From Linum tenue (taxonomy: Eukaryota > Streptophyta > Magnoliopsida > Malpighiales > Linaceae): DNA of 64,000 nucleotides. Positions within the stretch are counted from its first letter, which is position 1. The number at the start of each line of letters is the position of its first letter. The stretch lies in NCBI GenBank assembly GCA_946122785.1, contig CAMGYJ010000006.1, positions 53,712,066-53,776,065 on the forward strand, read 5' to 3'. A program made the translations under genes and the position numbers. This document shows positions 1-64,000 of this stretch, piece after piece. The notes under the pieces were generated by a model. The model did no database searches, was not told the origin of the DNA, and was given only the letters and a program-made list of their open reading frames with translations.

Positions 1-2
1 TA

Positions 3-2245
3 GAAGATGGAGAAAGAGAAGCAGAAGCAGAAGTGGAAAATGATGGTGATGGTGAAGAAGCAGCAGTCGGAGAGGAAGAGGCGGCAGAGGAAGACGAGCA
101 GGATGAAGGCCAAGATGAGCGGCCGAAGCTTGATGATGGTTTCTTTGAAATCGAAGCTATTCGGCGTAAACGGGTTCGCAAGGTCTAATTTTCTTCTCAT
201 TTCATCATGCATTGCAGATGCCACTAGCGTTTTGCAATTTGTAAATCAATTAGTGTTTGTTGAAAGCAATTGTGGTTCGTAAGTGCTTCCGAATGCGAAA
301 TGTTTTCTTCACGGTGTCAGGATCATTTTGCATTGGTGATTTTGTTGACGGTTTACAGTCTCTTTAACTTGGTTGAGAATTGAGATGATGGTGCTAATGG
401 GTGTGTCCATTTTTTTTTTTATCAAAGCAGGGTCAGCTTCAGTATCTCATTAAATGGTGAGCTCCAATATCTCTTTCTTTAAGATCTTCCACAGAATCCT
501 ACCTTGTTTGCCTTAATATCTGCGGTCCTTGTATTGGCAAACTAATGAATGGTGGGTCGCAATTCTTTTCCCCTTGGTTTCTAAAGGCGAGGCTGGCCAG
601 AGACTGCCAACACGTGGGAGCCTCTAGAAAATTTGCAGTCTTGTTCTGATTTTATTGAAGCATTCGAGGAAAGGTAGTCTCCCTTCTCTCTCTTTCTTAT
701 GTTGACTGTCTTTGTTAGTGTTCATGGCCAGTAAATTTCCTAAAGGTGTTTGATTTTGTCTATTGGAATCTAAAGGCTAATTTGTTTCTTTGGGGATCAT
801 TTTGTCTTTAAGTTTATATATATTTTACAAACAATGGATCTCTTGCTTACAGGATGCAATCTGAAAAATCTATTCGGAAAAGGAAACGCAAGTCTGGGGG
901 CTCTAATTCGCAGGGTAAGAAGAAGCAGTCGCGTGCTTCATCTGCTAACAATTTGACAGGTGATGATGTCAGTGCAGCTGACAGAAGCTTACCCTCGACC
1001 TCTCTGAACACATCAGGCCTTGCAAGTCTTCGAGCACACACTCGTGAAGAAGAAAGTGATGAAAATGGCACCAATGTCCAAGTTGCCACTCAAGCGGGTG
1101 AGAGCTGGTGCACTAGCCGCCCAAGACTTCAATTGGGCGTGAAGGATGATACTGAATATGATCCAAAGCTTAGTGAACTGAGAGGAACGGCAACATCAAA
1201 TGATGTTAATGGAGATCAGATTTCTGTTCAGTTTGTTGATTCCAAGGCTCTCGAAGTTGTTGAGAATGGGTCGTCTCTCAAGGTTGATTCGGTAGACCCT
1301 GTTCAAACCAACCGTAGAACAGGTGCTAAGAGAAGGAAATCAGAGTCTGTGAAGAGATTTAAAAAAGATCCAGCCTCTTTTGAAGCTCCTCTCGTAGATA
1401 ATTCAGCCTGTAACATCTCTCTCAGCTTTGAAGGTGAGATGACTGAAGCATCTAAAATCATCAAGATTCTCAAGCCGGTCAGCTATTCAGCTTCTTCATT
1501 TGACAATATTCAGGATGTGGTGGTAACGTTTGCTGCAGTGAGGTTGGTCCTTAACTATGTTTGGAATTAGTTTTCCTTAGAACCCTTTTCGGACTTGTGT
1601 AGATCTTTTGTTAATTGTTCCTTGTGTCTACCAATCACTAAATAGTTAGGTGTCGATTTGGGCTGTCTGGTAACACTCATATGGAAGAAGACAACAGTTC
1701 TTCCTAGAGAATAATTTAGGCTTAAAAGAAATAGAGAATGGGCCATATTCATGATGATCATTGGCATGCTTCATTCCTTATGTTCTCCTGAGATTGGGAT
1801 TTCCAATCTATTGCTATGTTGTCTTTCAGAGCTTGAATGGCCGAACACCCAAAGAATGTGCATGCCTGGAACCTGTTGCGTCTTGCTTTGTTTTCCCGAC
1901 CTAGTCACATGAAAGAGAACTAAGTTGGAAACTGAAGATTTTTGTGTATTGTCGAAACATTAGGCACACTAGCTACCAGTTCAAAGTCTGCCCGTCTTTC
2001 TGTATTTAATTTAGCTGAAACATGGGTTTATTCTATTTCTTCAGGTCTGATGGCAAGCAAGTACTTGTGAATAACAAGTTTTTGAAGGCTAATGATCCAC
2101 TGCTGGTAATTCAGAATTGATTTGATTGACTTCTGTGCTGCTAGTTAATATATGAGATGGCTTCATGCGATGATGCACTGACATATTCTCTCTTTCCTTG
2201 CAGTTGATAAATTATTATGAGAAGCATCTCAAGTATAGTACATGA
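3..2245 (+). CDS. LHP1: LIKE HETEROCHROMATIN PROTEIN 1 (TFL2), 5' partial, six exons
   Basis: Reads the H3K27me3 mark for Polycomb silencing in the nucleus (known for the family). Coding exons seen: 3-182, 431-456, 587-673, 853-1542, 2045-2105 and 2204-2245. All introns are GT-AG and the frame stays open for 361 residues to TGA at 2243-2245. The visible order is an acidic Glu/Asp-rich stretch, the chromodomain (starts [15 protein letters not shown], continues YLIKWRGW and NTWEPLENL, with the aromatic cage residues present), basic nuclear-localisation clusters (RKRKRK and [15 protein letters not shown]), and a C-terminal chromoshadow domain ([10 protein letters not shown], then [15 protein letters not shown], ending [10 protein letters not shown]). 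Exon borders in the chromodomain and shadow domain match my recollection of the Arabidopsis gene. About 80 N-terminal residues and the promoter lie outside the window. I saw no frameshift or stop, so the copy looks functional. Confidence 0.94.
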
Positions 2246-2647
2246 AGGGTAAAGAGGAGGGAAATTGAAGTCTATCTCAAATATGATATGATTTTTGTAT
2301 TTATAATTTTGTTTATATGCCTTTACCCTCAGGAGAACTCTGCAGGAAAACCAAACCCGTTGTAGTTTAGCTTGCTCTAAAATGTCAAGTTATATATCTG
2401 CCGTGTTATCTATATGAGTTATTAAGATTAAGGGAATAGGGAATCTACTCCTATTTGTCCTTTTTCCCCTTAATTCAACAGTGAATAATTTTCTTTACTC
2501 CATGTTTTATTTTCTGATTATACTAGTTTCTGTACGGGAAACACCTACAAAGATAGTGACTTTGGACTCCCATTAGTTTGTTTCATTAGCCATGCAGATA
2601 AGATTCCGTGATTTGTTTGATTTAAGAGTCCAAACTATAGGTTAAAT
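2246..2647 (+). other. LHP1 3' UTR and short intergenic spacer
   Basis: This is AT-rich non-coding DNA after the LHP1 stop. A T-rich stretch near 2285-2320 looks like a plant polyadenylation region. No other gene or repeat is visible. Confidence 0.6.
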
Positions 2648-3109
2648 ATGATGTTGTCAGAATTTCTGATAGTCATTTCAACTGCAGCAAATATTGCCGC
2701 CTCCTCCCCCCTCTTCCTTCTCTGTCTCTGGATATCCTCAGCAGGGTGCAAAATGAGCAGCAGCAGCGGTCCATCACCAGTGCTACCTTTACTTCTGGTG
2801 GGAGCCTTGGGAGTGGTGATTCTTGCCCCGGCATTCATGACAGCTGCCGACGTGTTGCTGTTTCTGCTTCTACCCAGTGGCAGTGAGAGCTCTGGTCTGT
2901 CTCCTTTGGTCCTGATGGCGATCCCCGTTTCACTGGTACTGTTTATGCATTTGATTTCATGGTGTTTGCCCATTTATGGAGTCTGCCGGGACGGAAGATG
3001 GCAGAGCGAAGAGTCATCTGCATTTGGCGACGATGGCGAAAGTTTTACTCTGGGAGCGTTGATTCTGATTCTCTTCTTCTTTGTCTTGTATGGCCTCTTG
3101 AGCTGGTAA
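2648..3109 (+). CDS. small predicted multi-pass membrane protein, unknown function
   Basis: I do not recognise this gene. An ORF runs to TAA at 3107-3109. The first ATG is at 2648. An in-frame ATG at 2753, followed by MSSSSGPSPVLPLLLVG, would give 118 residues and is the more natural start, because the longer form only adds a Ser/Leu-rich lead. Three or four hydrophobic stretches are visible: VLPLLLVGALGVVILAP, a Leu-rich block near ADVLLFLLLP, LVLMAIPVSLVLFMHLISW, and a C-terminal segment GALILILFFFVLYGLLSW. A charged loop (DGRWQSEESSAFGDDGE) separates the last two. The C-terminal segment has a diverged second copy at 7685-7753, which supports it being, or having been, a real coding sequence. 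No intron is needed. It could also be a decayed pseudogene. Confidence 0.45.
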   Translation: MMLSEFLIVISTAANIAASSPLFLLCLWISSAGCKMSSSSGPSPVLPLLLVGALGVVILAPAFMTAADVLLFLLLPSGSESSGLSPLVLMAIPVSLVLFMHLISWCLPIYGVCRDGRWQSEESSAFGDDGESFTLGALILILFFFVLYGLLSW

Positions 3110-3838
3110 GCTTGCCTTAACAAAGCTTGAAGGGTGAGTAGTTGAACTCGTTGGGAGTTGCTGAAATCGTCTTCTGGGTGGGGTGCGGACAACTATGGCC
3201 TGCAAATTTTGGGTATGATAGTGGATGGAGGCAAGGAGGAATCCAACTGAAGACGACGACGACGAAGCAGGCTATTTGTTTAATCGAAATTATGTTTTGG
3301 TTGTTGAGTTGAAATGTTCTCTGTTTCGATTTTACTTGTCCTTTGTATTTTGGTCGCTTACGAGGGGCCCTCTTAATTCATTCTAACCGTAAACCCGCAA
3401 ATGCACTGCTTTGATTGGTAACTTCCGTCTATGCATGGAATGGGGCTATGGCGGATTTGCCTTAAACAAATTTCATCCTCATTTTCAAATACCCAAACTC
3501 ATACTCGTCCCATATTTTATCTGATGGAAGGTTTCATAAATCTATTTTCATACCCGCGGTTTTCGAATACTCATGGATAATACCTGTCCCATCAACTACT
3601 CATCATTAACAGAAGAATATGGTGACAAATATGGATACTACATGCCCAAAATTATGGCACTAATACGTAAGAGGATGAATTGGGTATGGGTATGGTGCGG
3701 GAGAGTCCCAAACCATACTCGCCCCCATACCCATCAACCTTTTTGCGGGTTTTACCCATACCAGCCCCATACACAGTCAAAGCGAGGATTCCCCGCGATG
3801 ACTGGGTCAGAGTGGGTCGGATACCCGCGGCCATGAGT
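3110..3838. other. intergenic spacer with a degenerate GGGTATGG-type repeat
   Basis: No convincing gene. From about 3500 to 3835 the DNA has many imperfect ATACCC/GGGTAT motifs on both strands, such as CCCATACCCATC. These motifs are common near plant hAT-type repeats. Reading frames here are short and of low complexity. Confidence 0.5.
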
Positions 3839-4640
3839 TTGGTTGCTAATTGCTATCCTCTCTGGGGCACTCACCTGACAACCCATTGAAAACCACCGAG
3901 GTCCTCAGCATTTGAATGATAAAAGTCTTCACCTCAAAGTTGTTGGCAGCAACTTGAGGATGTTGTATACTAGACCTCAAATCCTCGGCCATAGGGGTCA
4001 GGTAGAACCCCATAATCCGCTCCTCTGGCTGTGGTTGAACCCCATTCACATCCCCCCACTAGATTAATGGGTCAGCCATCGCTTCTTCCTCATCACTCTC
4101 TGACCCTTCTGTGATGATAACCTGGCCCAAAGGAAAGAGATGTCCCGACTGGCTACGAGTCATGCACTACCTGCACATAGCTAGAAGCAAAACCTGTGAA
4201 GGCACAAGGTTGAAAAAAGAAAATGAAAAAAAGTAAATGTTAGAGTAACAGATTTTCACGTTTCCTCATTAACCTAGCCATTCTCCGACAATGGCGCCAA
4301 AAACTTGACTCGCCTTTACTAACACAACTAAATCACGACCAAGTGTAATCACAATCTAGGAATCTAGTATAGTGATTCAGGTTCTAGATGTCAAGCCGGT
4401 CCGAAGTGTACTAGTTACTCGGTGAAGTTCTATTATCTAGCGGCTGAAGTTGGTTGAAAGCAAAAGTAGAAAGAAACTAAGTAAACGGTTGTTCTCAAAT
4501 TAAGAGGACTCACTCAAGTATGAGTCCCCCTAGGTTGTACTTACGCCAAATTGTAATTCACTCAGTCCAATTCGAATGATATTTAAATTGCAGAAAGTTC
4601 TCAAACAGTCTGGAGTCTTGATAAAGTTTTCCAGGCCCTC
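3839..4640 (-). mobile_element. truncated Athila-type Gypsy: start of gag, primer site and part of the 5' LTR
   Basis: On the minus strand the order is partial 5' LTR (4306 to about 4640, inner end TGACTCGCC), a primer-binding segment (TGGCGCCA at 4291-4299), an untranslated leader, then gag from the ATG of MTRSQSGHLFPLG near 4163. The gag start closely resembles the complete element at 29981-39559: both have MTRSQSG, then PIQHP and ANNFEV before a block ending GECPR. The reading frame has an in-frame stop near 4062. The sequence ends abruptly near 3839, so the rest of gag and all of pol are missing. It is a dead fragment abutting the Copia fragment on its right. Confidence 0.75.
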
Positions 4641-4679
4641 TTGTTTAGATTATCTGGCATCAGGAGTGAGGAATAGGAA

Positions 4680-5078
4680 TTAGTCTGTTGGTTCAGTGGT
4701 GTTAGGGAACAGAATAGGAGGGGTATTAGGGAGGGAGGCAATGGAATCAGTCGGTTGGTTCAGTGGTGTTTGAAAAGGGAAATGATGTTTGTGGAATCGG
4801 ACATCCCTGGAGGTGAAAATGTCATGAGTTGAAAGGTCATAGATTCTGTAACCTTTAATGCCAGGAGTGAAACTAAGGAAAACACCCTTTCTAGCTCTAG
4901 GATCAAACTTGGTTCTGTGGTTCGCTAGGGTGTTGGCAAAGCACAAACAACCAAAAACTTTGAGATTGGTGAAGTCAGGAGGTTTGTTGTGGAGTTCTTC
5001 AAAGGAGTCAAATTGTCTAGAACCGGGGTGGGTACTTTGTTGATTAGATAGATAGCATTTTTGACACAATCTCCCCAA
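4680..5078 (-). pseudogene. Copia integrase C-terminal fragment
   Basis: It reads NKPPDFTNLKVFGCLCFAN, then RARKGVFLSFTPGIKGYRIYDL and a FTSRDVRFHKH motif, all typical of the C-terminal part of Copia integrase. It continues from 5185-5721 after a damaged stretch. It ends in a Pro/Thr-rich linker at the point where the element is truncated. Confidence 0.8.
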
Positions 5079-5184
5079 AAATCAGAAGGTTGGCTTGGAA
5101 TTTTAGGGCCCTGGCAACAGCCAATATATGTTGATGTTTTCTTTCAACTTTACTGTTTTATTGTGGAGTTTCAACACATGATTG

Positions 5185-5721
5185 TTAATGAGAAATGCCG
5201 GTTTGTTGAAAGGAATTTGTCATTTGAAATTCTTTACCCTGGTCACTCCTAATCCCTTTAACAGTTGTGTCAAATTGTCTTTGAACATAATTACAGAAGG
5301 CTTGTAATTTTGGTCTGGCCTCTAATTTTGCTGCTAAAAGAACTATCCAGGTCATTTTGGTATACTCATCTACAATGGAAAGGAAGTATTTAAATCCATC
5401 ATGACTGGGAACATGATTTGGCCCCCAAATATCCACATATATTACCTGGAAAGCTTTTGCAGTAATAGTAGAACTAGTAGGAAAAGAAAGTCTTTTATGT
5501 TTGGCAAAATGACAGACCTCACAAGGTAAAGTACTATAGGTCTCTATGGATGTACAAATTTGTTTCAAAAGAGGGACTTTGAAATGAGAGACATGTCCTA
5601 GTCTGAAATGCCATAGGTCAAAAGCTTGAGTACTAGCAGCTGAGATGTGTTTAGGATGGTGGTCTCTAGGGGTGTTGTCTATGAGGTAAAGGCCATGGAA
5701 TAGTTTAGCAGACCTAGTCAT
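5185..5721 (-). pseudogene. Copia pre-integrase and integrase core fragment
   Basis: This 178-residue stretch contains LWHFRLGHVSHFKV (GAG-pre-integrase, with the His pair of the zinc site), CEVCHFAKHKRLSFP (its Cys pair), VIYVDIWGPNHVPS with the first catalytic Asp, and GIRSDQGKEF with the second. The catalytic Glu region is just beyond the break. In an intact element it inserts the cDNA. Confidence 0.85.
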
Positions 5722-5941
5722 CCTCCTAAGAATGTCAAACAGAGGGATTTGTTCTTGGTTAGTTTGCTGACTAACACAAGATTGAAGCTGAACTGGGAAA
5801 CAAATAGCACTTCCTTAAGTACCAGGTCTGCAACACATTTGACAGTTCCTGTGTGTGTGGCCTAGACTTGTTGCCTAGTTGGCAAGGTAATGTAAACATT
5901 ATCAATTCTTCTATGGTTGTGTAGGTGGCTAAGAGAACACA

Positions 5942-6337
5942 CTATATGATCTGAAGCCCTGGTATCAAGTATCTAGGTTTGTCTATAAGGCTGTCTAGCT
6001 TGAGTGCTGAAATAGAATTTACTTGAGCATGCTGCTTGTTGTCAACAAATGTTGCAGCTGAGTAGATTGGTCCACTTGGTGTTGGAGACTTAGTGCTCAC
6101 AAGATTCATCAATCTTCCATAATCTGCTTTTGTTAGCTTGAATTCTTCCTGTGTTTTTGTGGAATCAACCACTGGAGCTGCATTTGTATATTGTCTGCTC
6201 TTTATACTGCCTTATCCAACTCCAGTTGAGGTTGAGGGATAGCCATGCTTGGAATAACATTTGTCTTCTGTATGTCCAAGTTTCTTGCAGTAGGTGCATT
6301 CAGCTGACCTAATGGATGGATTGGATCCTCTGGAAGT
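5942..6337 (-). pseudogene. Copia gag C-terminal part with zinc knuckle remnant
   Basis: On the minus strand a CCHC knuckle is readable near 6300-6250 as CTYCKKLGHTEDKCY followed by SKHGYP, the standard Copia gag nucleic-acid-binding motif. A stop lies just after it, and a 76-residue stretch follows down to 5942. The protease active-site region between 5942 and 5721 is not readable in one frame. Confidence 0.7.
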
Positions 6338-6764
6338 CATCCCTGGAGGCCAACCATGCTTATGGAAGCAGACATCTTCCACATGGCCTTGGGACTTGTA
6401 GTATGTGTAGTATGGTCGAGCCTTTTTATTGGCAGCAATGTTGCTGGGAGAGGCAAGAGTGATGCTCTCAGCAGCAAGGGCTTGCTCTGGTTAGTACCAT
6501 ACTGTTGGCGTTCATGTTGAAGCATTCTTTGAAACACCCTGGCAATCAAAGGTAATGTCTCTCCAAACAAGACTTGAGAATGCACAGTGGAATAGTTATC
6601 ATTAAGACCCCGGAGAAACTGAATGACATAGTTGATGTCTCTGTAAATGAAGACATACTACATTGCCCTACACTACACTGTGTGTTGCTGGTAGGTGTAC
6701 AAGTGCACGGATCCAGGGGTTGGTAATTTTCCAGTTCGTCTCTTAAGGCTATTAAGTCACCATA

Positions 6765-6890
6765 GTACTCAGTAGGGCTATTAATGAACCAAGCCGCTCA
6801 TGAACGACTCGGTGTGCGATTCGAGAAAAACTCGTTCGACACTCGATTTGTTTTAATCGAGCCGGCTCGCGAACAGTTTGGTTACCTTGT
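6765..6890. repeat. short hAT-type repeat fragment inside Copia gag
   Basis: About 125 bp of CTCATGAACGACTCGG and GAGCCGGCTCGCGAAC type sequence interrupts the Copia gag frame between ALATLKQGN and the following gag segment. The GCTCGCGAAC/GAACGACTC motifs are typical of dispersed plant hAT-related repeats. I could not find a clean target duplication, so the limits are approximate. Confidence 0.4.
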
Positions 6891-6991
6891 TTGAGTGTAG
6901 CCAGGGCTTCAATTATCTTGGCAACACGAATTACGTCACCTTGACCATATTGAGCCATGAGGGTTCTCCAGGCCTCTGTCACCGTTTTGAT

Positions 6992-7309
6992 TTACATGAT
7001 GGTCTTCCTGATGCTAGGCTCGACGGCTTGCTGGATCCAAGAGAGCACCATGGCGTTGTTTCTGTTCCAGGCCCAGGTTGTTGCGTGGTTAGCTGCTGGC
7101 TCTGCAAGTATACCATCAGTGAAGCCAAGTTTGTTTTTGGCTCCAAGGGCATTGTGCATAGCTTTACTCCAATCATTGTAATTGGTAGTGGTGAGCTTCT
7201 CAACAACAAGAACAAGGCGGGATTTTTCAGATCCATGGAGGTAGAGAGGATCCGCCATAGGATCTGGGTTGGCTGGTGGGACGGTTGTTGCTGCTGCGGC
7301 TTCAGCCAT
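6992..7309 (-). pseudogene. Copia gag N-terminal region
   Basis: The first 105 residues from the ATG at 7309 contain DPLYLHGSEKSRLVLV, then NYNDWSKAMHNALGAKNKLG. This is the classic N-terminal Copia gag (Retrotran_gag_3) pattern. The frame is lost after KTIM. Gag resumes in other frames through 6337 (MTEAWRTLMAQYGQGD near 6980, then HSQVLFGETLPLI near 6580). It assembles the particle shell in an intact element and here is broken. Confidence 0.8.
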
Positions 7310-7684
7310 GGATGTTGGTGGCGGCTAGGTTTCCAGTGCACAGGCTCTAATACCATAACAACGTTTTGCAATGTGTTGAGACTGAAAACCTATCTCATTT
7401 CATTGTTCTTTCAGCTTATATAGCTAGATCAGAAGTAGCAGTAGAAGACAAGGTTGCTTCATAAGCAATTACATGCCAGAAAGGGAAATATGTGTAAAAA
7501 CATAACATTGGGTACTGAAATGTAAAAAGGTGGATGATAGTCGTTGAAGCTTGAAACGCTGTCGTCCTCCTAACAGGCTATCGTTCTGAGGGCTCTTAAT
7601 TGACGCCGGAAACGACGTCACTCCAACTGCGTTTTACTTCTCTTGGCACTGTGTGTGAGAGATTGAAATCTTTTGAATACTCCC

Positions 7685-7753
7685 CTTATATTGGGCGCAT
7701 TGGTTCTGATTCTCTTTTTCTTTGTGCTGTATGCTCTCTTGGGCTGCTGGTAA
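7685..7753 (+). pseudogene. second copy of the C-terminal membrane segment of the 2648-3109 protein
   Basis: Read in frame from 7685, the DNA encodes LILGALVLILFFFVLYALLG, then CW and TAA at 7751-7753. This closely matches the last 20 codons of the ORF ending at 3109 (LGALILILFFFVLYGLLSW). Some similarity continues past the stop (TAAGC then TTAACAAA in both). Nothing upstream matches well, so it is a fragment. A partial duplication separated by later TE insertions is a likely explanation. Confidence 0.55.
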
Positions 7754-7902
7754 GCATTAACAAACTCCAATGGGTGGGTGGTTTTGCTGTTTTAGGCCTT
7801 CCCATTTACGTTTCTTGTTTCCCAAGCTTCAAGGTCTGTTCGTGAAGCTCTTAAGCTCTTTGTTAGTTGGTGAGTAGGCCGGGTATGTTTACCTGTTAAC
7901 TA

Positions 7903-9640
7903 AATACTAGTTTTTTGGCCCGCGCTTCGCGGCGGTAAAAAATTATTTACATTTAAAAATTTATCAACTCATTTAATGATTTAAGTAATTGGGTGTATAT
8001 GAGAATAATTATTCATTCATAATGTTTATGTGTTGTATTTTTAATTTGTGTAATTTTTATAGAACAATGTTATATAAATCTTTTGTAATGTGTGGTCTAA
8101 TAATAAAATAAAATGAATTTACGACTTTTGATGAAATCATTATGCAAAATTAACTTATTTTAATGAACCTTTGCATAATCCAAATTGAAGAGATAGCTAA
8201 TATTGTGGGTAATAATGAAGAAATTTATTTAGTAATATGTGAATTAGTATGAAAAGTATCGCATTTGATTAAAATATTATATAAAACTAAATGACCTTAC
8301 AAAACCATTGTGTAGTACAAATTGATGTGATAGTCAATAGTTTAGTTAAAATTTAAAAATCTCACTCAAACTTATGTTATGAAATATTTGCTTATTACAT
8401 TTTTACTTGATACTTAAGAAATTACGATTCCTCCATATGCTTTACATAGTTTTTTATTACTTTGAAAGTCTTATGTAATATGTTATACTTAATTGATAAA
8501 TAAGGAATAACTATTCCTTTGTAAGCTTTACGTAATTTATTTATAAGCTATATAGTTTTTATAGAATGATATTATGTAAATCTTCTAGAATGTGTGGTCT
8601 AATAATAAAACCAGTTATAAAAAGTGTTACATTTAATTTAACTACTATGTAAAGTAAACTTACCTTGCATAAATTTTGTATAATGATAATTGATGAGATA
8701 GTAAGCATTATTGTAGTTAATAGTAAGGTCTACGTAATGCATTGCAATGCATAAACATTATGTAATGTGAAATGAAAATGTACATACATAGTTGACTATA
8801 GGAGAAAAAGAGCTTTATACTAAAATAGGGTGTAGGAGATGGAAAAAAAACTAAGGGTTTATAATAAAATTGAGTATATGAATAAAAAAACTTTGTGAAT
8901 GGTACCCGCTACAAAAAAGGGAGAACATATTTAATACTACCCTTATTTTGTTAAAAGAATAATGATTAATTTATGTAATAGATTTGTAAATCTTATGTAA
9001 TATGAAATGAAAAAGTTTACGTAATGCATTTGCAATATGTAAAGTGTAAACATTCCGTAATGTGAAATGAAAATGTACATACATAGTTTACTATAGGGGA
9101 AAAAGAGCTTATACGGATATAGGGTGTAGGAGATGGAAAATAAAAAAACTACCTATACAGCTGAATAAATGAGAGAAATAGTTTATGATAAAATTGGGTA
9201 TATGAATAAAAAAATTCACGAATGGTACCCGCTACAGAAAGGGACAACATGAGAAAAGACCTTAGAGTGAAATTGTTTTGCAGGAGATGGGGAAAAATAA
9301 CTAAACAACCAACTATAAGAGAAAAAATCGATTATGATAAAATTGGTATATACGCACTAATATGAAAATAATTATATTTAAAATTTCATCCACTCATTTA
9401 ACTTATGTTACAAAAATTTTACATAATGCAAATTGATGAAATTGTGATACTGTATGTAATTAAAAAAAAGTAGTTTCATCCATCCATTTAACTTATGTTA
9501 ACCATATAATTCAAAATCAACACCTCAACTAATTAGTCTCTTCCTAAAATAGAGATGGAGTTATTCAGCGGAAAAAATAATGGAGAGATGGAGTTGTAAT
9601 AAGGATATGTATGTCACCATCATACAGCCCAATGTATAAA
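7903..9640. repeat. AT-rich dispersed repeat with internal duplications
   Basis: No gene. The left edge reads ACTAGTTTTTTGGCCCGCGC then TTCGCGG, a motif often seen at the ends of plant Helitron-type or unclassified repeats. Inside, a segment of roughly 180 bp occurs twice (about 8740-8930 and 9030-9250; landmarks AAATGAAAATGTACATACAT, GGGTGTAGGAGATGG and GAATGGTACCCGCTAC), with a third partial copy near 9280-9360. No coding remains. Classification is uncertain. Confidence 0.5.
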
Positions 9641-10121
9641 AAATAGTGAGCAAAACGTTAGATGTTTGGGCTTGGGCAGCCGCCAGAGCTTTACGTTGGT
9701 AAAGTACACTCGGCCACACGAAAGCAAAAACTTCATCGTTTATGAACAGTAATCCGGGATTAAAATAGTAGGCCCGTTTTTATCGTATGCAACAGTAAAA
9801 AAACTTACGGCTTAATAGTTTTAATGTTCCCTGTTTGGGTTTTTACTTGTCCTTGCATTTTGTGTCCTCTCGCATAATATTTGTGCGGTGAGGTACTAAA
9901 ATGGTCGTTTTGTCCTGCCGCATCCATTTCTTCGTGTGTGGTTGCTTTATCGGCATGCCCAACCAAGGAAAATGATATATGGTTGTATACCAGAACAATG
10001 GCAACAGGAAAAAAAAAAAAAAAAAACCTTCTCAAAGTATCTACAGAAATGGAGGTTGCGCATACGTGCAACTCAAGCAACCTAACAGCACAAGGAATGG
10101 AACCTGAAGCTACTACTACAA
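9641..10121 (-). other. SIG1 downstream region / 3' UTR
   Basis: This spacer lies after the SIG1 stop on the minus strand. It contains an A-rich run at about 10007-10026 (plus strand) and no gene. On the minus strand the first few hundred bases are the expected 3' UTR, but no clear polyadenylation signal could be chosen. Confidence 0.45.
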
Positions 10122-13100
10122 TTATGAAACCACATACTGCTTCAACTGCTTGGTCCTTTTCTTATTCTTTAGTTTCCGGAATGCACTAGACTCGATTTGC
10201 CGTATTCTCTCCCTGCTCACTCCTATCAACTCCCCTATCTCTTGCAATGTTTTCATCCTTCCATCGTCCAGTCCAAACCGCCACCTGATCACTTGGCTTT
10301 CTCTCGGGTTCAGGGTATCTAGCACCTTTTCTAGATCCTGCTTCATGTATTGCTTCATTAGCAGATCCTCCGAGGTTTCAGCATCTGGGTCTGCAATAAC
10401 TTCCTGCAGCAAACAGAACATGAAAGAACCAAACCATTCAAGCTTCTATAGAAGGGTCAAAGCTTATGAGAATTTAAGATTATATGGCTGGAGTGAGTTA
10501 CCGAAGGTTTGAGGTCCATGTTGACACCAATCTTCTGGTCGAGAGATCTTGGAGCTTTTGGTGTCAGCAGAACAGCTTCAAGCCTTTTCATGGAAAGCCC
10601 AGCTGCCTCTGCAACTTCTTCATTGTTTGGCTGCCTTCCATTTTCACTGTACAATACCCTCCTTGCCTCCTTCACTTTGTAGGAGGCCTCAACCATGTGA
10701 AACTGGTCCAGGTTTATTTCGTAAGGAGAGAGGTCGAGATTAGTTGGCAGAAGGCATAAACAGACTACTGAGATTGCAAAAGGTAGGATAAGCATACCGG
10801 TAAGCGAATTGTCCTTGATTGATCAGAGAGAGACTTGCGAACTGCCTGTTTAATCCACCAATGAGCATAAGTTGAGAATTTGAAGCCCTTTGAAGCATCA
10901 AATTTTTCTGCACCCCTTACAAGGCCTCTGCAACCTTCCTGTTAGGGAAAGAACCAAACCTCAGCTTGAAGACCAATCTTAACCGCCGCTATCAGTCATC
11001 AAATTTGCTCCTTTTTTCTTTCTTAAGTCATGTTACACTTCAATTGCAAAGATGTGCATACCTGAACAAGATCTTGTAGACTCATCCCAGACCCTTGATA
11101 ATTTTTGGCTATGGAAATGACGAGTCTTATGTTCGATTTTATCATCTTATCCTTGCAAATAGTCCCACGGTTTAAACGCCTCCTCAAGGTCATCTGATCC
11201 ATTGCTGCTGCAGCAGCCCATTGTGCAAATGTTGGCTCGCCTCCATATCTCTCCACAAGCTCCTCGTGAAGCCGTTCGAGTTTCAGTAGGTCCTATTCAT
11301 TACCAAACACACGTGAGAATCTTATAACTCTACATAGTAATGGAAGAGAAAAGCTCACAGATTTACGTCAAAGATGGTATGCTTTCGTTCCATAAGGACA
11401 CATCACGAGGTCGTGAGCCAAATACAATTATCGCATATGTTCCAGAAGAGGCGAAAATTGAGTAGGGTGATTATTGTAGGTGAAACTAGCACTTCCAAAA
11501 CAAGCTACCATGTTCTAGAAGTTCATAGCAGTAAGAGAATGAAATCAGGCGAAAATATACTATTATGTGATCATCCAAAATTGGGTGAAAATCACTGGGT
11601 TTTGAATGTATTAGATGATATGCATCCGGGGGAAGAACGTATTAGATGGGAAAATTTTAAACAGTATTTTTGTGGGAATATTAATGTTATCAACTTTCAC
11701 CTCATTTTCACCCTCCTGATCATTATTATTTCCCCCCTTCCAGAGCACTATTTCCACCTAATCCCTTTCACACCTTCTGAAACATAGGACAGAAGAGAAA
11801 AGAAACATCTACAATATAACCAATGCACCAACAACCTGGCTGCACCTTGCTGTCTACCAAGCTCTAATTAGACAACTAGTAACAGCATTTTTCCATTCAG
11901 TAATAGCAAATGGAGTCAGTCAGCAGTCTAACCTGTATTCCTTCTGAAAATTCCAATTCTTCAGCAGAAGTAAGAAGCCTCGAAGTGCTTGTGGTAGATC
12001 TCAAATAACGCAAAGGGTCAGAATGGTCTACTTCTTGTATAGAGCCACGCTTTCTTCTACTCGTTGAACTAGCTTTTGTAGAAACATTTGCTGCGGAAGA
12101 AACCTTCTCAGCTGCTCTAGCGCGTTTCACTTTCCTTTCATTTTGCTTAGTTGATCTCACAGCTGTATCTTCACAAAGCTCTTCCTCTAGAATGGAAAGT
12201 TCTTCCAGTGTTGGCTCCAAACATTCAGATTCCTCCTTGATAGAAGTATTCTCACTGGATTGGCTTCCTTCTCCATTTGCATCAACTCCCAATATGTCAG
12301 CTCGCTCTGCTTCAGTGAGTTGGGACCGAATTGATGAGAAAGTATAAGTGTTTGCAGTCTTGGTTTCTGCTTTCAGGGAGTACTGATTGTTAACCAAGGC
12401 TACAGCATCTTTGGCAACCTTGACAGCTGCTCTGGCAAGAGCGACTGCTTCAGCAGCTGCTGCTGAAATGACTGCTTCATCGCTAGTAATAAGTGTTTCT
12501 GTAGCTAAAGTTGCTTGAAAGGTTTCCTAGACAAGCATCCAATATTAACCAATTCAGTAATGCAGCTGATTGTAGAGTGGGAGGGGGGACTAAATCACAG
12601 CAGAAATTTACAAGAAAATAAAACAACAATGAAGAGATTTTTTTCTTACCAACGAACACGTACTATGAAAGATACTAAACCGGTCCAACCCATATACACA
12701 AATTAACATTTGAAAATCGTAAAACAAGCAAATCTGGTAGATGCCAGTGCCTAGTTCCTCAGATGCTTATATCTCTCATTCATAAGTTCTGGAATAAAGC
12801 TCGACATTGGAAATATTGTGTAACAGTTCTCTTGCATTGCTGCTTGTTCCTATATTCACTTTTGTTAAACTCCACAATTTAACATTAAAGAACAACCAAA
12901 GCTAAAGAAGTGGTGATCCAACACTTGTCTACAGAGTTACTGTTCCATTCTCATCACTAACTACAGATGACATCCTACCGATAAGAAAAGTTTCAACAAT
13001 TCTCCGATGGGAAACTAGAAAAACAAGAGGCTGAGACAGGCACTGAAGAATCTGTACGAATCAATAAAACAAAAGCTACCTCTTTAGGCGGACCGACTGC

Positions 13101-13716
13101 CCCAATATATGTCCACGTTTTGTTAGCTGCAACCGAATTTGAATGAGGTTCTAAAGAAGAGAGTCTCAACTTCTCCAATTCAAGTACAGCAGTAGATGGG
13201 GAAGTTGTTGTTGACAAAGCGCATTGTGCTCGGAAAAACAAACCCTTTGCTGTAGAACCATCAAAAGGGAAACCCTCAAAACACTAGAGAGGGTTTACAA
13301 ACTAAACCATCACAATTCAATAATTCAAATAATACAAAAGCTAGCAGGGAAAGAATCTGAAAAATGCCGCTACTACAGAAACAAACACAGAACTGAATTG
13401 CCTTTCCAGAAGAAAAAAAAAAACCCAATTCCAAACCCATTGAAGCAACAACCAGTCAACCATATCCACATTGATATACCAAATCGATTAAACTAATCAA
13501 ACCGATTTCAGTTTTTTTGAAAACAAGAGCCAGTAGAACCGGCGATTGAATGCCAAACAATCAGGAATTGGGAAAGGGAACAGAGAAAGTAAGGAAATGG
13601 AATTCAGAAATACCATGATGATGATGGTAGCGATGGAGAAGAGGTCTGGAATGGAAGGAGAAGGTGTTGTTATCTGGTCCCGGTGGGTACTTGAACGGCG
13701 GCAACAGACAAGACAT
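10122..13716 (-). CDS. SIG1: plastid RNA polymerase sigma factor SIG1 (sigA), seven exons
   Basis: It directs the bacterial-type plastid RNA polymerase to chloroplast promoters (family knowledge). Minus-strand exons: 13716-13614, 13249-13080, 12526-11933, 11292-11062, 10938-10798, 10702-10502 and 10403-10122. All splice sites are GT-AG and in phase, giving 573 aa. The start [17 protein letters not shown], then Ser/His/Arg-rich sequence, fits a transit peptide. Residues 92-289 are the variable acidic/basic N-terminal domain (one exon). Region 2 runs about 325-410 ([40 protein letters not shown]). Region 3 runs about 414-480 ([26 protein letters not shown]). Region 4 runs about 481-573 ([20 protein letters not shown] helix-turn-helix, ending QYVVS). 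DQKIG followed by [16 protein letters not shown] is SIG1-like rather than SIG2-6. No stop or frameshift was seen. MULE A lies 420 bp upstream. Confidence 0.94.
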
Positions 13717-14126
13717 AGTAAAACCCCACAATTGATCCTACCTTCTTCCCTTTCATTAATTAAAAGTTGAAGTCTTCCTTCAGCCTTCCGTTGCTAATTA
13801 CTGTGTAAGCATCGGCAAAACAAAATTGGGGGTGGAGTAGGCAAAGAGAAGGGCGAGAGAGAATGTGAAGCATGGAAGCTGTGCTGGGGAAAAATTAGAG
13901 CTCAAAGAAGAATAGAGAAGAGGAGGGAGAGGTCTCAGTGTGTGTATTTTGGTGAAGAAGATGATAGAACACTGGATAAGGGTCCTTTTTTAATGGTAGC
14001 GGCCAGCGGGCCTGCTCTGCTGAGGTTCTCCTACTACGGACCAGAGCCGCCCAATCATGCACAGTGCACACTCAGGCCTCAGCCAGCCCAACCTCCTTAA
14101 CTGAAATTTGAGTAGTTCTTTGGTTC
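13717..14126 (-). promoter_or_regulatory. SIG1 5' UTR and remaining proximal promoter
   Basis: About 410 bp separate the SIG1 start codon from the target duplication of MULE A. On the minus strand there is a CT-rich leader (CCTCTCCCTCCTCTTCTC near 13910-13935) of the kind common in plant 5' UTRs. I saw no clear TATA box. This is consistent with a short TATA-less housekeeping-type promoter, but that is inference. Confidence 0.45.
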
Positions 14127-14223
14127 CAAACATCAGAGTTTTTTCCAATAATAGCACCCTAAAAAAAAAATTACAAAACAAGCACACATATGAAAAAAAA
14201 GACAGAAATAGCACCTATTTTTT

Positions 14224-14546
14224 TGGACCGCACCTGCACGATGCGTTTTATAGGTGAACCGCACGTGAAGGACGCAGTTTACTTATAAACCGCATCGTGC
14301 AGGTGCGGTCCCCATTACAAAACGCAGGCCAACGCAGCGATCCACGCCAGCTGCGGAACGGTCTTCAAGACCGTCAGATGGTGAGGCGATCTGACGGTAG
14401 ACCGCCTGCCAGCGGAGCGATCCGCGCCAAGCCACCCAGACCGCACGCCCGAGATGCGGTCAAACCTAGGGAAACGTAAACCGCAGCGGGAGGGAGCGGT
14501 TTCTGTTAGTGCAAAATTACAAGACCGCCCCTTGGGGGTGCGGTCT
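14224..14546. repeat. MULE A left palindrome array
   Basis: Roughly seven imperfect palindromes in tandem. Examples are CCGCATCGTGCAGGTGCGG (14286-14310 region), a longer one around ACCGTCAGA/TCTGACGGT (14370-14400), and ACCGCCCCTTGGGGGTGCGG (14524-14543). Arms read CCGCA(C/T) one way and (G/A)TGCGG the other. The array ends 6 bp before the TATA box at 14553. Confidence 0.8.
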
Positions 14547-14552
14547 GATGCG

Positions 14553-14560
14553 TATAAATA
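14553..14560 (+). promoter_or_regulatory. MULE A left inward TATA box
   Basis: TATAAATA follows the last palindrome of the left array directly and precedes a C-rich tract and a CT-rich leader. MULE B has the same order at 60725 (array, TATAAATA, C-run, leader), so this is probably the promoter of a lost element gene. Confidence 0.65.
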
Positions 14561-14670
14561 CCCCCCCTCCCCCCCTCATTTCTTCACACCACAACCCATT
14601 CTTCCTCCTCTCTCTACAATTTATCTCTCTAAACCCTCCCCTCCCAAAAGCCTAGGAAATAGTGGTCTGT

Positions 14671-14705
14671 TGGTTGCGGCTAAGTCCGATCTGCCATCAG
14701 AAAAC
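14671..14705 (+). other. leader block shared by MULE A and MULE B
   Basis: TGGTTGCGGCTAAGTCCGAT followed by CTGCCATCAGAAA recurs at 60838-60871 in MULE B with few changes. It lies in the same position, downstream of TATA and the CT-rich leader. It has no long reading frame, so it is probably a conserved 5' untranslated exon. Confidence 0.7.
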
Positions 14706-14721
14706 ATTTCTTAGGTAGGAA

Positions 14722-14941
14722 TGTTCATGGCATAAAAAGTAACACAAAATAAACTTACGAGTTAATGTTAATGGCATAAAAAGTAACACAAAATAAACTT
14801 ACGAGTTAATGTTAATGGCATAAAAAGTAACACAAAATAAACTTACGAGTTAATGTTAATGGCATAAAAAGTAACACAAAATAAACTTACGAGTTAATCT
14901 TAATGGCATAAAAAGTAACACAAAATAAACTTACGAGTTAA
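14722..14941. repeat. five 44-bp tandem repeats inside MULE A
   Basis: Five nearly identical units start at 14722, 14766, 14810, 14854 and 14898 (TGTTAATGGCATAAAAAGTA, then ACACAAAATAAACTTACGAG, then TTAA), with a partial sixth at 14942. On the minus strand each contains CTCGTAAGT, a perfect plant 5' splice-donor consensus, which may be a relic of an intron start that was amplified. Confidence 0.9.
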
Positions 14942-15035
14942 TCTTAATGGCAAACAAACTAAATAAATATAGATATACAACAGAAAAATGAAAGAGAGAA
15001 TGAGAGGTGTGAAGAGTAGAGGTTTTCCGGCAAGT

Positions 15036-15043
15036 CTTATATA
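15036..15043 (-). promoter_or_regulatory. MULE A right inward TATA box
   Basis: On the minus strand TATATAAG lies about 16 bp inside the right palindrome array. This is the expected position of a mudrA promoter. The equivalent site in MULE B is at 63253-63260, upstream of a real mudrA fragment. Confidence 0.6.
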
Positions 15044-15058
15044 GGGAAAAAATTGTGC

Positions 15059-15436
15059 AAAACCGCACCTCTAGGGTGCGGTTTTAGTCTGCCATGCAGC
15101 CCTACGTCCATAATTCTCTGCATGCTGTGTCGGGTGTCGGAAAATTATTGACATGTAAACCGCACTTGGGGGGTGCGGTCTACATGGCCAAACCGCACCT
15201 TAGAGATGCGGTTTGTTCTTGGAGGCAGAAACCGCATCTCTAAGGTGCGGTTTAGGTAGGTCAGGCCTAAACCGCACCTCGGCCATGCGTTTCATGTAGG
15301 CCAGACATGAAAACGCATGGCCCAGGTGCGGTTTAGGCCCACCAGTATTGACCGCACCCTCCAGCTGCGGTTTACATTTAAAACGCACCTGGGGGATGCG
15401 TTTTATATGTAAACCGCACCTGGAGGGTGCGGTTAA
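15059..15436. repeat. MULE A right palindrome array (nine hairpins)
   Basis: Nine successive palindromes of about 25 bp are separated by 6-16 bp. Examples: CCGCACCTCTAGGGTGCGG, CCGCACCTTAGAGATGCGG, CCGCATCTCTAAGGTGCGG, CCGCACCTGGAGGGTGCGG. Loops differ while the arms stay almost constant. GCACCC/GGGTGC outer repeats follow up to the element end. Confidence 0.88.
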
Positions 15437-15532
15437 TAAAAAAGGGTGCTAGTTTTGTAAATATTTTTGGGCGGGTGCTAGTTTTGTAATTTTTTTTTAG
15501 GGTGCTATTTCTGGAAAAAACTCCAAACATCA

Positions 15533-16779
15533 AGGGCCACTTGGATTAATGAAGGTGATACAAAACACAAACTTCTTCCATCTTTCCGCTCTCAAACGCC
15601 GAAGGCTCAACAAGATCATGGCCTTAAAAGACTAGTTACGGGGCCCGGCCAGTTGACAATTAGATAAATACCGATAGTAATTTGCATTAGAGTTATGCTT
15701 TAGAATAAGAAAATCTTAATTAATCAAATCTTCTAAACATTCGAATAGAATGGTAGAATAAGAAAATCCAAATCATTACAATACTTCAACAATTCAAAAT
15801 GATTAATATCATAATGTTTTCTAAAGTTTTAATTGAATAATCTACTAATACAAGTAATGAAAGAAAATCTCCATAAAAGGGAATCGACTCCTAAAGACAA
15901 TTTAAAATTACCCTTTTAATTACTTCTCATCGCCTAGATTACTAACGTTTTCTCTTTGACTTGGTTACATTTCTTCCGCCATGAACAACTTCATCATCTC
16001 CACGAATCATATGTCTTTTTTCTCCAATAGTACCACATTTATATGCATCATCATTTCATTTTCCTTTTTTTCTAGCATTTCAATAATCTCTTCATTTTTT
16101 TCTGCATTTGATTGAGCAATTAAATTTAATGATAAATTTTTTACAAATACAAATTATTTTTAATCATTGGAGTAGAATTTACCTCGTACAATGTATGAAC
16201 AATATCCATGATTTATTCTTTCACCCCATCCTCGGTCTTTATATCTATCTCATGAACAATTTATTTCTTCTTCTCAACAACAACCTCATCTCTAGCACCG
16301 GAGCCATTATCTCCACCCTTAGAAGTTTCATTCTTGTTCGCCTCCATCAGCGTTATGAATTTATATCATTGACATTTAAAAATACAAAATATGGTGTGGT
16401 ATTACGTAATCATAAGTGATTAATACATATTAGAGATAAATTGAAGTTGGATACAATTGATTGCACGTCAGTGGAAAAGTAAGCGAAGTTCCACACTGAA
16501 TACCAAGATTAAAATTACAAAGTTTCTATATTTCCAAGCATGCAGTGAAATAAAATAGAACGGCGTTCTCTACCTGCAAAATTTTATTCATCCAAGCTAA
16601 TTATGTTAATAAAAAACTCGTCTTCCTTCGCTCGGCAATTGCAAGATGAAAATTATAATTAACTATATAACAAAGTATGACCTGTGCTTGGTATAAAAAA
16701 TTCATATCCAATAAAGAATAGAACAAATTTGTATTATTATTGATAAATATTTTGATGCAAGCATAATTTACCTTGATCA
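15533..16779. other. AT-rich intergenic DNA
   Basis: No gene, RNA or element boundary could be supported. Short open frames (for example near 16108-16419) are AT-driven and match nothing I recognise. This may be part of the older Helitron-type region, interrupted on its right by the hAT element. Confidence 0.5.
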
Positions 16780-16805
16780 GTCACTAGTATAGGTGTCAAA
16801 ACATA

Positions 16806-17022
16806 GCCCGACCCGATTAACCCGCCCGATAAACCCAACCCGCAACCCGACCGCAACCCGAATTGACTAAAAGTCAACAACCCGTAACCCGCCCGACCCG
16901 CAACCCGATTGACCCGCAACCCAACTAACCCGCAACCCGACAGACCCGCAACCCGACTGACCCGCAACCCGATTAACCCGAACCCGATTGACCCGAACCC
17001 GACTAACACGTAATCCGACCGA
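16806..17022. repeat. hAT left subterminal array
   Basis: About 20 tandem copies of a degenerate ACCCGCAACCCGA-type motif (for example AACCCGACAGACCCGCAACC). All are C-rich on the plus strand. Subterminal repeats of this kind usually bind hAT transposase. Confidence 0.85.
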
Positions 17023-17800
17023 GTCAACCTGAATTTCATCTAATCCACTTGAATAATTATAAAAATATACAATACATAGTTTTTCAAAATAAAGTTTTTC
17101 ATTCTAAACTTAAGTAAAATTATTTTTTCATTTCGTATAGGAAATTTAAAAAATATGAAACTCACTTGATATTACGTATTTTAAGAAAATTATAAAAGTT
17201 GAAACATGAAGGTCACTTGAGATCATGACAATATTAATATAATATATAAATTATAATTTTGGTTAATTTAACTATTCAATAAAATTATCAATTAAATATA
17301 AAGTAAAGTAATGTAATATATTTGGTAATTTGATGTTTTTAAAAAGAAGAGGGAAATTTTGGTGTATTCAAGTTTTTGGGAAGAGAAAGAAGAGGGAAAT
17401 TTGGTTCCTGAAATTTTTTTAGAAAAGAAACAAGTGGGAATTTTGGTGGTTTTGATATGTGGGAAGAGAAAGAAGTGGGAAAGTTTGATTCTTTTAATTA
17501 TGAAAGAGAAATAAGGAGGGAAACTTTTGAGTTTTCAACTTTTTGTAGAAGAAAAGAAGAGGGTAATTTGGTTCTTTCAATTTTATGGAAGAGAAAGAGG
17601 AGGGAAATTTTGAGTTTTTCTAATGTATGGAAGGAGAAAGAAAGAGGAAAATTTTAGTATTTTTTTTGAAAAGAAAGAAGGAAACATATTTGGTGTTTTC
17701 AATTTTTTGGTTTTTCATAATTTTAGCTTTTGAAATATGAATCTTTAACTTTTATATGGAGGACATGACTAGTTAAAATTAATCTTATATGCTTTGAAGG

Positions 17801-17802
<2 letters not shown>

Positions 17803-17849
<47 letters not shown>
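17803..17849. repeat. (TA)n microsatellite
   Basis: An uninterrupted TA dinucleotide tract of about 45 bp lies inside the hAT element. Confidence 0.95.
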
Positions 17850-17851
<2 letters not shown>

Positions 17852-18957
17852 GTTTATGGACTAATAAATAAATTAACCATTAGTTACAACAATTTATACT
17901 AAACTTGATAAGTAATCTTTGACAGTTCGTTGTTTAGGATATAAAGTATATGGTTAGGGTATAAGGTATAGGGTATAAGGTACATATGGTTTAGGGTGTA
18001 TATGGTTAGGGTATAAGATATTGATGGTTTTGACGGTTCTAAGTTTTTTAATTAACATATGTTCACTTGAAGTCATTTGAAGTCTTTAACGGCAGGAGAT
18101 CCCTTTTTAATTTATGTTTATGGTACGTGGTTAGGGTACAAGGTATGTGGTGAAGTATAGGATATATGGTTAGGGTATAACAATTAGCAAATATCACTTT
18201 TTATCTATGTTTTGAAAATAAAAGTATGAATTTCACTTTTAAATTAACTATACTAGCAAAATCACAACTCAAGGACATATGGTTAGGGTATAGGGTATAG
18301 GTTATGTGGTTAGTGTATAATGTATTGATGGTTTAGGATCTACAATCAACAACATATACTAACTTAATATTGTTGATTGAGGGTAAGACCAAGTGTATAG
18401 GATATATGCTATTGAGTAAGTTATGATTGAAGTCACAATAATTTTACTAAATTTGATAGCTAATCTTTAATGGTTCAATTTTTAAGATAATTCGAACAAT
18501 TTTACAAATAACTTGTTTGACAACAATTTACTGAAGTTATTTGTGCAATGAGTTATTTCGAAATAACTCCTTTTATCACTATGCTTTTGCCAAATACCAC
18601 ACGCCAAATACCAGATTTGCATGGTTATACTAAACGAGGTACTTTAATCCAATTACTACTGAATTAATACTAAAATATCAAATAAACAATTAATGGTGTC
18701 TTTTGGTTGCAAATATTGATATCACCATTACTATTAGCTATAATACTTTACCAATTATGATTAATTACATAACAAGTTTGCAAGTCATACAAATTGATTT
18801 AACATTTTTACTAGTTTTTTTCAAAAGAATAAAGTATATATATACGAGGTAGAAATAAATTGGTTAAAAAGTTGAGAAAATATTTTAAATTAGTGTAATA
18901 AAATGTGTAAGTTGGTAATGAGTAATGAGTTAAGTTACTTGATGCGCTGGCCCTAAC

Positions 18958-19092
18958 AACCCGAAACCCGATCCGCCCGCAACCCGCCCGACATAAAACC
19001 CGATGAACCCGCAACCCGATTGAACCCGAACCCGATGAACCCGCAACCCGTTTGAACCCGAACCCGATTGAACCCAGTCCGAACCCGCCCGA
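18958..19092. repeat. hAT right subterminal array
   Basis: Tandem AACCCGAACCCGATGAACCC-type units, again C-rich on the plus strand and so in the same orientation as the left array, although the 12-bp termini are inverted. Confidence 0.85.
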
Positions 19093-19112
19093 TTGACACC
19101 TATAGTTACTAG

Positions 19113-21450
19113 TTGGATTCGCGATGCTGTACATCAAACTCATCCCCTCAATTTGTAGAATATGAGCAGGTGGTGGTTCTCTAAATCAATGGTTGCCCTG
19201 GCATGGTGCATGAAACCAACATCCAAGGAATGGAGCTCCCAGTCCCAGACCACTCCATCCATAGCAATAAAGTTTGCCTCTATTGATTTGTCTGTAACTC
19301 GAATGTGGATTCTAAATCTGCATAATGATGGTAATGTCATAAACAACCACGAAAATTGTTGAATTACATTATTTTGTAGTTGATAAATGCAAAAACTCAA
19401 AGTTATTGAATTAATAATTGGAAAATAGTCTCGTAGGATAAGATAGGTGGAAAGACCATGTTTTTCTTAACAATATTCAAAATATCCAAATGATCATTCC
19501 ACCACCAAAATATAAGGAGGCAAGCCATCACATAAGCATAATGTTTCAGAATAGAAATATACAGGGAAGATCATGCCAATCAAGCAATCACCTCATATTA
19601 TGTTCCCATGCAAACTAAAATGTGAGTAGACGACAAACGTAGCCTCCCAGAATCTCCGGGAATCTCTTCAAATTAACACTATTTAATATGTAACATGTAC
19701 ACAATCTTTCATTGTGTATTAGTACCATGCATTACTAATTATTTAGAAAAATGTTGTTAATTCTTGGACTGCTAATATATTTACGAATTCAACAAATTGT
19801 ATATTTATCAGCGAACTATATAAAACCTAATTTTCAATATAATTAATAATGGTTGCATTCCAAAATCAACTCCGCTAATTTGCTTACTTTGTTCAATATG
19901 ACTTCTTGATTCGAGTCACAGTCAATTGAAATGTGAAATCGAGAATGAGCAGTTTTGCCTCCAACCATTAGCAAAGTTGCAATATCGGAAGAAGCAATAC
20001 ATAAAATTATACACGTAGTTTTAAACAAATGACTTTCCAAAGAAATGTTTTACCTATACCTCCAAATTCATTAACAAAGAAGCAGTTCCAATTTTCTTCA
20101 TCGTCATCTTGAACAATTTTATTGAATGACTTCCTCTGCTCTGAATTCAATTTTGGATACAATATATTGAATTCCTTCATCAAATCTTTTGTATTTTAAT
20201 TTAACTCCTCATAGATCATTCAATTTCTGTATTTAGGGCTTGTTTGGTTGATGGATTTGGTGAGGAATTTGGATCTATCATGGACTTTGTCCAAAATCCA
20301 TTGTTTGCTTCATGCATTTAGGGGAAACAAATTCGTGGGTCTCACGTACTTTAAGGGACCAAATCTGTGGACCCCACGGACTTGAAAGTTTCACCTATTT
20401 AGGTGGGAATTGATTATGGATTTTGAAGTCCATCATTTGTTACCAACCTACCCTTCATATTTGCTTTTTCTTCTTATATCATTGAGGGCAATAAAAGTAT
20501 ATTACACTTCATACCTACAAATTTAATTAACAAAATCCATCATGAAATCCATCAAACAAATAATGGTGTTTATCAAATCCATAATGAACCTAAGGCCCTC
20601 ATATATCCATGGTTTTCAAAACCCAAGTTATACCAAAACCTTCATTTTTCAAATCCACGACGCAAACGAGCCCTAATCACATAGCTTCATATGGAATAGG
20701 CAAACCTAGAAAAATAGTTAGAGACCTCCAATATTTGTGTAACAATTTTTCTATCTCCACCAAACATATATCTTTAATCTCATCAGTAGAAAGATTCATA
20801 TTGTGAAAATTTAACTCCCTTCTACGATTGAACATTATATCATTGCTCAACAATTTCCAATTTTTTCTCCAAAAAGATTGCACATCTAACACCTTGGCAA
20901 TGAATAAGATTTGTTACAAATAAATTCCTTACTTTATATCCAGAACCCCAAGATGCAACTTCTTTCAAACAATCACTCCACTCATCATCATCTGCCAATA
21001 ACTGAAGAGCATAACATGCTTTTTGAAAGGAATCATGAACAACAATATTAACTGTTCTAATTTCTTCATAAGAACGACAACCTATGACTAAATACAACAA
21101 CATGCGGAGATAAAATCTTTCTTTGCTTGATGGAGGACAATAATATAATCTTCCAATACAAACTTTGTTTTTCCTCATCTTCCACCTTTTCAACTTCCGA
21201 TTCCACACAAATATTGTGAATATTCAACAAATGTATATTTTCGTTCCTCAGAAGAATGAGCATGGATTTATCCTTCCGACTCCACAATCGCATTGATGTT
21301 TCATTTCTTTCAATAGCTTTTTCAATATTTTCGTTCTCCTTTGTCACTACTTTATCCTTCCCAGACAAATGACATGACATACATAACACAGAAGGTGAAT
21401 TACAGCTAACATCAAACTTCAAAGTCTCCGACATGCTAACCTGATGTGAT
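19113..21450 (-). pseudogene. decayed PIF1-type (Helitron) helicase region
   Basis: Minus-strand fragments in several frames follow the order of a plant Helitron/PIF1-like helicase. Seen in order are a stretch with CIGRLYYCPPSSKERFYLRM (about 21150-21090), SFQKACYALQLLADDDEW (about 21030-20970), LSTDEIKDICLVEIEKLL (about 20800-20745), a damaged Walker A reading FGGIGKTFLW (about 20085-20055), and IASSDIATLLMVGGKTAHSRF (about 20000-19930). A final fragment at 19140-19400 with RIHIRVTDKSIEANFIAMDG could be a single-strand-binding (RPA-like) piece, less certain. Frameshifts, stops and a MITE at 20236 make it a pseudogene. A host PIF1 helicase gene is less likely given the decay and TE setting. 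Confidence 0.75.
20236..20673. mobile_element. MITE with GGGCTTGTTTGG ends (Tourist/PIF-Harbinger-like)
   Basis: 438 bp. It starts GGGCTTGTTTGG and ends CAAACGAGCCC (imperfect inverted ends). It is flanked by TTA on the left and TAA on the right, compatible with a 3-bp TWA target duplication with one change. It interrupts the PIF1-type helicase frame. It has no coding capacity. Confidence 0.7.
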
Positions 21451-21795
21451 GAAAGTCATGTAATGACAATCTAGAAATTATTTAATCTCGTCAATTCAAA
21501 TGCATGATGCTGAAGAATTTTCTTGGTTAAAATCACACATGGCATGAGAACACATTAAATTGCAAGATGTATATAATTAGAGTAATCAAATTAGTTGTTC
21601 ATTTTTAGTGATCAAATTGAAGCACTATACGGTTGTATAGATAATTCTCTGTCGGGAAAATTTCTTCGAGGTATAGAACTACAAAAAATGGGGTCGTCAC
21701 AAATATTAATGTAAATAATATAAAGAGAATAGTATGATTCAGTCATTAAAAATATTAATCTAAATAATATAAGCAGAATAGTTTAATGGTGGGTA
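21451..21795. other. AT-rich spacer
   Basis: No gene. A short AAATATTAATNTAAATAATATAA phrase is repeated around 21700 and 21745, suggesting a small local duplication. Confidence 0.4.
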
Positions 21796-21804
21796 CTAAC
21801 ATTA

Positions 21805-22682
21805 GGACTTTGCTACGGTGACTTGCAAGTAAGTCTTCATAACTTGGACGAAACGGTCGACCTCTTCATTGATATGGTTGACCTATTTGAAAAAAAATGG
21901 TCGACCTCTTTGTTGGAATGATCGACCAGATGTACAATTTTTCATATTTCTATGTTCAACAAAAGGTCGACCACTTTACAAGAAAACGGTCTACCACTTT
22001 TATTAAGTGGTCTACCTCTTTCACTTAGCGGTCCACCGCTTTCAATAACCCGTCGACCTAATGAATCGTTTCTAGTGATATAATGATAAATAATTAGAGT
22101 CCAATAATAATAGATACGCTTGCTAGTAAGAGATTTAAAATTAGGACAAAGACTGCATTTGCAAGCATAGATAACAAGTTTCTTGAGTGATTATTCTTCC
22201 GTAGATTTGGAAAATGTTTTGCATATGTATTTCTTATATTTGACCTACTCTACAGAGACTTTCATATTTCCTTCAATTTTTAAGTTTGTTTTTCTTATCC
22301 TATAATTGTCTTGTGATGTATCTTTGTTGTTATTGTCGTTATCAAAATGCCCAAAAAGTGGAGTATAATACTTATACAATTGTTATGAAGGTAAGTGTGT
22401 CATCAGGTCGGCCCATTTCTGGAAGCGGTAGACCAATTGATTCAAGTGGTGGACCATTTTCTTGGAAAATGGTCCACCATTTGGTGGAAGAGATCGACCA
22501 CTTGAAGGTAAGTTTGTCATCAGGTCGATCCATTTTCGGAAGGGGTAGACCGGTTGACTCAAGTGGTAGACCACTAGTGAAAGAGGTCAAACATTTTCTT
22601 TGAAAGTGGTCAACCACTTAATAAAAGAGGTCATCCGTTTTCTCCAAGTTACGGTGACTTGCAAGTCATCGTAGGCATACCC
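21805..22682. mobile_element. MULE C: non-autonomous Mutator-like element with GGTCGACC palindromes
   Basis: 878 bp with a perfect 9-bp duplication CTAACATTA at 21796-21804 and 22683-22691. Inverted ends of about 60 bp share GACTTGCAAGT, TAACTTGGA and GACCTCTT blocks. Inside are two arrays: 21850-22065 with GGTCGACC, GGTCTACC and GGTCCACC, and 22395-22635 with AAGTGGTAGACCACTA and ATGGTCCACCAT type palindromes. The 9-bp duplication and the architecture place it with MULEs A and B. No coding sequence was recognised. Confidence 0.8.
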
Positions 22683-22691
22683 CTAACATTA

Positions 22692-23379
22692 ACATGAGAA
22701 TCCTAATTAATTACTTAAACTTCATTTGTTTTTAATATAAAGAAAATTAGTGAACAATAATTAACACCCCAAGATGGATGTTTCTAATGACCCTGGACTT
22801 GCAAGGTTGCCAAAAGGTTCATACTGTTGCGCTGGTTTAGCAAGTGAAATGATTCGACAGTTGGTAACATCAGTTTGTGCAAGTTTCACAAAATACACAA
22901 AACGTGAACAATCATTAACATCAAATGAATTTAATCATAAAAAAAACATATTTGAAGGAAATTTACCGCTATGGTCCATATTCATATTTAAATAAAATAT
23001 GATTTTTCAATTAAAATAATAAATACTCATATTTAAATAAAATAATTAACGTCACTGCCTAAATATTTGTACTTGAATTCAAGAAATAACATCAACAATT
23101 TTTAGGTTTTGTAGGTTGGTTTCATTTTCGACACAGGTCGAACCAGGTATAACTAGGAAACTTGAGACGGGCTGGACTTGGTGGATGGTCATGGGAGTAG
23201 CAGGGCTAGATGCCATCTAATATTTAATATGCTTGCTTGGAACTGGAAATAAGAAGAGGGCCTAGAGGCCCAGCTAAATAAAAAAAGAAGCCCAAATGGT
23301 CCTTCCATGAGATGCGCAAAAGCAAAAAAAAAAAAAAAATTAGGAGTTTGAGTGGGTGTCGAGGGAGAAACTCTTTATA
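22692..23379. other. intergenic, no gene seen
   Basis: AT-rich DNA with an A-run at about 23324-23340 just before the LINE fragment. Short open frames here match nothing recognisable. Confidence 0.4.
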
Positions 23380-23629
23380 ATTATTGTTTGATGGATGAGG
23401 TGGGGCAATGGATAGTGGACGAGTAAAGGTTGAAGGAGATGGTAGTGCGGTTTTTTGAGGAGCTATACACGACAGAGTCGAGATCGGATATGCGGCTGCC
23501 TGGCAGATTCGCAGAGCTCGATGGGATTGTGTTGAGAGCGCTGGAACGGGGTGTATTTTAGGAAGAGATAATGGCTTCCCTAAAGAGCATGAATGCTATG
23601 AAATGCGTGGAAAAGATGGCTTCCAACCG
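23380..23629 (+). pseudogene. LINE (plant L1-type) ORF2 fragment, 5' side of a solo-LTR insertion
   Basis: It reads VVRFFEELYTTESRSDM, then FAELDGIVLRALERGVF and EEIMASLKSMNAMK. This is the segment between endonuclease and reverse transcriptase in plant L1-type ORF2 (the usual 'L...F..L......EI..AL..M' pattern). The sequence stops at the solo LTR at 23635 and resumes after 25053. Confidence 0.65.
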
Positions 23630-23989
23630 CTTTTTGATAACACTGAATTTGCACATGTTTTTACCCCTCATTTTTTGATTGTTTAGCGTGGTTTTTATCA
23701 GACTTTGGCCTATTTTAGGCTAGGTTGTGTTACTTTGTCATATTTCAGGTCCTAGCATGTAAAGTGAAGCATAGGCGCAAGTTTCAATTCAATCGGAGAT
23801 GAATTAGCGACTCGGGGGAAGAAATGACCCAAGGAAGAATGGATTTATACCTCATTATATGGAAAAAGAATCATGTCATTTAGGCATGAAAAGAAAGAGA
23901 ACGAGACTACGAGCGCCTGGGATCAAGCGGCGACGGATTCGGAGTTTGGATCAGGGAGAAAGGACCAAAAGACAGCAGCCTCTTTAAAG

Positions 23990-24135
23990 TTACTGGTTGA
24001 CTTTCAAAGTTACGGTTCATACCGTAACTTTGCCATTTTGGCCATAACTCTGGCCCCGGTAAGCAGAACGCATTCTAAAGTTACGGGCAACCTTCAAAGT
24101 TACAGGCTGGCCATAACTTTGCCCGTAACTTGGCA
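23990..24135. repeat. palindrome array of the solo LTR (GTTACGG/CCGTAAC)
   Basis: Tandem inverted motifs: AAAGTTACGG then CCGTAACTTTG across a 5-bp loop (24007-24033), then several single AAGTTACGGGC and GCCCGTAACTTGG copies up to 24132. It ends about 15 bp before the TATA box. Confidence 0.8.
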
Positions 24136-24146
24136 TCTGAGAGCTG

Positions 24147-24154
24147 TATAAATG
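24147..24154 (+). promoter_or_regulatory. TATA box of the solo LTR
   Basis: TATAAATG follows the palindrome array and is about 70 bp upstream of an ACCCTAGAGAGAGAGCACC leader, the usual look of a plant LTR transcription start region. Confidence 0.6.
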
Positions 24155-25053
24155 CGTTTTTGCAAATTTTAAAGGGGGAAGAGCTGGGTTTTGGATCTCA
24201 AACTCCCAAGGGACGGACCCTAGAGAGAGAGCACCTCGGGATCATTCTTGGTGCTATTTTGGAGGTTTTTCACCATTGGAGCTCAGGAATCAAGCTTGAA
24301 GATGGAGATTAAAGATCTAGATAAGATTTCTACATTCTCTCTCTTCTCTATGGAGTAACTTCCCTTCACTTAGGTCTTGAGGAACCCTAATTTGTATGCT
24401 AGGAAGAGTTGTATGAACTAGAATTCATTATTGTTTGACATTTTATATTCAGTTGAGGCATTGATTCAGAATTACTTGAGTCCTGATCAAACTTTTGTGA
24501 TTCGTGCTTTAACCTAGAACGATAGTCTCTGCCTAGATTAATAGAGCAAACTTTATTTGAAGTAGTGGATCAATTGCTTTAGTTAAGAAATCGATTCACT
24601 GCTCTGTACCGGATTGAAGTCAGTAGAGGAAATTTGGTGTGTTATTGCCTTGGTTAATTTATGCCGGTGGAGGCTAGTCGCCCGCCGGGTATTCGAACTG
24701 AGAGGGTCTGGATTACTTTAGTTGAGATTTCCGACTTGTCAAGAACTTTCCGCAGTATATCTATCAACTGAAATGCATTGGGTGAATTACAACTTGGCCT
24801 AACTGCATACTAGGGAGAATCATGCCTAAGTGAGTTCCCAACCTGTAATTAGATTAACTTTAACTATAGTTTGCTGGAGTAGTTATAGTTCTTCCATCTC
24901 AATCTGGTTTGCTAGATAATGAAATAAAGTTGAGTAATAGTAACTCTAGAGACCTGTGGATTCGATATTTATTACTTGTGCCACTATACTACAGTCCCTT
25001 TCATTGGTTACACTTGGCTATTGTTAGAAGTTGTGTTTTAGCGAGTCACTTTT

Positions 25054-26319
25054 CTCTCAAAGTCTTGGGAGACAGTTGGTGAGTCTCTCAATCATTTTGT
25101 CATTGATGTTTTCTCTAACTCGTAGCATATTCTGACAGTTATCGAGACCCTACTCGTCCTTATCCTAAAGCGAGAGAGCCCGTATTACCTTAAACTATTC
25201 CGACCAATTAGCTTGTGTAATGTGGCGTATAAGGTGGTGAGTAAATTCATTGTACAGAGGATTCAGATCCTGATGCGCAAGCTAGTTCACCTGACTTTGA
25301 TGACTTTCGTCCCCCGCCGGCATATATATGACAATATCATCATTGTGCAGGAGGTGATTCATTCAATGGGACTGAAGAGGGGGGGGGGGGTTAAAGGGAA
25401 GATGTTCCTAAAAATTGACTAGCTAAAGCTTTTGACAGAGTGAGCTGGGATTTCATTTGGGAGACGTTGCAGGAGGATCATTTCCCGACGCAGCTGATCC
25501 ATGTGATCATGGAGGGTATTACTTCTTCTTCCATGCAGGTTTTATGGAACGACAACTGTATGGAGTCTTTTCTTCCTTCCCGGGGTGTTCGTTAGGGCTG
25601 CCCACTCTCTCCCGACATATTTAACATTTGCATGGAGAGATTGAGCATCATGATTGAGGTGCAGTTGTGGAAGGGCGTTGGAAACCGATTCACACGTCCC
25701 TTGGAGGTCCAGCCTTATCTCATGTGTTTTTTGCAGATGATCTCGTCCTATTTTCCGAAGCCAGTGCAGAGCAAGGAGAGGAGTCCTTGATTTCCTAAAT
25801 ATGTTTAGTCGAGGCAGCAGATCACTAAGGAAAAGTCGATGGTATTCTTTTCTGCCAAAACATCTCGCCAGAGTAGTGCAGCCATCTCAAGTTCCCTAGG
25901 TATCCCTATGTCTCAAGATCTTGGGAGATACCTTGGAGTCCCTGTTCTGCATGATCGGGTAACAAAACAAACTTATAAGTATATTTTGGATCATCTTGAT
26001 AACAAGCTTGCAGGTCGGAAGGCTTTGAGTCTCTCACTAGTTGGAAGAGCTACCTTGGCTTCTTCAGTCCTGAGCGCCCTCCCCACTTACGCGATGCATA
26101 CGAATCTCCTTCCAATGTCAATTTGTGATGAAATTGAAAAACGGGTTCAGAGGTTCATTTGGGGCTCCACTAGAGAGAGGTGGAAGGTACATCTGGTGCA
26201 CTGGGAGGGCATTTGCCAACTGAAGAGGGAGGGAGGCCTTGGATTTCGTCAGGCTCACGAGCTAAATGTTGTTTTTCTTGCCAAGTTGGCCTGGCTCTCC
26301 ATCAATCGGGAGGAGTTAC
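25054..26319 (+). pseudogene. LINE ORF2 reverse transcriptase region
   Basis: It resumes after the solo LTR. Near 25200 it reads RPISLCNVAYKVVSKFIVQR, then FVPRRHIYDNIIIVQEVIHS, which are reverse transcriptase motifs of plant L1 ORF2. The catalytic FADD region near 25735 is read in another frame (FADDLVLFSEA). From 25839 an intact 162-residue stretch carries DLGRYLGVPVLHDRV and LAGRKALSLSLVGRATLASS, then RFIWGSTRERWKVHLVHWE. Several stops and frameshifts make it inactive. Confidence 0.85.
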
Positions 26320-26500
26320 GGTGCTAATTGTACAAGAGTTAGCACCGTCCTAACCAAGGGAAAAACTACTACTAGTTTGAATTAGTAGTGATTTAGCTTA
26401 GATGTTGTATTGATTTTATAATAATCTGTAGTGATTTCATTATTTTTAGTAGCGTTTTTTGCTAGTTATCATGGTGCTAACCCTTATAGGGGTTAGCACC
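26320..26500. mobile_element. 181-bp MITE with a hairpin at each end
   Basis: It interrupts the LINE ORF2. The left end is GGTGCTAA, an 11-bp loop, then TTAGCACC. The right end is GGTGCTAACCC, a 6-bp loop, then GGGTTAGCACC. The two ends are also inverted relative to each other. It is AT-rich and non-coding. The LINE frame continues after it with KKSDEIWIWVLQAKYFK. No clean duplication could be defined. Confidence 0.75.
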
Positions 26501-26505
26501 TAATC

Positions 26506-27486
26506 CCATCCCCCATCAAGAAGTCGGACGAGATTTGGATTTGGGTACTGCAGGCCAAGTATTTCAAGTAGGTGAACAGATTCACAGTGGCCAAATCGGT
26601 AACTCGTGCCTCCACGCTCTGGCAAGGAACCTGGAAATCATGGGCGATCATGGCAAAGGGCATGCTCATGAGTATTAAAGACAAAAAGAGCACTATCATG
26701 TGGAGGGACTATTGGGTCGCGGAGGGTGTGGCCCTTCGCGACCACTTGAGGGAGGATTGCACACCGGTGGATCCGAATGCACCAGTTGTCGCGTTTGCCT
26801 CGGCAGGTAAGTGGGACGTAGCTGCCCTCTCCCTACTTTTTTCGGAGGATATTGTGTTGATGATTGTAGGAGTTCAGCCTCCATTAGAGGGACCCGGGGA
26901 GAACACCCCCGTTTGGGGTCCGGAGGCAAACCGAAGATTCTTGATGCGCTCGACATATAAGCTTGCAGCGAACCAAGTGGCGCGAGACGTGGAGGCGAAG
27001 TTGAAGGCGATATGGCGGTGGAAGGGACCGGAAAGGGTTCGCCATTTCCATTGGCTGGCCATGAAGGACCGTCTCCTAACAAACAATGAAAGAAGTTGCA
27101 GAAAGCTCGCGACGAGGATCACCTGCGGAACGTGCAACAATGACCCAAAAACAGTCTTGCATGTGTTGATGGACTGTCCTTTTTCCAGGTTAACTTGGAT
27201 GCAACTAATCCCGTCTTCTAAATACCACCACTTTTTTGGATCCAGTTTACATGATTGGATCTTGAGAAATCTTCACCAGGAGCACTTTAGCCTTGAGTTT
27301 GGCCTTCTCTTCTGGTCTTTTTGGAAGACCAGGAATGATCGAGTCTTCGCAGGCAAGATCGTTACTTCTGAAGTCTTTCTACAACGCGTACAGTCTTGGA
27401 TAACTGTCATGAGAGGTGCCTTGGAAAAGGATAGGCACATTCACCAGCCTAATCCTCCCAAAAGAAGGGAGGTTGAGATTTCATAG
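26506..27486 (+). pseudogene. LINE ORF2 C-terminal part with zf-RVT domain
   Basis: A 304-residue open stretch from 26572, read on from KSDEIWIWVLQAKYFK, contains SVTRASTLWQGTWKSW, FLMRSTYKLAANQ, then IWRWKGPERVRHFHWLAMKD. It ends with the zinc-binding CGTCNNDPKTVLHVLMDC and the FWSFWKTRNDRVF motif. This is the reverse transcriptase-associated zinc-binding (zf-RVT) domain of plant non-LTR elements. A stop (TAG) at about 26569 and the upstream MITE separate it from the RT part. Confidence 0.9.
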
Positions 27487-27960
27487 AAGTCGCCGCCTCT
27501 AGAGTGGGTAACCCTAAACACTAACGACTCCGTTATCAGTACCACAAGCCAGGCTGCAACTGGCGGCCCACTGCAAGATCATCTAGGACGCTGCTTGATG
27601 GCATTCACTTTTAACCTATGGATTTGCTCTATCACCCAGGCGGAGTTGAGGGGCTTTGTAGAAGGTCTTCAGAGGGTTTGGGATGCTGGTATTAGATATT
27701 TGAGACTAGCGTTGGATTTGACGTGTGCTTGCCAGCTGCTGTGAGATCCTGACTCTAGCGAGCACCAGCATGCAACAATTCTGGATAGAGCTTTTGAGTT
27801 GCTTCGTAGACAGTGGAAGTCTCCATAACCCACATTTATTGGGAAGGAAACAAGTGTGTCGATTTCATTGCAAACCAAGGCCATCATGCTCCTCTGGGTG
27901 GCCATTCTTTTCCAACCAATCATTTGCTATGTAACTGGTTGAACTATGATATTCAGGGGG
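27487..27960 (+). pseudogene. LINE RNase H (RVT_3) domain remnant
   Basis: After the zf-RVT stop the same element continues with VTLNTNDSVISTTSQAATGG (degenerate RNase H start), ITQAELRGFVEGLQRVWDAG (the AEL motif with the catalytic Glu) and, in a second frame, LRLALDLTCACQLL. Stops are frequent. The element probably ends near the A-rich stretch at 28020. Confidence 0.75.
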
Positions 27961-28179
27961 CTCTCCGAACCCCATGTGGTTTTATATAAAAGATAGGGTG
28001 CAGTTGAATCCATTTGATAAAAAAAATTTGTAGGTTATAATATAATTTTTTATAATACATTCGTATAGAACATGTCTCTTATTATTTTTATCATCAAACA
28101 TATTTCTGTGCTACGAAACAAAACATTATCAAATTTGCTTTTCATTAAAATTTTGGCCTGTAAACCACTAATTGTGGTC

Positions 28180-29426
28180 GAAACACCTGATGAGAAGGAA
28201 AGAGTAGTTGGCTGTAGAGATTTTTTCCGAATTGTTGCTCGAGATCCTTAACTACACCCACAAGGAAGCCATGTTCACCTTCCTTGATGACCTCCAACCA
28301 AGGGCAAAGTTGGAGCTACAATGACGAGGCTTGCAAAGTCTTGTCGAGGCACTGGCAATTGTCGAGTCCCTAGTCGAATATAACGAGCTGGAAAAACGCG
28401 TGGATTCTGGAGGAAATGGAGGTGGGCAACCAGTATGAAAAAAGACACGGAGGCATGGTAGTTCGGACCAGAGAGGTAGTCATAGGGCTAAGAAACCCCT
28501 TACTTGCTTTCTTTGTGATGGACCGCTTCATGTGAGAGATTGCCCAAAGAAGCACAAGTTGTGAGCCATGAAGGCCGCGCTAGCATAGTGCTCGAGCTAG
28601 GAGGAGGAAAAGGAGGCGACTCCAAGAGTGCAGCCCCATGTCGCGTAGATTCGTTGCATGAAGAGATTGAGCGTCATAAAGCTTACGGAAGGGCCTCCTC
28701 ACCCCGAGCCACACGTGCAATGATTCGTAGAGGCGAAGTTCAAACAAAGGAAGACGAAAGCCTTAGTTGAGACCTGAGCAAGCTACAACCTTCTCAACGT
28801 GGATGAAGCGCGGAGACTAGGCATCACATACGAGGAGCAAAGAGGGTGGATGAAGGCTACCATCTCAGGGGCCAAAAGAACTTACGTAGTAGCGCGCCAG
28901 GTGCCACTCAGGTTGGAAGATTGACCAGGAAGGTGGACTTTGAGGTTGTGTCGTTACATGACTATCAGGTCATCATTGGAATGGAGTTCATGGTGCGGGA
29001 GAAGGCTTTCCTGACCCCTTACACTAATATATTATACATAAAAGACGGAGCAAGATCGGTTCCCATGAAAAGAGAGCAACCCAAATCAAACAAGGGGAGT
29101 CTGGCAAGGCAAGGACAACAAGAAGTGACAATGATGGTGGAAGGAGCGATTACTCGAAGACTCGTCGGAGAAGACCACGGAGGAGTGTGCAACATCATAG
29201 GAGCACAAGGCTCGAGAATAAGCTAAGGCCATCCTTGGCTTAGAGGAAGGCGCAACGAGACCTTGCAAGCAGTGAGGCTAAGGCAAGTAAGGCTTCTGAA
29301 AAAGAGCCACGACGAGGACATCGTGGATTGAGTGGATGAGTATTTCACAACCGAGGCTCTAGTGTCGAGAGAGGTTGCTCGAGGTCGATGGAGGCATTTT
29401 GTAGTAAAGACGTGAAGAGGGCGTTG
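28180..29426 (+). pseudogene. Gypsy chromovirus-type gag and protease remnant
   Basis: Plus-strand fragments read TFLDDLQPRAKLELQ (gag), then CFLCDGPLHVRDCPKK (CCHC zinc knuckle, about 28508-28553), then ASYNLLNVDEARRLG (protease, with the catalytic region altered) and VDFEVVSLHDYQVIIGMEF (28935-28990), before FLTPYTNILYIKDG. This order is that of Ty3/Gypsy chromoviruses. Reverse transcriptase and integrase are missing, and an LTR-like sequence follows directly, so a large internal deletion is likely. Many stops are present. Confidence 0.75.
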
Positions 29427-29429
29427 TGA

Positions 29430-29938
29430 GAATAGGTGGGTGAGAATGTCACGTGTGGCGGGTGACATGGCGAGTGATGTGGCGGGTCATGACCAGGTCA
29501 AACACGTGTGGGGTTATGAAAGACCTAGTAGCATAGGATGCTCCTAGGATTCCCCATCTTAGAAGAGCTTAATTGTGCACATAAAGACCCACATTATGAG
29601 GTGGTGTAATGGTGTACATTATGGGGGAGACTTAATAGGCTGTAGTAATGGGGAGAGCATTATGAGGAGTATTTACATCTTGTAAGAGGGGAGGGCCTAT
29701 ACAAGGAGGACTTCCTCCTCATTTGTAATCATACATCATTTTTGTGAGCAATACTCTCTAGAGAGTTTCTCATGTCTTCTTGTGTGTTGAGTGAGTTTGC
29801 TTGAGTGAGAAGACTGACTTAGCACCTGAGACGAACTTGAGGGCTAAGGTCGTACGGTCGAGATTTAGGTCCGTGACGGATAGCACTTGAGAAGTAGTTT
29901 TGATCAAGAAGTGGCGAAGAATTTGGCCATATCTCAAC
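29430..29938 (+). mobile_element. probable 3' LTR of the chromovirus remnant
   Basis: It begins TGTGAGAATAGGTGGGTGAG just after a purine-rich GACGTGAAGAGGGCGT stretch and ends about CTCAACA. It contains a CTATACAAGG TATA-like motif, an ACTCTCTAGAGAGTTTCTC leader and TTGTGTGTTGAGTG. The boundaries are inferred; no second LTR is in the window for comparison. Confidence 0.55.
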
Positions 29939-29980
29939 AAATATGGTAAAAAAATACACTAAAATGGTTAAGTGAATGGT

Positions 29981-31333
29981 TGACACGCTAAAACACAACA
30001 CCAAACTGCGACCAAGTGTAATCGCAGTTCGGAAATGCAGTAACAGGCAAGCTCTATTGTCAACCCGGGGTCTAGATCTACTGCCTACTCCATGTATATT
30101 TGTTATCTAGCAAACTAAGTCGATTGATTGTGGTTTTAACTAAAAGCAGTAAGAAAGCAGGAAATGGTTCGGTTTTCTAAAGCAAAGGAAGAGTCACTCG
30201 GGAATGAGTCCCCCTAGCTCCTTAGTTAGGTCTCAGTTGTAATTACCCTGAGTTGATTTATTATTGATTAAACTGCAGAAGATCCGACAGTAGCTTGGAA
30301 TCTCTTAAGCTGACCAAGCCCTCTCAGGCAGGCTAACCGGCAGGTGACTAACCTTCACCGGGATAGACTGCTGAGGCAATAAGCACAGAACTCCACTACT
30401 GGAATTGGGTTCCAGTACAAAGCAGTAGATTAATTAACTCTCGTATAACCAATCTACCACTACCGATTGATGAAGCTCTAACAACCTAATCAGATTCTAT
30501 CTATCTCAGGTTGCAGCAGAAATCAAGAAAATATGATCAGGCTTTAATTGACTCAATGAATCATGCATCAATCGATTAAAATCAAACAGTATAACAATCT
30601 CAAGTCATTACAATCAAGATCCCTAACACTTGGAACTAGGGTTCTTCATACCCAAGTGAGAGAAGGTTCTACTCCATAGAGAGAGAGGGAAACAGAATAC
30701 AAAGCAGTCATACTCATAACAATGGGAAGAATCTGCTCTGGGATGATGATCTTCACTCCAAGGATGATTTCCATGCTTGATTGATGAAACCCAGCTCCAA
30801 AAACCACTCTTAGGTGGTGTTTTCGCACTTTCTCTCTCTAGGGCTCTGTTTTTGCTCCAAAAAGTCGATTCCCTCTCCTTTGGCTCGAATCTGCCTCAAA
30901 AACCCGATTCTGGGCGAATTATGGGCTGAATTACGGTCGTAATCATGGCATGCCCGTAAATCGCCCGAAACGCGCGTTTAACTTATCTATGAGGAAGGGA
31001 ATTACGGTCGTAATTTCCCAATTATTGCCAGTAATTATCGAATTACGACCGTGGTTACTGTGACTCTTGCCCGTAATTGACTCTGCGACAGGAATTTTGG
31101 GGAATTAGGCTCGGCATTGCATTTATGGGCAAGATAGGAGCAATTACGACCGTAATTGGTCAGGCTCTGCCCGTAATTTTCATCCTGATCCGCCAACTGA
31201 CCTCCAAATGACCCGAAACTTGCGCCTATACACCTCTTTACTTGCTAGGACCTGAAATACGACAAAACAATACAACCTAGCGTAAAATAGGCCAAGGAAC
31301 AACAAATTCGAGCTAAAATGGTCAGGGAACAAG
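29981..31333 (-). repeat. 3' LTR of the Athila-type element
   Basis: It starts TGACACGCTAAAACACAAC (plus strand). Similarity to the solo LTR at 54192-54886 extends to about 31333 (GAGCTAAAATGG, then GGGAACAAGA), so its outer end of some 50 bp with the terminal CA is missing and the upstream 3' ORF runs straight into it. It contains the AATTACG/CGTAATT array at 30915-31180. Confidence 0.85.
30915..31180. repeat. palindrome array in the Athila-type LTR (AATTACG/CGTAATT)
   Basis: Repeated AATTACGGTCGTAATT and AATTACGACCGTAATT units (7-bp arms, 2-bp centre), plus half-sites TGCCCGTAATT. It lies between the conserved GGCGCAAGTTTCGGGTC block and the CCCTAGAGAGAGAAAGTGC leader of the minus-strand LTR, hence in the promoter region. 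Confidence 0.85.
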
Positions 31334-31938
31334 ATGGAGGTTGTCTTCCTCCTGCTGATGGAGTGCAGGCAGTGCAAGGTGCGGAGCTGAAGATGACTGG
31401 TGGAGCCATCGCTGGGGGTGTAAGATTTCCCCAACAGCTGGTTGAGGATGCGCCACTCTGGGCGCAGCTGAGTAGCCGTGGTGTAGCCTGGTGTGAACAC
31501 AGCGCCTGCGAACTCCGGTAGGCAGATCCTCTCGAAGAATTGCTGGTCCCGAAAGATGGGACAGTCGTTCTGTTCGATGGCCAGGTGGCAGGCGAATGGT
31601 GGAAGGAGCCCCAGTGCCCGACCGAAGTCATCATAGCTGAGGGAGTAAGACTCCCCGCCAAGTCGGAACTGAATGGCGTTGCTGTGCTCGCCCGCGTGGG
31701 TTCGGAAGTGCACGAAGGGGGCATAGAACTCCCAGAGGAGCTCCTGATAAATAGGCTCAGTGAGGCAGAGGAGGCGGCGCCAAGAGTAAGCGCGGATGGC
31801 AGCCTCCATTGCCTCGCGAGCACCCAGCTCCACGAAGACCTCAAAATCGAGGTAATGGTGCTGAACGACTTTGCGGCGTCGGATGTCCCGCAGAGTCTTT
31901 CTCTGGTCGGCGTCGAGCATGTTCAGGTAAGTGTTCAT
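31334..31938 (-). CDS. Athila-type 3' ORF (env-position ORF), C-terminally truncated
   Basis: It starts MNTYLNMLDADQRKTLRDIR at 31938 and has VVQHHYLDFEVFVELGAREA, then FVHFRTHAGEHSNAIQFRLG and YDDFGRALGLLPPFACHL. ORFs of this kind lie between pol and the 3' LTR in Athila and related plant elements and are annotated as 'putative plant transposon protein' or env-like; the function is unknown. After SISRRKTTS the frame runs into LTR sequence (to a stop near 31180) because a deletion has joined the ORF to the LTR. About 200 residues of real ORF remain, with no stop inside. I saw no clear membrane segment in the part left. Confidence 0.65.
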
Positions 31939-32809
31939 GGTCCTTCAGCCAAAAAGCAACAAAAACACTACAACATACATGGAAATTTGTCAACGGTGAG
32001 TACACAATCATCCGCACCCGGGGCCCTCGAATCATAAAATTCGGACAGTGGACTAGGCCCCAAGGGAGGAAAAACAGTCAAAACCATTCACCATCCACAC
32101 AAAATTAAACGCACTTGGAGCCCTCGGATAATAAACCCGGACATCAAATTAGGCTCCAAGTGGGACAATCACAAACACATGCTGCCCGGTAGGCCAACCA
32201 AAGTAGTAACAACAAAGCATGCAATACCGTAGGCCTACCGAATTCATTCAAGCACAACCCAATCCCCAAATTCCCTCACTTAAACCCATCATATCAATCC
32301 ACCACAAATCACAAGTAAAAATAGAGAAGCGCACCTGGAGGCACAAGAAGATATCGCGGGGAAGGTGCGGGAAGAGGGGGACGCAACGACAATCGCCGGG
32401 AAACTCGCCGGAGTTTCATCTCCGGCGACTTCACCACCTCCCAACTGACCCAAAACTTTGGGGAATGAGGGCCCGGATGCCAGGAACGCAGTGGTGGTCG
32501 CGGTTTTTCGATTGGAGGCCGGAGGAGGGAGATCGGGCCGGAAGAATACCGAAGAGTTGCAGTTTTCCGGCAATCCAAACCACCGCCAAACCCGACCCCA
32601 CTGGTATAGGCTTGTGCGTGCCGACGAGAGGAGCACGGGAGTGGTTTCGGATTTTAATTTGGAGCTCCAGTGAGGGAGTTATGGCCGGAAAACCACCTGA
32701 GAAGGAGGGAGGGCGATTTTCCGGTGAAGGAGAGAGAGAGAGGGGCGACCAGAAAAATGAGGAGAGAGAGGGAGATTATGGGCGTCGCCCGAAATTTAAA
32801 TCTCAGGGG
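31939..32809 (-). other. spacer upstream of the Athila-type 3' ORF
   Basis: Non-coding on the minus strand as far as I can see. Two related segments (GGGGCCCTCGAATCATAAAA at 32020 and TTGGAGCCCTCGGATAATAA at 32114) suggest a local duplication of about 95 bp. Open frames on the plus strand at 32219-32893 are antisense and carry no recognisable motif. Confidence 0.5.
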
Positions 32810-32810
32810 G

Positions 32811-33045
32811 CAATTACGGGCAGAATTACGACCGTAATTGCCCCAATTCAGCCCGTAATTGCAACGCCGCGAGCCAACTGCCCCCTGTGCTAATTACGGG
32901 CAAAATTAGGACCGTAATTGGTCTGATCCTGCCCGTAATTGCACTGCCGAGACCAATCTCCTCTTCTGGCTTAATTAGGGGCAGGGGCATGACAAATTAC
33001 GACTGTAATTGCTCCCCCTTTGCCCGTAATTACACTGTCGAGAGA
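32811..33045. repeat. three tandem ~78-bp units carrying the LTR palindrome outside the LTR
   Basis: Units begin near 32811, 32891 and 32970. Each has AATTACGGGCA (or a variant), a central AATTACGACCGTAATTG and a TGCCCGTAATTGCA half-site, then GCCGAGA-like sequence. The same motif set forms the array in this element's LTR (30915-31180). Its place between pol and the 3' ORF would suit an internal promoter for that ORF. Confidence 0.75.
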
Positions 33046-33234
33046 CCTTTTCTCCAATTTTTTAAACCACAACTTCGAACAGCCAAAACTATTCGTGCCC
33101 CAGCTCAAAAATAGACACCACCATAGACAAAAACATACCATCCGGGGCACGAAAAACATTCCAGAAAGACTCTAGACAGACTCAAAGACTAAAAAACCGA
33201 CAAAACGAAAAGGGAAAACGGACAGAAATGCAAA

Positions 33235-33300
33235 CCGTGGTGGGGTTGCCTCCCCACAAGCGCTTCTTTACCGTCTTTTAGCTTGACGCCAGTAGAGGAA
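33235..33300 (-). other. conserved Athila post-integrase block
   Basis: On the minus strand, AAAGAAGCGCTTGTGGGGAG then GCAACCCC follows the integrase stop. The same block occurs at 53355-53400 in the 49818-57284 element. It is a well-known marker just after pol in Athila/Tat-type elements and helps classify both. Confidence 0.7.
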
Positions 33301-33843
33301 CTAAGGGTCCTCGAGCTTGATCAGCAGCTCTGCTCGTTCGACCGCACCTCCCAAGTACAACTTTAGGAGGTGGCCATTCACCTTGAATGGCTCAGTTTGA
33401 GCATTGCTGATCTCCACCGGACCGTGCGGGAAAACTTGGGTGACCGTGAAGGGTCCTGACCACCTCGAACGTAGCTTGCCTGGGAATTGTTTCAGGCGTG
33501 CATTGAAGAGCAGAACACGATCACCTACCTGAAACTCCTTCGGGCCCCTCAACCGAGCGTCATGGAGACACTTGGTTCGCTCTTTGTAGAGCAGGCTGTT
33601 CTCGTAGGCGTGGTAACGCCATTCCTCCAACTCCAGCATCTGCAGCTTACGTTCAGTACCTGCAACACTCAAATCCAGGTTTAGTAGCTTAATGGCCCAG
33701 AAGGCCTTATGCTCTAGCTCTACTGGCAAATGATACGCCTTCCCATAGACAAGCCTATAGGGAGAAGTGCCAATCGGGTTTTTATAGGCCGTCCTATATG
33801 CCCAAAGAGCATCATCGAGCTTGGTGGACCAATCCTTGCGGGA
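33301..33843 (-). pseudogene. Athila-type integrase C-terminal region
   Basis: It reads [40 protein letters not shown], then [23 protein letters not shown] DNA-binding sequence with [19 protein letters not shown], and ends LLIKLEDP and a stop at 33301. It is separated from the catalytic core by a stop at 33844-33846 (after EKTVD). Confidence 0.9.
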
Positions 33844-34857
33844 CTAATCCACCGTCTTTTCAATTATTCGTTTTAGCTCCCGGTTCGTCAGCTCGGCTTG
33901 CCCATTTGACTGGGGATGGTAAGCCACCGACACCTGATGCTTAACACCATAGCGAGAGGGGAGTTTAATGAATTGCCCTTGAAAATGGTTTCCTCTATCA
34001 CTAATGATGGGGCGAGGTGTCCCGAACCGGGAGAACAACTGCTTCAGAAATGAGCAGACCCGTCTTGCATCATTGGTGGGCATGGCTTGAGCTTCTGCCC
34101 ACCTCGAGACGTAGTCCACTGCAACCAGTATGTACAGATTGCCAAAAGATGGATGGAATGGGCCCATGAAATCGATGCCCCAAACATAAAAAATTTCACA
34201 AATGACAGAAATATGTTGGGGCATCTCATCCGGGGAAGAAATGTTACCTGACCTTTGGCAGCGGTCGCACTGTCGTGCGAAGGTGTCTGCATCCTTGAAG
34301 AGCGAGGGCCAATAGAAGCCCGATTGTAGCACCTTCCGCGCCGTGCGGTTTCCTCCATGGTGACCTCCAGTAGGTCCTTCGTGGCATTGAGACAGGATGT
34401 CTCCTATCTCGTGCTCCATGACACAGCGCCAGATCACGCCATCTGCTCCGATCCTGAAGAGGTAAGGATCCTCCCAGAAGTAATGCTTCAGGTCGGAGAA
34501 GAACTTGCGCTTTGCATGAGTGGCCATCCCCTTGGGTAACTGCTTGCCCACCAGATAATTGGCAAAGTCGGAATACCAAGGGGCCACGCTATCCACTAGT
34601 GTCATCGCCAGCAATCTCTCACCCGGGAAGGAGTCATCGATCTCTTCCACGAAGTTGTTCACCGGAGGGGCTTCCAACCGTGAAAGATGATATGCAGCAA
34701 CATTCTCGACTCCCTTCTTGTCCCGGATCTCTATGTCGAATTCCTGCAGAAGCAGGATCCAGCGGATGAGCCTAGGCTTTGCATCAGCCTTGCTCATCAG
34801 GTAGCAAATCGCCGAGTGGTCTGTGTAGACCACCACATGGTAGAGCACCAGATATGG
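33844..34857 (-). pseudogene. Athila-type RNase H end and integrase catalytic core
   Basis: It reads [20 protein letters not shown] (RNase H) and [17 protein letters not shown]. Then follow the HHCC zinc site ([18 protein letters not shown] then CDRCQRSG) and the integrase core: WGIDFMGPF (first Asp), ISDRGNHF (second Asp) and [11 protein letters not shown] (Glu). All catalytic residues are present. Upstream it is split from the RT/RNase H part by a TGA at 34859-34861, where related proteins have Arg, consistent with a CGA to TGA change. Confidence 0.92.
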
Positions 34858-36210
34858 TCAGAACTTATCAAATGCATACACCACAGCGAGGAGCTCCTTC
34901 TCAGTGGTGGTGTAATTCTCCTCTGCGTTGTTCAAGGTCTTCGACGCGTAGTAGATGGGCTGAAAGTGCTTCCCGCGTCTCTGACCCAGAACGGCTCCGA
35001 CTGCATAGTCACTCGCATCGCACATCAGCTCAAAGGGAAGAGACCAGTCAGGAGGCACCATGATGGGTGCATGGGTAAGCTTCTCCTTCAAAGTCTCGAA
35101 TGCTGCTGTGCACTCAGGAGTGAACTGGAATGGTGCATCCTTCTCCAGCATCTTGGTCAGGGGCAGGGCAATCTTCGAGAAATCTTTAAAGAAGCTCCGG
35201 TAGAAGCTTGCATGACCCAGGAAGCTGCGAATCCCCTTCACAAAAATGGGAGGAGGTAGCTTACTGATCATCTCAATCTTCGCGCGATCCACCTCAATCC
35301 CCTGCTTGGAGATCTTGTGCCCGAGCACAATCCCCTTACGGACCATAAAATGGCACTTCTCCCAGCTGAGTGCCAGATTAGTCTCCTTGCACCTCTTCAG
35401 AACGAGTTCCAGGTTATGGAGACAATGAGTGAAGGAGTCTCCATAAACCGAGAAGTCATCCATGAAGACTTCCATGATCTCTCAAACCAGTCGATCGAAG
35501 ATCGCCAGCATACATCTCTGGAAGGTCGCCGGTGCATTACACAGCCCGAATGGAATCCTCCGGTAAGCAAATGTACCGAAGGAGCAAGTGAATGTGGTCT
35601 TCGCCTGATCCTCCGGTGCGATAGGAATCTGGAAATAACCAGACATGCCATCCAGAAAGCAATAAAACTCATGTCCAGCCAACCTCTGCAGCATCTTATC
35701 AATGAAAGGTAGAGGAAACTGATATTTCCTGGTGGCGTCCTTCAGGCGCCGGTAATCGATGCAGACTCTCCAGCCGGTCATGGTCCGCATCGGGATCAGC
35801 TCTTTCTTCTCATTCGGGACCACAGTCATCCCGCCTTTCTTCGGGACCACCTGAGTGGGACTGACCCACTTGCTATCAGATATAGCAAAGATGATCCCTG
35901 CATCCATGAGCTTCACAATCTCTGCCCGGACCACTGCCTCCAAGTTGGGAGACAATCTCCGCTGTGGCTGCCTGATTGGCTTAACCTCATCCTCCATTAG
36001 AATTCTGTGGGAGCAGAAGGATGGGCTAATGCCTCTAATATCTGTGATCTTCCAAGCCATGGCCCGGGCATACTTCTGCAGCAGAGCCACCAGCCTGCTC
36101 TTCTGCTCGGGTGTCAGATCCGAGCTGATAATGACCGGGAGCTTATTCCCCTCCCAGAGAAATGCATACTCTAGGTGAGAGGGGAGGGGCTGCTCTGGAG
36201 GCTCCTCCAA
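34858..36210 (-). pseudogene. Athila-type reverse transcriptase and RNase H
   Basis: Two adjoining frames, 36210-35482 and 35475-34858, separated by a TGA. Motifs are QPQRRLSPNLEAVVRAEIVK, VVPKKGGMTVVPN, WRVCIDYRRLKDATRK, FCFLDGMSGYFQI (read as CFLDGMSGYFQIPI), FGLCNAPATFQRCM, the catalytic VFMDDFSVYG and LGHKISKQGIEVD, then RNase H with LMCDASDYAVGAVLGQR and YYASKTLNNAEENYTTTEKE. The RT lineage signature FSVYG with KALIGRQ-type downstream sequence fits Athila. Stops make it inactive. Confidence 0.93.
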
Positions 36211-36475
36211 TGATGTAGCGATCCGGGGCTAGATAGGGAACGACTTGAATGGTATCTCTCGCCCCTCGATCGTGGCCTCGTCTAGCTCCGCGAGCTGCTC
36301 CTCCAGCTGCACATCCTATGATGCCTGTTCCCCTAGCAAAAGACAACGCTCAAGGAAATCGTCAGTACCCGCACTCGTGATGGCGAGTGCGGTCTCAAAA
36401 TCAGCAACAATATCACAGTAGTCTAGATATGAGAAGGTGATTTGTTCACCCCCAGCTCGCAAAATCAATTTCCCA

Positions 36476-37198
36476 TCAATTTCCCAATATTAATGGCACA
36501 TCCACATCCTCATTTATGTCCAAAATCACAAAATCAACAGGATATGAGAATGGCCCTACTGCGACTATCAAGTCCTCTACAATGCCCCTAGGATGCACAA
36601 TGGGTCTATCAGCAAGTTGGATGCTCATCCTAGTATCACTGGGTTCACCTAGGCCTAGTTTTTTAAACAGTTTATATGGCATGACATTTATGCTAGCGCC
36701 TAAATCCGCCAAGGACTTCCCTATATGCAAACTACCAATCATGCAAGTGATAGTAAAACTCCCTTGATCTTTTCGCTTCTCTAGTAGTTTGTTCTGCAGG
36801 ATGGCAAAACACTCTTCGTTGAGCATCACCGTTGACAGCTCCCCAAGTTTCCTCTTGTTGGTGAGGAGATCCTTCATGAACTTGGAATACTTGGGCATCT
36901 TCGATAATGCCTCCACGAAGGGCATGCTTATGTTTACCTGCTTCAGCATTGCCATGAACTTGGCAAACTCAGTCTCCAGTCGGTCCTTGTGCAACCGAGT
37001 AGGAAAAGGAAGCTGGGGTACATAATCCTTCACCACTGGTTGCGGTTTAGGAGCAGGCACCTCAACCTCCTTCTCCATTTCCTCCTCGTTAGCTGGAAGT
37101 GCTGAAGCAGGGGTCTCTCTCTCCTGTGCCCGCACAGGTGGATTAGCAGTCATCTTGCCACTCCTGGTAGTAATGGCCTTGCAGTGCTCATTTGGGTC
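36476..37198 (-). pseudogene. Athila-type gag-pol junction and aspartic protease
   Basis: After a TAG following IPHL it reads DPNEHCKAITTRSGK (the usual Athila gag-pol junction CKAITLRSGK), then LEKRKDQGSFTITCMIG and the protease site LADLGASINVMPYKLFKKLG (Leu-Gly in place of Ser/Thr-Gly, as in the DLGAS form of this lineage), ending ILDINEDVDVPLILGN. Stops at 36473-36475 and further downstream break the link to reverse transcriptase. Confidence 0.9.
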
Positions 37199-38760
37199 CT
37201 ACAGATGAGGGATGGTTTGACCGGGTAGAGTACCAGGAGTCCTCTGAGCTACAGCCTGGGCAACACTCCCAAGCTGGGTCTGGATATCCCGCAGCACAGC
37301 CAGTGTGTTTCTCTGACCAGCTTCTAGCTCCAAGAACTTACCTGAAGCTTTCTCCATGAACTGCTCAATGTTATTGAACTTGTTTGCATTGGAGGTGGCC
37401 AGAGAACCCACCAGATCTTGCAATTCCGCCATCGAGTCACTCTGTACTGGGGCTGTAGGTGCTGCCCCTGTCTGATGAAATGGCCGCACCTGTGACTGAG
37501 GTGGAACTGGCCCCTGTCTGGGCGGGTAGAGAGGCTGCTGCGACTGTTGAAATTGCCCTTGTCTGGGCTGGTAAGGAGGCCTCTGGAAGCCTGGTTGTCC
37601 CTGGGGAACCGATGGTCTAGAATTGGCCCCAGCCCAAGAGAAGTTAGGATGCTGGTGCCACCCCTTGTTGTAAGTGTTGATGTAGGGGTCGAAGCGCCTG
37701 ACATTGCCGATGAAGTCCAACTGCTCCTGGGGAGTAGAAGACTCCCTCATCGCCTGACAATCCTCCACGGTGTGATGGGAGCTCTCACACCACTGCAGTG
37801 CATCGCCTGCTGCTGTCATGTACCTGCAATCATCCCAGAGCGATCAATGGCTGAAACCAGCTTCGATACCACTTGCACCAAATCAGATGACTGGGTGGCT
37901 ACAGCATGCACACCCCGCCCTGGTGCTCGTCTCGATCTTCTCGCAGTCCCCCAATCATAGCCCTGCTCTGCCATCTCCTCAAATAGTTGATTCAGCTGTG
38001 GTGGTGTCTTGGTGAGCATATTCCCACCACAGACCGAGTCAATCAGCTGCTTATCTTCCGGGAAGAGGGCATGGTAGAAGGTGCCCACCTTGAAGGCGTC
38101 GGTAAAACCATGTTTGGGACACTTGAGGAAGAGACTGGTGTATCTCTCCCAAGCATCCCGGATGGTCTCATCTTCATCCTGAGCAAAGTGGGTAATTTGC
38201 TTCTGCAGGTCCTCCGTCTTGGACGGGGGATGGTAGCGAGTGAGGAACTTGTCTGCCAGGTTGGCGAACGTGGTGATCGAGCCTGGAGGTCGAGTGTCTA
38301 GCCACTCCTTAGCCTGCCCCTCCAGAGTGAACGGGAAGTACCTCAGCTGGATGGCATCGGCTGGGACCCCATTTATCTTGATTCGATCGATGAGCTCGTG
38401 GAATCGCCTCAGATGTGATCGGGGACACTCCCCCTTCCTGCCACGGAACATCACTGAACCGCGCAACATGGTGATGACAGAGGTGCTCACCTCAAAGTTA
38501 TTTGCTGGTACATGAGGGTGCTGGATGGGGGACCTCATGTCCGCTGCTCTGGCGGTCCAGTAGTACCCCATGGTTTGCTCCTCGGGAAGGACCACATCAT
38601 GGTCCTGTGGGTCAGCCATCTCTTCTTCATCGGCGATTTGCAGCTGTGCTAGCGCCTCCTCCGCAGCCAGTCGCGCCTTTAGAGCCCGCTTGAAGTTCCT
38701 ACAGGTCCGTTCAAGCTCCTGGTCTAATGGTAGTAATTCTCCCGACTGGCTACGGGTCAT
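37199..38760 (-). pseudogene. Athila-type gag
   Basis: It starts MTRSQSGELLPLDQELERTC at 38760. The Retrotrans_gag core reads QLRYFPFTLEGQAKEWLDTR, FLTRYHPPSKTEDLQKQITH and ETIRDAWERYTSLFLKCPKH, then TFYHALFPEDKQLIDSVCGG. A frameshift near 37816-37819 moves reading to a second frame with CESSHHTVEDC (knuckle remnant), YNKGWHQHPNFSWAG and a Gln/Pro-rich region, to a stop at 37199. Apart from the shift it is nearly complete. Confidence 0.93.
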
Positions 38761-38880
38761 GCACTACCTGCACACAATCAGCAAAAGCAACCCGTGAAGG
38801 CACACAAGTGGAAGAGAGAAAAATGCAGTAAAGAAAAAGCTAGAGTAACAAACTTTCGCGTCTCCCCAATAATCTAGAGG

Positions 38881-38900
38881 ATCCCCGGCAACGGCGCCTT
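38881..38900 (-). promoter_or_regulatory. primer-binding site, Asp-tRNA type
   Basis: On the minus strand GGCGCCGTTGCCGGGGATC directly follows the LTR end (TGTCA). This is complementary to the 3' end of plant Asp-tRNA, the usual primer of Athila/Tat-type elements. Confidence 0.85.
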
Positions 38901-39559
38901 GACACGCTAAAACACAACCCCAAACTGTGACCAAGTGTAATCGCAGTCCGGAAATGCAGTAACAGGCAAGCTCTAATGTCAACCCGGGGTATAGATCTAC
39001 TGCCTACTCCGTGTATATTTGTTATCTAGCAAACTAAGTCGATTGATTGTGGTTTTAACTAAAAGCAGTAAGAAAGCAGGAAATGGTTCGGTTTTCTAAA
39101 GCAAAGGAAGAGTCACTCGGGAATGAGTCCCGCTAGCTCCTTAGTTAGGTCTCAGTTGTAATTACCCTGGGTTGATTTACTGTTGATTAAACTGTGGAAG
39201 TTCCTATAGTAGCTTGGAATCTCTTAAGCTGACCAAGCCCTCTCAGGCAGGCTAACCAGCAGGCGACTAACCTTCACCGGGATAGACTGTTGAGGCAATA
39301 AGCACAGAACTCCACTACTGGAATTGGGTTCCAGTACAAAGCAGTAGATTAATTAACTCTCGTATAACCAATCTACCACTACCGATTGATGAAGCTCTAA
39401 CAACCTAATCAGATTCTATCTATCTCAGGTTGCAGCAGAAATCAAGAAAAGATGATCAGGCTTTAATTGACTCAATGAATCATGCATCAATCGATTAAAA
39501 TCAAACAGTATAACAATCCCAAGTCAGTTCAATCAAGATCCCTAACACATGGAACTAGG
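38901..39559 (-). repeat. truncated 5' LTR of the Athila-type element
   Basis: It matches 29981-30640 with about 20-25 differences and stops sharply at ...GGAACTAGG (39559). The remaining 700 bp of the LTR, including promoter and palindrome array, are absent. Confidence 0.9.
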
Positions 39560-39933
39560 TTAATATGTTTGTTGTGATGTTTTTAGTCAACAAAATTCAT
39601 TTGCCGGAACTTTCTTTCGTTCGATTGCTATTTGAAGACCAAAAATTATTTTCAATGAACAAATTTCAACGAAAAACAAAAGATCTCATAAATTGATGAA
39701 TTCCTTCATTTAAAAAAATTATCTAAAAAATTGTTCAAATTTTATCGAATGAGTTATTATATACGAATATAAGCAAATTAAATTACAAAACATAAGCTTA
39801 AGTGTTCATGAGTTAGATTTATTAAACAAAAAATAGAAAATTATAGGAGGGGTTATTTAAAGGTTATAGTTGTTTATATTTTCGAGGAGGGTAAAATGTC
39901 ATTTTAGCCTTCAATCCCTAATTATTAGCATAA
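39560..39933. other. AT-rich spacer between two LTR elements
   Basis: No gene. This is the older sequence into which the Copia at 39939 was inserted. It resumes at 46457 after the Copia. Confidence 0.5.
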
Positions 39934-40246
39934 AAGTTTGTTGAATGGTAATTTGCAATCAATCCTTACCATCACTAAACATCACACATGGTGGACCTCA
40001 ATATTATCAATTATGGATTAATCATGCTTGTGAATTTATGAAAGATCATGGATTGTTCTTTCTCTATTTCTAGCTCATGGAAATGAGTAGCCAAGGATGA
40101 TCCACATTGAAGAAGACACAAGTCCATGAATGCATGGGCCAAAGGTTTAAATGCTCACATGGATGTCTACAATAATCAAGCAAGAAGTCCTATTATTATC
40201 CCACTTGTTATTTAATATATCATTGTGTTTAATTACATGTCTTTCA

Positions 40247-40277
<31 letters not shown>

Positions 40278-41278
40278 GGGGAGTTCTACGGTACCCCGGG
40301 TGAAATTCGGGGTACCGCATACCTTAAGTAAGAAAACACTATCTAGAACTTGAATTGACTGATCTTTCGGACATTATACTATACTATAACCCATAAAGAT
40401 CAAAATCTAGGTCTTAATTCTCTAAATCTTATATCCCAAGATCAATTTAATTAGAAATAATAATCGACGGTTATGATTCGTCCAAATATAGGCAAAAAAA
40501 GTAATGCTCCATCTTAGGGTTTATAGTTTATGATTTAGATAATTAGGACCTAAGGTTCACTCATTAAGGGTTAGGGTATAGTATCATGCCCAAAAATCAT
40601 GCTAATTCGAGGTCCATATATATATATATGTATATATATGGTGCCTTCTACGGTACCCCGGGTGAAAATCGGGGTACCGCATACCTTGAGTATGAAAACG
40701 CTATCTAGACCTCGAATTAGCAGGATTTTTGGGCATGATACTATACCCTAACCCTTAATGAGTGAACCCTAGGTCCTAATTATCTAAATCATAAACTATA
40801 AACCCTAAGATGGTGCATTGACTTTTTGCCTATATTTGGACGAATCATAACCGTCGATTATTATTTCTATATATATATATATGGGGAGTTCTATGGTACC
40901 CAGGGTGAAATTCGGGGTACCGCATACCTTGAGTAAGAAAACGCTATCCAGAACTTGAATTGACTGATCTTTCGGACATGATACTATACTCTAACCCTTA
41001 AAGATCAAAATCTAGGTCTTAATTCTCTAAATCTTATACCCCAAGATCAGTTTAATTAGAAACAATAATCGACGGTTATGATTCGTCCAAATATAGGCAA
41101 AAAGTCAATGCACCATCTTAGGTTTATGATTTTGATAATTGGGACCTAGGGTTCACTCATTAAGGGTTAGGGTATAGTATAATTCCCAAAAATCCTGCTA
41201 ATTCGAGGTCTAGATAGCATTTTCATACTAAAGGTATGCGGTACCCCGGATTTAACCCGGGGTACCATAGAAGGCACC
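40278..41278. mobile_element. cluster of three hairpin-ended MITE units in the 5' LTR
   Basis: Unit 1 at 40278-40616 (right end missing), unit 2 at 40640-40867 (inverted, one end missing) and unit 3 at 40881-41278 (complete). They are separated and flanked by (TA)n. Each intact end has a hairpin GGTACCCCG, a 9-bp loop, CGGGGTACC (for example 40290-40316). Shared internal blocks are GCATGATACTATACCCTAAC, AACCGTCGATTATTATTTC and GGGTTAGGGTATAGTAT. Coding capacity is nil. Insertion into TA microsatellites resembles rice Micron-type elements. Confidence 0.8.
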
Positions 41279-41501
41279 ATATATATATATATAACGTGGG
41301 CAAAGGAGAGAGTTGTGTCAGAGAAGCATAAAAAAAAAGAAAGGAAACCAAGTCCTCTGGTTGTGTATGTGTTTGTAATAGCAAGAGCCAAAAACTTAAG
41401 GCCTTGTTGTTTGAGTGTTTCTTAAATTGAGTGATTAAACACCATGTTTCCTTTGTGTTGATCCTAAATCATACCACATTTCCGCTAATACCCAACAAAT
41501 T

Positions 41502-41513
41502 TGGTATCAGAGC
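41502..41513 (+). promoter_or_regulatory. Copia primer-binding site
   Basis: TGGTATCAGAGC, complementary to initiator Met-tRNA, starts 4 bp after the 5' LTR end. It is the standard Copia primer site. Confidence 0.95.
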
Positions 41514-41577
41514 TAATACCCTTCTATCCTCTCAAAAATCCCCAAATTTCTAGCCTACCCAATTTTCTCAAAAAGCC

Positions 41578-42558
41578 ATGGCAACAACTTCATCACATAC
41601 CATGTTTGCTACCTCCTCTAATCAAATTCTCATTTTCGATGGAGAATTGTACGAGTACCGGAGTGCCCAAATGGAGCCAATTTTCATCTCTCAAGATCTG
41701 TGGGATATCGTCCAAGAAGGATATGAAGATCCACAAGACAAGGATGAAGACTCGAAGAAAAGAGCAGACAAGCAGACAAAGGAGTACAAGGAGAATGCCA
41801 AGCAAAATGGCAGCGCATTGAGAATAATTCAGCAAGCAGTGAGCAAATCGATTTACCCCAGAATCTATGGCATCAAAAAGGCCAAAGAAGCTTGGGATGT
41901 CTTGCGTGAACAATTCCAAGGTTCTGAAAAGGCGATCTCCATCAGGCGACAAAGTTTATGGCGACAGTTCGACAACTTGATGATGAAGGAAACTGACACC
42001 ATCAAAGACTTCCATTCGCGTGTTGCGGAGACAGTTAATCAGATCAAAGCCACTGGTGACGTCAAGGAAGAGAGGAAGGTCATGGAGAGAATTCTCCGGA
42101 GCTTATCATCAAAGATCGAGCATATTGTTGCTGTCATTGAAGAAACCAAAGATTTGGCAAATTTATCAATGAGCGAGTTGATGGGCTCACTTGTAGCACA
42201 CGAGCAAAGAATGAGCCATTTCACTAAACCGCCATAGGAGCAAGCTTTCTCGTCAAAAGTCAACATGGCGGAAAGTAAATATGCCAAATCGGAGCAAGGC
42301 CAGAGAGGGGGAAACTGACAAGGAAGAGGAAGAGGAAGATCCAATTACAAAGGAAACAACCGACACAATTATCAACAACAAAAATCAGGCTACACCGGCT
42401 CGAGTTGCATAATTTGCAAAAAGGCGGGTCATGCTACAAAAGACTGTAGATTCAAGTGCACCTAGTGCAGAATTCAAAACCACTCCCAGAGAGATTGTTG
42501 GTTCCAGAACAAGCAAGAAGAAGGCTAGTCAAGCGGCACCAAAAATGAAGAAAGCAAT
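41578..42558 (+). pseudogene. Copia gag with zinc knuckles
   Basis: It starts MATTSSHTMFATSSNQILIF. The UBN2-type gag core reads WDIVQEGYEDPQDKDED, AKEAWDVLREQFQGSEKA and RRQSLWRQFDNLMMKETDTI. A TAG at 42235 ends the first 219 residues. The same frame goes on to SSCIICKKAGHATKDCRFKC, then a TAG in place of Lys or Gln, then CRIQNHSQRDCW, giving two CCHC motifs. Three more stops lie in the linker. Confidence 0.93.
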
Positions 42559-44172
42559 ATGGTGGCCTTATCATGTTTGAATGGTGAGCAAAAAATACAG
42601 CTTCTCTGGATGATGGATAGTGGTTGTAGTAACCACATGACTGGAGATCTGGATTCCTTCGCTGATATCGAGGACCAATACCGCTCTCAAGTCAAATTGG
42701 GAGACGGAAAGAAGCTAAAAGTGGGAGGAAAAGGCATAGTTGTTGTATGCACAGAAGAAGGCAACAAAACTCTCATTCGAGATGTTTTGTATGTTCCGGA
42801 GCTAACTCTCAATCTACTTAGCGTGGGACAAATGACACTGAAAAATTACAAGCTATTGTTTGATAATGGCGTGTGCGAGATTATCAACAAAGCTGGCAAT
42901 TTCATGGTGGCCAAAGTCCCGATGACTTCCAACAGAATTTTCTCTCTTGCTATATCACAAAATGGTGAAGTAGCATTCAAGAGTGAAAATCTTGATCAAT
43001 CCTTCCTATGGCATCTCAGATACGGTCATCTCAACTTCAAAGGCCTCAAATTGCTGAAGCAGAAAAATATGGTGGCGGGACTTCCCCAGATCAACAGAGA
43101 AGACAAGATCTGTGAAGGATGCATATATGGCAAAATGCATCGTTTACCATTTCCAAAGACATCTTGGAGAGCAAAAGCGCCACTGGAGTTGGTACATGCA
43201 GACATATGCGGTCCAACCCGAACACAATCACTCAGCGGCAAAAGATACTTTCTACTATTTGTAGATGACTTCACCAGAATGGTGTGGGTATTCTTTCTAG
43301 AGAAAAAGTCGGAAGCTTTTCCCAAGTTCCTTCAATTTCAAGCAGTAGCTGAGAAGGATAGCGGCCATCAAATCAAAACTCTTCGTACAGATCGTGGAGG
43401 AGAATTTATTTATACTCCGTTCATGGAGTATTGCCACAACAACGGAATCAAAAGGCAGCTGACGGTTCGTTACACACCACAACAAAATGGCGTGGCAGAA
43501 CGGAAAAACCGTACGATTGTGGAGATGGCGAGAAGTATGCTCAAAGCTAAGAAGCTTCCCAAAAACTTGTGGGCAGAAGCAGTCAACACGACAATTTACA
43601 TCCTCAACAGATCACCAACCAAAGCAGTATGGAACAAGACACCGATACATGCGTGGCACCACCAGAGGCCACAGGTGGATCACCTCAAAGTCTTTGGGTG
43701 CATAGCTTATGCACATATTTCTACCCCAAACCGAGACAAGTTTTACCAGAAGGGAGAGAAGCTTATCTTCACTGGCTACAGTGATGAGTCCAAAGGCTAT
43801 CGTCTTTATAATCCAGTAAAGAATGAAGTGGTGGTTTCCCGAAATGTGATCTTTGATGAGATGGCGGAGTGGAATTGGGAAAATCCACTTTCTCAATCTC
43901 CACCAAGTTATGAAATTCTGGAGGACTCAACAACCCCAGAAGACACCAGCAATGACCCAGATCTAGTTGCAAGTCCAGAAAGAAATTATGCACCTAGCCC
44001 AGAAGGAGACAACTTCAGAGACATCGTAACAGACTCGGATTCACCTCCGTTGAGAACAAGGTCTTTGCGAGAAATTTATGAAACAAGTCATGTTGCATAT
44101 TTTTCTTGTGAGCCTCAAGTCTTTGAAGAGGCAGCCCAAGAAGAAGTTTGGAATGAGGCAATGGATGCATAA
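42559..44172 (+). pseudogene. Copia protease and integrase
   Basis: 537 uninterrupted residues. Protease LLWMMDSGCSNHMTGD with the catalytic Asp-Ser-Gly; pre-integrase LWHLRYGHLNFKGL then CEGCIYGKMHRLPFP; integrase core HADICGPTRTQSLSGKRYF (Asp), LRTDRGGEF (Asp) and RYTPQQNGVAERKNRTIVEM (Glu). The C-terminal part is KVFGCIAYAHI, GYSDESKGYRLYNPVKNEVV and SRNVIFDE. It ends at a TAA (44170) where related proteins read on into reverse transcriptase, so one base change separates them. Confidence 0.95.
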
Positions 44173-45626
44173 ATTTCCATGATCGAGAAAAACAAAACAT
44201 GGGAGCTTGTTGATCAACCGGAGGACAAGTCGGTTATAGGCCTCAAATGGATCTATAAAATCAAATTCAATGAAGATGGTTCTATCCAGAAGTACAAAGC
44301 TAGACTGGTGGCAAAGGGCTATTCACAGCAGCCCGGTAATGATTTTCACGAGACATATGCACCAGTAACGAGGATGGAGACCATCAGAACAGTTCTCGCT
44401 CTAGCAGCTCAACTGGAGTTACCAGTATACCAGCTAGATGTCAAATCAGCATTTCTGAATGGAGAACTAGAAGAAGAAGTCTATATGGAACAACCACGAG
44501 GCTATGAGAAAAAAGGAGAAGAAGACAAAGTCTATCGTCTCCGAAAGGCTTTATACGGGCTGAAGCAAGCACCGAGAGCCTGGAATAGCAGAATTGATCG
44601 ATATTTTCAGCAAAACGGATTTTCAAAGAAGTCCAAGTGAAGCATCTCTTTACATCAAAAAGGGAAAAGACAAAGATTTTCTAATGGTTTGTTTATATGT
44701 TGATGACTTGATTTACACAGGTACAAGTCAGCATATGATCAAAGAATTCAAAAGTACCATGATGAAAGAATTCGAGATGACGAATTTAGGACTCATGAAA
44801 TATTTTCTTGGGATCCAAGTGAAGCATTTGCCTGGAGAAATATTTATTTCACAGGAGAAGTACACCGAGGATATGCTCAAAAGATTTCACATGGCAACGG
44901 GCAAACCAATCTCAACACCGATGGCGTTAATCAAGAAATTGCAACGCATTGATGGAGCTGAAAAAGTCGATGGAAAGCTTTACAGAAGTCTTGTCGGGTC
45001 ACTCATTTACCTGACACATATCAGGCCAGATATATGTCATTCAGTAAGTCTTATATCAAGATTTATGAATGAACCTAGAAAACTTCATTTTGCAGCAGCG
45101 AAAAAAATTTTGCGGTATCTTCAAGGTACAAAAAAAATTGGGTCTGACGTACAAGAAAGAAGCAGAAAGCAAGCTGACTGGATTTACCGATAGTGACTGG
45201 GCACTATCACTAGATGATCAAAAAAGCACATCGGGGTTCATATTTTGCCTCGGTTCAAAACCCATTTCCTGGAGTTCAAAGAAGCAGAAAACTGTGGCAT
45301 TATCTTCAGCGGAAGCAGAATATATCGCAGCTACTGATGCAGCATGCGAAGCGATATGGATAAAAAGATTAATTTCTGATCTGCAGCAAAGTGAAAATGG
45401 TCCAGCCATTATTCACTGTGACAACATGTCAGCCATAGCCATGACAAAAAATCCGGTATTTCACGCAAGATCGAAGCATATCGAGTTGCGTCATCATTTA
45501 ATCCGAGACCTCGTCAACGAAGGATTAATCGTGATGGAATTTATCAACACCGACGACCAGCCAGCAGATATCATGACAAAGGCGGTTACCCGTGACAAAT
45601 TCAAAAAGTTGAAGGAGCTACTCTGA
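44173..45626 (+). pseudogene. Copia reverse transcriptase and RNase H
   Basis: Three frames follow each other. 44179-44640: TWELVDQPEDKSVIGLKWIY, KARLVAKGYSQQPGNDF, YQLDVKSAFLNGELEEEVYM, LYGLKQAPRAW. 44640-45193: catalytic LMVCLYVDDLIYTG, LGIQVKHLPGEIFISQEKY, LTHIRPDICHSVSLISRFM. 45140-45626: TGFTDSDWALSLDDQKSTSG (RNase H), WSSKKQKTVALSSAEAEYIA, then SKHIELRHHLIRDLVNEG and DIMTKAVTRDKF. Frameshifts lie near 44630 and 45140. All catalytic residues are present. Confidence 0.95.
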
Positions 45627-45635
45627 ATTGCAAAT

Positions 45636-45645
45636 TAAGAGGGGG
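45636..45645 (+). promoter_or_regulatory. Copia polypurine tract
   Basis: AAGAGGGGG directly precedes the 3' LTR start TGTTGAAT. It primes plus-strand cDNA synthesis in an intact element. Confidence 0.9.
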
Positions 45646-45896
45646 TGTTGAATCGTAATTTGCAATCAATCCTTACCATCACTAAACATCACACATGGTG
45701 GACCTCAATATTATCAATTATGGATTAATCATGCTTGTGAATTTATGATGGAACATGGATTGTTCTTTCTCTACTTCTAGCTCATGGAAATGAGTAGCCA
45801 AGGATGATCCACGTTGAAGAAGACACAAGGCCATGAATGCATGGGCCAAAGGTTTGAATGCTCACATGCATGTCTACAATAATCAAGCAAGAAGTC

Positions 45897-46207
45897 ATAG
45901 GGCATGATACTATACCCTAACCTCTAATGGGTGAACCCTAGTCCCTAATTTTCTAACCCAAACCATGAGGTTCGTTTAATCTTAAAATGAAAACCAATGA
46001 AAATTTTGACGAATCAGAATCGTTGATTTTCATTTTTAAGATTAAACGAATCTCATGCTTTGGGTTAGTGAATTGGGGACTGGGATTCACCCATTAGGGG
46101 TTAGGGTATAGTATCATGTCCCAAACTCCGATTAATTCTTTGTCTAAATAGCAAAACTCAATAGGGTGTACGGTACGCTAGCGTACGCCCGGACGTATGC
46201 TAGCCTT

Positions 46208-46211
<4 letters not shown>
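45897..46211. mobile_element. palindromic MITE-type insertion in the 3' LTR
   Basis: About 315 bp between LTR sequence ending AAGCAAGAAGTC and a (TA)n tract. Most of it is one large inverted repeat: GGGCATGATACTATACCCTA with GGTGAACCC at the left (45902-45950) against GGATTCACCCATTAGGGG and TTAGGGTATAGTATCATG at 46082-46119. It ends in a palindrome GTACGCTAGCGTAC followed by GCTAGC...GCTAGC arms. It shares the CATGATACTATACCCTAAC block with the units in the 5' LTR. Confidence 0.75.

Positions 46212-46250
<39 letters not shown>
46212..46250. repeat. (TA)n microsatellite in the 3' LTR
   Basis: A TA tract of about 38 bp borders the MITE-type insertion. The matching place in the 5' LTR also carries (TA)n and MITE units. 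Confidence 0.95.
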
Positions 46251-46252
<2 letters not shown>

Positions 46253-47309
46253 ACGTGGGCAAAGCAGAGAGTTGTGTCAGAGAAGCATAAAAAAAAAGAA
46301 AGGAAACCAAGTCCTCTGGTTGTGTATCTGTTTGTAATAGCAAGAGACTTAAGGCCTTGTTTGTTTGAGTGTTTCTTAAATTGAGTGATTAAACACCATG
46401 TTTCCTTTGTGTTGATCCTAAATCATACCACATTTCCGCTAATACCCAACAAAGTTGTGGTTAGCCTTATACAAGTTATCTGGTTTTTTGAATGAAGAAT
46501 TTGGACTCAGATTTTTCACTTAGAAGCCATACAATTTGTAAGGATGAATTACACGATTGGTCACCCAAATTACATAAATATTTCACGTTTGCCACCCGAA
46601 TTACAAACCTTGCTTATTGGTCCCTCACTTTACGAAACATTTCACCGTAGCCACTGGACGTCAGCCTCCGTCAGTTAACGGCGTCAGATTTTTGATGACG
46701 TGGCAAACGAAAAATCTGACTGGGCCGACAGAAAGGCTGAATCAGCCTGAATACCCGAGCCAGCAAAGCACCCGACCCGGAAAAGGACGGAGCCCATTCT
46801 TTTTATTTATTTTTACTTTGCTTTAATTATTCTTTTTTTTTACGGATGAAGAACCCGATTCCCCTTCTTCTTTCCTCTTGTCGTGCTTTCCTTCTTCCTC
46901 CCTTTCTTCACTCCAGCAGAGCGTGCAGGGGAGAGTCGGCCGGCAGGAGACATACAGGGGAGGTACAGGTGAGGAGCAAAAAAGCCCAATCTTCATCGTC
47001 TTCCTTCCTTCCTTCCTTCTTCTTATACTACTCGTTCTTATATTGTGGTGAGAAGGACAGAAACCCTAGAATCGTGACCTGAAGAACAATCTCCCAATTC
47101 GCTACTCCAACTTGCATCTGTGGTGTTCTGGCGGCAAGAAAGCAGAACCCAAAGGTGATAAAGTCATTTTTCGTCTTCCTTTTGCATTGGGAAAGGGATT
47201 CGATATGGACGAAAGGGAAAAGGGAAAAGGGGAAAAGTCGCCATCTCTTTATTCGATTTTCACTGTATCTTGTCATTTTCCAGGTTGCTGGTCACGTTTG
47301 TGAAGCAAT

Positions 47310-48026
47310 ATGGTGGGACATGTGCGGCAACCGAATGCTCCTATCCCCAAATATGGTGAGGTTCTTGTCTTTATGGAGTAATGTCAGTTGCATCATTGTT
47401 TATTAGGTTGAAAACATGTGGATGGCTTTTGAATAGAATAAGCATTCATTTTGTCTTCATTGCATTTGCTGTTTAGCTGATGGGTTGGTGTAGTCTCTTT
47501 ATTACTAGTACATACTACTGTTGGTTGATATATGCATGATATATGCAGTAGCTAACATGTATCCTTTTCTAATACCTTTCTTTGGATTCTTTTTATTCAA
47601 ACAGGTAAATTTAGTGATGAATTTAGCTTTGAAGTACACTTGGACTATGAAATCGAAAAGAAGGGTGCGAAGAAATTTATGAAGGATAACTCTCTGGTTT
47701 ACTATGATTATGCTGATGTTGATAAGTTGTCTGTCCTCGACTTGCCGGATATCTACAAGGAGTGTGGTGGGAAGCAGACAAATCCAAAATTTTTTTGGAA
47801 AGCTCCATTAGAAGAAACAATGATGGAGATTACTAAAGATGAAGACTTGATGGAGATGGCATCAACAGCTAATCAACCTCCTAGGATTATCGAGTTGTAT
47901 GCTATGGCTAATGAGGAAGTTGAAGATGTTTTGGAGAGTGATGCTGAGGATGATGAATCTAGATATAGGCAAGATGATGGAATAGAAGTACAGAATGCCA
48001 CCCCTCATTATGAATGGCTCTTTTGA
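47310..48026 (+). CDS. MULE-derived PB1-like domain protein (mudrA N-terminal type), two exons
   Basis: Exons 47310-47355 and 47605-48026 (GT-AG, in phase) give 155 aa. The start MVGHVRQPNAPIPKYG leads into FSDEFSFEVHLDYEIEKKG, YYDYADVDKLSVLDLPDIYK and NPKFFWKAPLEETMMEITKD, then PPRIIELYAMANEEV and an acidic tail. This follows the PB1-like all-beta domain at the N-terminus of many plant MULE transposases (a recollected family pattern, moderate certainty). The stop comes well before any DNA-binding or catalytic domain, so it is a truncated transposase or a co-opted small protein. The frame is intact, and the gene faces the GRF gene. Confidence 0.6.
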
Positions 48027-48385
48027 GTAGCTTAGTTGTCAAACTTTCCCAGGTGTTCAGTGAAGATGAATGGCTATTTTGAGTAGCTCAGTCGTAAAAC
48101 TTTCACAGTTGTTTAGTAAAGATGAATGGCTCTTTTGAGTAGCTCAGTTGTAGATGTTTAGTAAAGATGAATGGCTTTTGTTTCCAATATATGGTGTCCG
48201 GTTATGGTCTGATCAAGGTGGTACAAAATAAAGGAAAATGACATTGGAGTGGCCTTGGTGAAAAGAAAAACAATATTACAGTGGTACAGATGAAAGGAAA
48301 ACAACATTCTAGTAGTACAGATGAAAGAAAAATATTATTCTAGTGATACCAATGAAACATCATATTCTTCTTCTAACACACATTG

Positions 48386-48769
48386 CTACTTTCCCAGCAG
48401 AATGAAAACAACAACAAGGACTACAACAGTGAGGATGGAAGCCATTTTGAAGCTTATTTTGTATGCTCCCCTCGGTTGTCTTCTCTCTAACTCTATTATA
48501 CGACGATGGAAATTCTGAACAATGCATCTCATATGCTCATCAAGAGCTGGGTCATACCATCGAAAATAATTGCATGCTCTGTTCGTCTTCATAACAAAAC
48601 ACAATGAGAATCGTTAGAATGGTCAGATTCTAAAACACTAAAAGAAAGGAGAATCAGATTGTCTTACCCCAAACTTGCTACATCCATAGAATCTCCGTCC
48701 AGGATTGGCATCGGTCCAGCTAGTCCTTAAATCAGTTGGGTACCCACAGTGACAACATGGAGTAGCCAT
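48386..48769 (-). CDS. GRF zinc-finger protein with C-terminal membrane segment, two exons
   Basis: Exons 48769-48668 and 48586-48386 (GT-AG, phase 0) give 100 aa. The order is MATPCCHCGYPTDLRTSWTD, NPGRRFYGCSKFG and CNYFRWYDPALDEHMRC, i.e. a complete GRF-type zinc finger with the Cys-His-Cys-Cys spacing and the RRFYGC and FRWYDP signatures. A short coiled helix RIIELERRQPRG follows, then a hydrophobic tail MASILTVVVLVVVFILLG before the stop, probably a tail anchor. Such small GRF proteins are frequent in plant genomes and near MULEs. The gene lies wholly inside MULE D, so it is either captured or part of the element. Confidence 0.75.
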
Positions 48770-49255
48770 TACTCAGATCGACAGTCTCCAAATAGCACTT
48801 TGTGTTGAAGAAGACGAGGAAGAAGATAGAGAAGGACAAGGAAAAAGATAGAGAAGGACGTTGAAGGAAAATGGAAGCCAGAAGAAGATAGAGAAGCAGG
48901 CAGAAGGAAAATGGAGATGGGAAGAGTCTTTTGGAGGAAAAACCATTTAAATATGTAAAACTCATTCAAAATGACAGAGAAAATGGGGGGAAATGATTTT
49001 TCCCGCCCATTCCATGTCAGCACCTACTTTACGAAATTATTCAGCCTTTCTGTCGGCCCAGTCAGATTTTTCGTTTGCCACATCATCAAAAATCTGACGC
49101 CGTTAACGGAGTCTGACGGAGGCTGACGTCCAGTGGCTACGGTGAAATGTTTCGTAAAGTGAGTGACCAATAAGCAAGGTTTGTAATTCGGGTGGCAAAC
49201 ATGAAATATTTATGTAATTTGGTTGACCAATCGTGTAATTCATCCCAATTTGTAA

Positions 49256-49812
49256 TAAGGGATTTGGCTTGCTTGTTTATAGATATAGAATTTGGGCCTT
49301 AATTGCTAATAGACAATTTAGCCTTCTTATATAATTTGGTCTCTTTCTTTGATGCCTTGACTACCATCTCCTTCTTCACAACTTCATCGCCTCATCATTG
49401 GAAAATCTTGGTTCTGACGCCAGAAACCCCATTATGTGTTCTCAATCCCAAAACATTGGAACCGTAGAATATCGTAGCAATTAGGGAGGGAACCCCACTG
49501 GAACTTCATCTGAGTCATCTCCACTTCGTTCCAAAACCTGAAGAACATCAAAACGTGTGCCCATAAGGACGACAACCGGGTCGGAGAGAGAGCCACTAGA
49601 GGAAAAGGACGTCGAAGGTCGGAGAACGGTGTCGAGGGAGAGGAGATGAAGGAGACAGTGTAGGAGTATGTGTGACCAACTCACAATCCTAGGATATATC
49701 TTCTCATTGCTTGTACTTTTAAAATGAAGGGATTGAAGTCATTTTGTAATGGATCTCGATCTTCACCAAACCAAAAAGTAATCCAGTTTGCACTCACAAT
49801 GAGCATGCCCTG
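49256..49812. other. spacer of unknown type
   Basis: No gene. A segment at 49363-49405 (ACTACCATCTCCTTCTTCAC and following) matches the sequence just right of the next element (57285-57325), showing a local duplication that predates that insertion. Confidence 0.5.
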
Positions 49813-49817
49813 ACTAC

Positions 49818-51382
49818 TGACTCGCAGGAAACTACACCATAAATTAATCCCTACTAGAGCCAAAGTTTTTAAACTCTAACCGGGTGCAGTATAGAAAAAG
49901 TATTTAAATTGTCAACCCGGGCCGATCCATGTACCCCTAATTCAATCCCTTAAGTTGTTATCTAGCAAAAACGGTTTTGGGTTTTTAAACTAAGAAAACT
50001 ACAAATGAAACAAGCAAAGAAAAGTAAATAAAGGAAAATTCTAACTAAGGGAGCTTCACCCAGGAGTTGCTTCCCCCTAACTAGCTACCGTGACTCGCTG
50101 GATTGAAACGATTGCTATGGAAAAGGTAACCGCGAACCGCAGAGGGATGCAAATATGGTCGTAGACCACAATCTCAATTGCTAAACCGAGGTAAACATTA
50201 TAGGCCGTGTCACTCGGCCCTCTCGGTTTAGGCAATCGGTGGTTGACTTACTCCCTCACTCAACTCAAGGGTTGGACGGCTTAATCGCGCTTAACCAATT
50301 TGCTTAATTCAACATTGAGGTTTGCCCTAAATTAACCTAGTTAGGTGGCTTAAAAAGCTAAAGGAAAACCAACTCGATTGAGTCTCCCTTGGAAGGGGGA
50401 TTTTCCTCTCTAAGCTAGGTTAAAGTGGCTAATAAGATTACAAAGCACCTACATGCACAAACCTAAGGATGCTAAGCACAATTATGCACAATCCTTAGGT
50501 TGCTAAGCACCAACATGCACAAACCTAAGTATGCTAAGCACAAAACATGCACAACCCTTAGATTGCTAAGCACAAGCATGCACAATCAACATGAATAATA
50601 CATCAATCAATCGTTGAATTAAACAATACCAAATGACAATCATTCAATCTACACAAGTAATTACAAAGTATTAGTTAGGGATATACAACACCCAAGAGAA
50701 AAGAGTGAGTGAGAGAGGGATTACAAATTTGAGCTCAAGATCTTCTTCTTCTTCTAGGCTTGAATCTCCACCTAATCCTCCAATGATGCTCCAAGATCAC
50801 TCTAGCACTCTCTCTCTCTCTCACACACTAGAACTCCCATTTGGTGTTTTAGGTTGAAACCCTAGAGAAAGAAAGTGTTCATTCTCCAAAAACCAGCTCT
50901 CCCTTTCTCTCTCTCCGCTGGTGTCTTCATATTTGCCCGAAAGTGATCAATTCATGGACGCGTTGGCCAGTTCACGGCCGTGAACACCAAAACGCGTCCG
51001 TGAACTCAGTCGTCTCCAAAATGCACCGCTTTGCTTCCTAGGTTCACGGTCAATGGCCCCAGTTCACGGGCTTAGAGACCGTCAACTCGCCTGGCGCCAG
51101 TAACTTCGGATTTCGCCCTGGACGCCTTGATGTTCATGGCCCATGAACTCGCCTGCCTTGTCCGACCGTGAACTGCGGCTGTTTCTCAGACTTTTCTTTG
51201 GTTTTTGCGCTTTTTGACCTCCAATTATCCCAAAATTTGACCTCGGTCCTTCCACACGTGGCAGGACTTGAAACATATCAAAACAAGCACAACCTAGCAT
51301 GAAATATGTCGAGGAACGATAAAATACTAAGCTAAACGAATAAGAAATTAGGGGTAAAATGTCTACATTTGAGCCCGAATCA
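49818..51382 (-). repeat. 3' LTR of the 49818-57284 element
   Basis: 1565 bp. It includes a small tandem repeat of CTAAGCACAATTATGCACAA type (about 50440-50585), an (AG/CT)n leader near 50800-50920, and the GTTCACGG/CCGTGAAC array at 50935-51180. It ends GAATCA directly before the C-run. Confidence 0.9.
50935..51180. repeat. palindrome array GTTCACGG/CCGTGAAC (copy in the 3' LTR)
   Basis: It contains a perfect 16-bp palindrome GTTCACGGCCGTGAAC (50970-50985) and further half-sites CCGTGAACTC, GTTCACGGTC, GTTCACGGGC and CATGGCCCATGAAC. The 5' LTR has the equivalent at 56795-57095 with more substitutions. Confidence 0.85.
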
Positions 51383-51384
51383 CG

Positions 51385-51407
51385 CCCCCCCCCCCCCCCC
51401 CCCCCCC
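51385..51407. repeat. C23 homopolymer (G-run on the element strand) at the polypurine-tract position
   Basis: An uninterrupted run of 23 C lies immediately inside the 3' LTR. On the coding strand this is a G-run directly before the LTR start, the place of the polypurine tract. An expansion or a sequencing artefact is possible. Confidence 0.8.
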
Positions 51408-53354
51408 ACTTAGACGTTTGCTTGTCCCCAAGCAAACCAAGTACAAAACAAGGTAAGCTGACAACTTCTTTTTCAACACAATTTTTTTGGGGCAAGTCAT
51501 AGGGCACAATACGAATGAATTACAATGGTTATTTAACATCAATCTATGGACCAAAACAAGGTAAGCATGGCAACCACCACAAACGACTTTCAACTGTATT
51601 AAGATTGTGCACACGAAAAGTTCTCACATTATTCATCAACCAACACACAACATGCCTCGACGACTCACCAATCACAGTTACTCCTGCATGACAATCACAT
51701 CATAGAACAAACGATCGAGCACCCTAGGTCCTCACTGGGGTATAAGAAATGAACAAAACATGATGAATGAATCACTCACTCTCGACAAGTGGGTTCAAGA
51801 CCATTTGATGCAAAAGATGTACATATTCACGCTCAGTCTTTAACATCTCTTTATCATGACGGTAACCTCTAAATGTTAGAGTTCACAAGATGGGTGTCGT
51901 TGCTAGCTTGTCCAGAGGTCTTAGACACAGGTTCAAATGGCTGGCTAGGGTCTAGGACATGGGGAAAAGGCTTTTTGGGTGGTGGAAAACAAAACATGAG
52001 GTTCCACATCTTCAACCTAAGACACAAGATTCTATGGTTTCGACTAGAACCTTCCCTACAAACAACGGCCACTAGCATTGGCCTAAAACCGCACTTCCCA
52101 CAATTCCAAACCACAACCAATCACCAAACCATATCACGCTTACTTTCTCGCTACATTTGCTATTCAATTTTAAGCACAAGAGTGTATAGGTCAACAACAT
52201 GTAAGTGTTCCTATAGCTTGCATGCTAAGCAACACTTCTAAGAGCATGTTCAACACTTATTATATTTTTGGTGGCCACTCTCTTCTCTTCTTTGCCCTCT
52301 TATTGATCTCTTTTTTTTCTTTTCTCTTTTCTTTGGGGGCTATAGAGAGCTAAAAAAACATGCCACATTTTTGAACTTAAGGAACAATGCTCACTTTGAA
52401 AAACTGCCTCCACACTCACTTCACTTCTTAGCAGAACCATACACAAATCACTAAGGTGGAACCTTGTTTAAGCTCAAATGATATGAATAGGGCTTCCAAA
52501 CACAAGGGTGACTCGATAAGGTGCAAACACGAAGAAAGTAGGGTCGCTCTATCTAAATCAATCAAGCTCAAGTAGCGAGAGCTACCTAAAATGAGAGCGA
52601 CCCTTAGACACATGCTCAAAAGGGTTGACTAGGGGATAATAAAATCGGGACGGTCAACATTTGGGTCGTGGACTAAACGTATTCCTCCATCTTCCTTGCG
52701 ATCAACAACGTGACTGCTATGCATCATGTAAAGGGGGATCTATCACATAAGAACGAAACGAACGACACAAGTCTCACATGGCTACCTAGGTGCTCAATCA
52801 TTCGTTCTAATTCCCTAAACTCAATGCATAGGTAACTGTGAAAAGCAAGTAATCGATTCAAAACATCTATCGGTTCACAAACACATGAGCAATGAACCTA
52901 TGCACAAACCTAATACATGTCTCAGTCATCATCGTACGTTGCACAAAATCACAAGCAAATCATCCATAGATAATGCTAATAACCAAGAGATTCAAAACAA
53001 ATCACCACAAGGTGCCACTATGATCATGCAAATGTAGAAGTTGTTATGCTTGGAGCCCTAAAATTTTTCAAATTTGGGCATACATCAAGGCTCCAAGCAT
53101 TCAAAACCACACCAAACATTCACACACACACACACACATGCATTATGGACTACCCCCCGACCCCCCACACTTAAGCTCGACATTGCCCTCAATGGCGTAA
53201 AATAAGGGGATAGAACAATGTTACCGGTCAAGTTGTGAATGTTTGTGCTCGGGAGTGGAGGGCGGGTGAGCTCCGGAAAAGCGTGGTCACGTCCAAAACA
53301 GCACCAAAATCTCTTCAATGGTCTTCTTACTGGAGCGGAAAGCAAACAAATCGA
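51408..53354 (-). other. 3' untranslated region of the non-autonomous Athila-related element
   Basis: No readable coding sequence on either strand. It contains a (CA)n tract (about 53116-53138). On the minus strand it follows the post-integrase block, so it corresponds to the long 3' spacer of Athila elements. Confidence 0.5.
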
Positions 53355-54186
53355 TGGTAGATGGGTTGCCTCCCACCAAGCGCTTCTTTAACGTCGTAAG
53401 TCGGACGGTTGCTCCTCAAATTTCGGTCCACCCAAGAACTTCCTTGAAGTTGAGGTTCTCGTCGGTGAGGTGAAATCTCAAGTCACGAGCATTGGAAGAA
53501 TCCATGATTGAGGGCTCGTGAACTTGATCGACTTTGAGGCTCCACCCACCAGACCTCTTCTTCTTACTTTATTCACTCTTCTCTTTGCCCCCATACCATG
53601 TAGTGCATCGTCGATTTACCACCATCGCATCCACCAAGATAGATCGCCGATGGTTTGGCCTTGGCTTGGCAAAGAGTTACAAATGGGTCCTTCTCCAAAA
53701 GCGCATCGAGGTCGGGTGGAAATCATTGGTATCACTTGTAACTTGTGGATGCTTCATCCACCACGACCTCATATTCATCTTGGACCTCACTTGCTCCTTC
53801 TACTTCTTCCTGACCAACCTCCCTTCCTTCTTCTTCAATTTCCTCCCCTTGGGAACACTTAAGATCTTCCCCCTCTTCAATGCTTTCTTCCTCCTCTTAA
53901 ACCTCTTCTTACTCCTTCCCGTTCATGTCTTCAAGCACGCTTTGGAGGAAAAGATGCCATGCAATCTCATAGAATGGATTCTCTTGCTCCTCCACACTCG
54001 TGTCTTGGCCTTCAAGGTTGCTCTCGGGAAGGGGAAGATGATGAGAATTGTCAATGCTACCTTATTGTTCATCCTCACCATAGGAGCTCTCCGGGGTGAG
54101 TTTGTCTTGCTCCACACGTTGTCATTTCTTGCTCTTTCACCCTCCTCGTTCTCCTCCAATAATGAGAGGTGATAGCTTGCACAAGC
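53355..54186 (-). pseudogene. acidic pol/gag remnant and Athila post-integrase block
   Basis: On the minus strand an acidic frame (EEEESIEEGEDLKCSQGEE near 53920-53860, then EVQDEYEVVVDEAST) precedes damaged sequence, ending with the block GACGTTAAAGAAGCGCTTGG near 53380, as in 33240-33300. No catalytic motif can be seen. A 212-residue frame on the opposite strand (53534-54172) is its hydrophobic mirror image and is not a gene. Confidence 0.5.
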
Positions 54187-54191
54187 CTGTT

Positions 54192-54886
54192 TGATAGCAT
54201 CGTATTTGCACATGTTTGCACTCTTGTTTCCTAGCCATTTTAGCTCCTAATTGTGGTTTCTTGGCCAATTTTACGCTAGGTTGTGTTGTTTTGTCGTATC
54301 TCAGGTCCTAGCAAGTAAATGGATGCATAGGCGCAAGTTTCGGGTCATTTGGAGGTCAGTTGGCGATTCAATATGCAAATTACAGGCATCCCTTGCCCAA
54401 TTACGGGCATAATTGGTTATACGAGAGTTAATCGATTTACTGCTTTGTACTGGAATCCAATTCCAGTAGTGGAGTTCTGTGTTTATTGCCTCAGCAGTTT
54501 ATCCCGGTGAAGGCTAGTTGCCTGCCGGTTAGTCTGCCTGAGAGGGCTTGGTCAGCTTAAGCGATTCCAAGCTACTGTCGGATCTTCCGCAATTTAGTCA
54601 ACTGTTAATCAACCCAGGGTAATTACAACCTTGACCTAACTAAGGAGCTAGGGGGACTCATTCCCGAGTGACTCTCCCCTTGCTAAAGAACTTTGAACCA
54701 TTTCCTGCTTTCTTACTACTTTTACTTAAAATCACAATCACTCGACTTAGTGTGCTAGATAATAGATAATCACGAAGTAGGCAGTTGATCTAGACCCCGG
54801 GTTGACAAATAGAGCTTGCCACTTTACTGCATTTCCGGACTGCGATTACACTTGGTCGCAGTTTGGTGTTGTGTTTTAGCGTGTCA
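54192..54886 (+). mobile_element. nested solo LTR of the 29981-39559 Athila family, internally deleted
   Basis: 695 bp from TGATAGCATCGTATTTGCAC to GTTTTAGCGTGTCA, in the opposite orientation to the host element. The 5-bp duplication CTGTT lies at 54187-54191 and 54887-54891. It matches the LTRs at 29981 and 23635 at both ends, but lacks most of the middle, including nearly all of the palindrome array (only AATTACGGGC half-sites remain at 54400). Confidence 0.9.
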
Positions 54887-54891
54887 CTGTT

Positions 54892-55460
54892 CCACCTTCT
54901 CCTCCAATAATGAGAGGCGATAGCTTGCACAAGCCGGTTCCACCTTCTCTAAAAGTGTGAAACGGGAGGAGGGAGGGGTTGGAAATCCGTGTTGGAGCTT
55001 GTTCTTGTAAAATTCTCCACGGCAAGCTCCAACTTGGACTTCGATTCAGGTTGTGGGAGATCCAAGTTCGAGCACCCTTCATCGGTGCCTCGAACAAACC
55101 GCTCCACCATGAACTCCAATTTGCTCTTTGGCGACAGTTGTGAAGTGGAACATGGTCTTGAGGTTTTTGCCATGAAAGCCTTCATGGCCAACTCCAACTT
55201 GGATTTCTCCCCGAGTTGTGGAGGGAAATTTTCTTGATATGAGGAAGCCTCTTCGTACCCACATTGGTATGGTTGTTATTTTGGAAGGGGGGTTGGTAAT
55301 AGAACCCGGACCCTTGGCTTCCCCCTTCTTGTTCACTCCATGAAGCTCTGGGGAACCCCTATTCGGGTGGTTGTTCACTCCATGAGCTCCGGGTTTTACC
55401 CCCATTCGGGTGGTTGTGGATACCCCCACCTATTGTAGAAGCCATTGGGAGCCATGATTC
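54892..55460 (-). pseudogene. gag-like remnant with SKLE repeats
   Basis: From an ATG near 55454 (MAPNGFYNRWGYPQPPEWG) the frame has stops. An open stretch then shows three imperfect repeats of about 28 residues beginning SKLELAMKAFMAKT, SKLEFMVERFVRGT and SKLELAVENFTRTS (55197-54990). This resembles the Gln/Leu-rich helical part after the zinc knuckle in Athila gag. It is cut by the nested solo LTR at 54891. Confidence 0.5.
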
Positions 55461-55626
55461 ATAACATACACAAACAAAAATACAAAAAGAAAATCAAACA
55501 AACACAAACCACCCTTCAAGACGAAGAGTGGGTAAACAAAACACAACACGAAACGCAAAACATAAGCAAAAAGGCAAGAAAGAAAATGCTAGAGTAACAC
55601 TAAGCGACTTTTTCAAAATAATGGAT

Positions 55627-55647
55627 CGTGGTTCCACGCCAAAAACT
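55627..55647 (-). promoter_or_regulatory. primer-binding region with unusual sequence
   Basis: Just inside the 5' LTR the minus strand reads AGTTTTTGGCGTGGAACCAC. The first bases (TTTTTGGCG) match the related fragment at 4290-4305 (TTTTTGGCGCCA), but the rest departs from the Asp-tRNA site of the 29981-39559 element. Either another tRNA primes it or the site has decayed. Confidence 0.5.
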
Positions 55648-57284
55648 TGACTCGCATGAAACTTTACCACAAATTAATCCCGACTAGAGCCAAAGTTTTT
55701 AAACTCTAGCCGGGTGCTGTATAGAGCAAGTATTTAAATTGTCAACCTGGGTCGATCCATGTACCCCTACTTCAATCGCTTAAGTTGTTATCCAGCAAAA
55801 CGGTTTTGGGTTTTTAAACTAAGAAAACTACAAATGAAACAATCAAAGAAAAGTAAATAAAGAAAAATTCTAACTAAGGGAGCTTCACCCAGGAGTTGCT
55901 TCTCCCTAACTAGCTACCGTGACTCGCTGGATTGAAAAGATTTATATAGCCAAGGTAACCGCGAACCGCAAAGGGATGCAAATATGGTTGTAGACCGCTA
56001 TCTCAATTGCTAAAGCGAGGTAAACATTATAGGCCGTGTCACTAGGCCCTCTCGGTTTAGGCAATTGGTGGTTGACTTACTCCCTCACTCAAATCAAGGG
56101 TTGGACGGCTTAATCGCGCTTAACCAATTTGCTTAATTCAAGATTGAGATTTGCCCTAAATTAACCTAGTTAGGTGGCTTAAAAAGCTAAAGGAAAACCA
56201 ACTCGATTGAGTCTCCTTTGGAAGTGGGATTTTCCTCTCTAAGCTTGGTTAAAGTGGCTAATTAGATTGCAAAGCACCTACATGCACAAACCTAAGGATG
56301 CTAAGCACAATTATGCACAATCCTTAGGTTGCTAAGCACCAACATGCACAAACCTAAGAATGCTAAGCACAAAACATGCACAACCCTGAGATTGCTAAGC
56401 ACAAGCATGCACAATCAACATGAATAATACCTCAATCATAGAATTAAACAATACCCAATGACAATCATTCAATCTAAACAAGTAATTACAAAGTATTAGT
56501 TAGGGATCTACAACACCCAAGAGAAAAGAGCGAGTTTCTAGAGAGAGAAAGAGGGATTACAAATTTGAGCTCAAGATCTTCTTCTTCTTCTTCTTCTTCT
56601 AGGCTTGAATCTCCACCCAAGCCTCCAATGATGCTCCAAGATCACTCTAGCACTCTCTCTCTCTCTCTCACTAGAACTCCCATTTGGTGTTTTAGGTTGA
56701 AACCCTAGAGAAAGAAAGTGTTCCTTCTCCAAAACCCGTTCTCCCTTTCTCTCTCCCCGATGTTGTCTTCATATTTGCCCGAAAGTGATCAGTTCATAGA
56801 CGCGTTGGCCAGTTCACGACCATGAACACCTAAATGCGTCCGTGAACTCAGTCGTCTCCAAAATGCACCGCTTTGCTTCCTGGGTTCAAGAATGGCCCCA
56901 GTTCACGGGCTTAGAGACCGTGAACTCGCCTGGCGTTAGTAACTTCGGATTTGGCCCTAGACGGCTTGATGTTCACGACCCATGCCTCCTCTTCACGGTC
57001 TCAGAAGACCGGAACTTCCTTCTCCGACCGTGAACTGCGACTGTTTCTTGGACGCCATCACTTCACTGTTACGGGCAATTGTCACGGTCGCTAGTTTTCT
57101 TCGGTTTTTGCGCTTTCTGACCTCCAATTATCCCAAAATCGACCTCTACCCTTCCACACGTTCTAGGACCTGAAATATATCAAAACAATCACAACCTAGC
57201 ATGAAATATGTCGAGGAACGATGAAATACTAAGCTAAACGAGTAAGAAATGAGGAGTAAAATGTGTACATTTGGGCCCGAATCA
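55648..57284 (-). repeat. 5' LTR of the 49818-57284 element
   Basis: 1637 bp, a near copy of 49818-51382. It has the same tandem CTAAGCACAA repeats (56300-56410) and a longer TTC microsatellite (56575-56600). Its palindrome array (56795-57095) has mutated sites and extra sequence (ACTGTTACGGGCAATTGTCA near 57065). Confidence 0.9.
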
Positions 57285-57429
57285 ACTACCATCTCATTCT
57301 TCATAACTTCATCGCCTCATCACTAGGACATTTTCCCCACAAGCCTAGGCTTTACCACCGACCGATTGCCAAGTTCTATCTTCATGCTTGTCAGGGTAAG
57401 GGGACTAAGAACAAGCTCATGATAAATCT

Positions 57430-58430
57430 TTATTGATGTGATGTTGATTATTTACCCTAAATACGCTAAGGATTCCAAAATATTCTATCACCAAAATTAC
57501 ATGTCATTGTAAAAAAATTCAGATCTCTCAAATTTGGAGGAAGTCATTTGCAAGAAATCATGGTTGATGAAAATACACTTAAGGACACCATAGAAAGTTC
57601 CTCCATCTTTCGTTTCCAGAAAAAATCCCTTTCAAAAATTTAGTGTAGTTATGAATCTTTATCACAACAGAAGGGGACAGTGACCTTTAACTGTTTAAGC
57701 ATATCCTTCCATTTACCACACTTATAATTAAGGTAACTTCAAATAGTCTCTTGTGATGGGGAGTTTAGTAATGTAGTCGGATACCATATATGGTCTTGAT
57801 GGCTTCTTCTTCAGTCTTCTTGTCTTACTCAATAATCTCATTAGTATCCTTCTTCTCTCCACCCAGTTCTTGCTCAAGTTCTTGGCTAGTGGGAGTATCC
57901 AAGATTGTGAATTTTTCCCTTGGTGATGGCTCAATTTCCATTGTTACATGTCCACTTCTAAGAATGACAGCGTGGCAACCTTCCCTAAGATTCAGCTCGA
58001 TGTTACCCGGTTCAGTTCCTTGAGGTTGAACCGCCAAAGATTGAGCAATTATACTCACTTGTGCCTCCAAGTTTTGAAGCATATCTTGTTGATTCTAATG
58101 TCCAACCGATAAGGTTGAAATCTTCCTGGAAACGCCTTCCACAAACTTATCATATGCATCGAACCTTCTCGCAGATGTTGATATGAATTGTCCTACCATA
58201 TCCTCTAGCCTTGATAATCGACCATCGGAGGTCTTCCTTGCTCGGAGTAAGGCACTTGGTTGGATTAGATGATTGTTGACTTGACCTTTGGTATGGTACT
58301 TGACTCGATGACTGCCCTTGAAAACTTTTTGGCTTCCTATCCGTGGGGAGGACCATAGGAAGTTAGGGTGGTTTCTCCACCCAGAATTGTAGGTATAGCG
58401 GAATGGTTGTCATTCCTTGGTTTTCCTTCG
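57430..58430 (-). pseudogene. Athila-type gag C-terminal / protease-junction fragment
   Basis: Minus-strand frames read LEAQVSIIAQSLAVQPQG, TEPGNIELNLREGCHAVILR and SGHVTMEIEPSPREKFT (58080-57920). This matches the Athila pattern 'LE.Q..QLA' followed by the junction to pol. Upstream at 58356-58150 are QGQSSSQVPYQRSSQQSSN and SRLEDMVGQFISTSARRFDA-type sequence. Stops and frameshifts are frequent. It is unrelated in sequence to the element on its left, so it is an older insertion. Confidence 0.65.
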
Positions 58431-60113
58431 ATGGAATTGATTTGTTTTTTTTTTTTAATTTGAAAATTGAATGTTGATGTTATTTGTTGAATTAAATGTT
58501 TAGATGTTTATGTTATAAACTTTGGATTTGGTGCTAAATGTTGTATTTAGATATGAAGATATTTCTTTCTTTCAAATGGTGTAATTTTTAGTCGTTTGAA
58601 TACAACATTTGGATAGGTTGTGTAGACCGAAATAATTCATTCTTAGTTATTTGAGCCAAAATAACTCGTTAGGCAAATAAAAAGTGGGTTGTGGTATTTT
58701 GGGACAATGTGTCCATTAAAATACCTTCTCCTCTCCCTAGACATTTCAATTAAAGGTATCGTTGGATGAGGTAATTTGATAAGTTATTTCGGCCGAAACA
58801 ACTCGTTTGGTAAAAAAATAAGGAATGTGGTATTTGAATTACCTCATCCAAATGATACATTCAAATATTATCTCTATGAGACAACTGAAATAACTCATTT
58901 TGAGTTATTAAAAATACCTACCCACTAGTTATTACAAATAACTCATCTCTCAACCTCTTTTTCACTCCATCTCTTCTCCAAGTGGTGAATACCATAATAT
59001 TTAAATATTTTATCCAAACAAGACAATTAGGCCCAAATACCACATTTCAAACTGAAATATTGCATGACATGTCACATAACAAACTAATGCAGCATTTGAT
59101 TTGACATACCACATAACCAAAATGATGCATCCAAATGACCCGCTAATTCGTTTTCTTTAAGTGGTCAAATACCACAACACATGAATGTTATATGCAAACA
59201 AGACAATTAGACTCAATTACCACATTCCAAATTGAAATGCCACATACCATCATGATGCAACATTTTTATTCAAAATTCTACAGATTCACAATGATGCCTC
59301 CAAAGGACACGGTACCTATAAATATGTATGTAAATTTTAGAGAGATTGTCTTTAAATATATTACATATTCCTATATTCACTTAGCATTAATGATTATCCA
59401 CTTCCCTACATACAAAATCAACATGAACTAACAAAAATCGGTTGTACCAACAATCATACCATACCACTTGCCAAATCAGCATAATAGTATAAACCGGTTT
59501 GACAACCCTAAGTGAAAGTGCACAACTCCAAACAATCTATCAAAATGAATTTTTGGCATTTCCTATGACGATTTTGGTATTCACCATGGTTTTCATGCCA
59601 GTGGCATGCCAGACGGTTGAACCGGTGCCGGTCATGAAACCGACGCGAACGCCACCGAAATGACCTACATGATCGACTTACAAATACTATGCAAAGTGAC
59701 GATGTTTTAGTGAATTTTGTGGGTACAATACCTCAGGTGCCACTTAAGTTTGAGAATTAGGGTAGACATACCACTTAAGTTTGAATAGGTCGTCGGGTAT
59801 CACTAAATTCTATTATATGTACGCACGGTACACCCGGTACCATTTAAGTTTACAGCTAAGTGCATTCCGTTAATATTGACAAATATTCTTGGAATATTCC
59901 GTTTTCTAAATTTTATAATTGGTCCTACTTTTCTTATTGTAAAAAAATCATTTGGACTAATAAAAAACATCATTTTTTATTGTTTAATTAGAATCCTCTT
60001 TTGAATACTTGATACAAACCAATTTTAGAAAATTTAGAATCAATTTTCATTATAATTATTTTCAATTATCATTATATGTTCTAATAATTGAATTATTCCA
60101 TGAATGTTGTAAC
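58431..60113. other. AT-rich intergenic DNA with a possible small MITE
   Basis: No gene. A 103-bp palindromic unit at 58756-58858 has imperfect inverted ends GTATCGTTGGATGAGGTAAT and ATTACCTCATCCAAATGATAC, enclosing AGTTATTTCGGCCGAAACAAC. Related GTTATTTCGAAATAAC sequence also occurs inside the hAT element near 18555. From 59705 to 59870 CCACTTAAGTTTGA-type phrases repeat, possibly another element end. Confidence 0.45.
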
Positions 60114-60210
60114 TAAACAATGGGGAAAAATCCCACTGTACACACGTTCTTAAAAAAAATTCCCAAAATACATAAGTTATAAATTTTTTTCTCAAAGTAC
60201 ACATGTTTGG

Positions 60211-60690
60211 CATTCACCGTTTTTGACAAACGCAGTGAAGGATATCACCGCGTTTGACAAAGACGGTGAATATTTCATCGTTTAAAATAAAAACGGTGAC
60301 GTATTCACCACGTTCATCTAAAACGTTGAACTACCAGCGAGGCAATCATCGTTTTAGAGGAACACGGTGAATCAATCACCATTTTAATTAAAAACGGTGA
60401 CATTTAAACCGCGTTTGTCGTCCACGATGAAGCGAAGCGGATCGCTAACGTGGACAAACGCGGGGTATTCACCGCGTTAAACAAACACGGTGAATACCCC
60501 GTGTTTGTTTGCGTCAGCGATCCGCGTCGCTGACGCGTTCACCGTGACCATCGGATGCGGTGAGGCGGGGATCGTGGTTTTCTTCTCAGATCCGACGCCT
60601 CACGCTAAGCCACGTCACTCGATCCGCGCCCTTTCACCGCCCTCAGGAAACGCGGTGCATTCACCGTTTCTGACAGAGGCGGTGAATACC
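60211..60690. repeat. MULE B left palindrome array
   Basis: Tandem 28-30-bp units of the form TCACCG(C)GTTT, 7-9 bp, AAA(G)ACGGTGA: for example TCACCGCGTTTGACAAAGAC then GGTGAA at 60254-60280. The outer part matches the right array, while the inner part (60410-60690) has longer palindromes with CCGCGTTT and AAACGCGG arms. Confidence 0.88.
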
Positions 60691-60724
60691 CCCAGAATTA
60701 ATTCCGCTGATCCCTTCCCCCAAC

Positions 60725-60733
60725 TATAAATAG
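60725..60733 (+). promoter_or_regulatory. MULE B left inward TATA box
   Basis: TATAAATAG lies 35 bp inside the left palindrome array. A C20 run (60740-60759) and a CT-rich leader follow. MULE A has the same order at 14553. Confidence 0.7.
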
Positions 60734-60739
60734 ACCCTT

Positions 60740-60759
60740 CCCCCCCCCCCCCCCCCCCC
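60740..60759. repeat. C20 homopolymer downstream of the MULE B TATA box
   Basis: Twenty C in a row. In MULE A the equivalent place reads CCCCCCCTCCCCCCC, so a C-tract is a shared promoter feature whose length varies. Confidence 0.85.
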
Positions 60760-61083
60760 ACTTACAACTCACACCACAACCATTTCACTTCTTTCTCCCT
60801 CAATTTATCCGCTCTAGTCTCGTTCTAAGTATGCTCTGTGGTTGCGGCTAAGTCCGATCTTCCACATCAGAAAGAATTGCTAGAGTTTGACCCTAAAGCC
60901 CATGTCCCGCTAAGTTCCCGTCCCTTACAAACCTCAACCCGTCGAACCTCTGTCCAGCTTCAGCCAAAAAATAGACGAAGAGGCTCTTCGTGTAGGTTTT
61001 TGGTTTATTTTTTTTAATCGAAACAATTTGATTTTGTGTTTTTTTTTATCAAAACAATCTCTGATTTCATTACTTTTTTATAG

Positions 61084-61615
61084 ATGGGTGCCGAGATATA
61101 CGATCCTTGATTGTATATCCATTATGGCGCAAGGGATGCGAGACTCTTAACCGATCAAGAAGCTCATCGCTCCCGTGCTATTTGGGATAACAATCCGGTA
61201 ATTTGATGATTTATTTGCTCTATTTTATTATTTTCTGAGGTTTTATTTTTCTTTATTTAATCTAATAAATTGATGTTTTTCCTATTTTTTGTAGGAATCA
61301 CTTGTTCCCGTGGTTCATAAAGGGACCACGAACTTGCCCGCTTGGCATCCAAGGTTGGCGCCTTATATAGAGAGGACCGGTTTGGGAATGTTGCAGCATT
61401 TCATGCGGATCGAAATCGACAACGATCTACTTACGGCAATGGCGGAGCGATGGCGTCCCGAAACTCATACGTTCCACCTTCCGGAGGGGGAAATGACGAT
61501 CACCCTCAAAGACGTGGTGATCCTCACCGGGCTGCCTATTTCTAGAGATGCCATCATTGGTTGTATACTGGGACGAAAACAGTCACAGGATTGGACTCCT
61601 CCATTGCTCCCATAA
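61084..61615 (+). pseudogene. plant mobile domain (PMD, MAIN-like) gene fragment
   Basis: Two exons are readable, 61084-61197 and from 61295 (GT-AG, phase 0). The first has a TGA at 61108 after MGAEIYDP and then ARDARLLTDQEAHRSRAIWD. The second reads LVPVVHKGTTNLPAWHPRLA, LGMLQHFMRIEIDNDLLTAM and AERWRPETHTFHLPEGEMTI, then TLKDVVILTGLPI. These are PMD hallmarks ('L.A..ERWRPETHTFHLP.GE.T.TL.DV....GLP') of MAINTENANCE OF MERISTEMS-like proteins, often carried by MULEs. After about residue 90 of exon 2 the frame enters reversed mudrA sequence and stops at 61613. An earlier coding-like stretch (EFDPKAHVPLSSRPLQ, 60890-60960) may be an upstream exon. Confidence 0.85.
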
Positions 61616-62960
61616 GTCTAGGGAGTAAAGCATACGAATCCTCCCAATCACCATACACCTCAGCCATGGCTTTCTGCTTTCCATGCCATGCTTTTTTGTA
61701 CCTTATCGTGTAAGAATGTCGATCCTTCACCTCTGCCATGATAGCTTTCACCTTGATATCTGGTTGTGCTTCTATAAGGTGCTTAATAGTTCTCCCAACT
61801 TTCTTTGCTTTTAGTTGCCTGTGATCTTGGGAAAGTATAGACGAGGAGCATGTGTGGTTCGTCTCAGCTTTGCGAATCACCCAAGCACCCTTTCTCTTCA
61901 TATTTGCAGCCCGCAGTTTCCACGTACAACCCTCTGCATCATGCTTGCATATGACATGTAGTTGTTTACTGTCAAAATATTTTACCTTCCACTCGAAATT
62001 GCGACTCAACGCCTCTTCTGCAAAAGCATCCTGCACAGCGTCTTTCGATGTGAACGCCATACCCACCTCCAAATTGGCCATCGGATTATACACTGGCATA
62101 GGGACAAAGTCGGGGGGATCATTCTGACTATGTAAAAATTGAGTTGGAACCTGTGTGTAATATGGCCTGGGTGCCTCACGAAATGCCGCCTCATCCTTGT
62201 TATCATCAGTATCTTCCTCCTCGGTCACTAATCTCAAATCTTTCTCAGTATCCTCGTCGCTCGACTCGAATGGATAGCTCGGGCCAGAAGGATCAACATG
62301 ACCACGATCACCAACATCGTCTTCTTGCTCATGTGAAGTACGCCCTGATCGAATGGTATTCTCGATTTCAGACCACTCTGGCCCCCAAGCAGGCCATTGA
62401 ACACCATCGGCCTCAACAAAAGGAGCTGGTTGATCAGGTTGCGAGTATTCTTCCGATGGCACCCATCCTGCACTACTACCTCCACCGTAGTTGCTTGAAC
62501 TACCACTCTCTCCGTAACCTCCTGTATAACCACCGCCTTCGTAGTTGCTCGAACTACCACCCCATCCGTACCCTCCTGCAAAACCATCATCATAAGAATA
62601 CTGGTGAGAATGAGATTCACCGATCGCCTCGGTCTCAACATACACCTCTGCAAGCCGGACTTGGTTATCGCTTAGGAACTGTAACATCATCGTAACCGCG
62701 TCATCATCGTTTATGAAAACTTCTTGGTACACGACCCCGCCAGCACTCATGTCTGGATACCGGTAAGTAATTTTGCCAAGTCTCGTCTGTCCGCTCGTAC
62801 AAACCCTGTCTGCACAAATATCACAGAGTTCTTGAAAATTGAATCGGGACTCAATTTTCAGCATAGTGGATTCGCCGTCCTCATAATCAATGCCTATGTC
62901 AGAGTTTTTCACCCTTCCATTCCACCGAATAATAAGCCGAAACTTCTTGAATTTACCCAT
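61554..62960 (-). pseudogene. mudrA transposase, N-terminal half only
   Basis: 468 codons from the ATG at 62960 (MGKFKKFRLIIRWNGRVKN). Residues 1-110 are a PB1-like N-terminal domain. Residues 120-170 are Gly/Tyr/Ser-rich, then acidic to about 265. Residues 300-380 are the MuDR DNA-binding domain (VGMAFTSKDAVQDAFAEEAL, VICKHDAEGCTWKLRA, KAETNHTC). Then HLIEAQPDIKVKAIMAEVKD and YGDWEDSYALLPRLMGAMEE, which precede the MULE DDE domain in the family. The DDE domain is absent because the frame runs into the PMD sequence near 61556. The retained part is open with no stop, and the DNA-binding half could in principle still be made. Confidence 0.9.
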
Positions 62961-63252
62961 ATCTACAATTTACAATAAGTATTTATTAGCTTAAAGACAA
63001 TAAAATTAACCAAAACCATATTGTACAACTAATATTATCCATTTCATAACTAACGTAACATAAATTCAACTAACTAACAACAACATAATACGAAAATTAA
63101 ATCATACTATAACTACTAAAAACATCATTAGACTATAATACGAAAAGTCTCAACATACCAAAAATTCTTGTTCTGTGTATTATGCTCGATTTTGGTTGCT
63201 GAAATTTGAAGAAAGGGGAGTGGTTATGTTTTTACAACTGCTAGTGGTGTGG

Positions 63253-63260
63253 TATTTATA
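63253..63260 (-). promoter_or_regulatory. MULE B right inward TATA box (mudrA promoter)
   Basis: Minus-strand TATAAATA lies 17 bp inside the right palindrome array and about 290 bp upstream of the mudrA ATG. An untranslated exon and an intron probably lie between them. Confidence 0.7.
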
Positions 63261-63276
63261 ACAAAATCTGCCAACT

Positions 63277-63605
63277 ATTCACCGTTTTTGTCGAAAACGG
63301 TGAATACCATCACCGCGTTCGTCTCAAACGGTGAATAATAGGTAGCTATGACCTAATTTTGACCTACCAGGGGTGGGAAACGTGGGAAAAGATAACCGTG
63401 TTACCCTACAACGGTGAATGTATTCACCGTTTTTAACTAAAACGGTGATGTATTCACCGTTCTAATCAAACGCGGTGAATATATCACCGTTTTAGATGAA
63501 CGCGGTGAATACATCACCATTTTTATTTTAAACGGTGAAATATTCACCGTCTTTGTCAAACGCGGTGATATCCTTCACTGCGTTTGTCAAAAACGGTGAA
63601 TGCCA
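63277..63605. repeat. MULE B right palindrome array
   Basis: At least ten TTCACCG...CGGTGAA palindromes in tandem (for example TTCACCGTTTTTGTCGAAAA then CGGTGAA at 63279-63304). Units are separated by about 3-6 bp (TATA, TACA). The outer part mirrors 60211-60390. A block at 63340-63395 (GACCTAATTTTGACCTACCA) breaks the regular pattern. Confidence 0.88.
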
Positions 63606-63700
63606 AACATGTGTACTTTGGGAAATTTTTTTATAACTTATGTATTTTGGGAATTTTTTTTAAGAACGTGTGTACAGTGGGATTTTTTCCCTAAACAATG

Positions 63701-64000
63701 TTATAGCTTTTATAGTCATATTTTCTTTTCTACATTTTTTACCGAATGTTGTAGTTTTTATATTTTATTTATTACTTGATTACTTTCCATCTCTTTTCAT
63801 TCTAAATTTTTTCAATTAGTGGAATATGTTTAATTCTTTCTGATTGTGTTCCATTTATCCTTCTTTGATTTTGATGTATTGATGATCGATTAGGTTCTAT
63901 TTTAACTATTTCTAATGGTACTTCTAAATGAATTAAGAGGTTTAAATAGATATTCTAATATTCATTTTAAATATTTATTATAATATTATAGTGTATTTTT
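63701..64000. other. AT-rich DNA right of MULE B
   Basis: No gene or element edge recognised. It continues the sequence left of 60114. Confidence 0.5.

Follow-up and report, generated by a model that had tools for sequence, protein, structure and literature searches.

Why do transposable elements of different classes in one plant genome carry arrays of short palindromes whose letters change from family to family, and what could read them? The question is raised by a window of Linum tenue DNA (64,000 nt; GCA_946122785.1, contig CAMGYJ010000006.1, positions 53,712,066-53,776,065, forward strand), in which an earlier note had described such arrays in MULEs and LTR elements, often just upstream of TATA boxes, and had proposed that they are bound by a dimeric factor, or act as hairpins, and turn over as sets.

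Results

Palindrome arrays in MULEs and LTR elements

Mutator-like elements are characterized by TIRs and by a target duplication of about 9 bp. Both were found in MULEs A, B and C, whose flanking direct repeats of 11, 10 and 9 bp, respectively, each contain a 9-bp repeat, and the arrays of all three lie inside or adjoining the TIRs:

14136..15523, no strand: MULE A, short TIR element, flanking direct repeat TCCAAACATCA with the 9-bp duplication inside
14224..14546, plus strand: MULE A left array, half-site ACCGCACC, dyad spacing 5 bp
14553, plus strand: TATA box TATAAATA after the MULE A left array
14672..14692 (MULE A) and 60840 (MULE B), plus strand: block GGTTGCGGCTAAGTCCGATCT common to both by alignment, 119 bp (A) and 115 bp (B) downstream of the TATA box start
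15043-15037, minus strand: MULE A right TATA box, TATATAA
15059..15436, minus strand: MULE A right array, half-site ACCGCACC as in the left array
21805..22682, no strand: MULE C, short element, flanking repeat CTAACATTA, 9 bp
21850..22065, plus strand: MULE C left array, half-site AGTGGTC without CGG core, spacing 0; the weakest array
22395..22635, minus strand: MULE C right array, half-site AGTGGTC as in the left array
60123..63691, no strand: MULE B, flanking repeat CTAAACAATG with the 9-bp duplication inside
60211..60690, plus strand: MULE B left array, half-site TTCACCG, 13-bp spacing (CCG-N13-CGG)
60725, plus strand: TATA box TATAAATA after the MULE B left array
61295..61561, plus strand: plant mobile domain (PMD) fragment of MULE B (PF10536, E 1.7e-20)
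61554..62969, minus strand: MuDR-type transposase ORF of MULE B (DBD_Tnp_Mut PF03108, E 2.9e-06)
63260-63253, minus strand: TATA box TATAAATA, right side of MULE B
63277..63605, minus strand: MULE B right array, half-site TTCACCG, 13-bp spacing, as in the left array

The TIR arms of MULE B (208 nt) are 95% complementary, and both of its coding stretches point inward, the PMD fragment from the left array and the transposase ORF from the right one. In the right array of MULE A certain dyads are inverted copies of one another. No TATAWA was found for the right array of MULE C, and the GTGGTC of this element has 23 further occurrences elsewhere in the window. A further element, at 16785-19110, carries subterminal arrays of direct repeats.

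The LTR-element arrays belong to families X, Y and Z and include two that are missing from the earlier note, namely the second LTR copy of family Z and the internal array of family Y:

23985..24135, plus strand: family X LTR array, half-site AAGTTACGG
24147, plus strand: family X TATA box, TATAAAT
30915..31180, minus strand: family Y LTR array, half-site AATTACGG, spacing 0
31180..31944, minus strand: third ORF of family Y, with a match to Transposase_32 (PF20167) below threshold
32810..33040, minus strand: family Y internal array, half-site AATTACGG
50935..51180, minus strand: family Z LTR array copy 1, half-site GTTCACGG
56775..57100, minus strand: second copy of the family Z LTR array; a 23-bp block in it is absent from copy 1

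Neither the family Y LTR array nor copy 1 of family Z was found to have a TATA box. Family Y is the only LTR element in the window with a recognised third ORF, which matches PF20167 with E 0.0034 and 17.7 bits (curated cut-off 45), seems to extend at its end into the LTR and, judged by its position, may be the counterpart of ENV; the internal array sits between the last pol ORF, ending at 33301, and this third ORF.

The palindrome arrays are real. Inverted word pairs exceeded all 500 shuffles in nine of the ten arrays tested, the left array of MULE C being the sole weak one, and numbered 0 or 1 in each of six control stretches, while each of the six families had more half-sites than any of 300 shuffles. 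The CpG observed/expected ratio was higher than in the flank of the same element in 10 of 11 arrays (the exception is the right array of MULE C). TATAWA occurs within 50 bp of 5 of the 11 arrays and starts 7-38 bp past the last half-site; among the four LTR arrays, this applies to family X only.

Words typical of one family

The words recur within families and, as had been noted, differ between them: no array of another family contains the main word of A, B, Y or Z, that of family X being less strictly confined to its own. The CGG/CCG core ascribed to most arms was likewise recovered in the half-sites of five of the six families, MULE C being the exception. The words also differ as a set between related elements, in line with the proposed turnover, given that MULEs A and B have a common 5′UTR block, yet different main array words, and the same holds for families X, Y and Z, which have a common LTR start. 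Within A, B and Y, one word is common to separate arrays of the same element that show no other alignment; in family Y this concerns the LTR and the internal array. The blastn self-comparison overlooked known direct repeats, and only its positive rows were counted as evidence.

These observations bear on the possibility that the arrays are sites for dimeric transcription factors of the host, with family differences reflecting the recruitment of different host factors. Common host factors fit less well, because A, B, Y and Z each have a main word not shared with other families of this one genome and even the related MULEs A and B differ in theirs, and we regard this explanation as possible but doubtful.

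Dyad geometry, arm covariation and folding

Convergent half-sites keep one modal gap in MULE A (5 bp in 12 of 13), MULE B (13 bp in 15 of 15), family Y (0 in 7 of 8) and MULE C (0 in 4 of 5), where the modal-gap count in shuffles reached at most 1-2. The spacing is not fixed in family Z or in family X, which has only two convergent pairs, with gaps of 6 and 5. Between dyads, the identity was 0.81-0.92 for half-sites, 0.49 (A) and 0.59 (B) for spacers and 0.31-0.45 for flanks, and the CCG-N13-CGG skeleton is kept in both MULE A and MULE B.

Compensatory changes in the arms, which the earlier note had expected, found no support. There was no excess of arm covariation within dyads in A, B, Y, Z and C (with low power outside A and B), and a matched change in both arms was seen in 1 of 38 departures from consensus pooled over A, B and Y, for which the power to detect covariation in half of the dyads was 0.86, 0.68 and 0.07, respectively; the pairs of family X are too few for this test. 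Fixed half-site spacing together with uncorrelated arms favours binding sites for a paired protein. A spacing that is fixed in four of six families supports the proposed dimeric factor, and a paired protein matched to the words is the most probable ligand of the arrays.

The hairpin proposal, in which selection would act on the folding of the palindromes (in RNA or in cruciform DNA) to feed or evade silencing, found partial support. Folding energy z-scores were -3.5 to -17.8 in the 11 arrays versus 0.2 to 1.1 in three controls. Better folding persisted in all six MULE arrays when the half-sites plus 3 bases were kept constant (z -4.1 to -8.7), whereas the five LTR-element arrays gave z of -1.0 to +2.3; the folding of the latter is accounted for by half-sites plus 3 bases, and that of the MULE arrays exceeds it. 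A small-RNA excess on Sirevirus palindrome clusters (Bousios 2016, as reported in PMC10760457) also speaks for hairpins. However, hairpins have no need for a fixed spacing with free spacers, and the lack of matched arms described above argues against them, so that selection for folding appears improbable.

Discussion

We propose, with a probability of about one half, that the arrays are family-typical sites for a dimeric protein, marking promoters and activating, or keeping unsilenced, mainly their own family. Each array would be a cluster of sites for a putative paired (dimeric) DNA-binding protein. Its main half-site is characteristic of the family that carries it, and four of the six families also keep a fixed distance between the two half-sites. 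The MULE arrays would mark both inward promoters in the TIRs, and those of family Y the LTR promoter and a probable internal promoter ahead of the third ORF. Such binding would chiefly activate the family concerned, or protect it from silencing, and the likeliest reader may be a protein encoded by the family itself, candidates being, for MULEs, the MuDR-type transposase or a protein that accompanies it and, for LTR elements, the product of an accessory ORF. Because protein and sites must remain matched, the words would drift as a set. Certain MULE dyads resemble local inverted duplicates, and their hairpin potential could be a by-product.

It is very unlikely, in our opinion, that the dyads are instead subterminal sites at which transposase binds for transposition, with TATA boxes near only since TIRs hold promoters: this would suit the position of the MULE A, B and C arrays in or adjoining the TIRs, the MuDR-type DNA-binding domain encoded by MULE B and the subterminal direct-repeat arrays at 16785-19110, but it leaves the LTR-element arrays and the internal array of family Y unexplained, and MULE D has long TIRs with no comparable palindrome array when its sequence was read. 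Neutral turnover, with slippage, inverted duplication and gene conversion spreading a word without binding function, is the least credible explanation, since half-sites and spacing are kept while spacers are only about half identical, and the same word stands at two otherwise non-aligning places of family Y.

If family-typical dimeric sites are the right reading, the known range of palindromic promoter arrays (Sireviruses) and of motif arrays (VANDALs) would widen to include TIR MULEs and an element of Ty3/gypsy type. The combination of fixed half-site spacing, free spacers and uncorrelated arms would offer a simple sequence test to tell protein-binding arrays from selected hairpins, and the same word at two places in one element makes element-specific activation directly testable. 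A broader idea, which we hold to be unlikely, is an address code shared across transposon classes, in which each family would encode its own member of a fast-evolving set of dimeric DNA-binding proteins (candidates are the MuDR-type transposase, the PMD protein of MULE B and the family Y third ORF). The protein would recognise the half-site of its family at a family-set spacing (a CCG-N13-CGG skeleton in both A and B), present at every promoter of the element, and the family would wake mainly itself; the word would switch as a set, and the geometry would outlast the letters.

Cis-regulatory regions of transposable elements are often arrays of repeats, sometimes palindromic (PMC10760457, published in 2023). 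In Sireviruses, the LTRs bear palindromes that are specific to the element, show a CGG-CCG signature and precede a TATA box. These repeated motifs (RMs), described by Bousios et al. (2010), form LTR clusters of 8-32 copies, have additional copies upstream of the ENV gene, are CpG-enriched and were proposed to be bound by host factors (PMC2829016). This precedent removes, for LTR elements, the novelty that had been claimed for a palindrome array with TATA box. Family Y shares the array plan, in the LTR and before the third ORF, and the CpG enrichment (10 of 11 arrays above flank) is shared too. However, Sireviruses are Ty1/copia and the RM was termed Sirevirus-specific (PMC2829016), whereas the carriers here are a Ty3/gypsy-type element and MULEs. 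The strict CGG..CCG dyad is present here only in X and Z, MULEs A and B read CCG..CGG, MULE C has none and the seven listed fixed-gap dyads of family Y have CGG in one arm at most; moreover, three of four LTR arrays here are without TATA. The details that we consider new are the fixed spacing and the second, internal array in one element, and palindrome arrays in MULEs or Athila are not claimed to be unreported.

The VANC proteins of VANDAL MULEs are anti-silencing proteins that bind their motif and remove DNA methylation. They bind family-specific motif arrays (PMC5735166); the short motifs, particular to each family, form tandem repeats in noncoding DNA and diverge as sets, so that even related families differ in their motifs (PMC5735166, PMC10398659). 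MULEs A and B also have family-specific motif arrays in noncoding regions, MULE C more weakly; the VANC motifs considered here are single sites (YAGTATTAY; AGTTGTCC/AC; PMC5735166, PMC10398659), whereas the present arrays consist of dyads. A Pfam scan of 12 ORFs or stretches of the window, two of them inside A, B or C, returned no VANC-type family.

The U3 boxes of Tnt1 (Ty1/copia) are repeated, partly symmetrical, located in the LTR promoter and different among subfamilies. By description they resemble the present arrays as repeated promoter boxes of an LTR; box I is mentioned in PMC2829016, and PMC10760457 cites Tnt1 regulatory variability.

PMD-carrying MULEs and Gypsy elements were described by Ikeda et al. 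(2017), who speculated that captured PMDs serve anti-silencing (PMC5418596). MULE B likewise has a PMD, as a fragment; the MULE PMDs described there, in grasses and Amborella, are transposase fusions, whereas in MULE B the PMD fragment and the transposase ORF converge from opposite strands.

Family-specific spacing of the palindromic half-sites

In 6/6 families, consensus-matched half-sites (short words particular to one family) exceeded the maximum of 300 shuffles. The palindrome arrays reported in the earlier note are real. Three families are TIR elements with a left and a right array, and three (X, Y and Z) are LTR elements; all results rest on one locus per family.

TIR elements carrying palindrome arrays
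14136-15523, MULE A, flanking direct repeat of 11 bp with a 9-bp repeat inside
60123-63691, MULE B, flanking direct repeat of 10 bp with a 9-bp repeat inside
21805-22682, MULE C, flanking direct repeat of 9 bp, noted likewise with a 9-bp repeat inside

A 9-bp flanking repeat is the rule for MULEs.

Neighbouring convergent half-sites were spaced by 5 bp in 12/13 cases in MULE A and by 13 bp in 15/15 in MULE B, and spacing was 0 in 7/8 in family Y and 4/5 in MULE C; shuffles never gave more than two pairs at any single gap. Among the modal-gap dyads compared, identity was 0.81-0.92 in the half-sites, a value partly built in by the search, 0.49 (MULE A) and 0.59 (MULE B) in the spacers and 0.31-0.45 in the flanks. 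The fixed spacing, the alike half-sites and the reading CCG-N13-CGG common to MULE A and MULE B are the footprint expected for a putative paired binding protein. The proposal of dimer sites that change as a set is supported in part. Spacing is fixed in A, B, Y and C; no such spacing was found in X (2 pairs) or Z (5 pairs).

Arm covariation, folding and possible inverted duplication

Arms of convergent dyads were no more alike than randomly paired arms, either in the core (p = 0.47 in A, 1.0 in B, 0.90 in Y, 0.41 in Z and 1.0 in C) or with flanks included (0.97, 0.50, 0.49, 0.47 and 0.85, respectively), and the same held for the cores of divergent neighbours (0.22 in A, 1.0 in B, 1.0 in Y, 0.30 in C). 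Departures from consensus were counted in modal-gap dyads, excluding two dyads of MULE B that represent inverted copies of the TIR. The idea that arms are kept complementary by compensatory change fails in A and B, because the identical change occurred in both arms in 1/15 and 0/11 departures with a power of 0.86 and 0.68 to detect covariation in half of the dyads; it was barely tested elsewhere (0/12 in Y, power 0.07).

Each of the 11 arrays was more foldable than its 60 shuffles were on average: z ran from -3.5 to -17.8, compared with 0.2 to 1.1 in three controls. When half-sites plus 3 bases were fixed and the remainder shuffled, the six MULE arrays were still more foldable (z -4.1 to -8.7), whereas the five LTR-element arrays had no extra folding (z -1.0 to +2.3), a split that is partly set by the length of the core, which is 7 bp in B and C, and by the amount left to shuffle. 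When nothing beyond the half-sites was fixed, z was -3.0 both in X and in the internal Y array. Three dyad pairs of MULE A are inverted copies (0.85-0.91) and self-inverted alignments were seen in the MULEs, suggesting that local inverted duplication may occur there; we infer this with caution, since only about half of the A, B and Y dyads have an inverted nearest relative.

Promoter context and LTR elements

TATAWA followed within 50 bp on the correct strand in 5/11 arrays, against a background of 0.036-0.047, paired arrays not being independent, and CpG observed/expected was higher in the array than in the same element's flank in 10/11.

Family Y, on the minus strand, encodes gag, reverse transcriptase and RNase H-like domains, and its third ORF has a Transposase_32 match below threshold. 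The internal array (32810-33040, minus strand) lies about 870 bp upstream of this ORF's first ATG, with a pyrimidine-rich stretch after it. It may act as a promoter, a use that we infer, as no TATAWA was found after it. X, Y and Z have a common LTR start and are putatively Athila-type, the name used in the earlier note.

Comparison with known systems

The earlier note knew of no common rule of this kind across MULEs and LTR elements; the general rule has close precedents. Palindromic repeated motifs, termed Sirevirus-specific, are described in 13 Sirevirus elements, with a CGG-CCG signature in 12/13 and 8 to 32 copies, upstream of the TATA box in the LTR and also upstream of ENV (PMC2829016); of the families here, X and Z alone have the strict CGG..CCG order. 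VANDAL TEs have VANC proteins, which bind family-specific motifs that lie in tandem repeats and evolve synchronously (PMC5735166, PMC10398659). Arrays of sometimes palindromic repeats are a frequent form of TE cis-regulatory regions, and Sirevirus palindromes show a small-RNA excess (PMC10760457). MULEs have captured PMD (PMC5418596), PMD occurs in 57% of Ogre and Athila ORF-1 in 16% of Athila elements (PMC6317226), and genes needing PMD proteins share a promoter motif (PMC7156037). This analysis adds the family-specific fixed spacing, the internal Y array, the one word common to otherwise unalignable arrays of the same element, and the difference in folding between MULE and LTR arrays.

MULE anatomy and neighbouring elements

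In MULE B, Pfam scanning matched a MuDR-type DNA-binding domain on the minus strand and, on the plus strand, a fragment of the plant mobile domain (PF10536, E 1.7e-20). The two converge, and MULE B appears to have been derived by deletion. By their sequence, MULE A and MULE B are relatives, because a 21-bp block at 14672 and 60840, 119 and 115 bp past the respective TATA boxes, has no other occurrence in the window. Mid-MULE A (14720-14952) holds a 44-bp tandem repeat of about five copies with 98% matches. MULE D (46542-49245) has near-identical TIRs of about 200 bp, a 10-bp flanking repeat and an ORF with no Pfam match; no palindrome array was found in it on reading.

The element at 16785-19110, presumably hAT-like by its ends (ATAGGTGTCAA/TTGACACCTAT), has 16-bp direct repeats of the ACCCGCAACCCGACTG type close to both ends, forming a subterminal direct-repeat array. 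Downstream of the array, the Z LTR copies carry 31/62-bp tandem repeats (50435-50585 and 56262-56414). An inverted Y LTR copy without its middle (54222-54886) has few half-sites left, and the LTR region of a copia element (40257-41293) contains inverted and direct repeats nested in one another, with ends of the CTACGGTACCCCGGGTGAA type.
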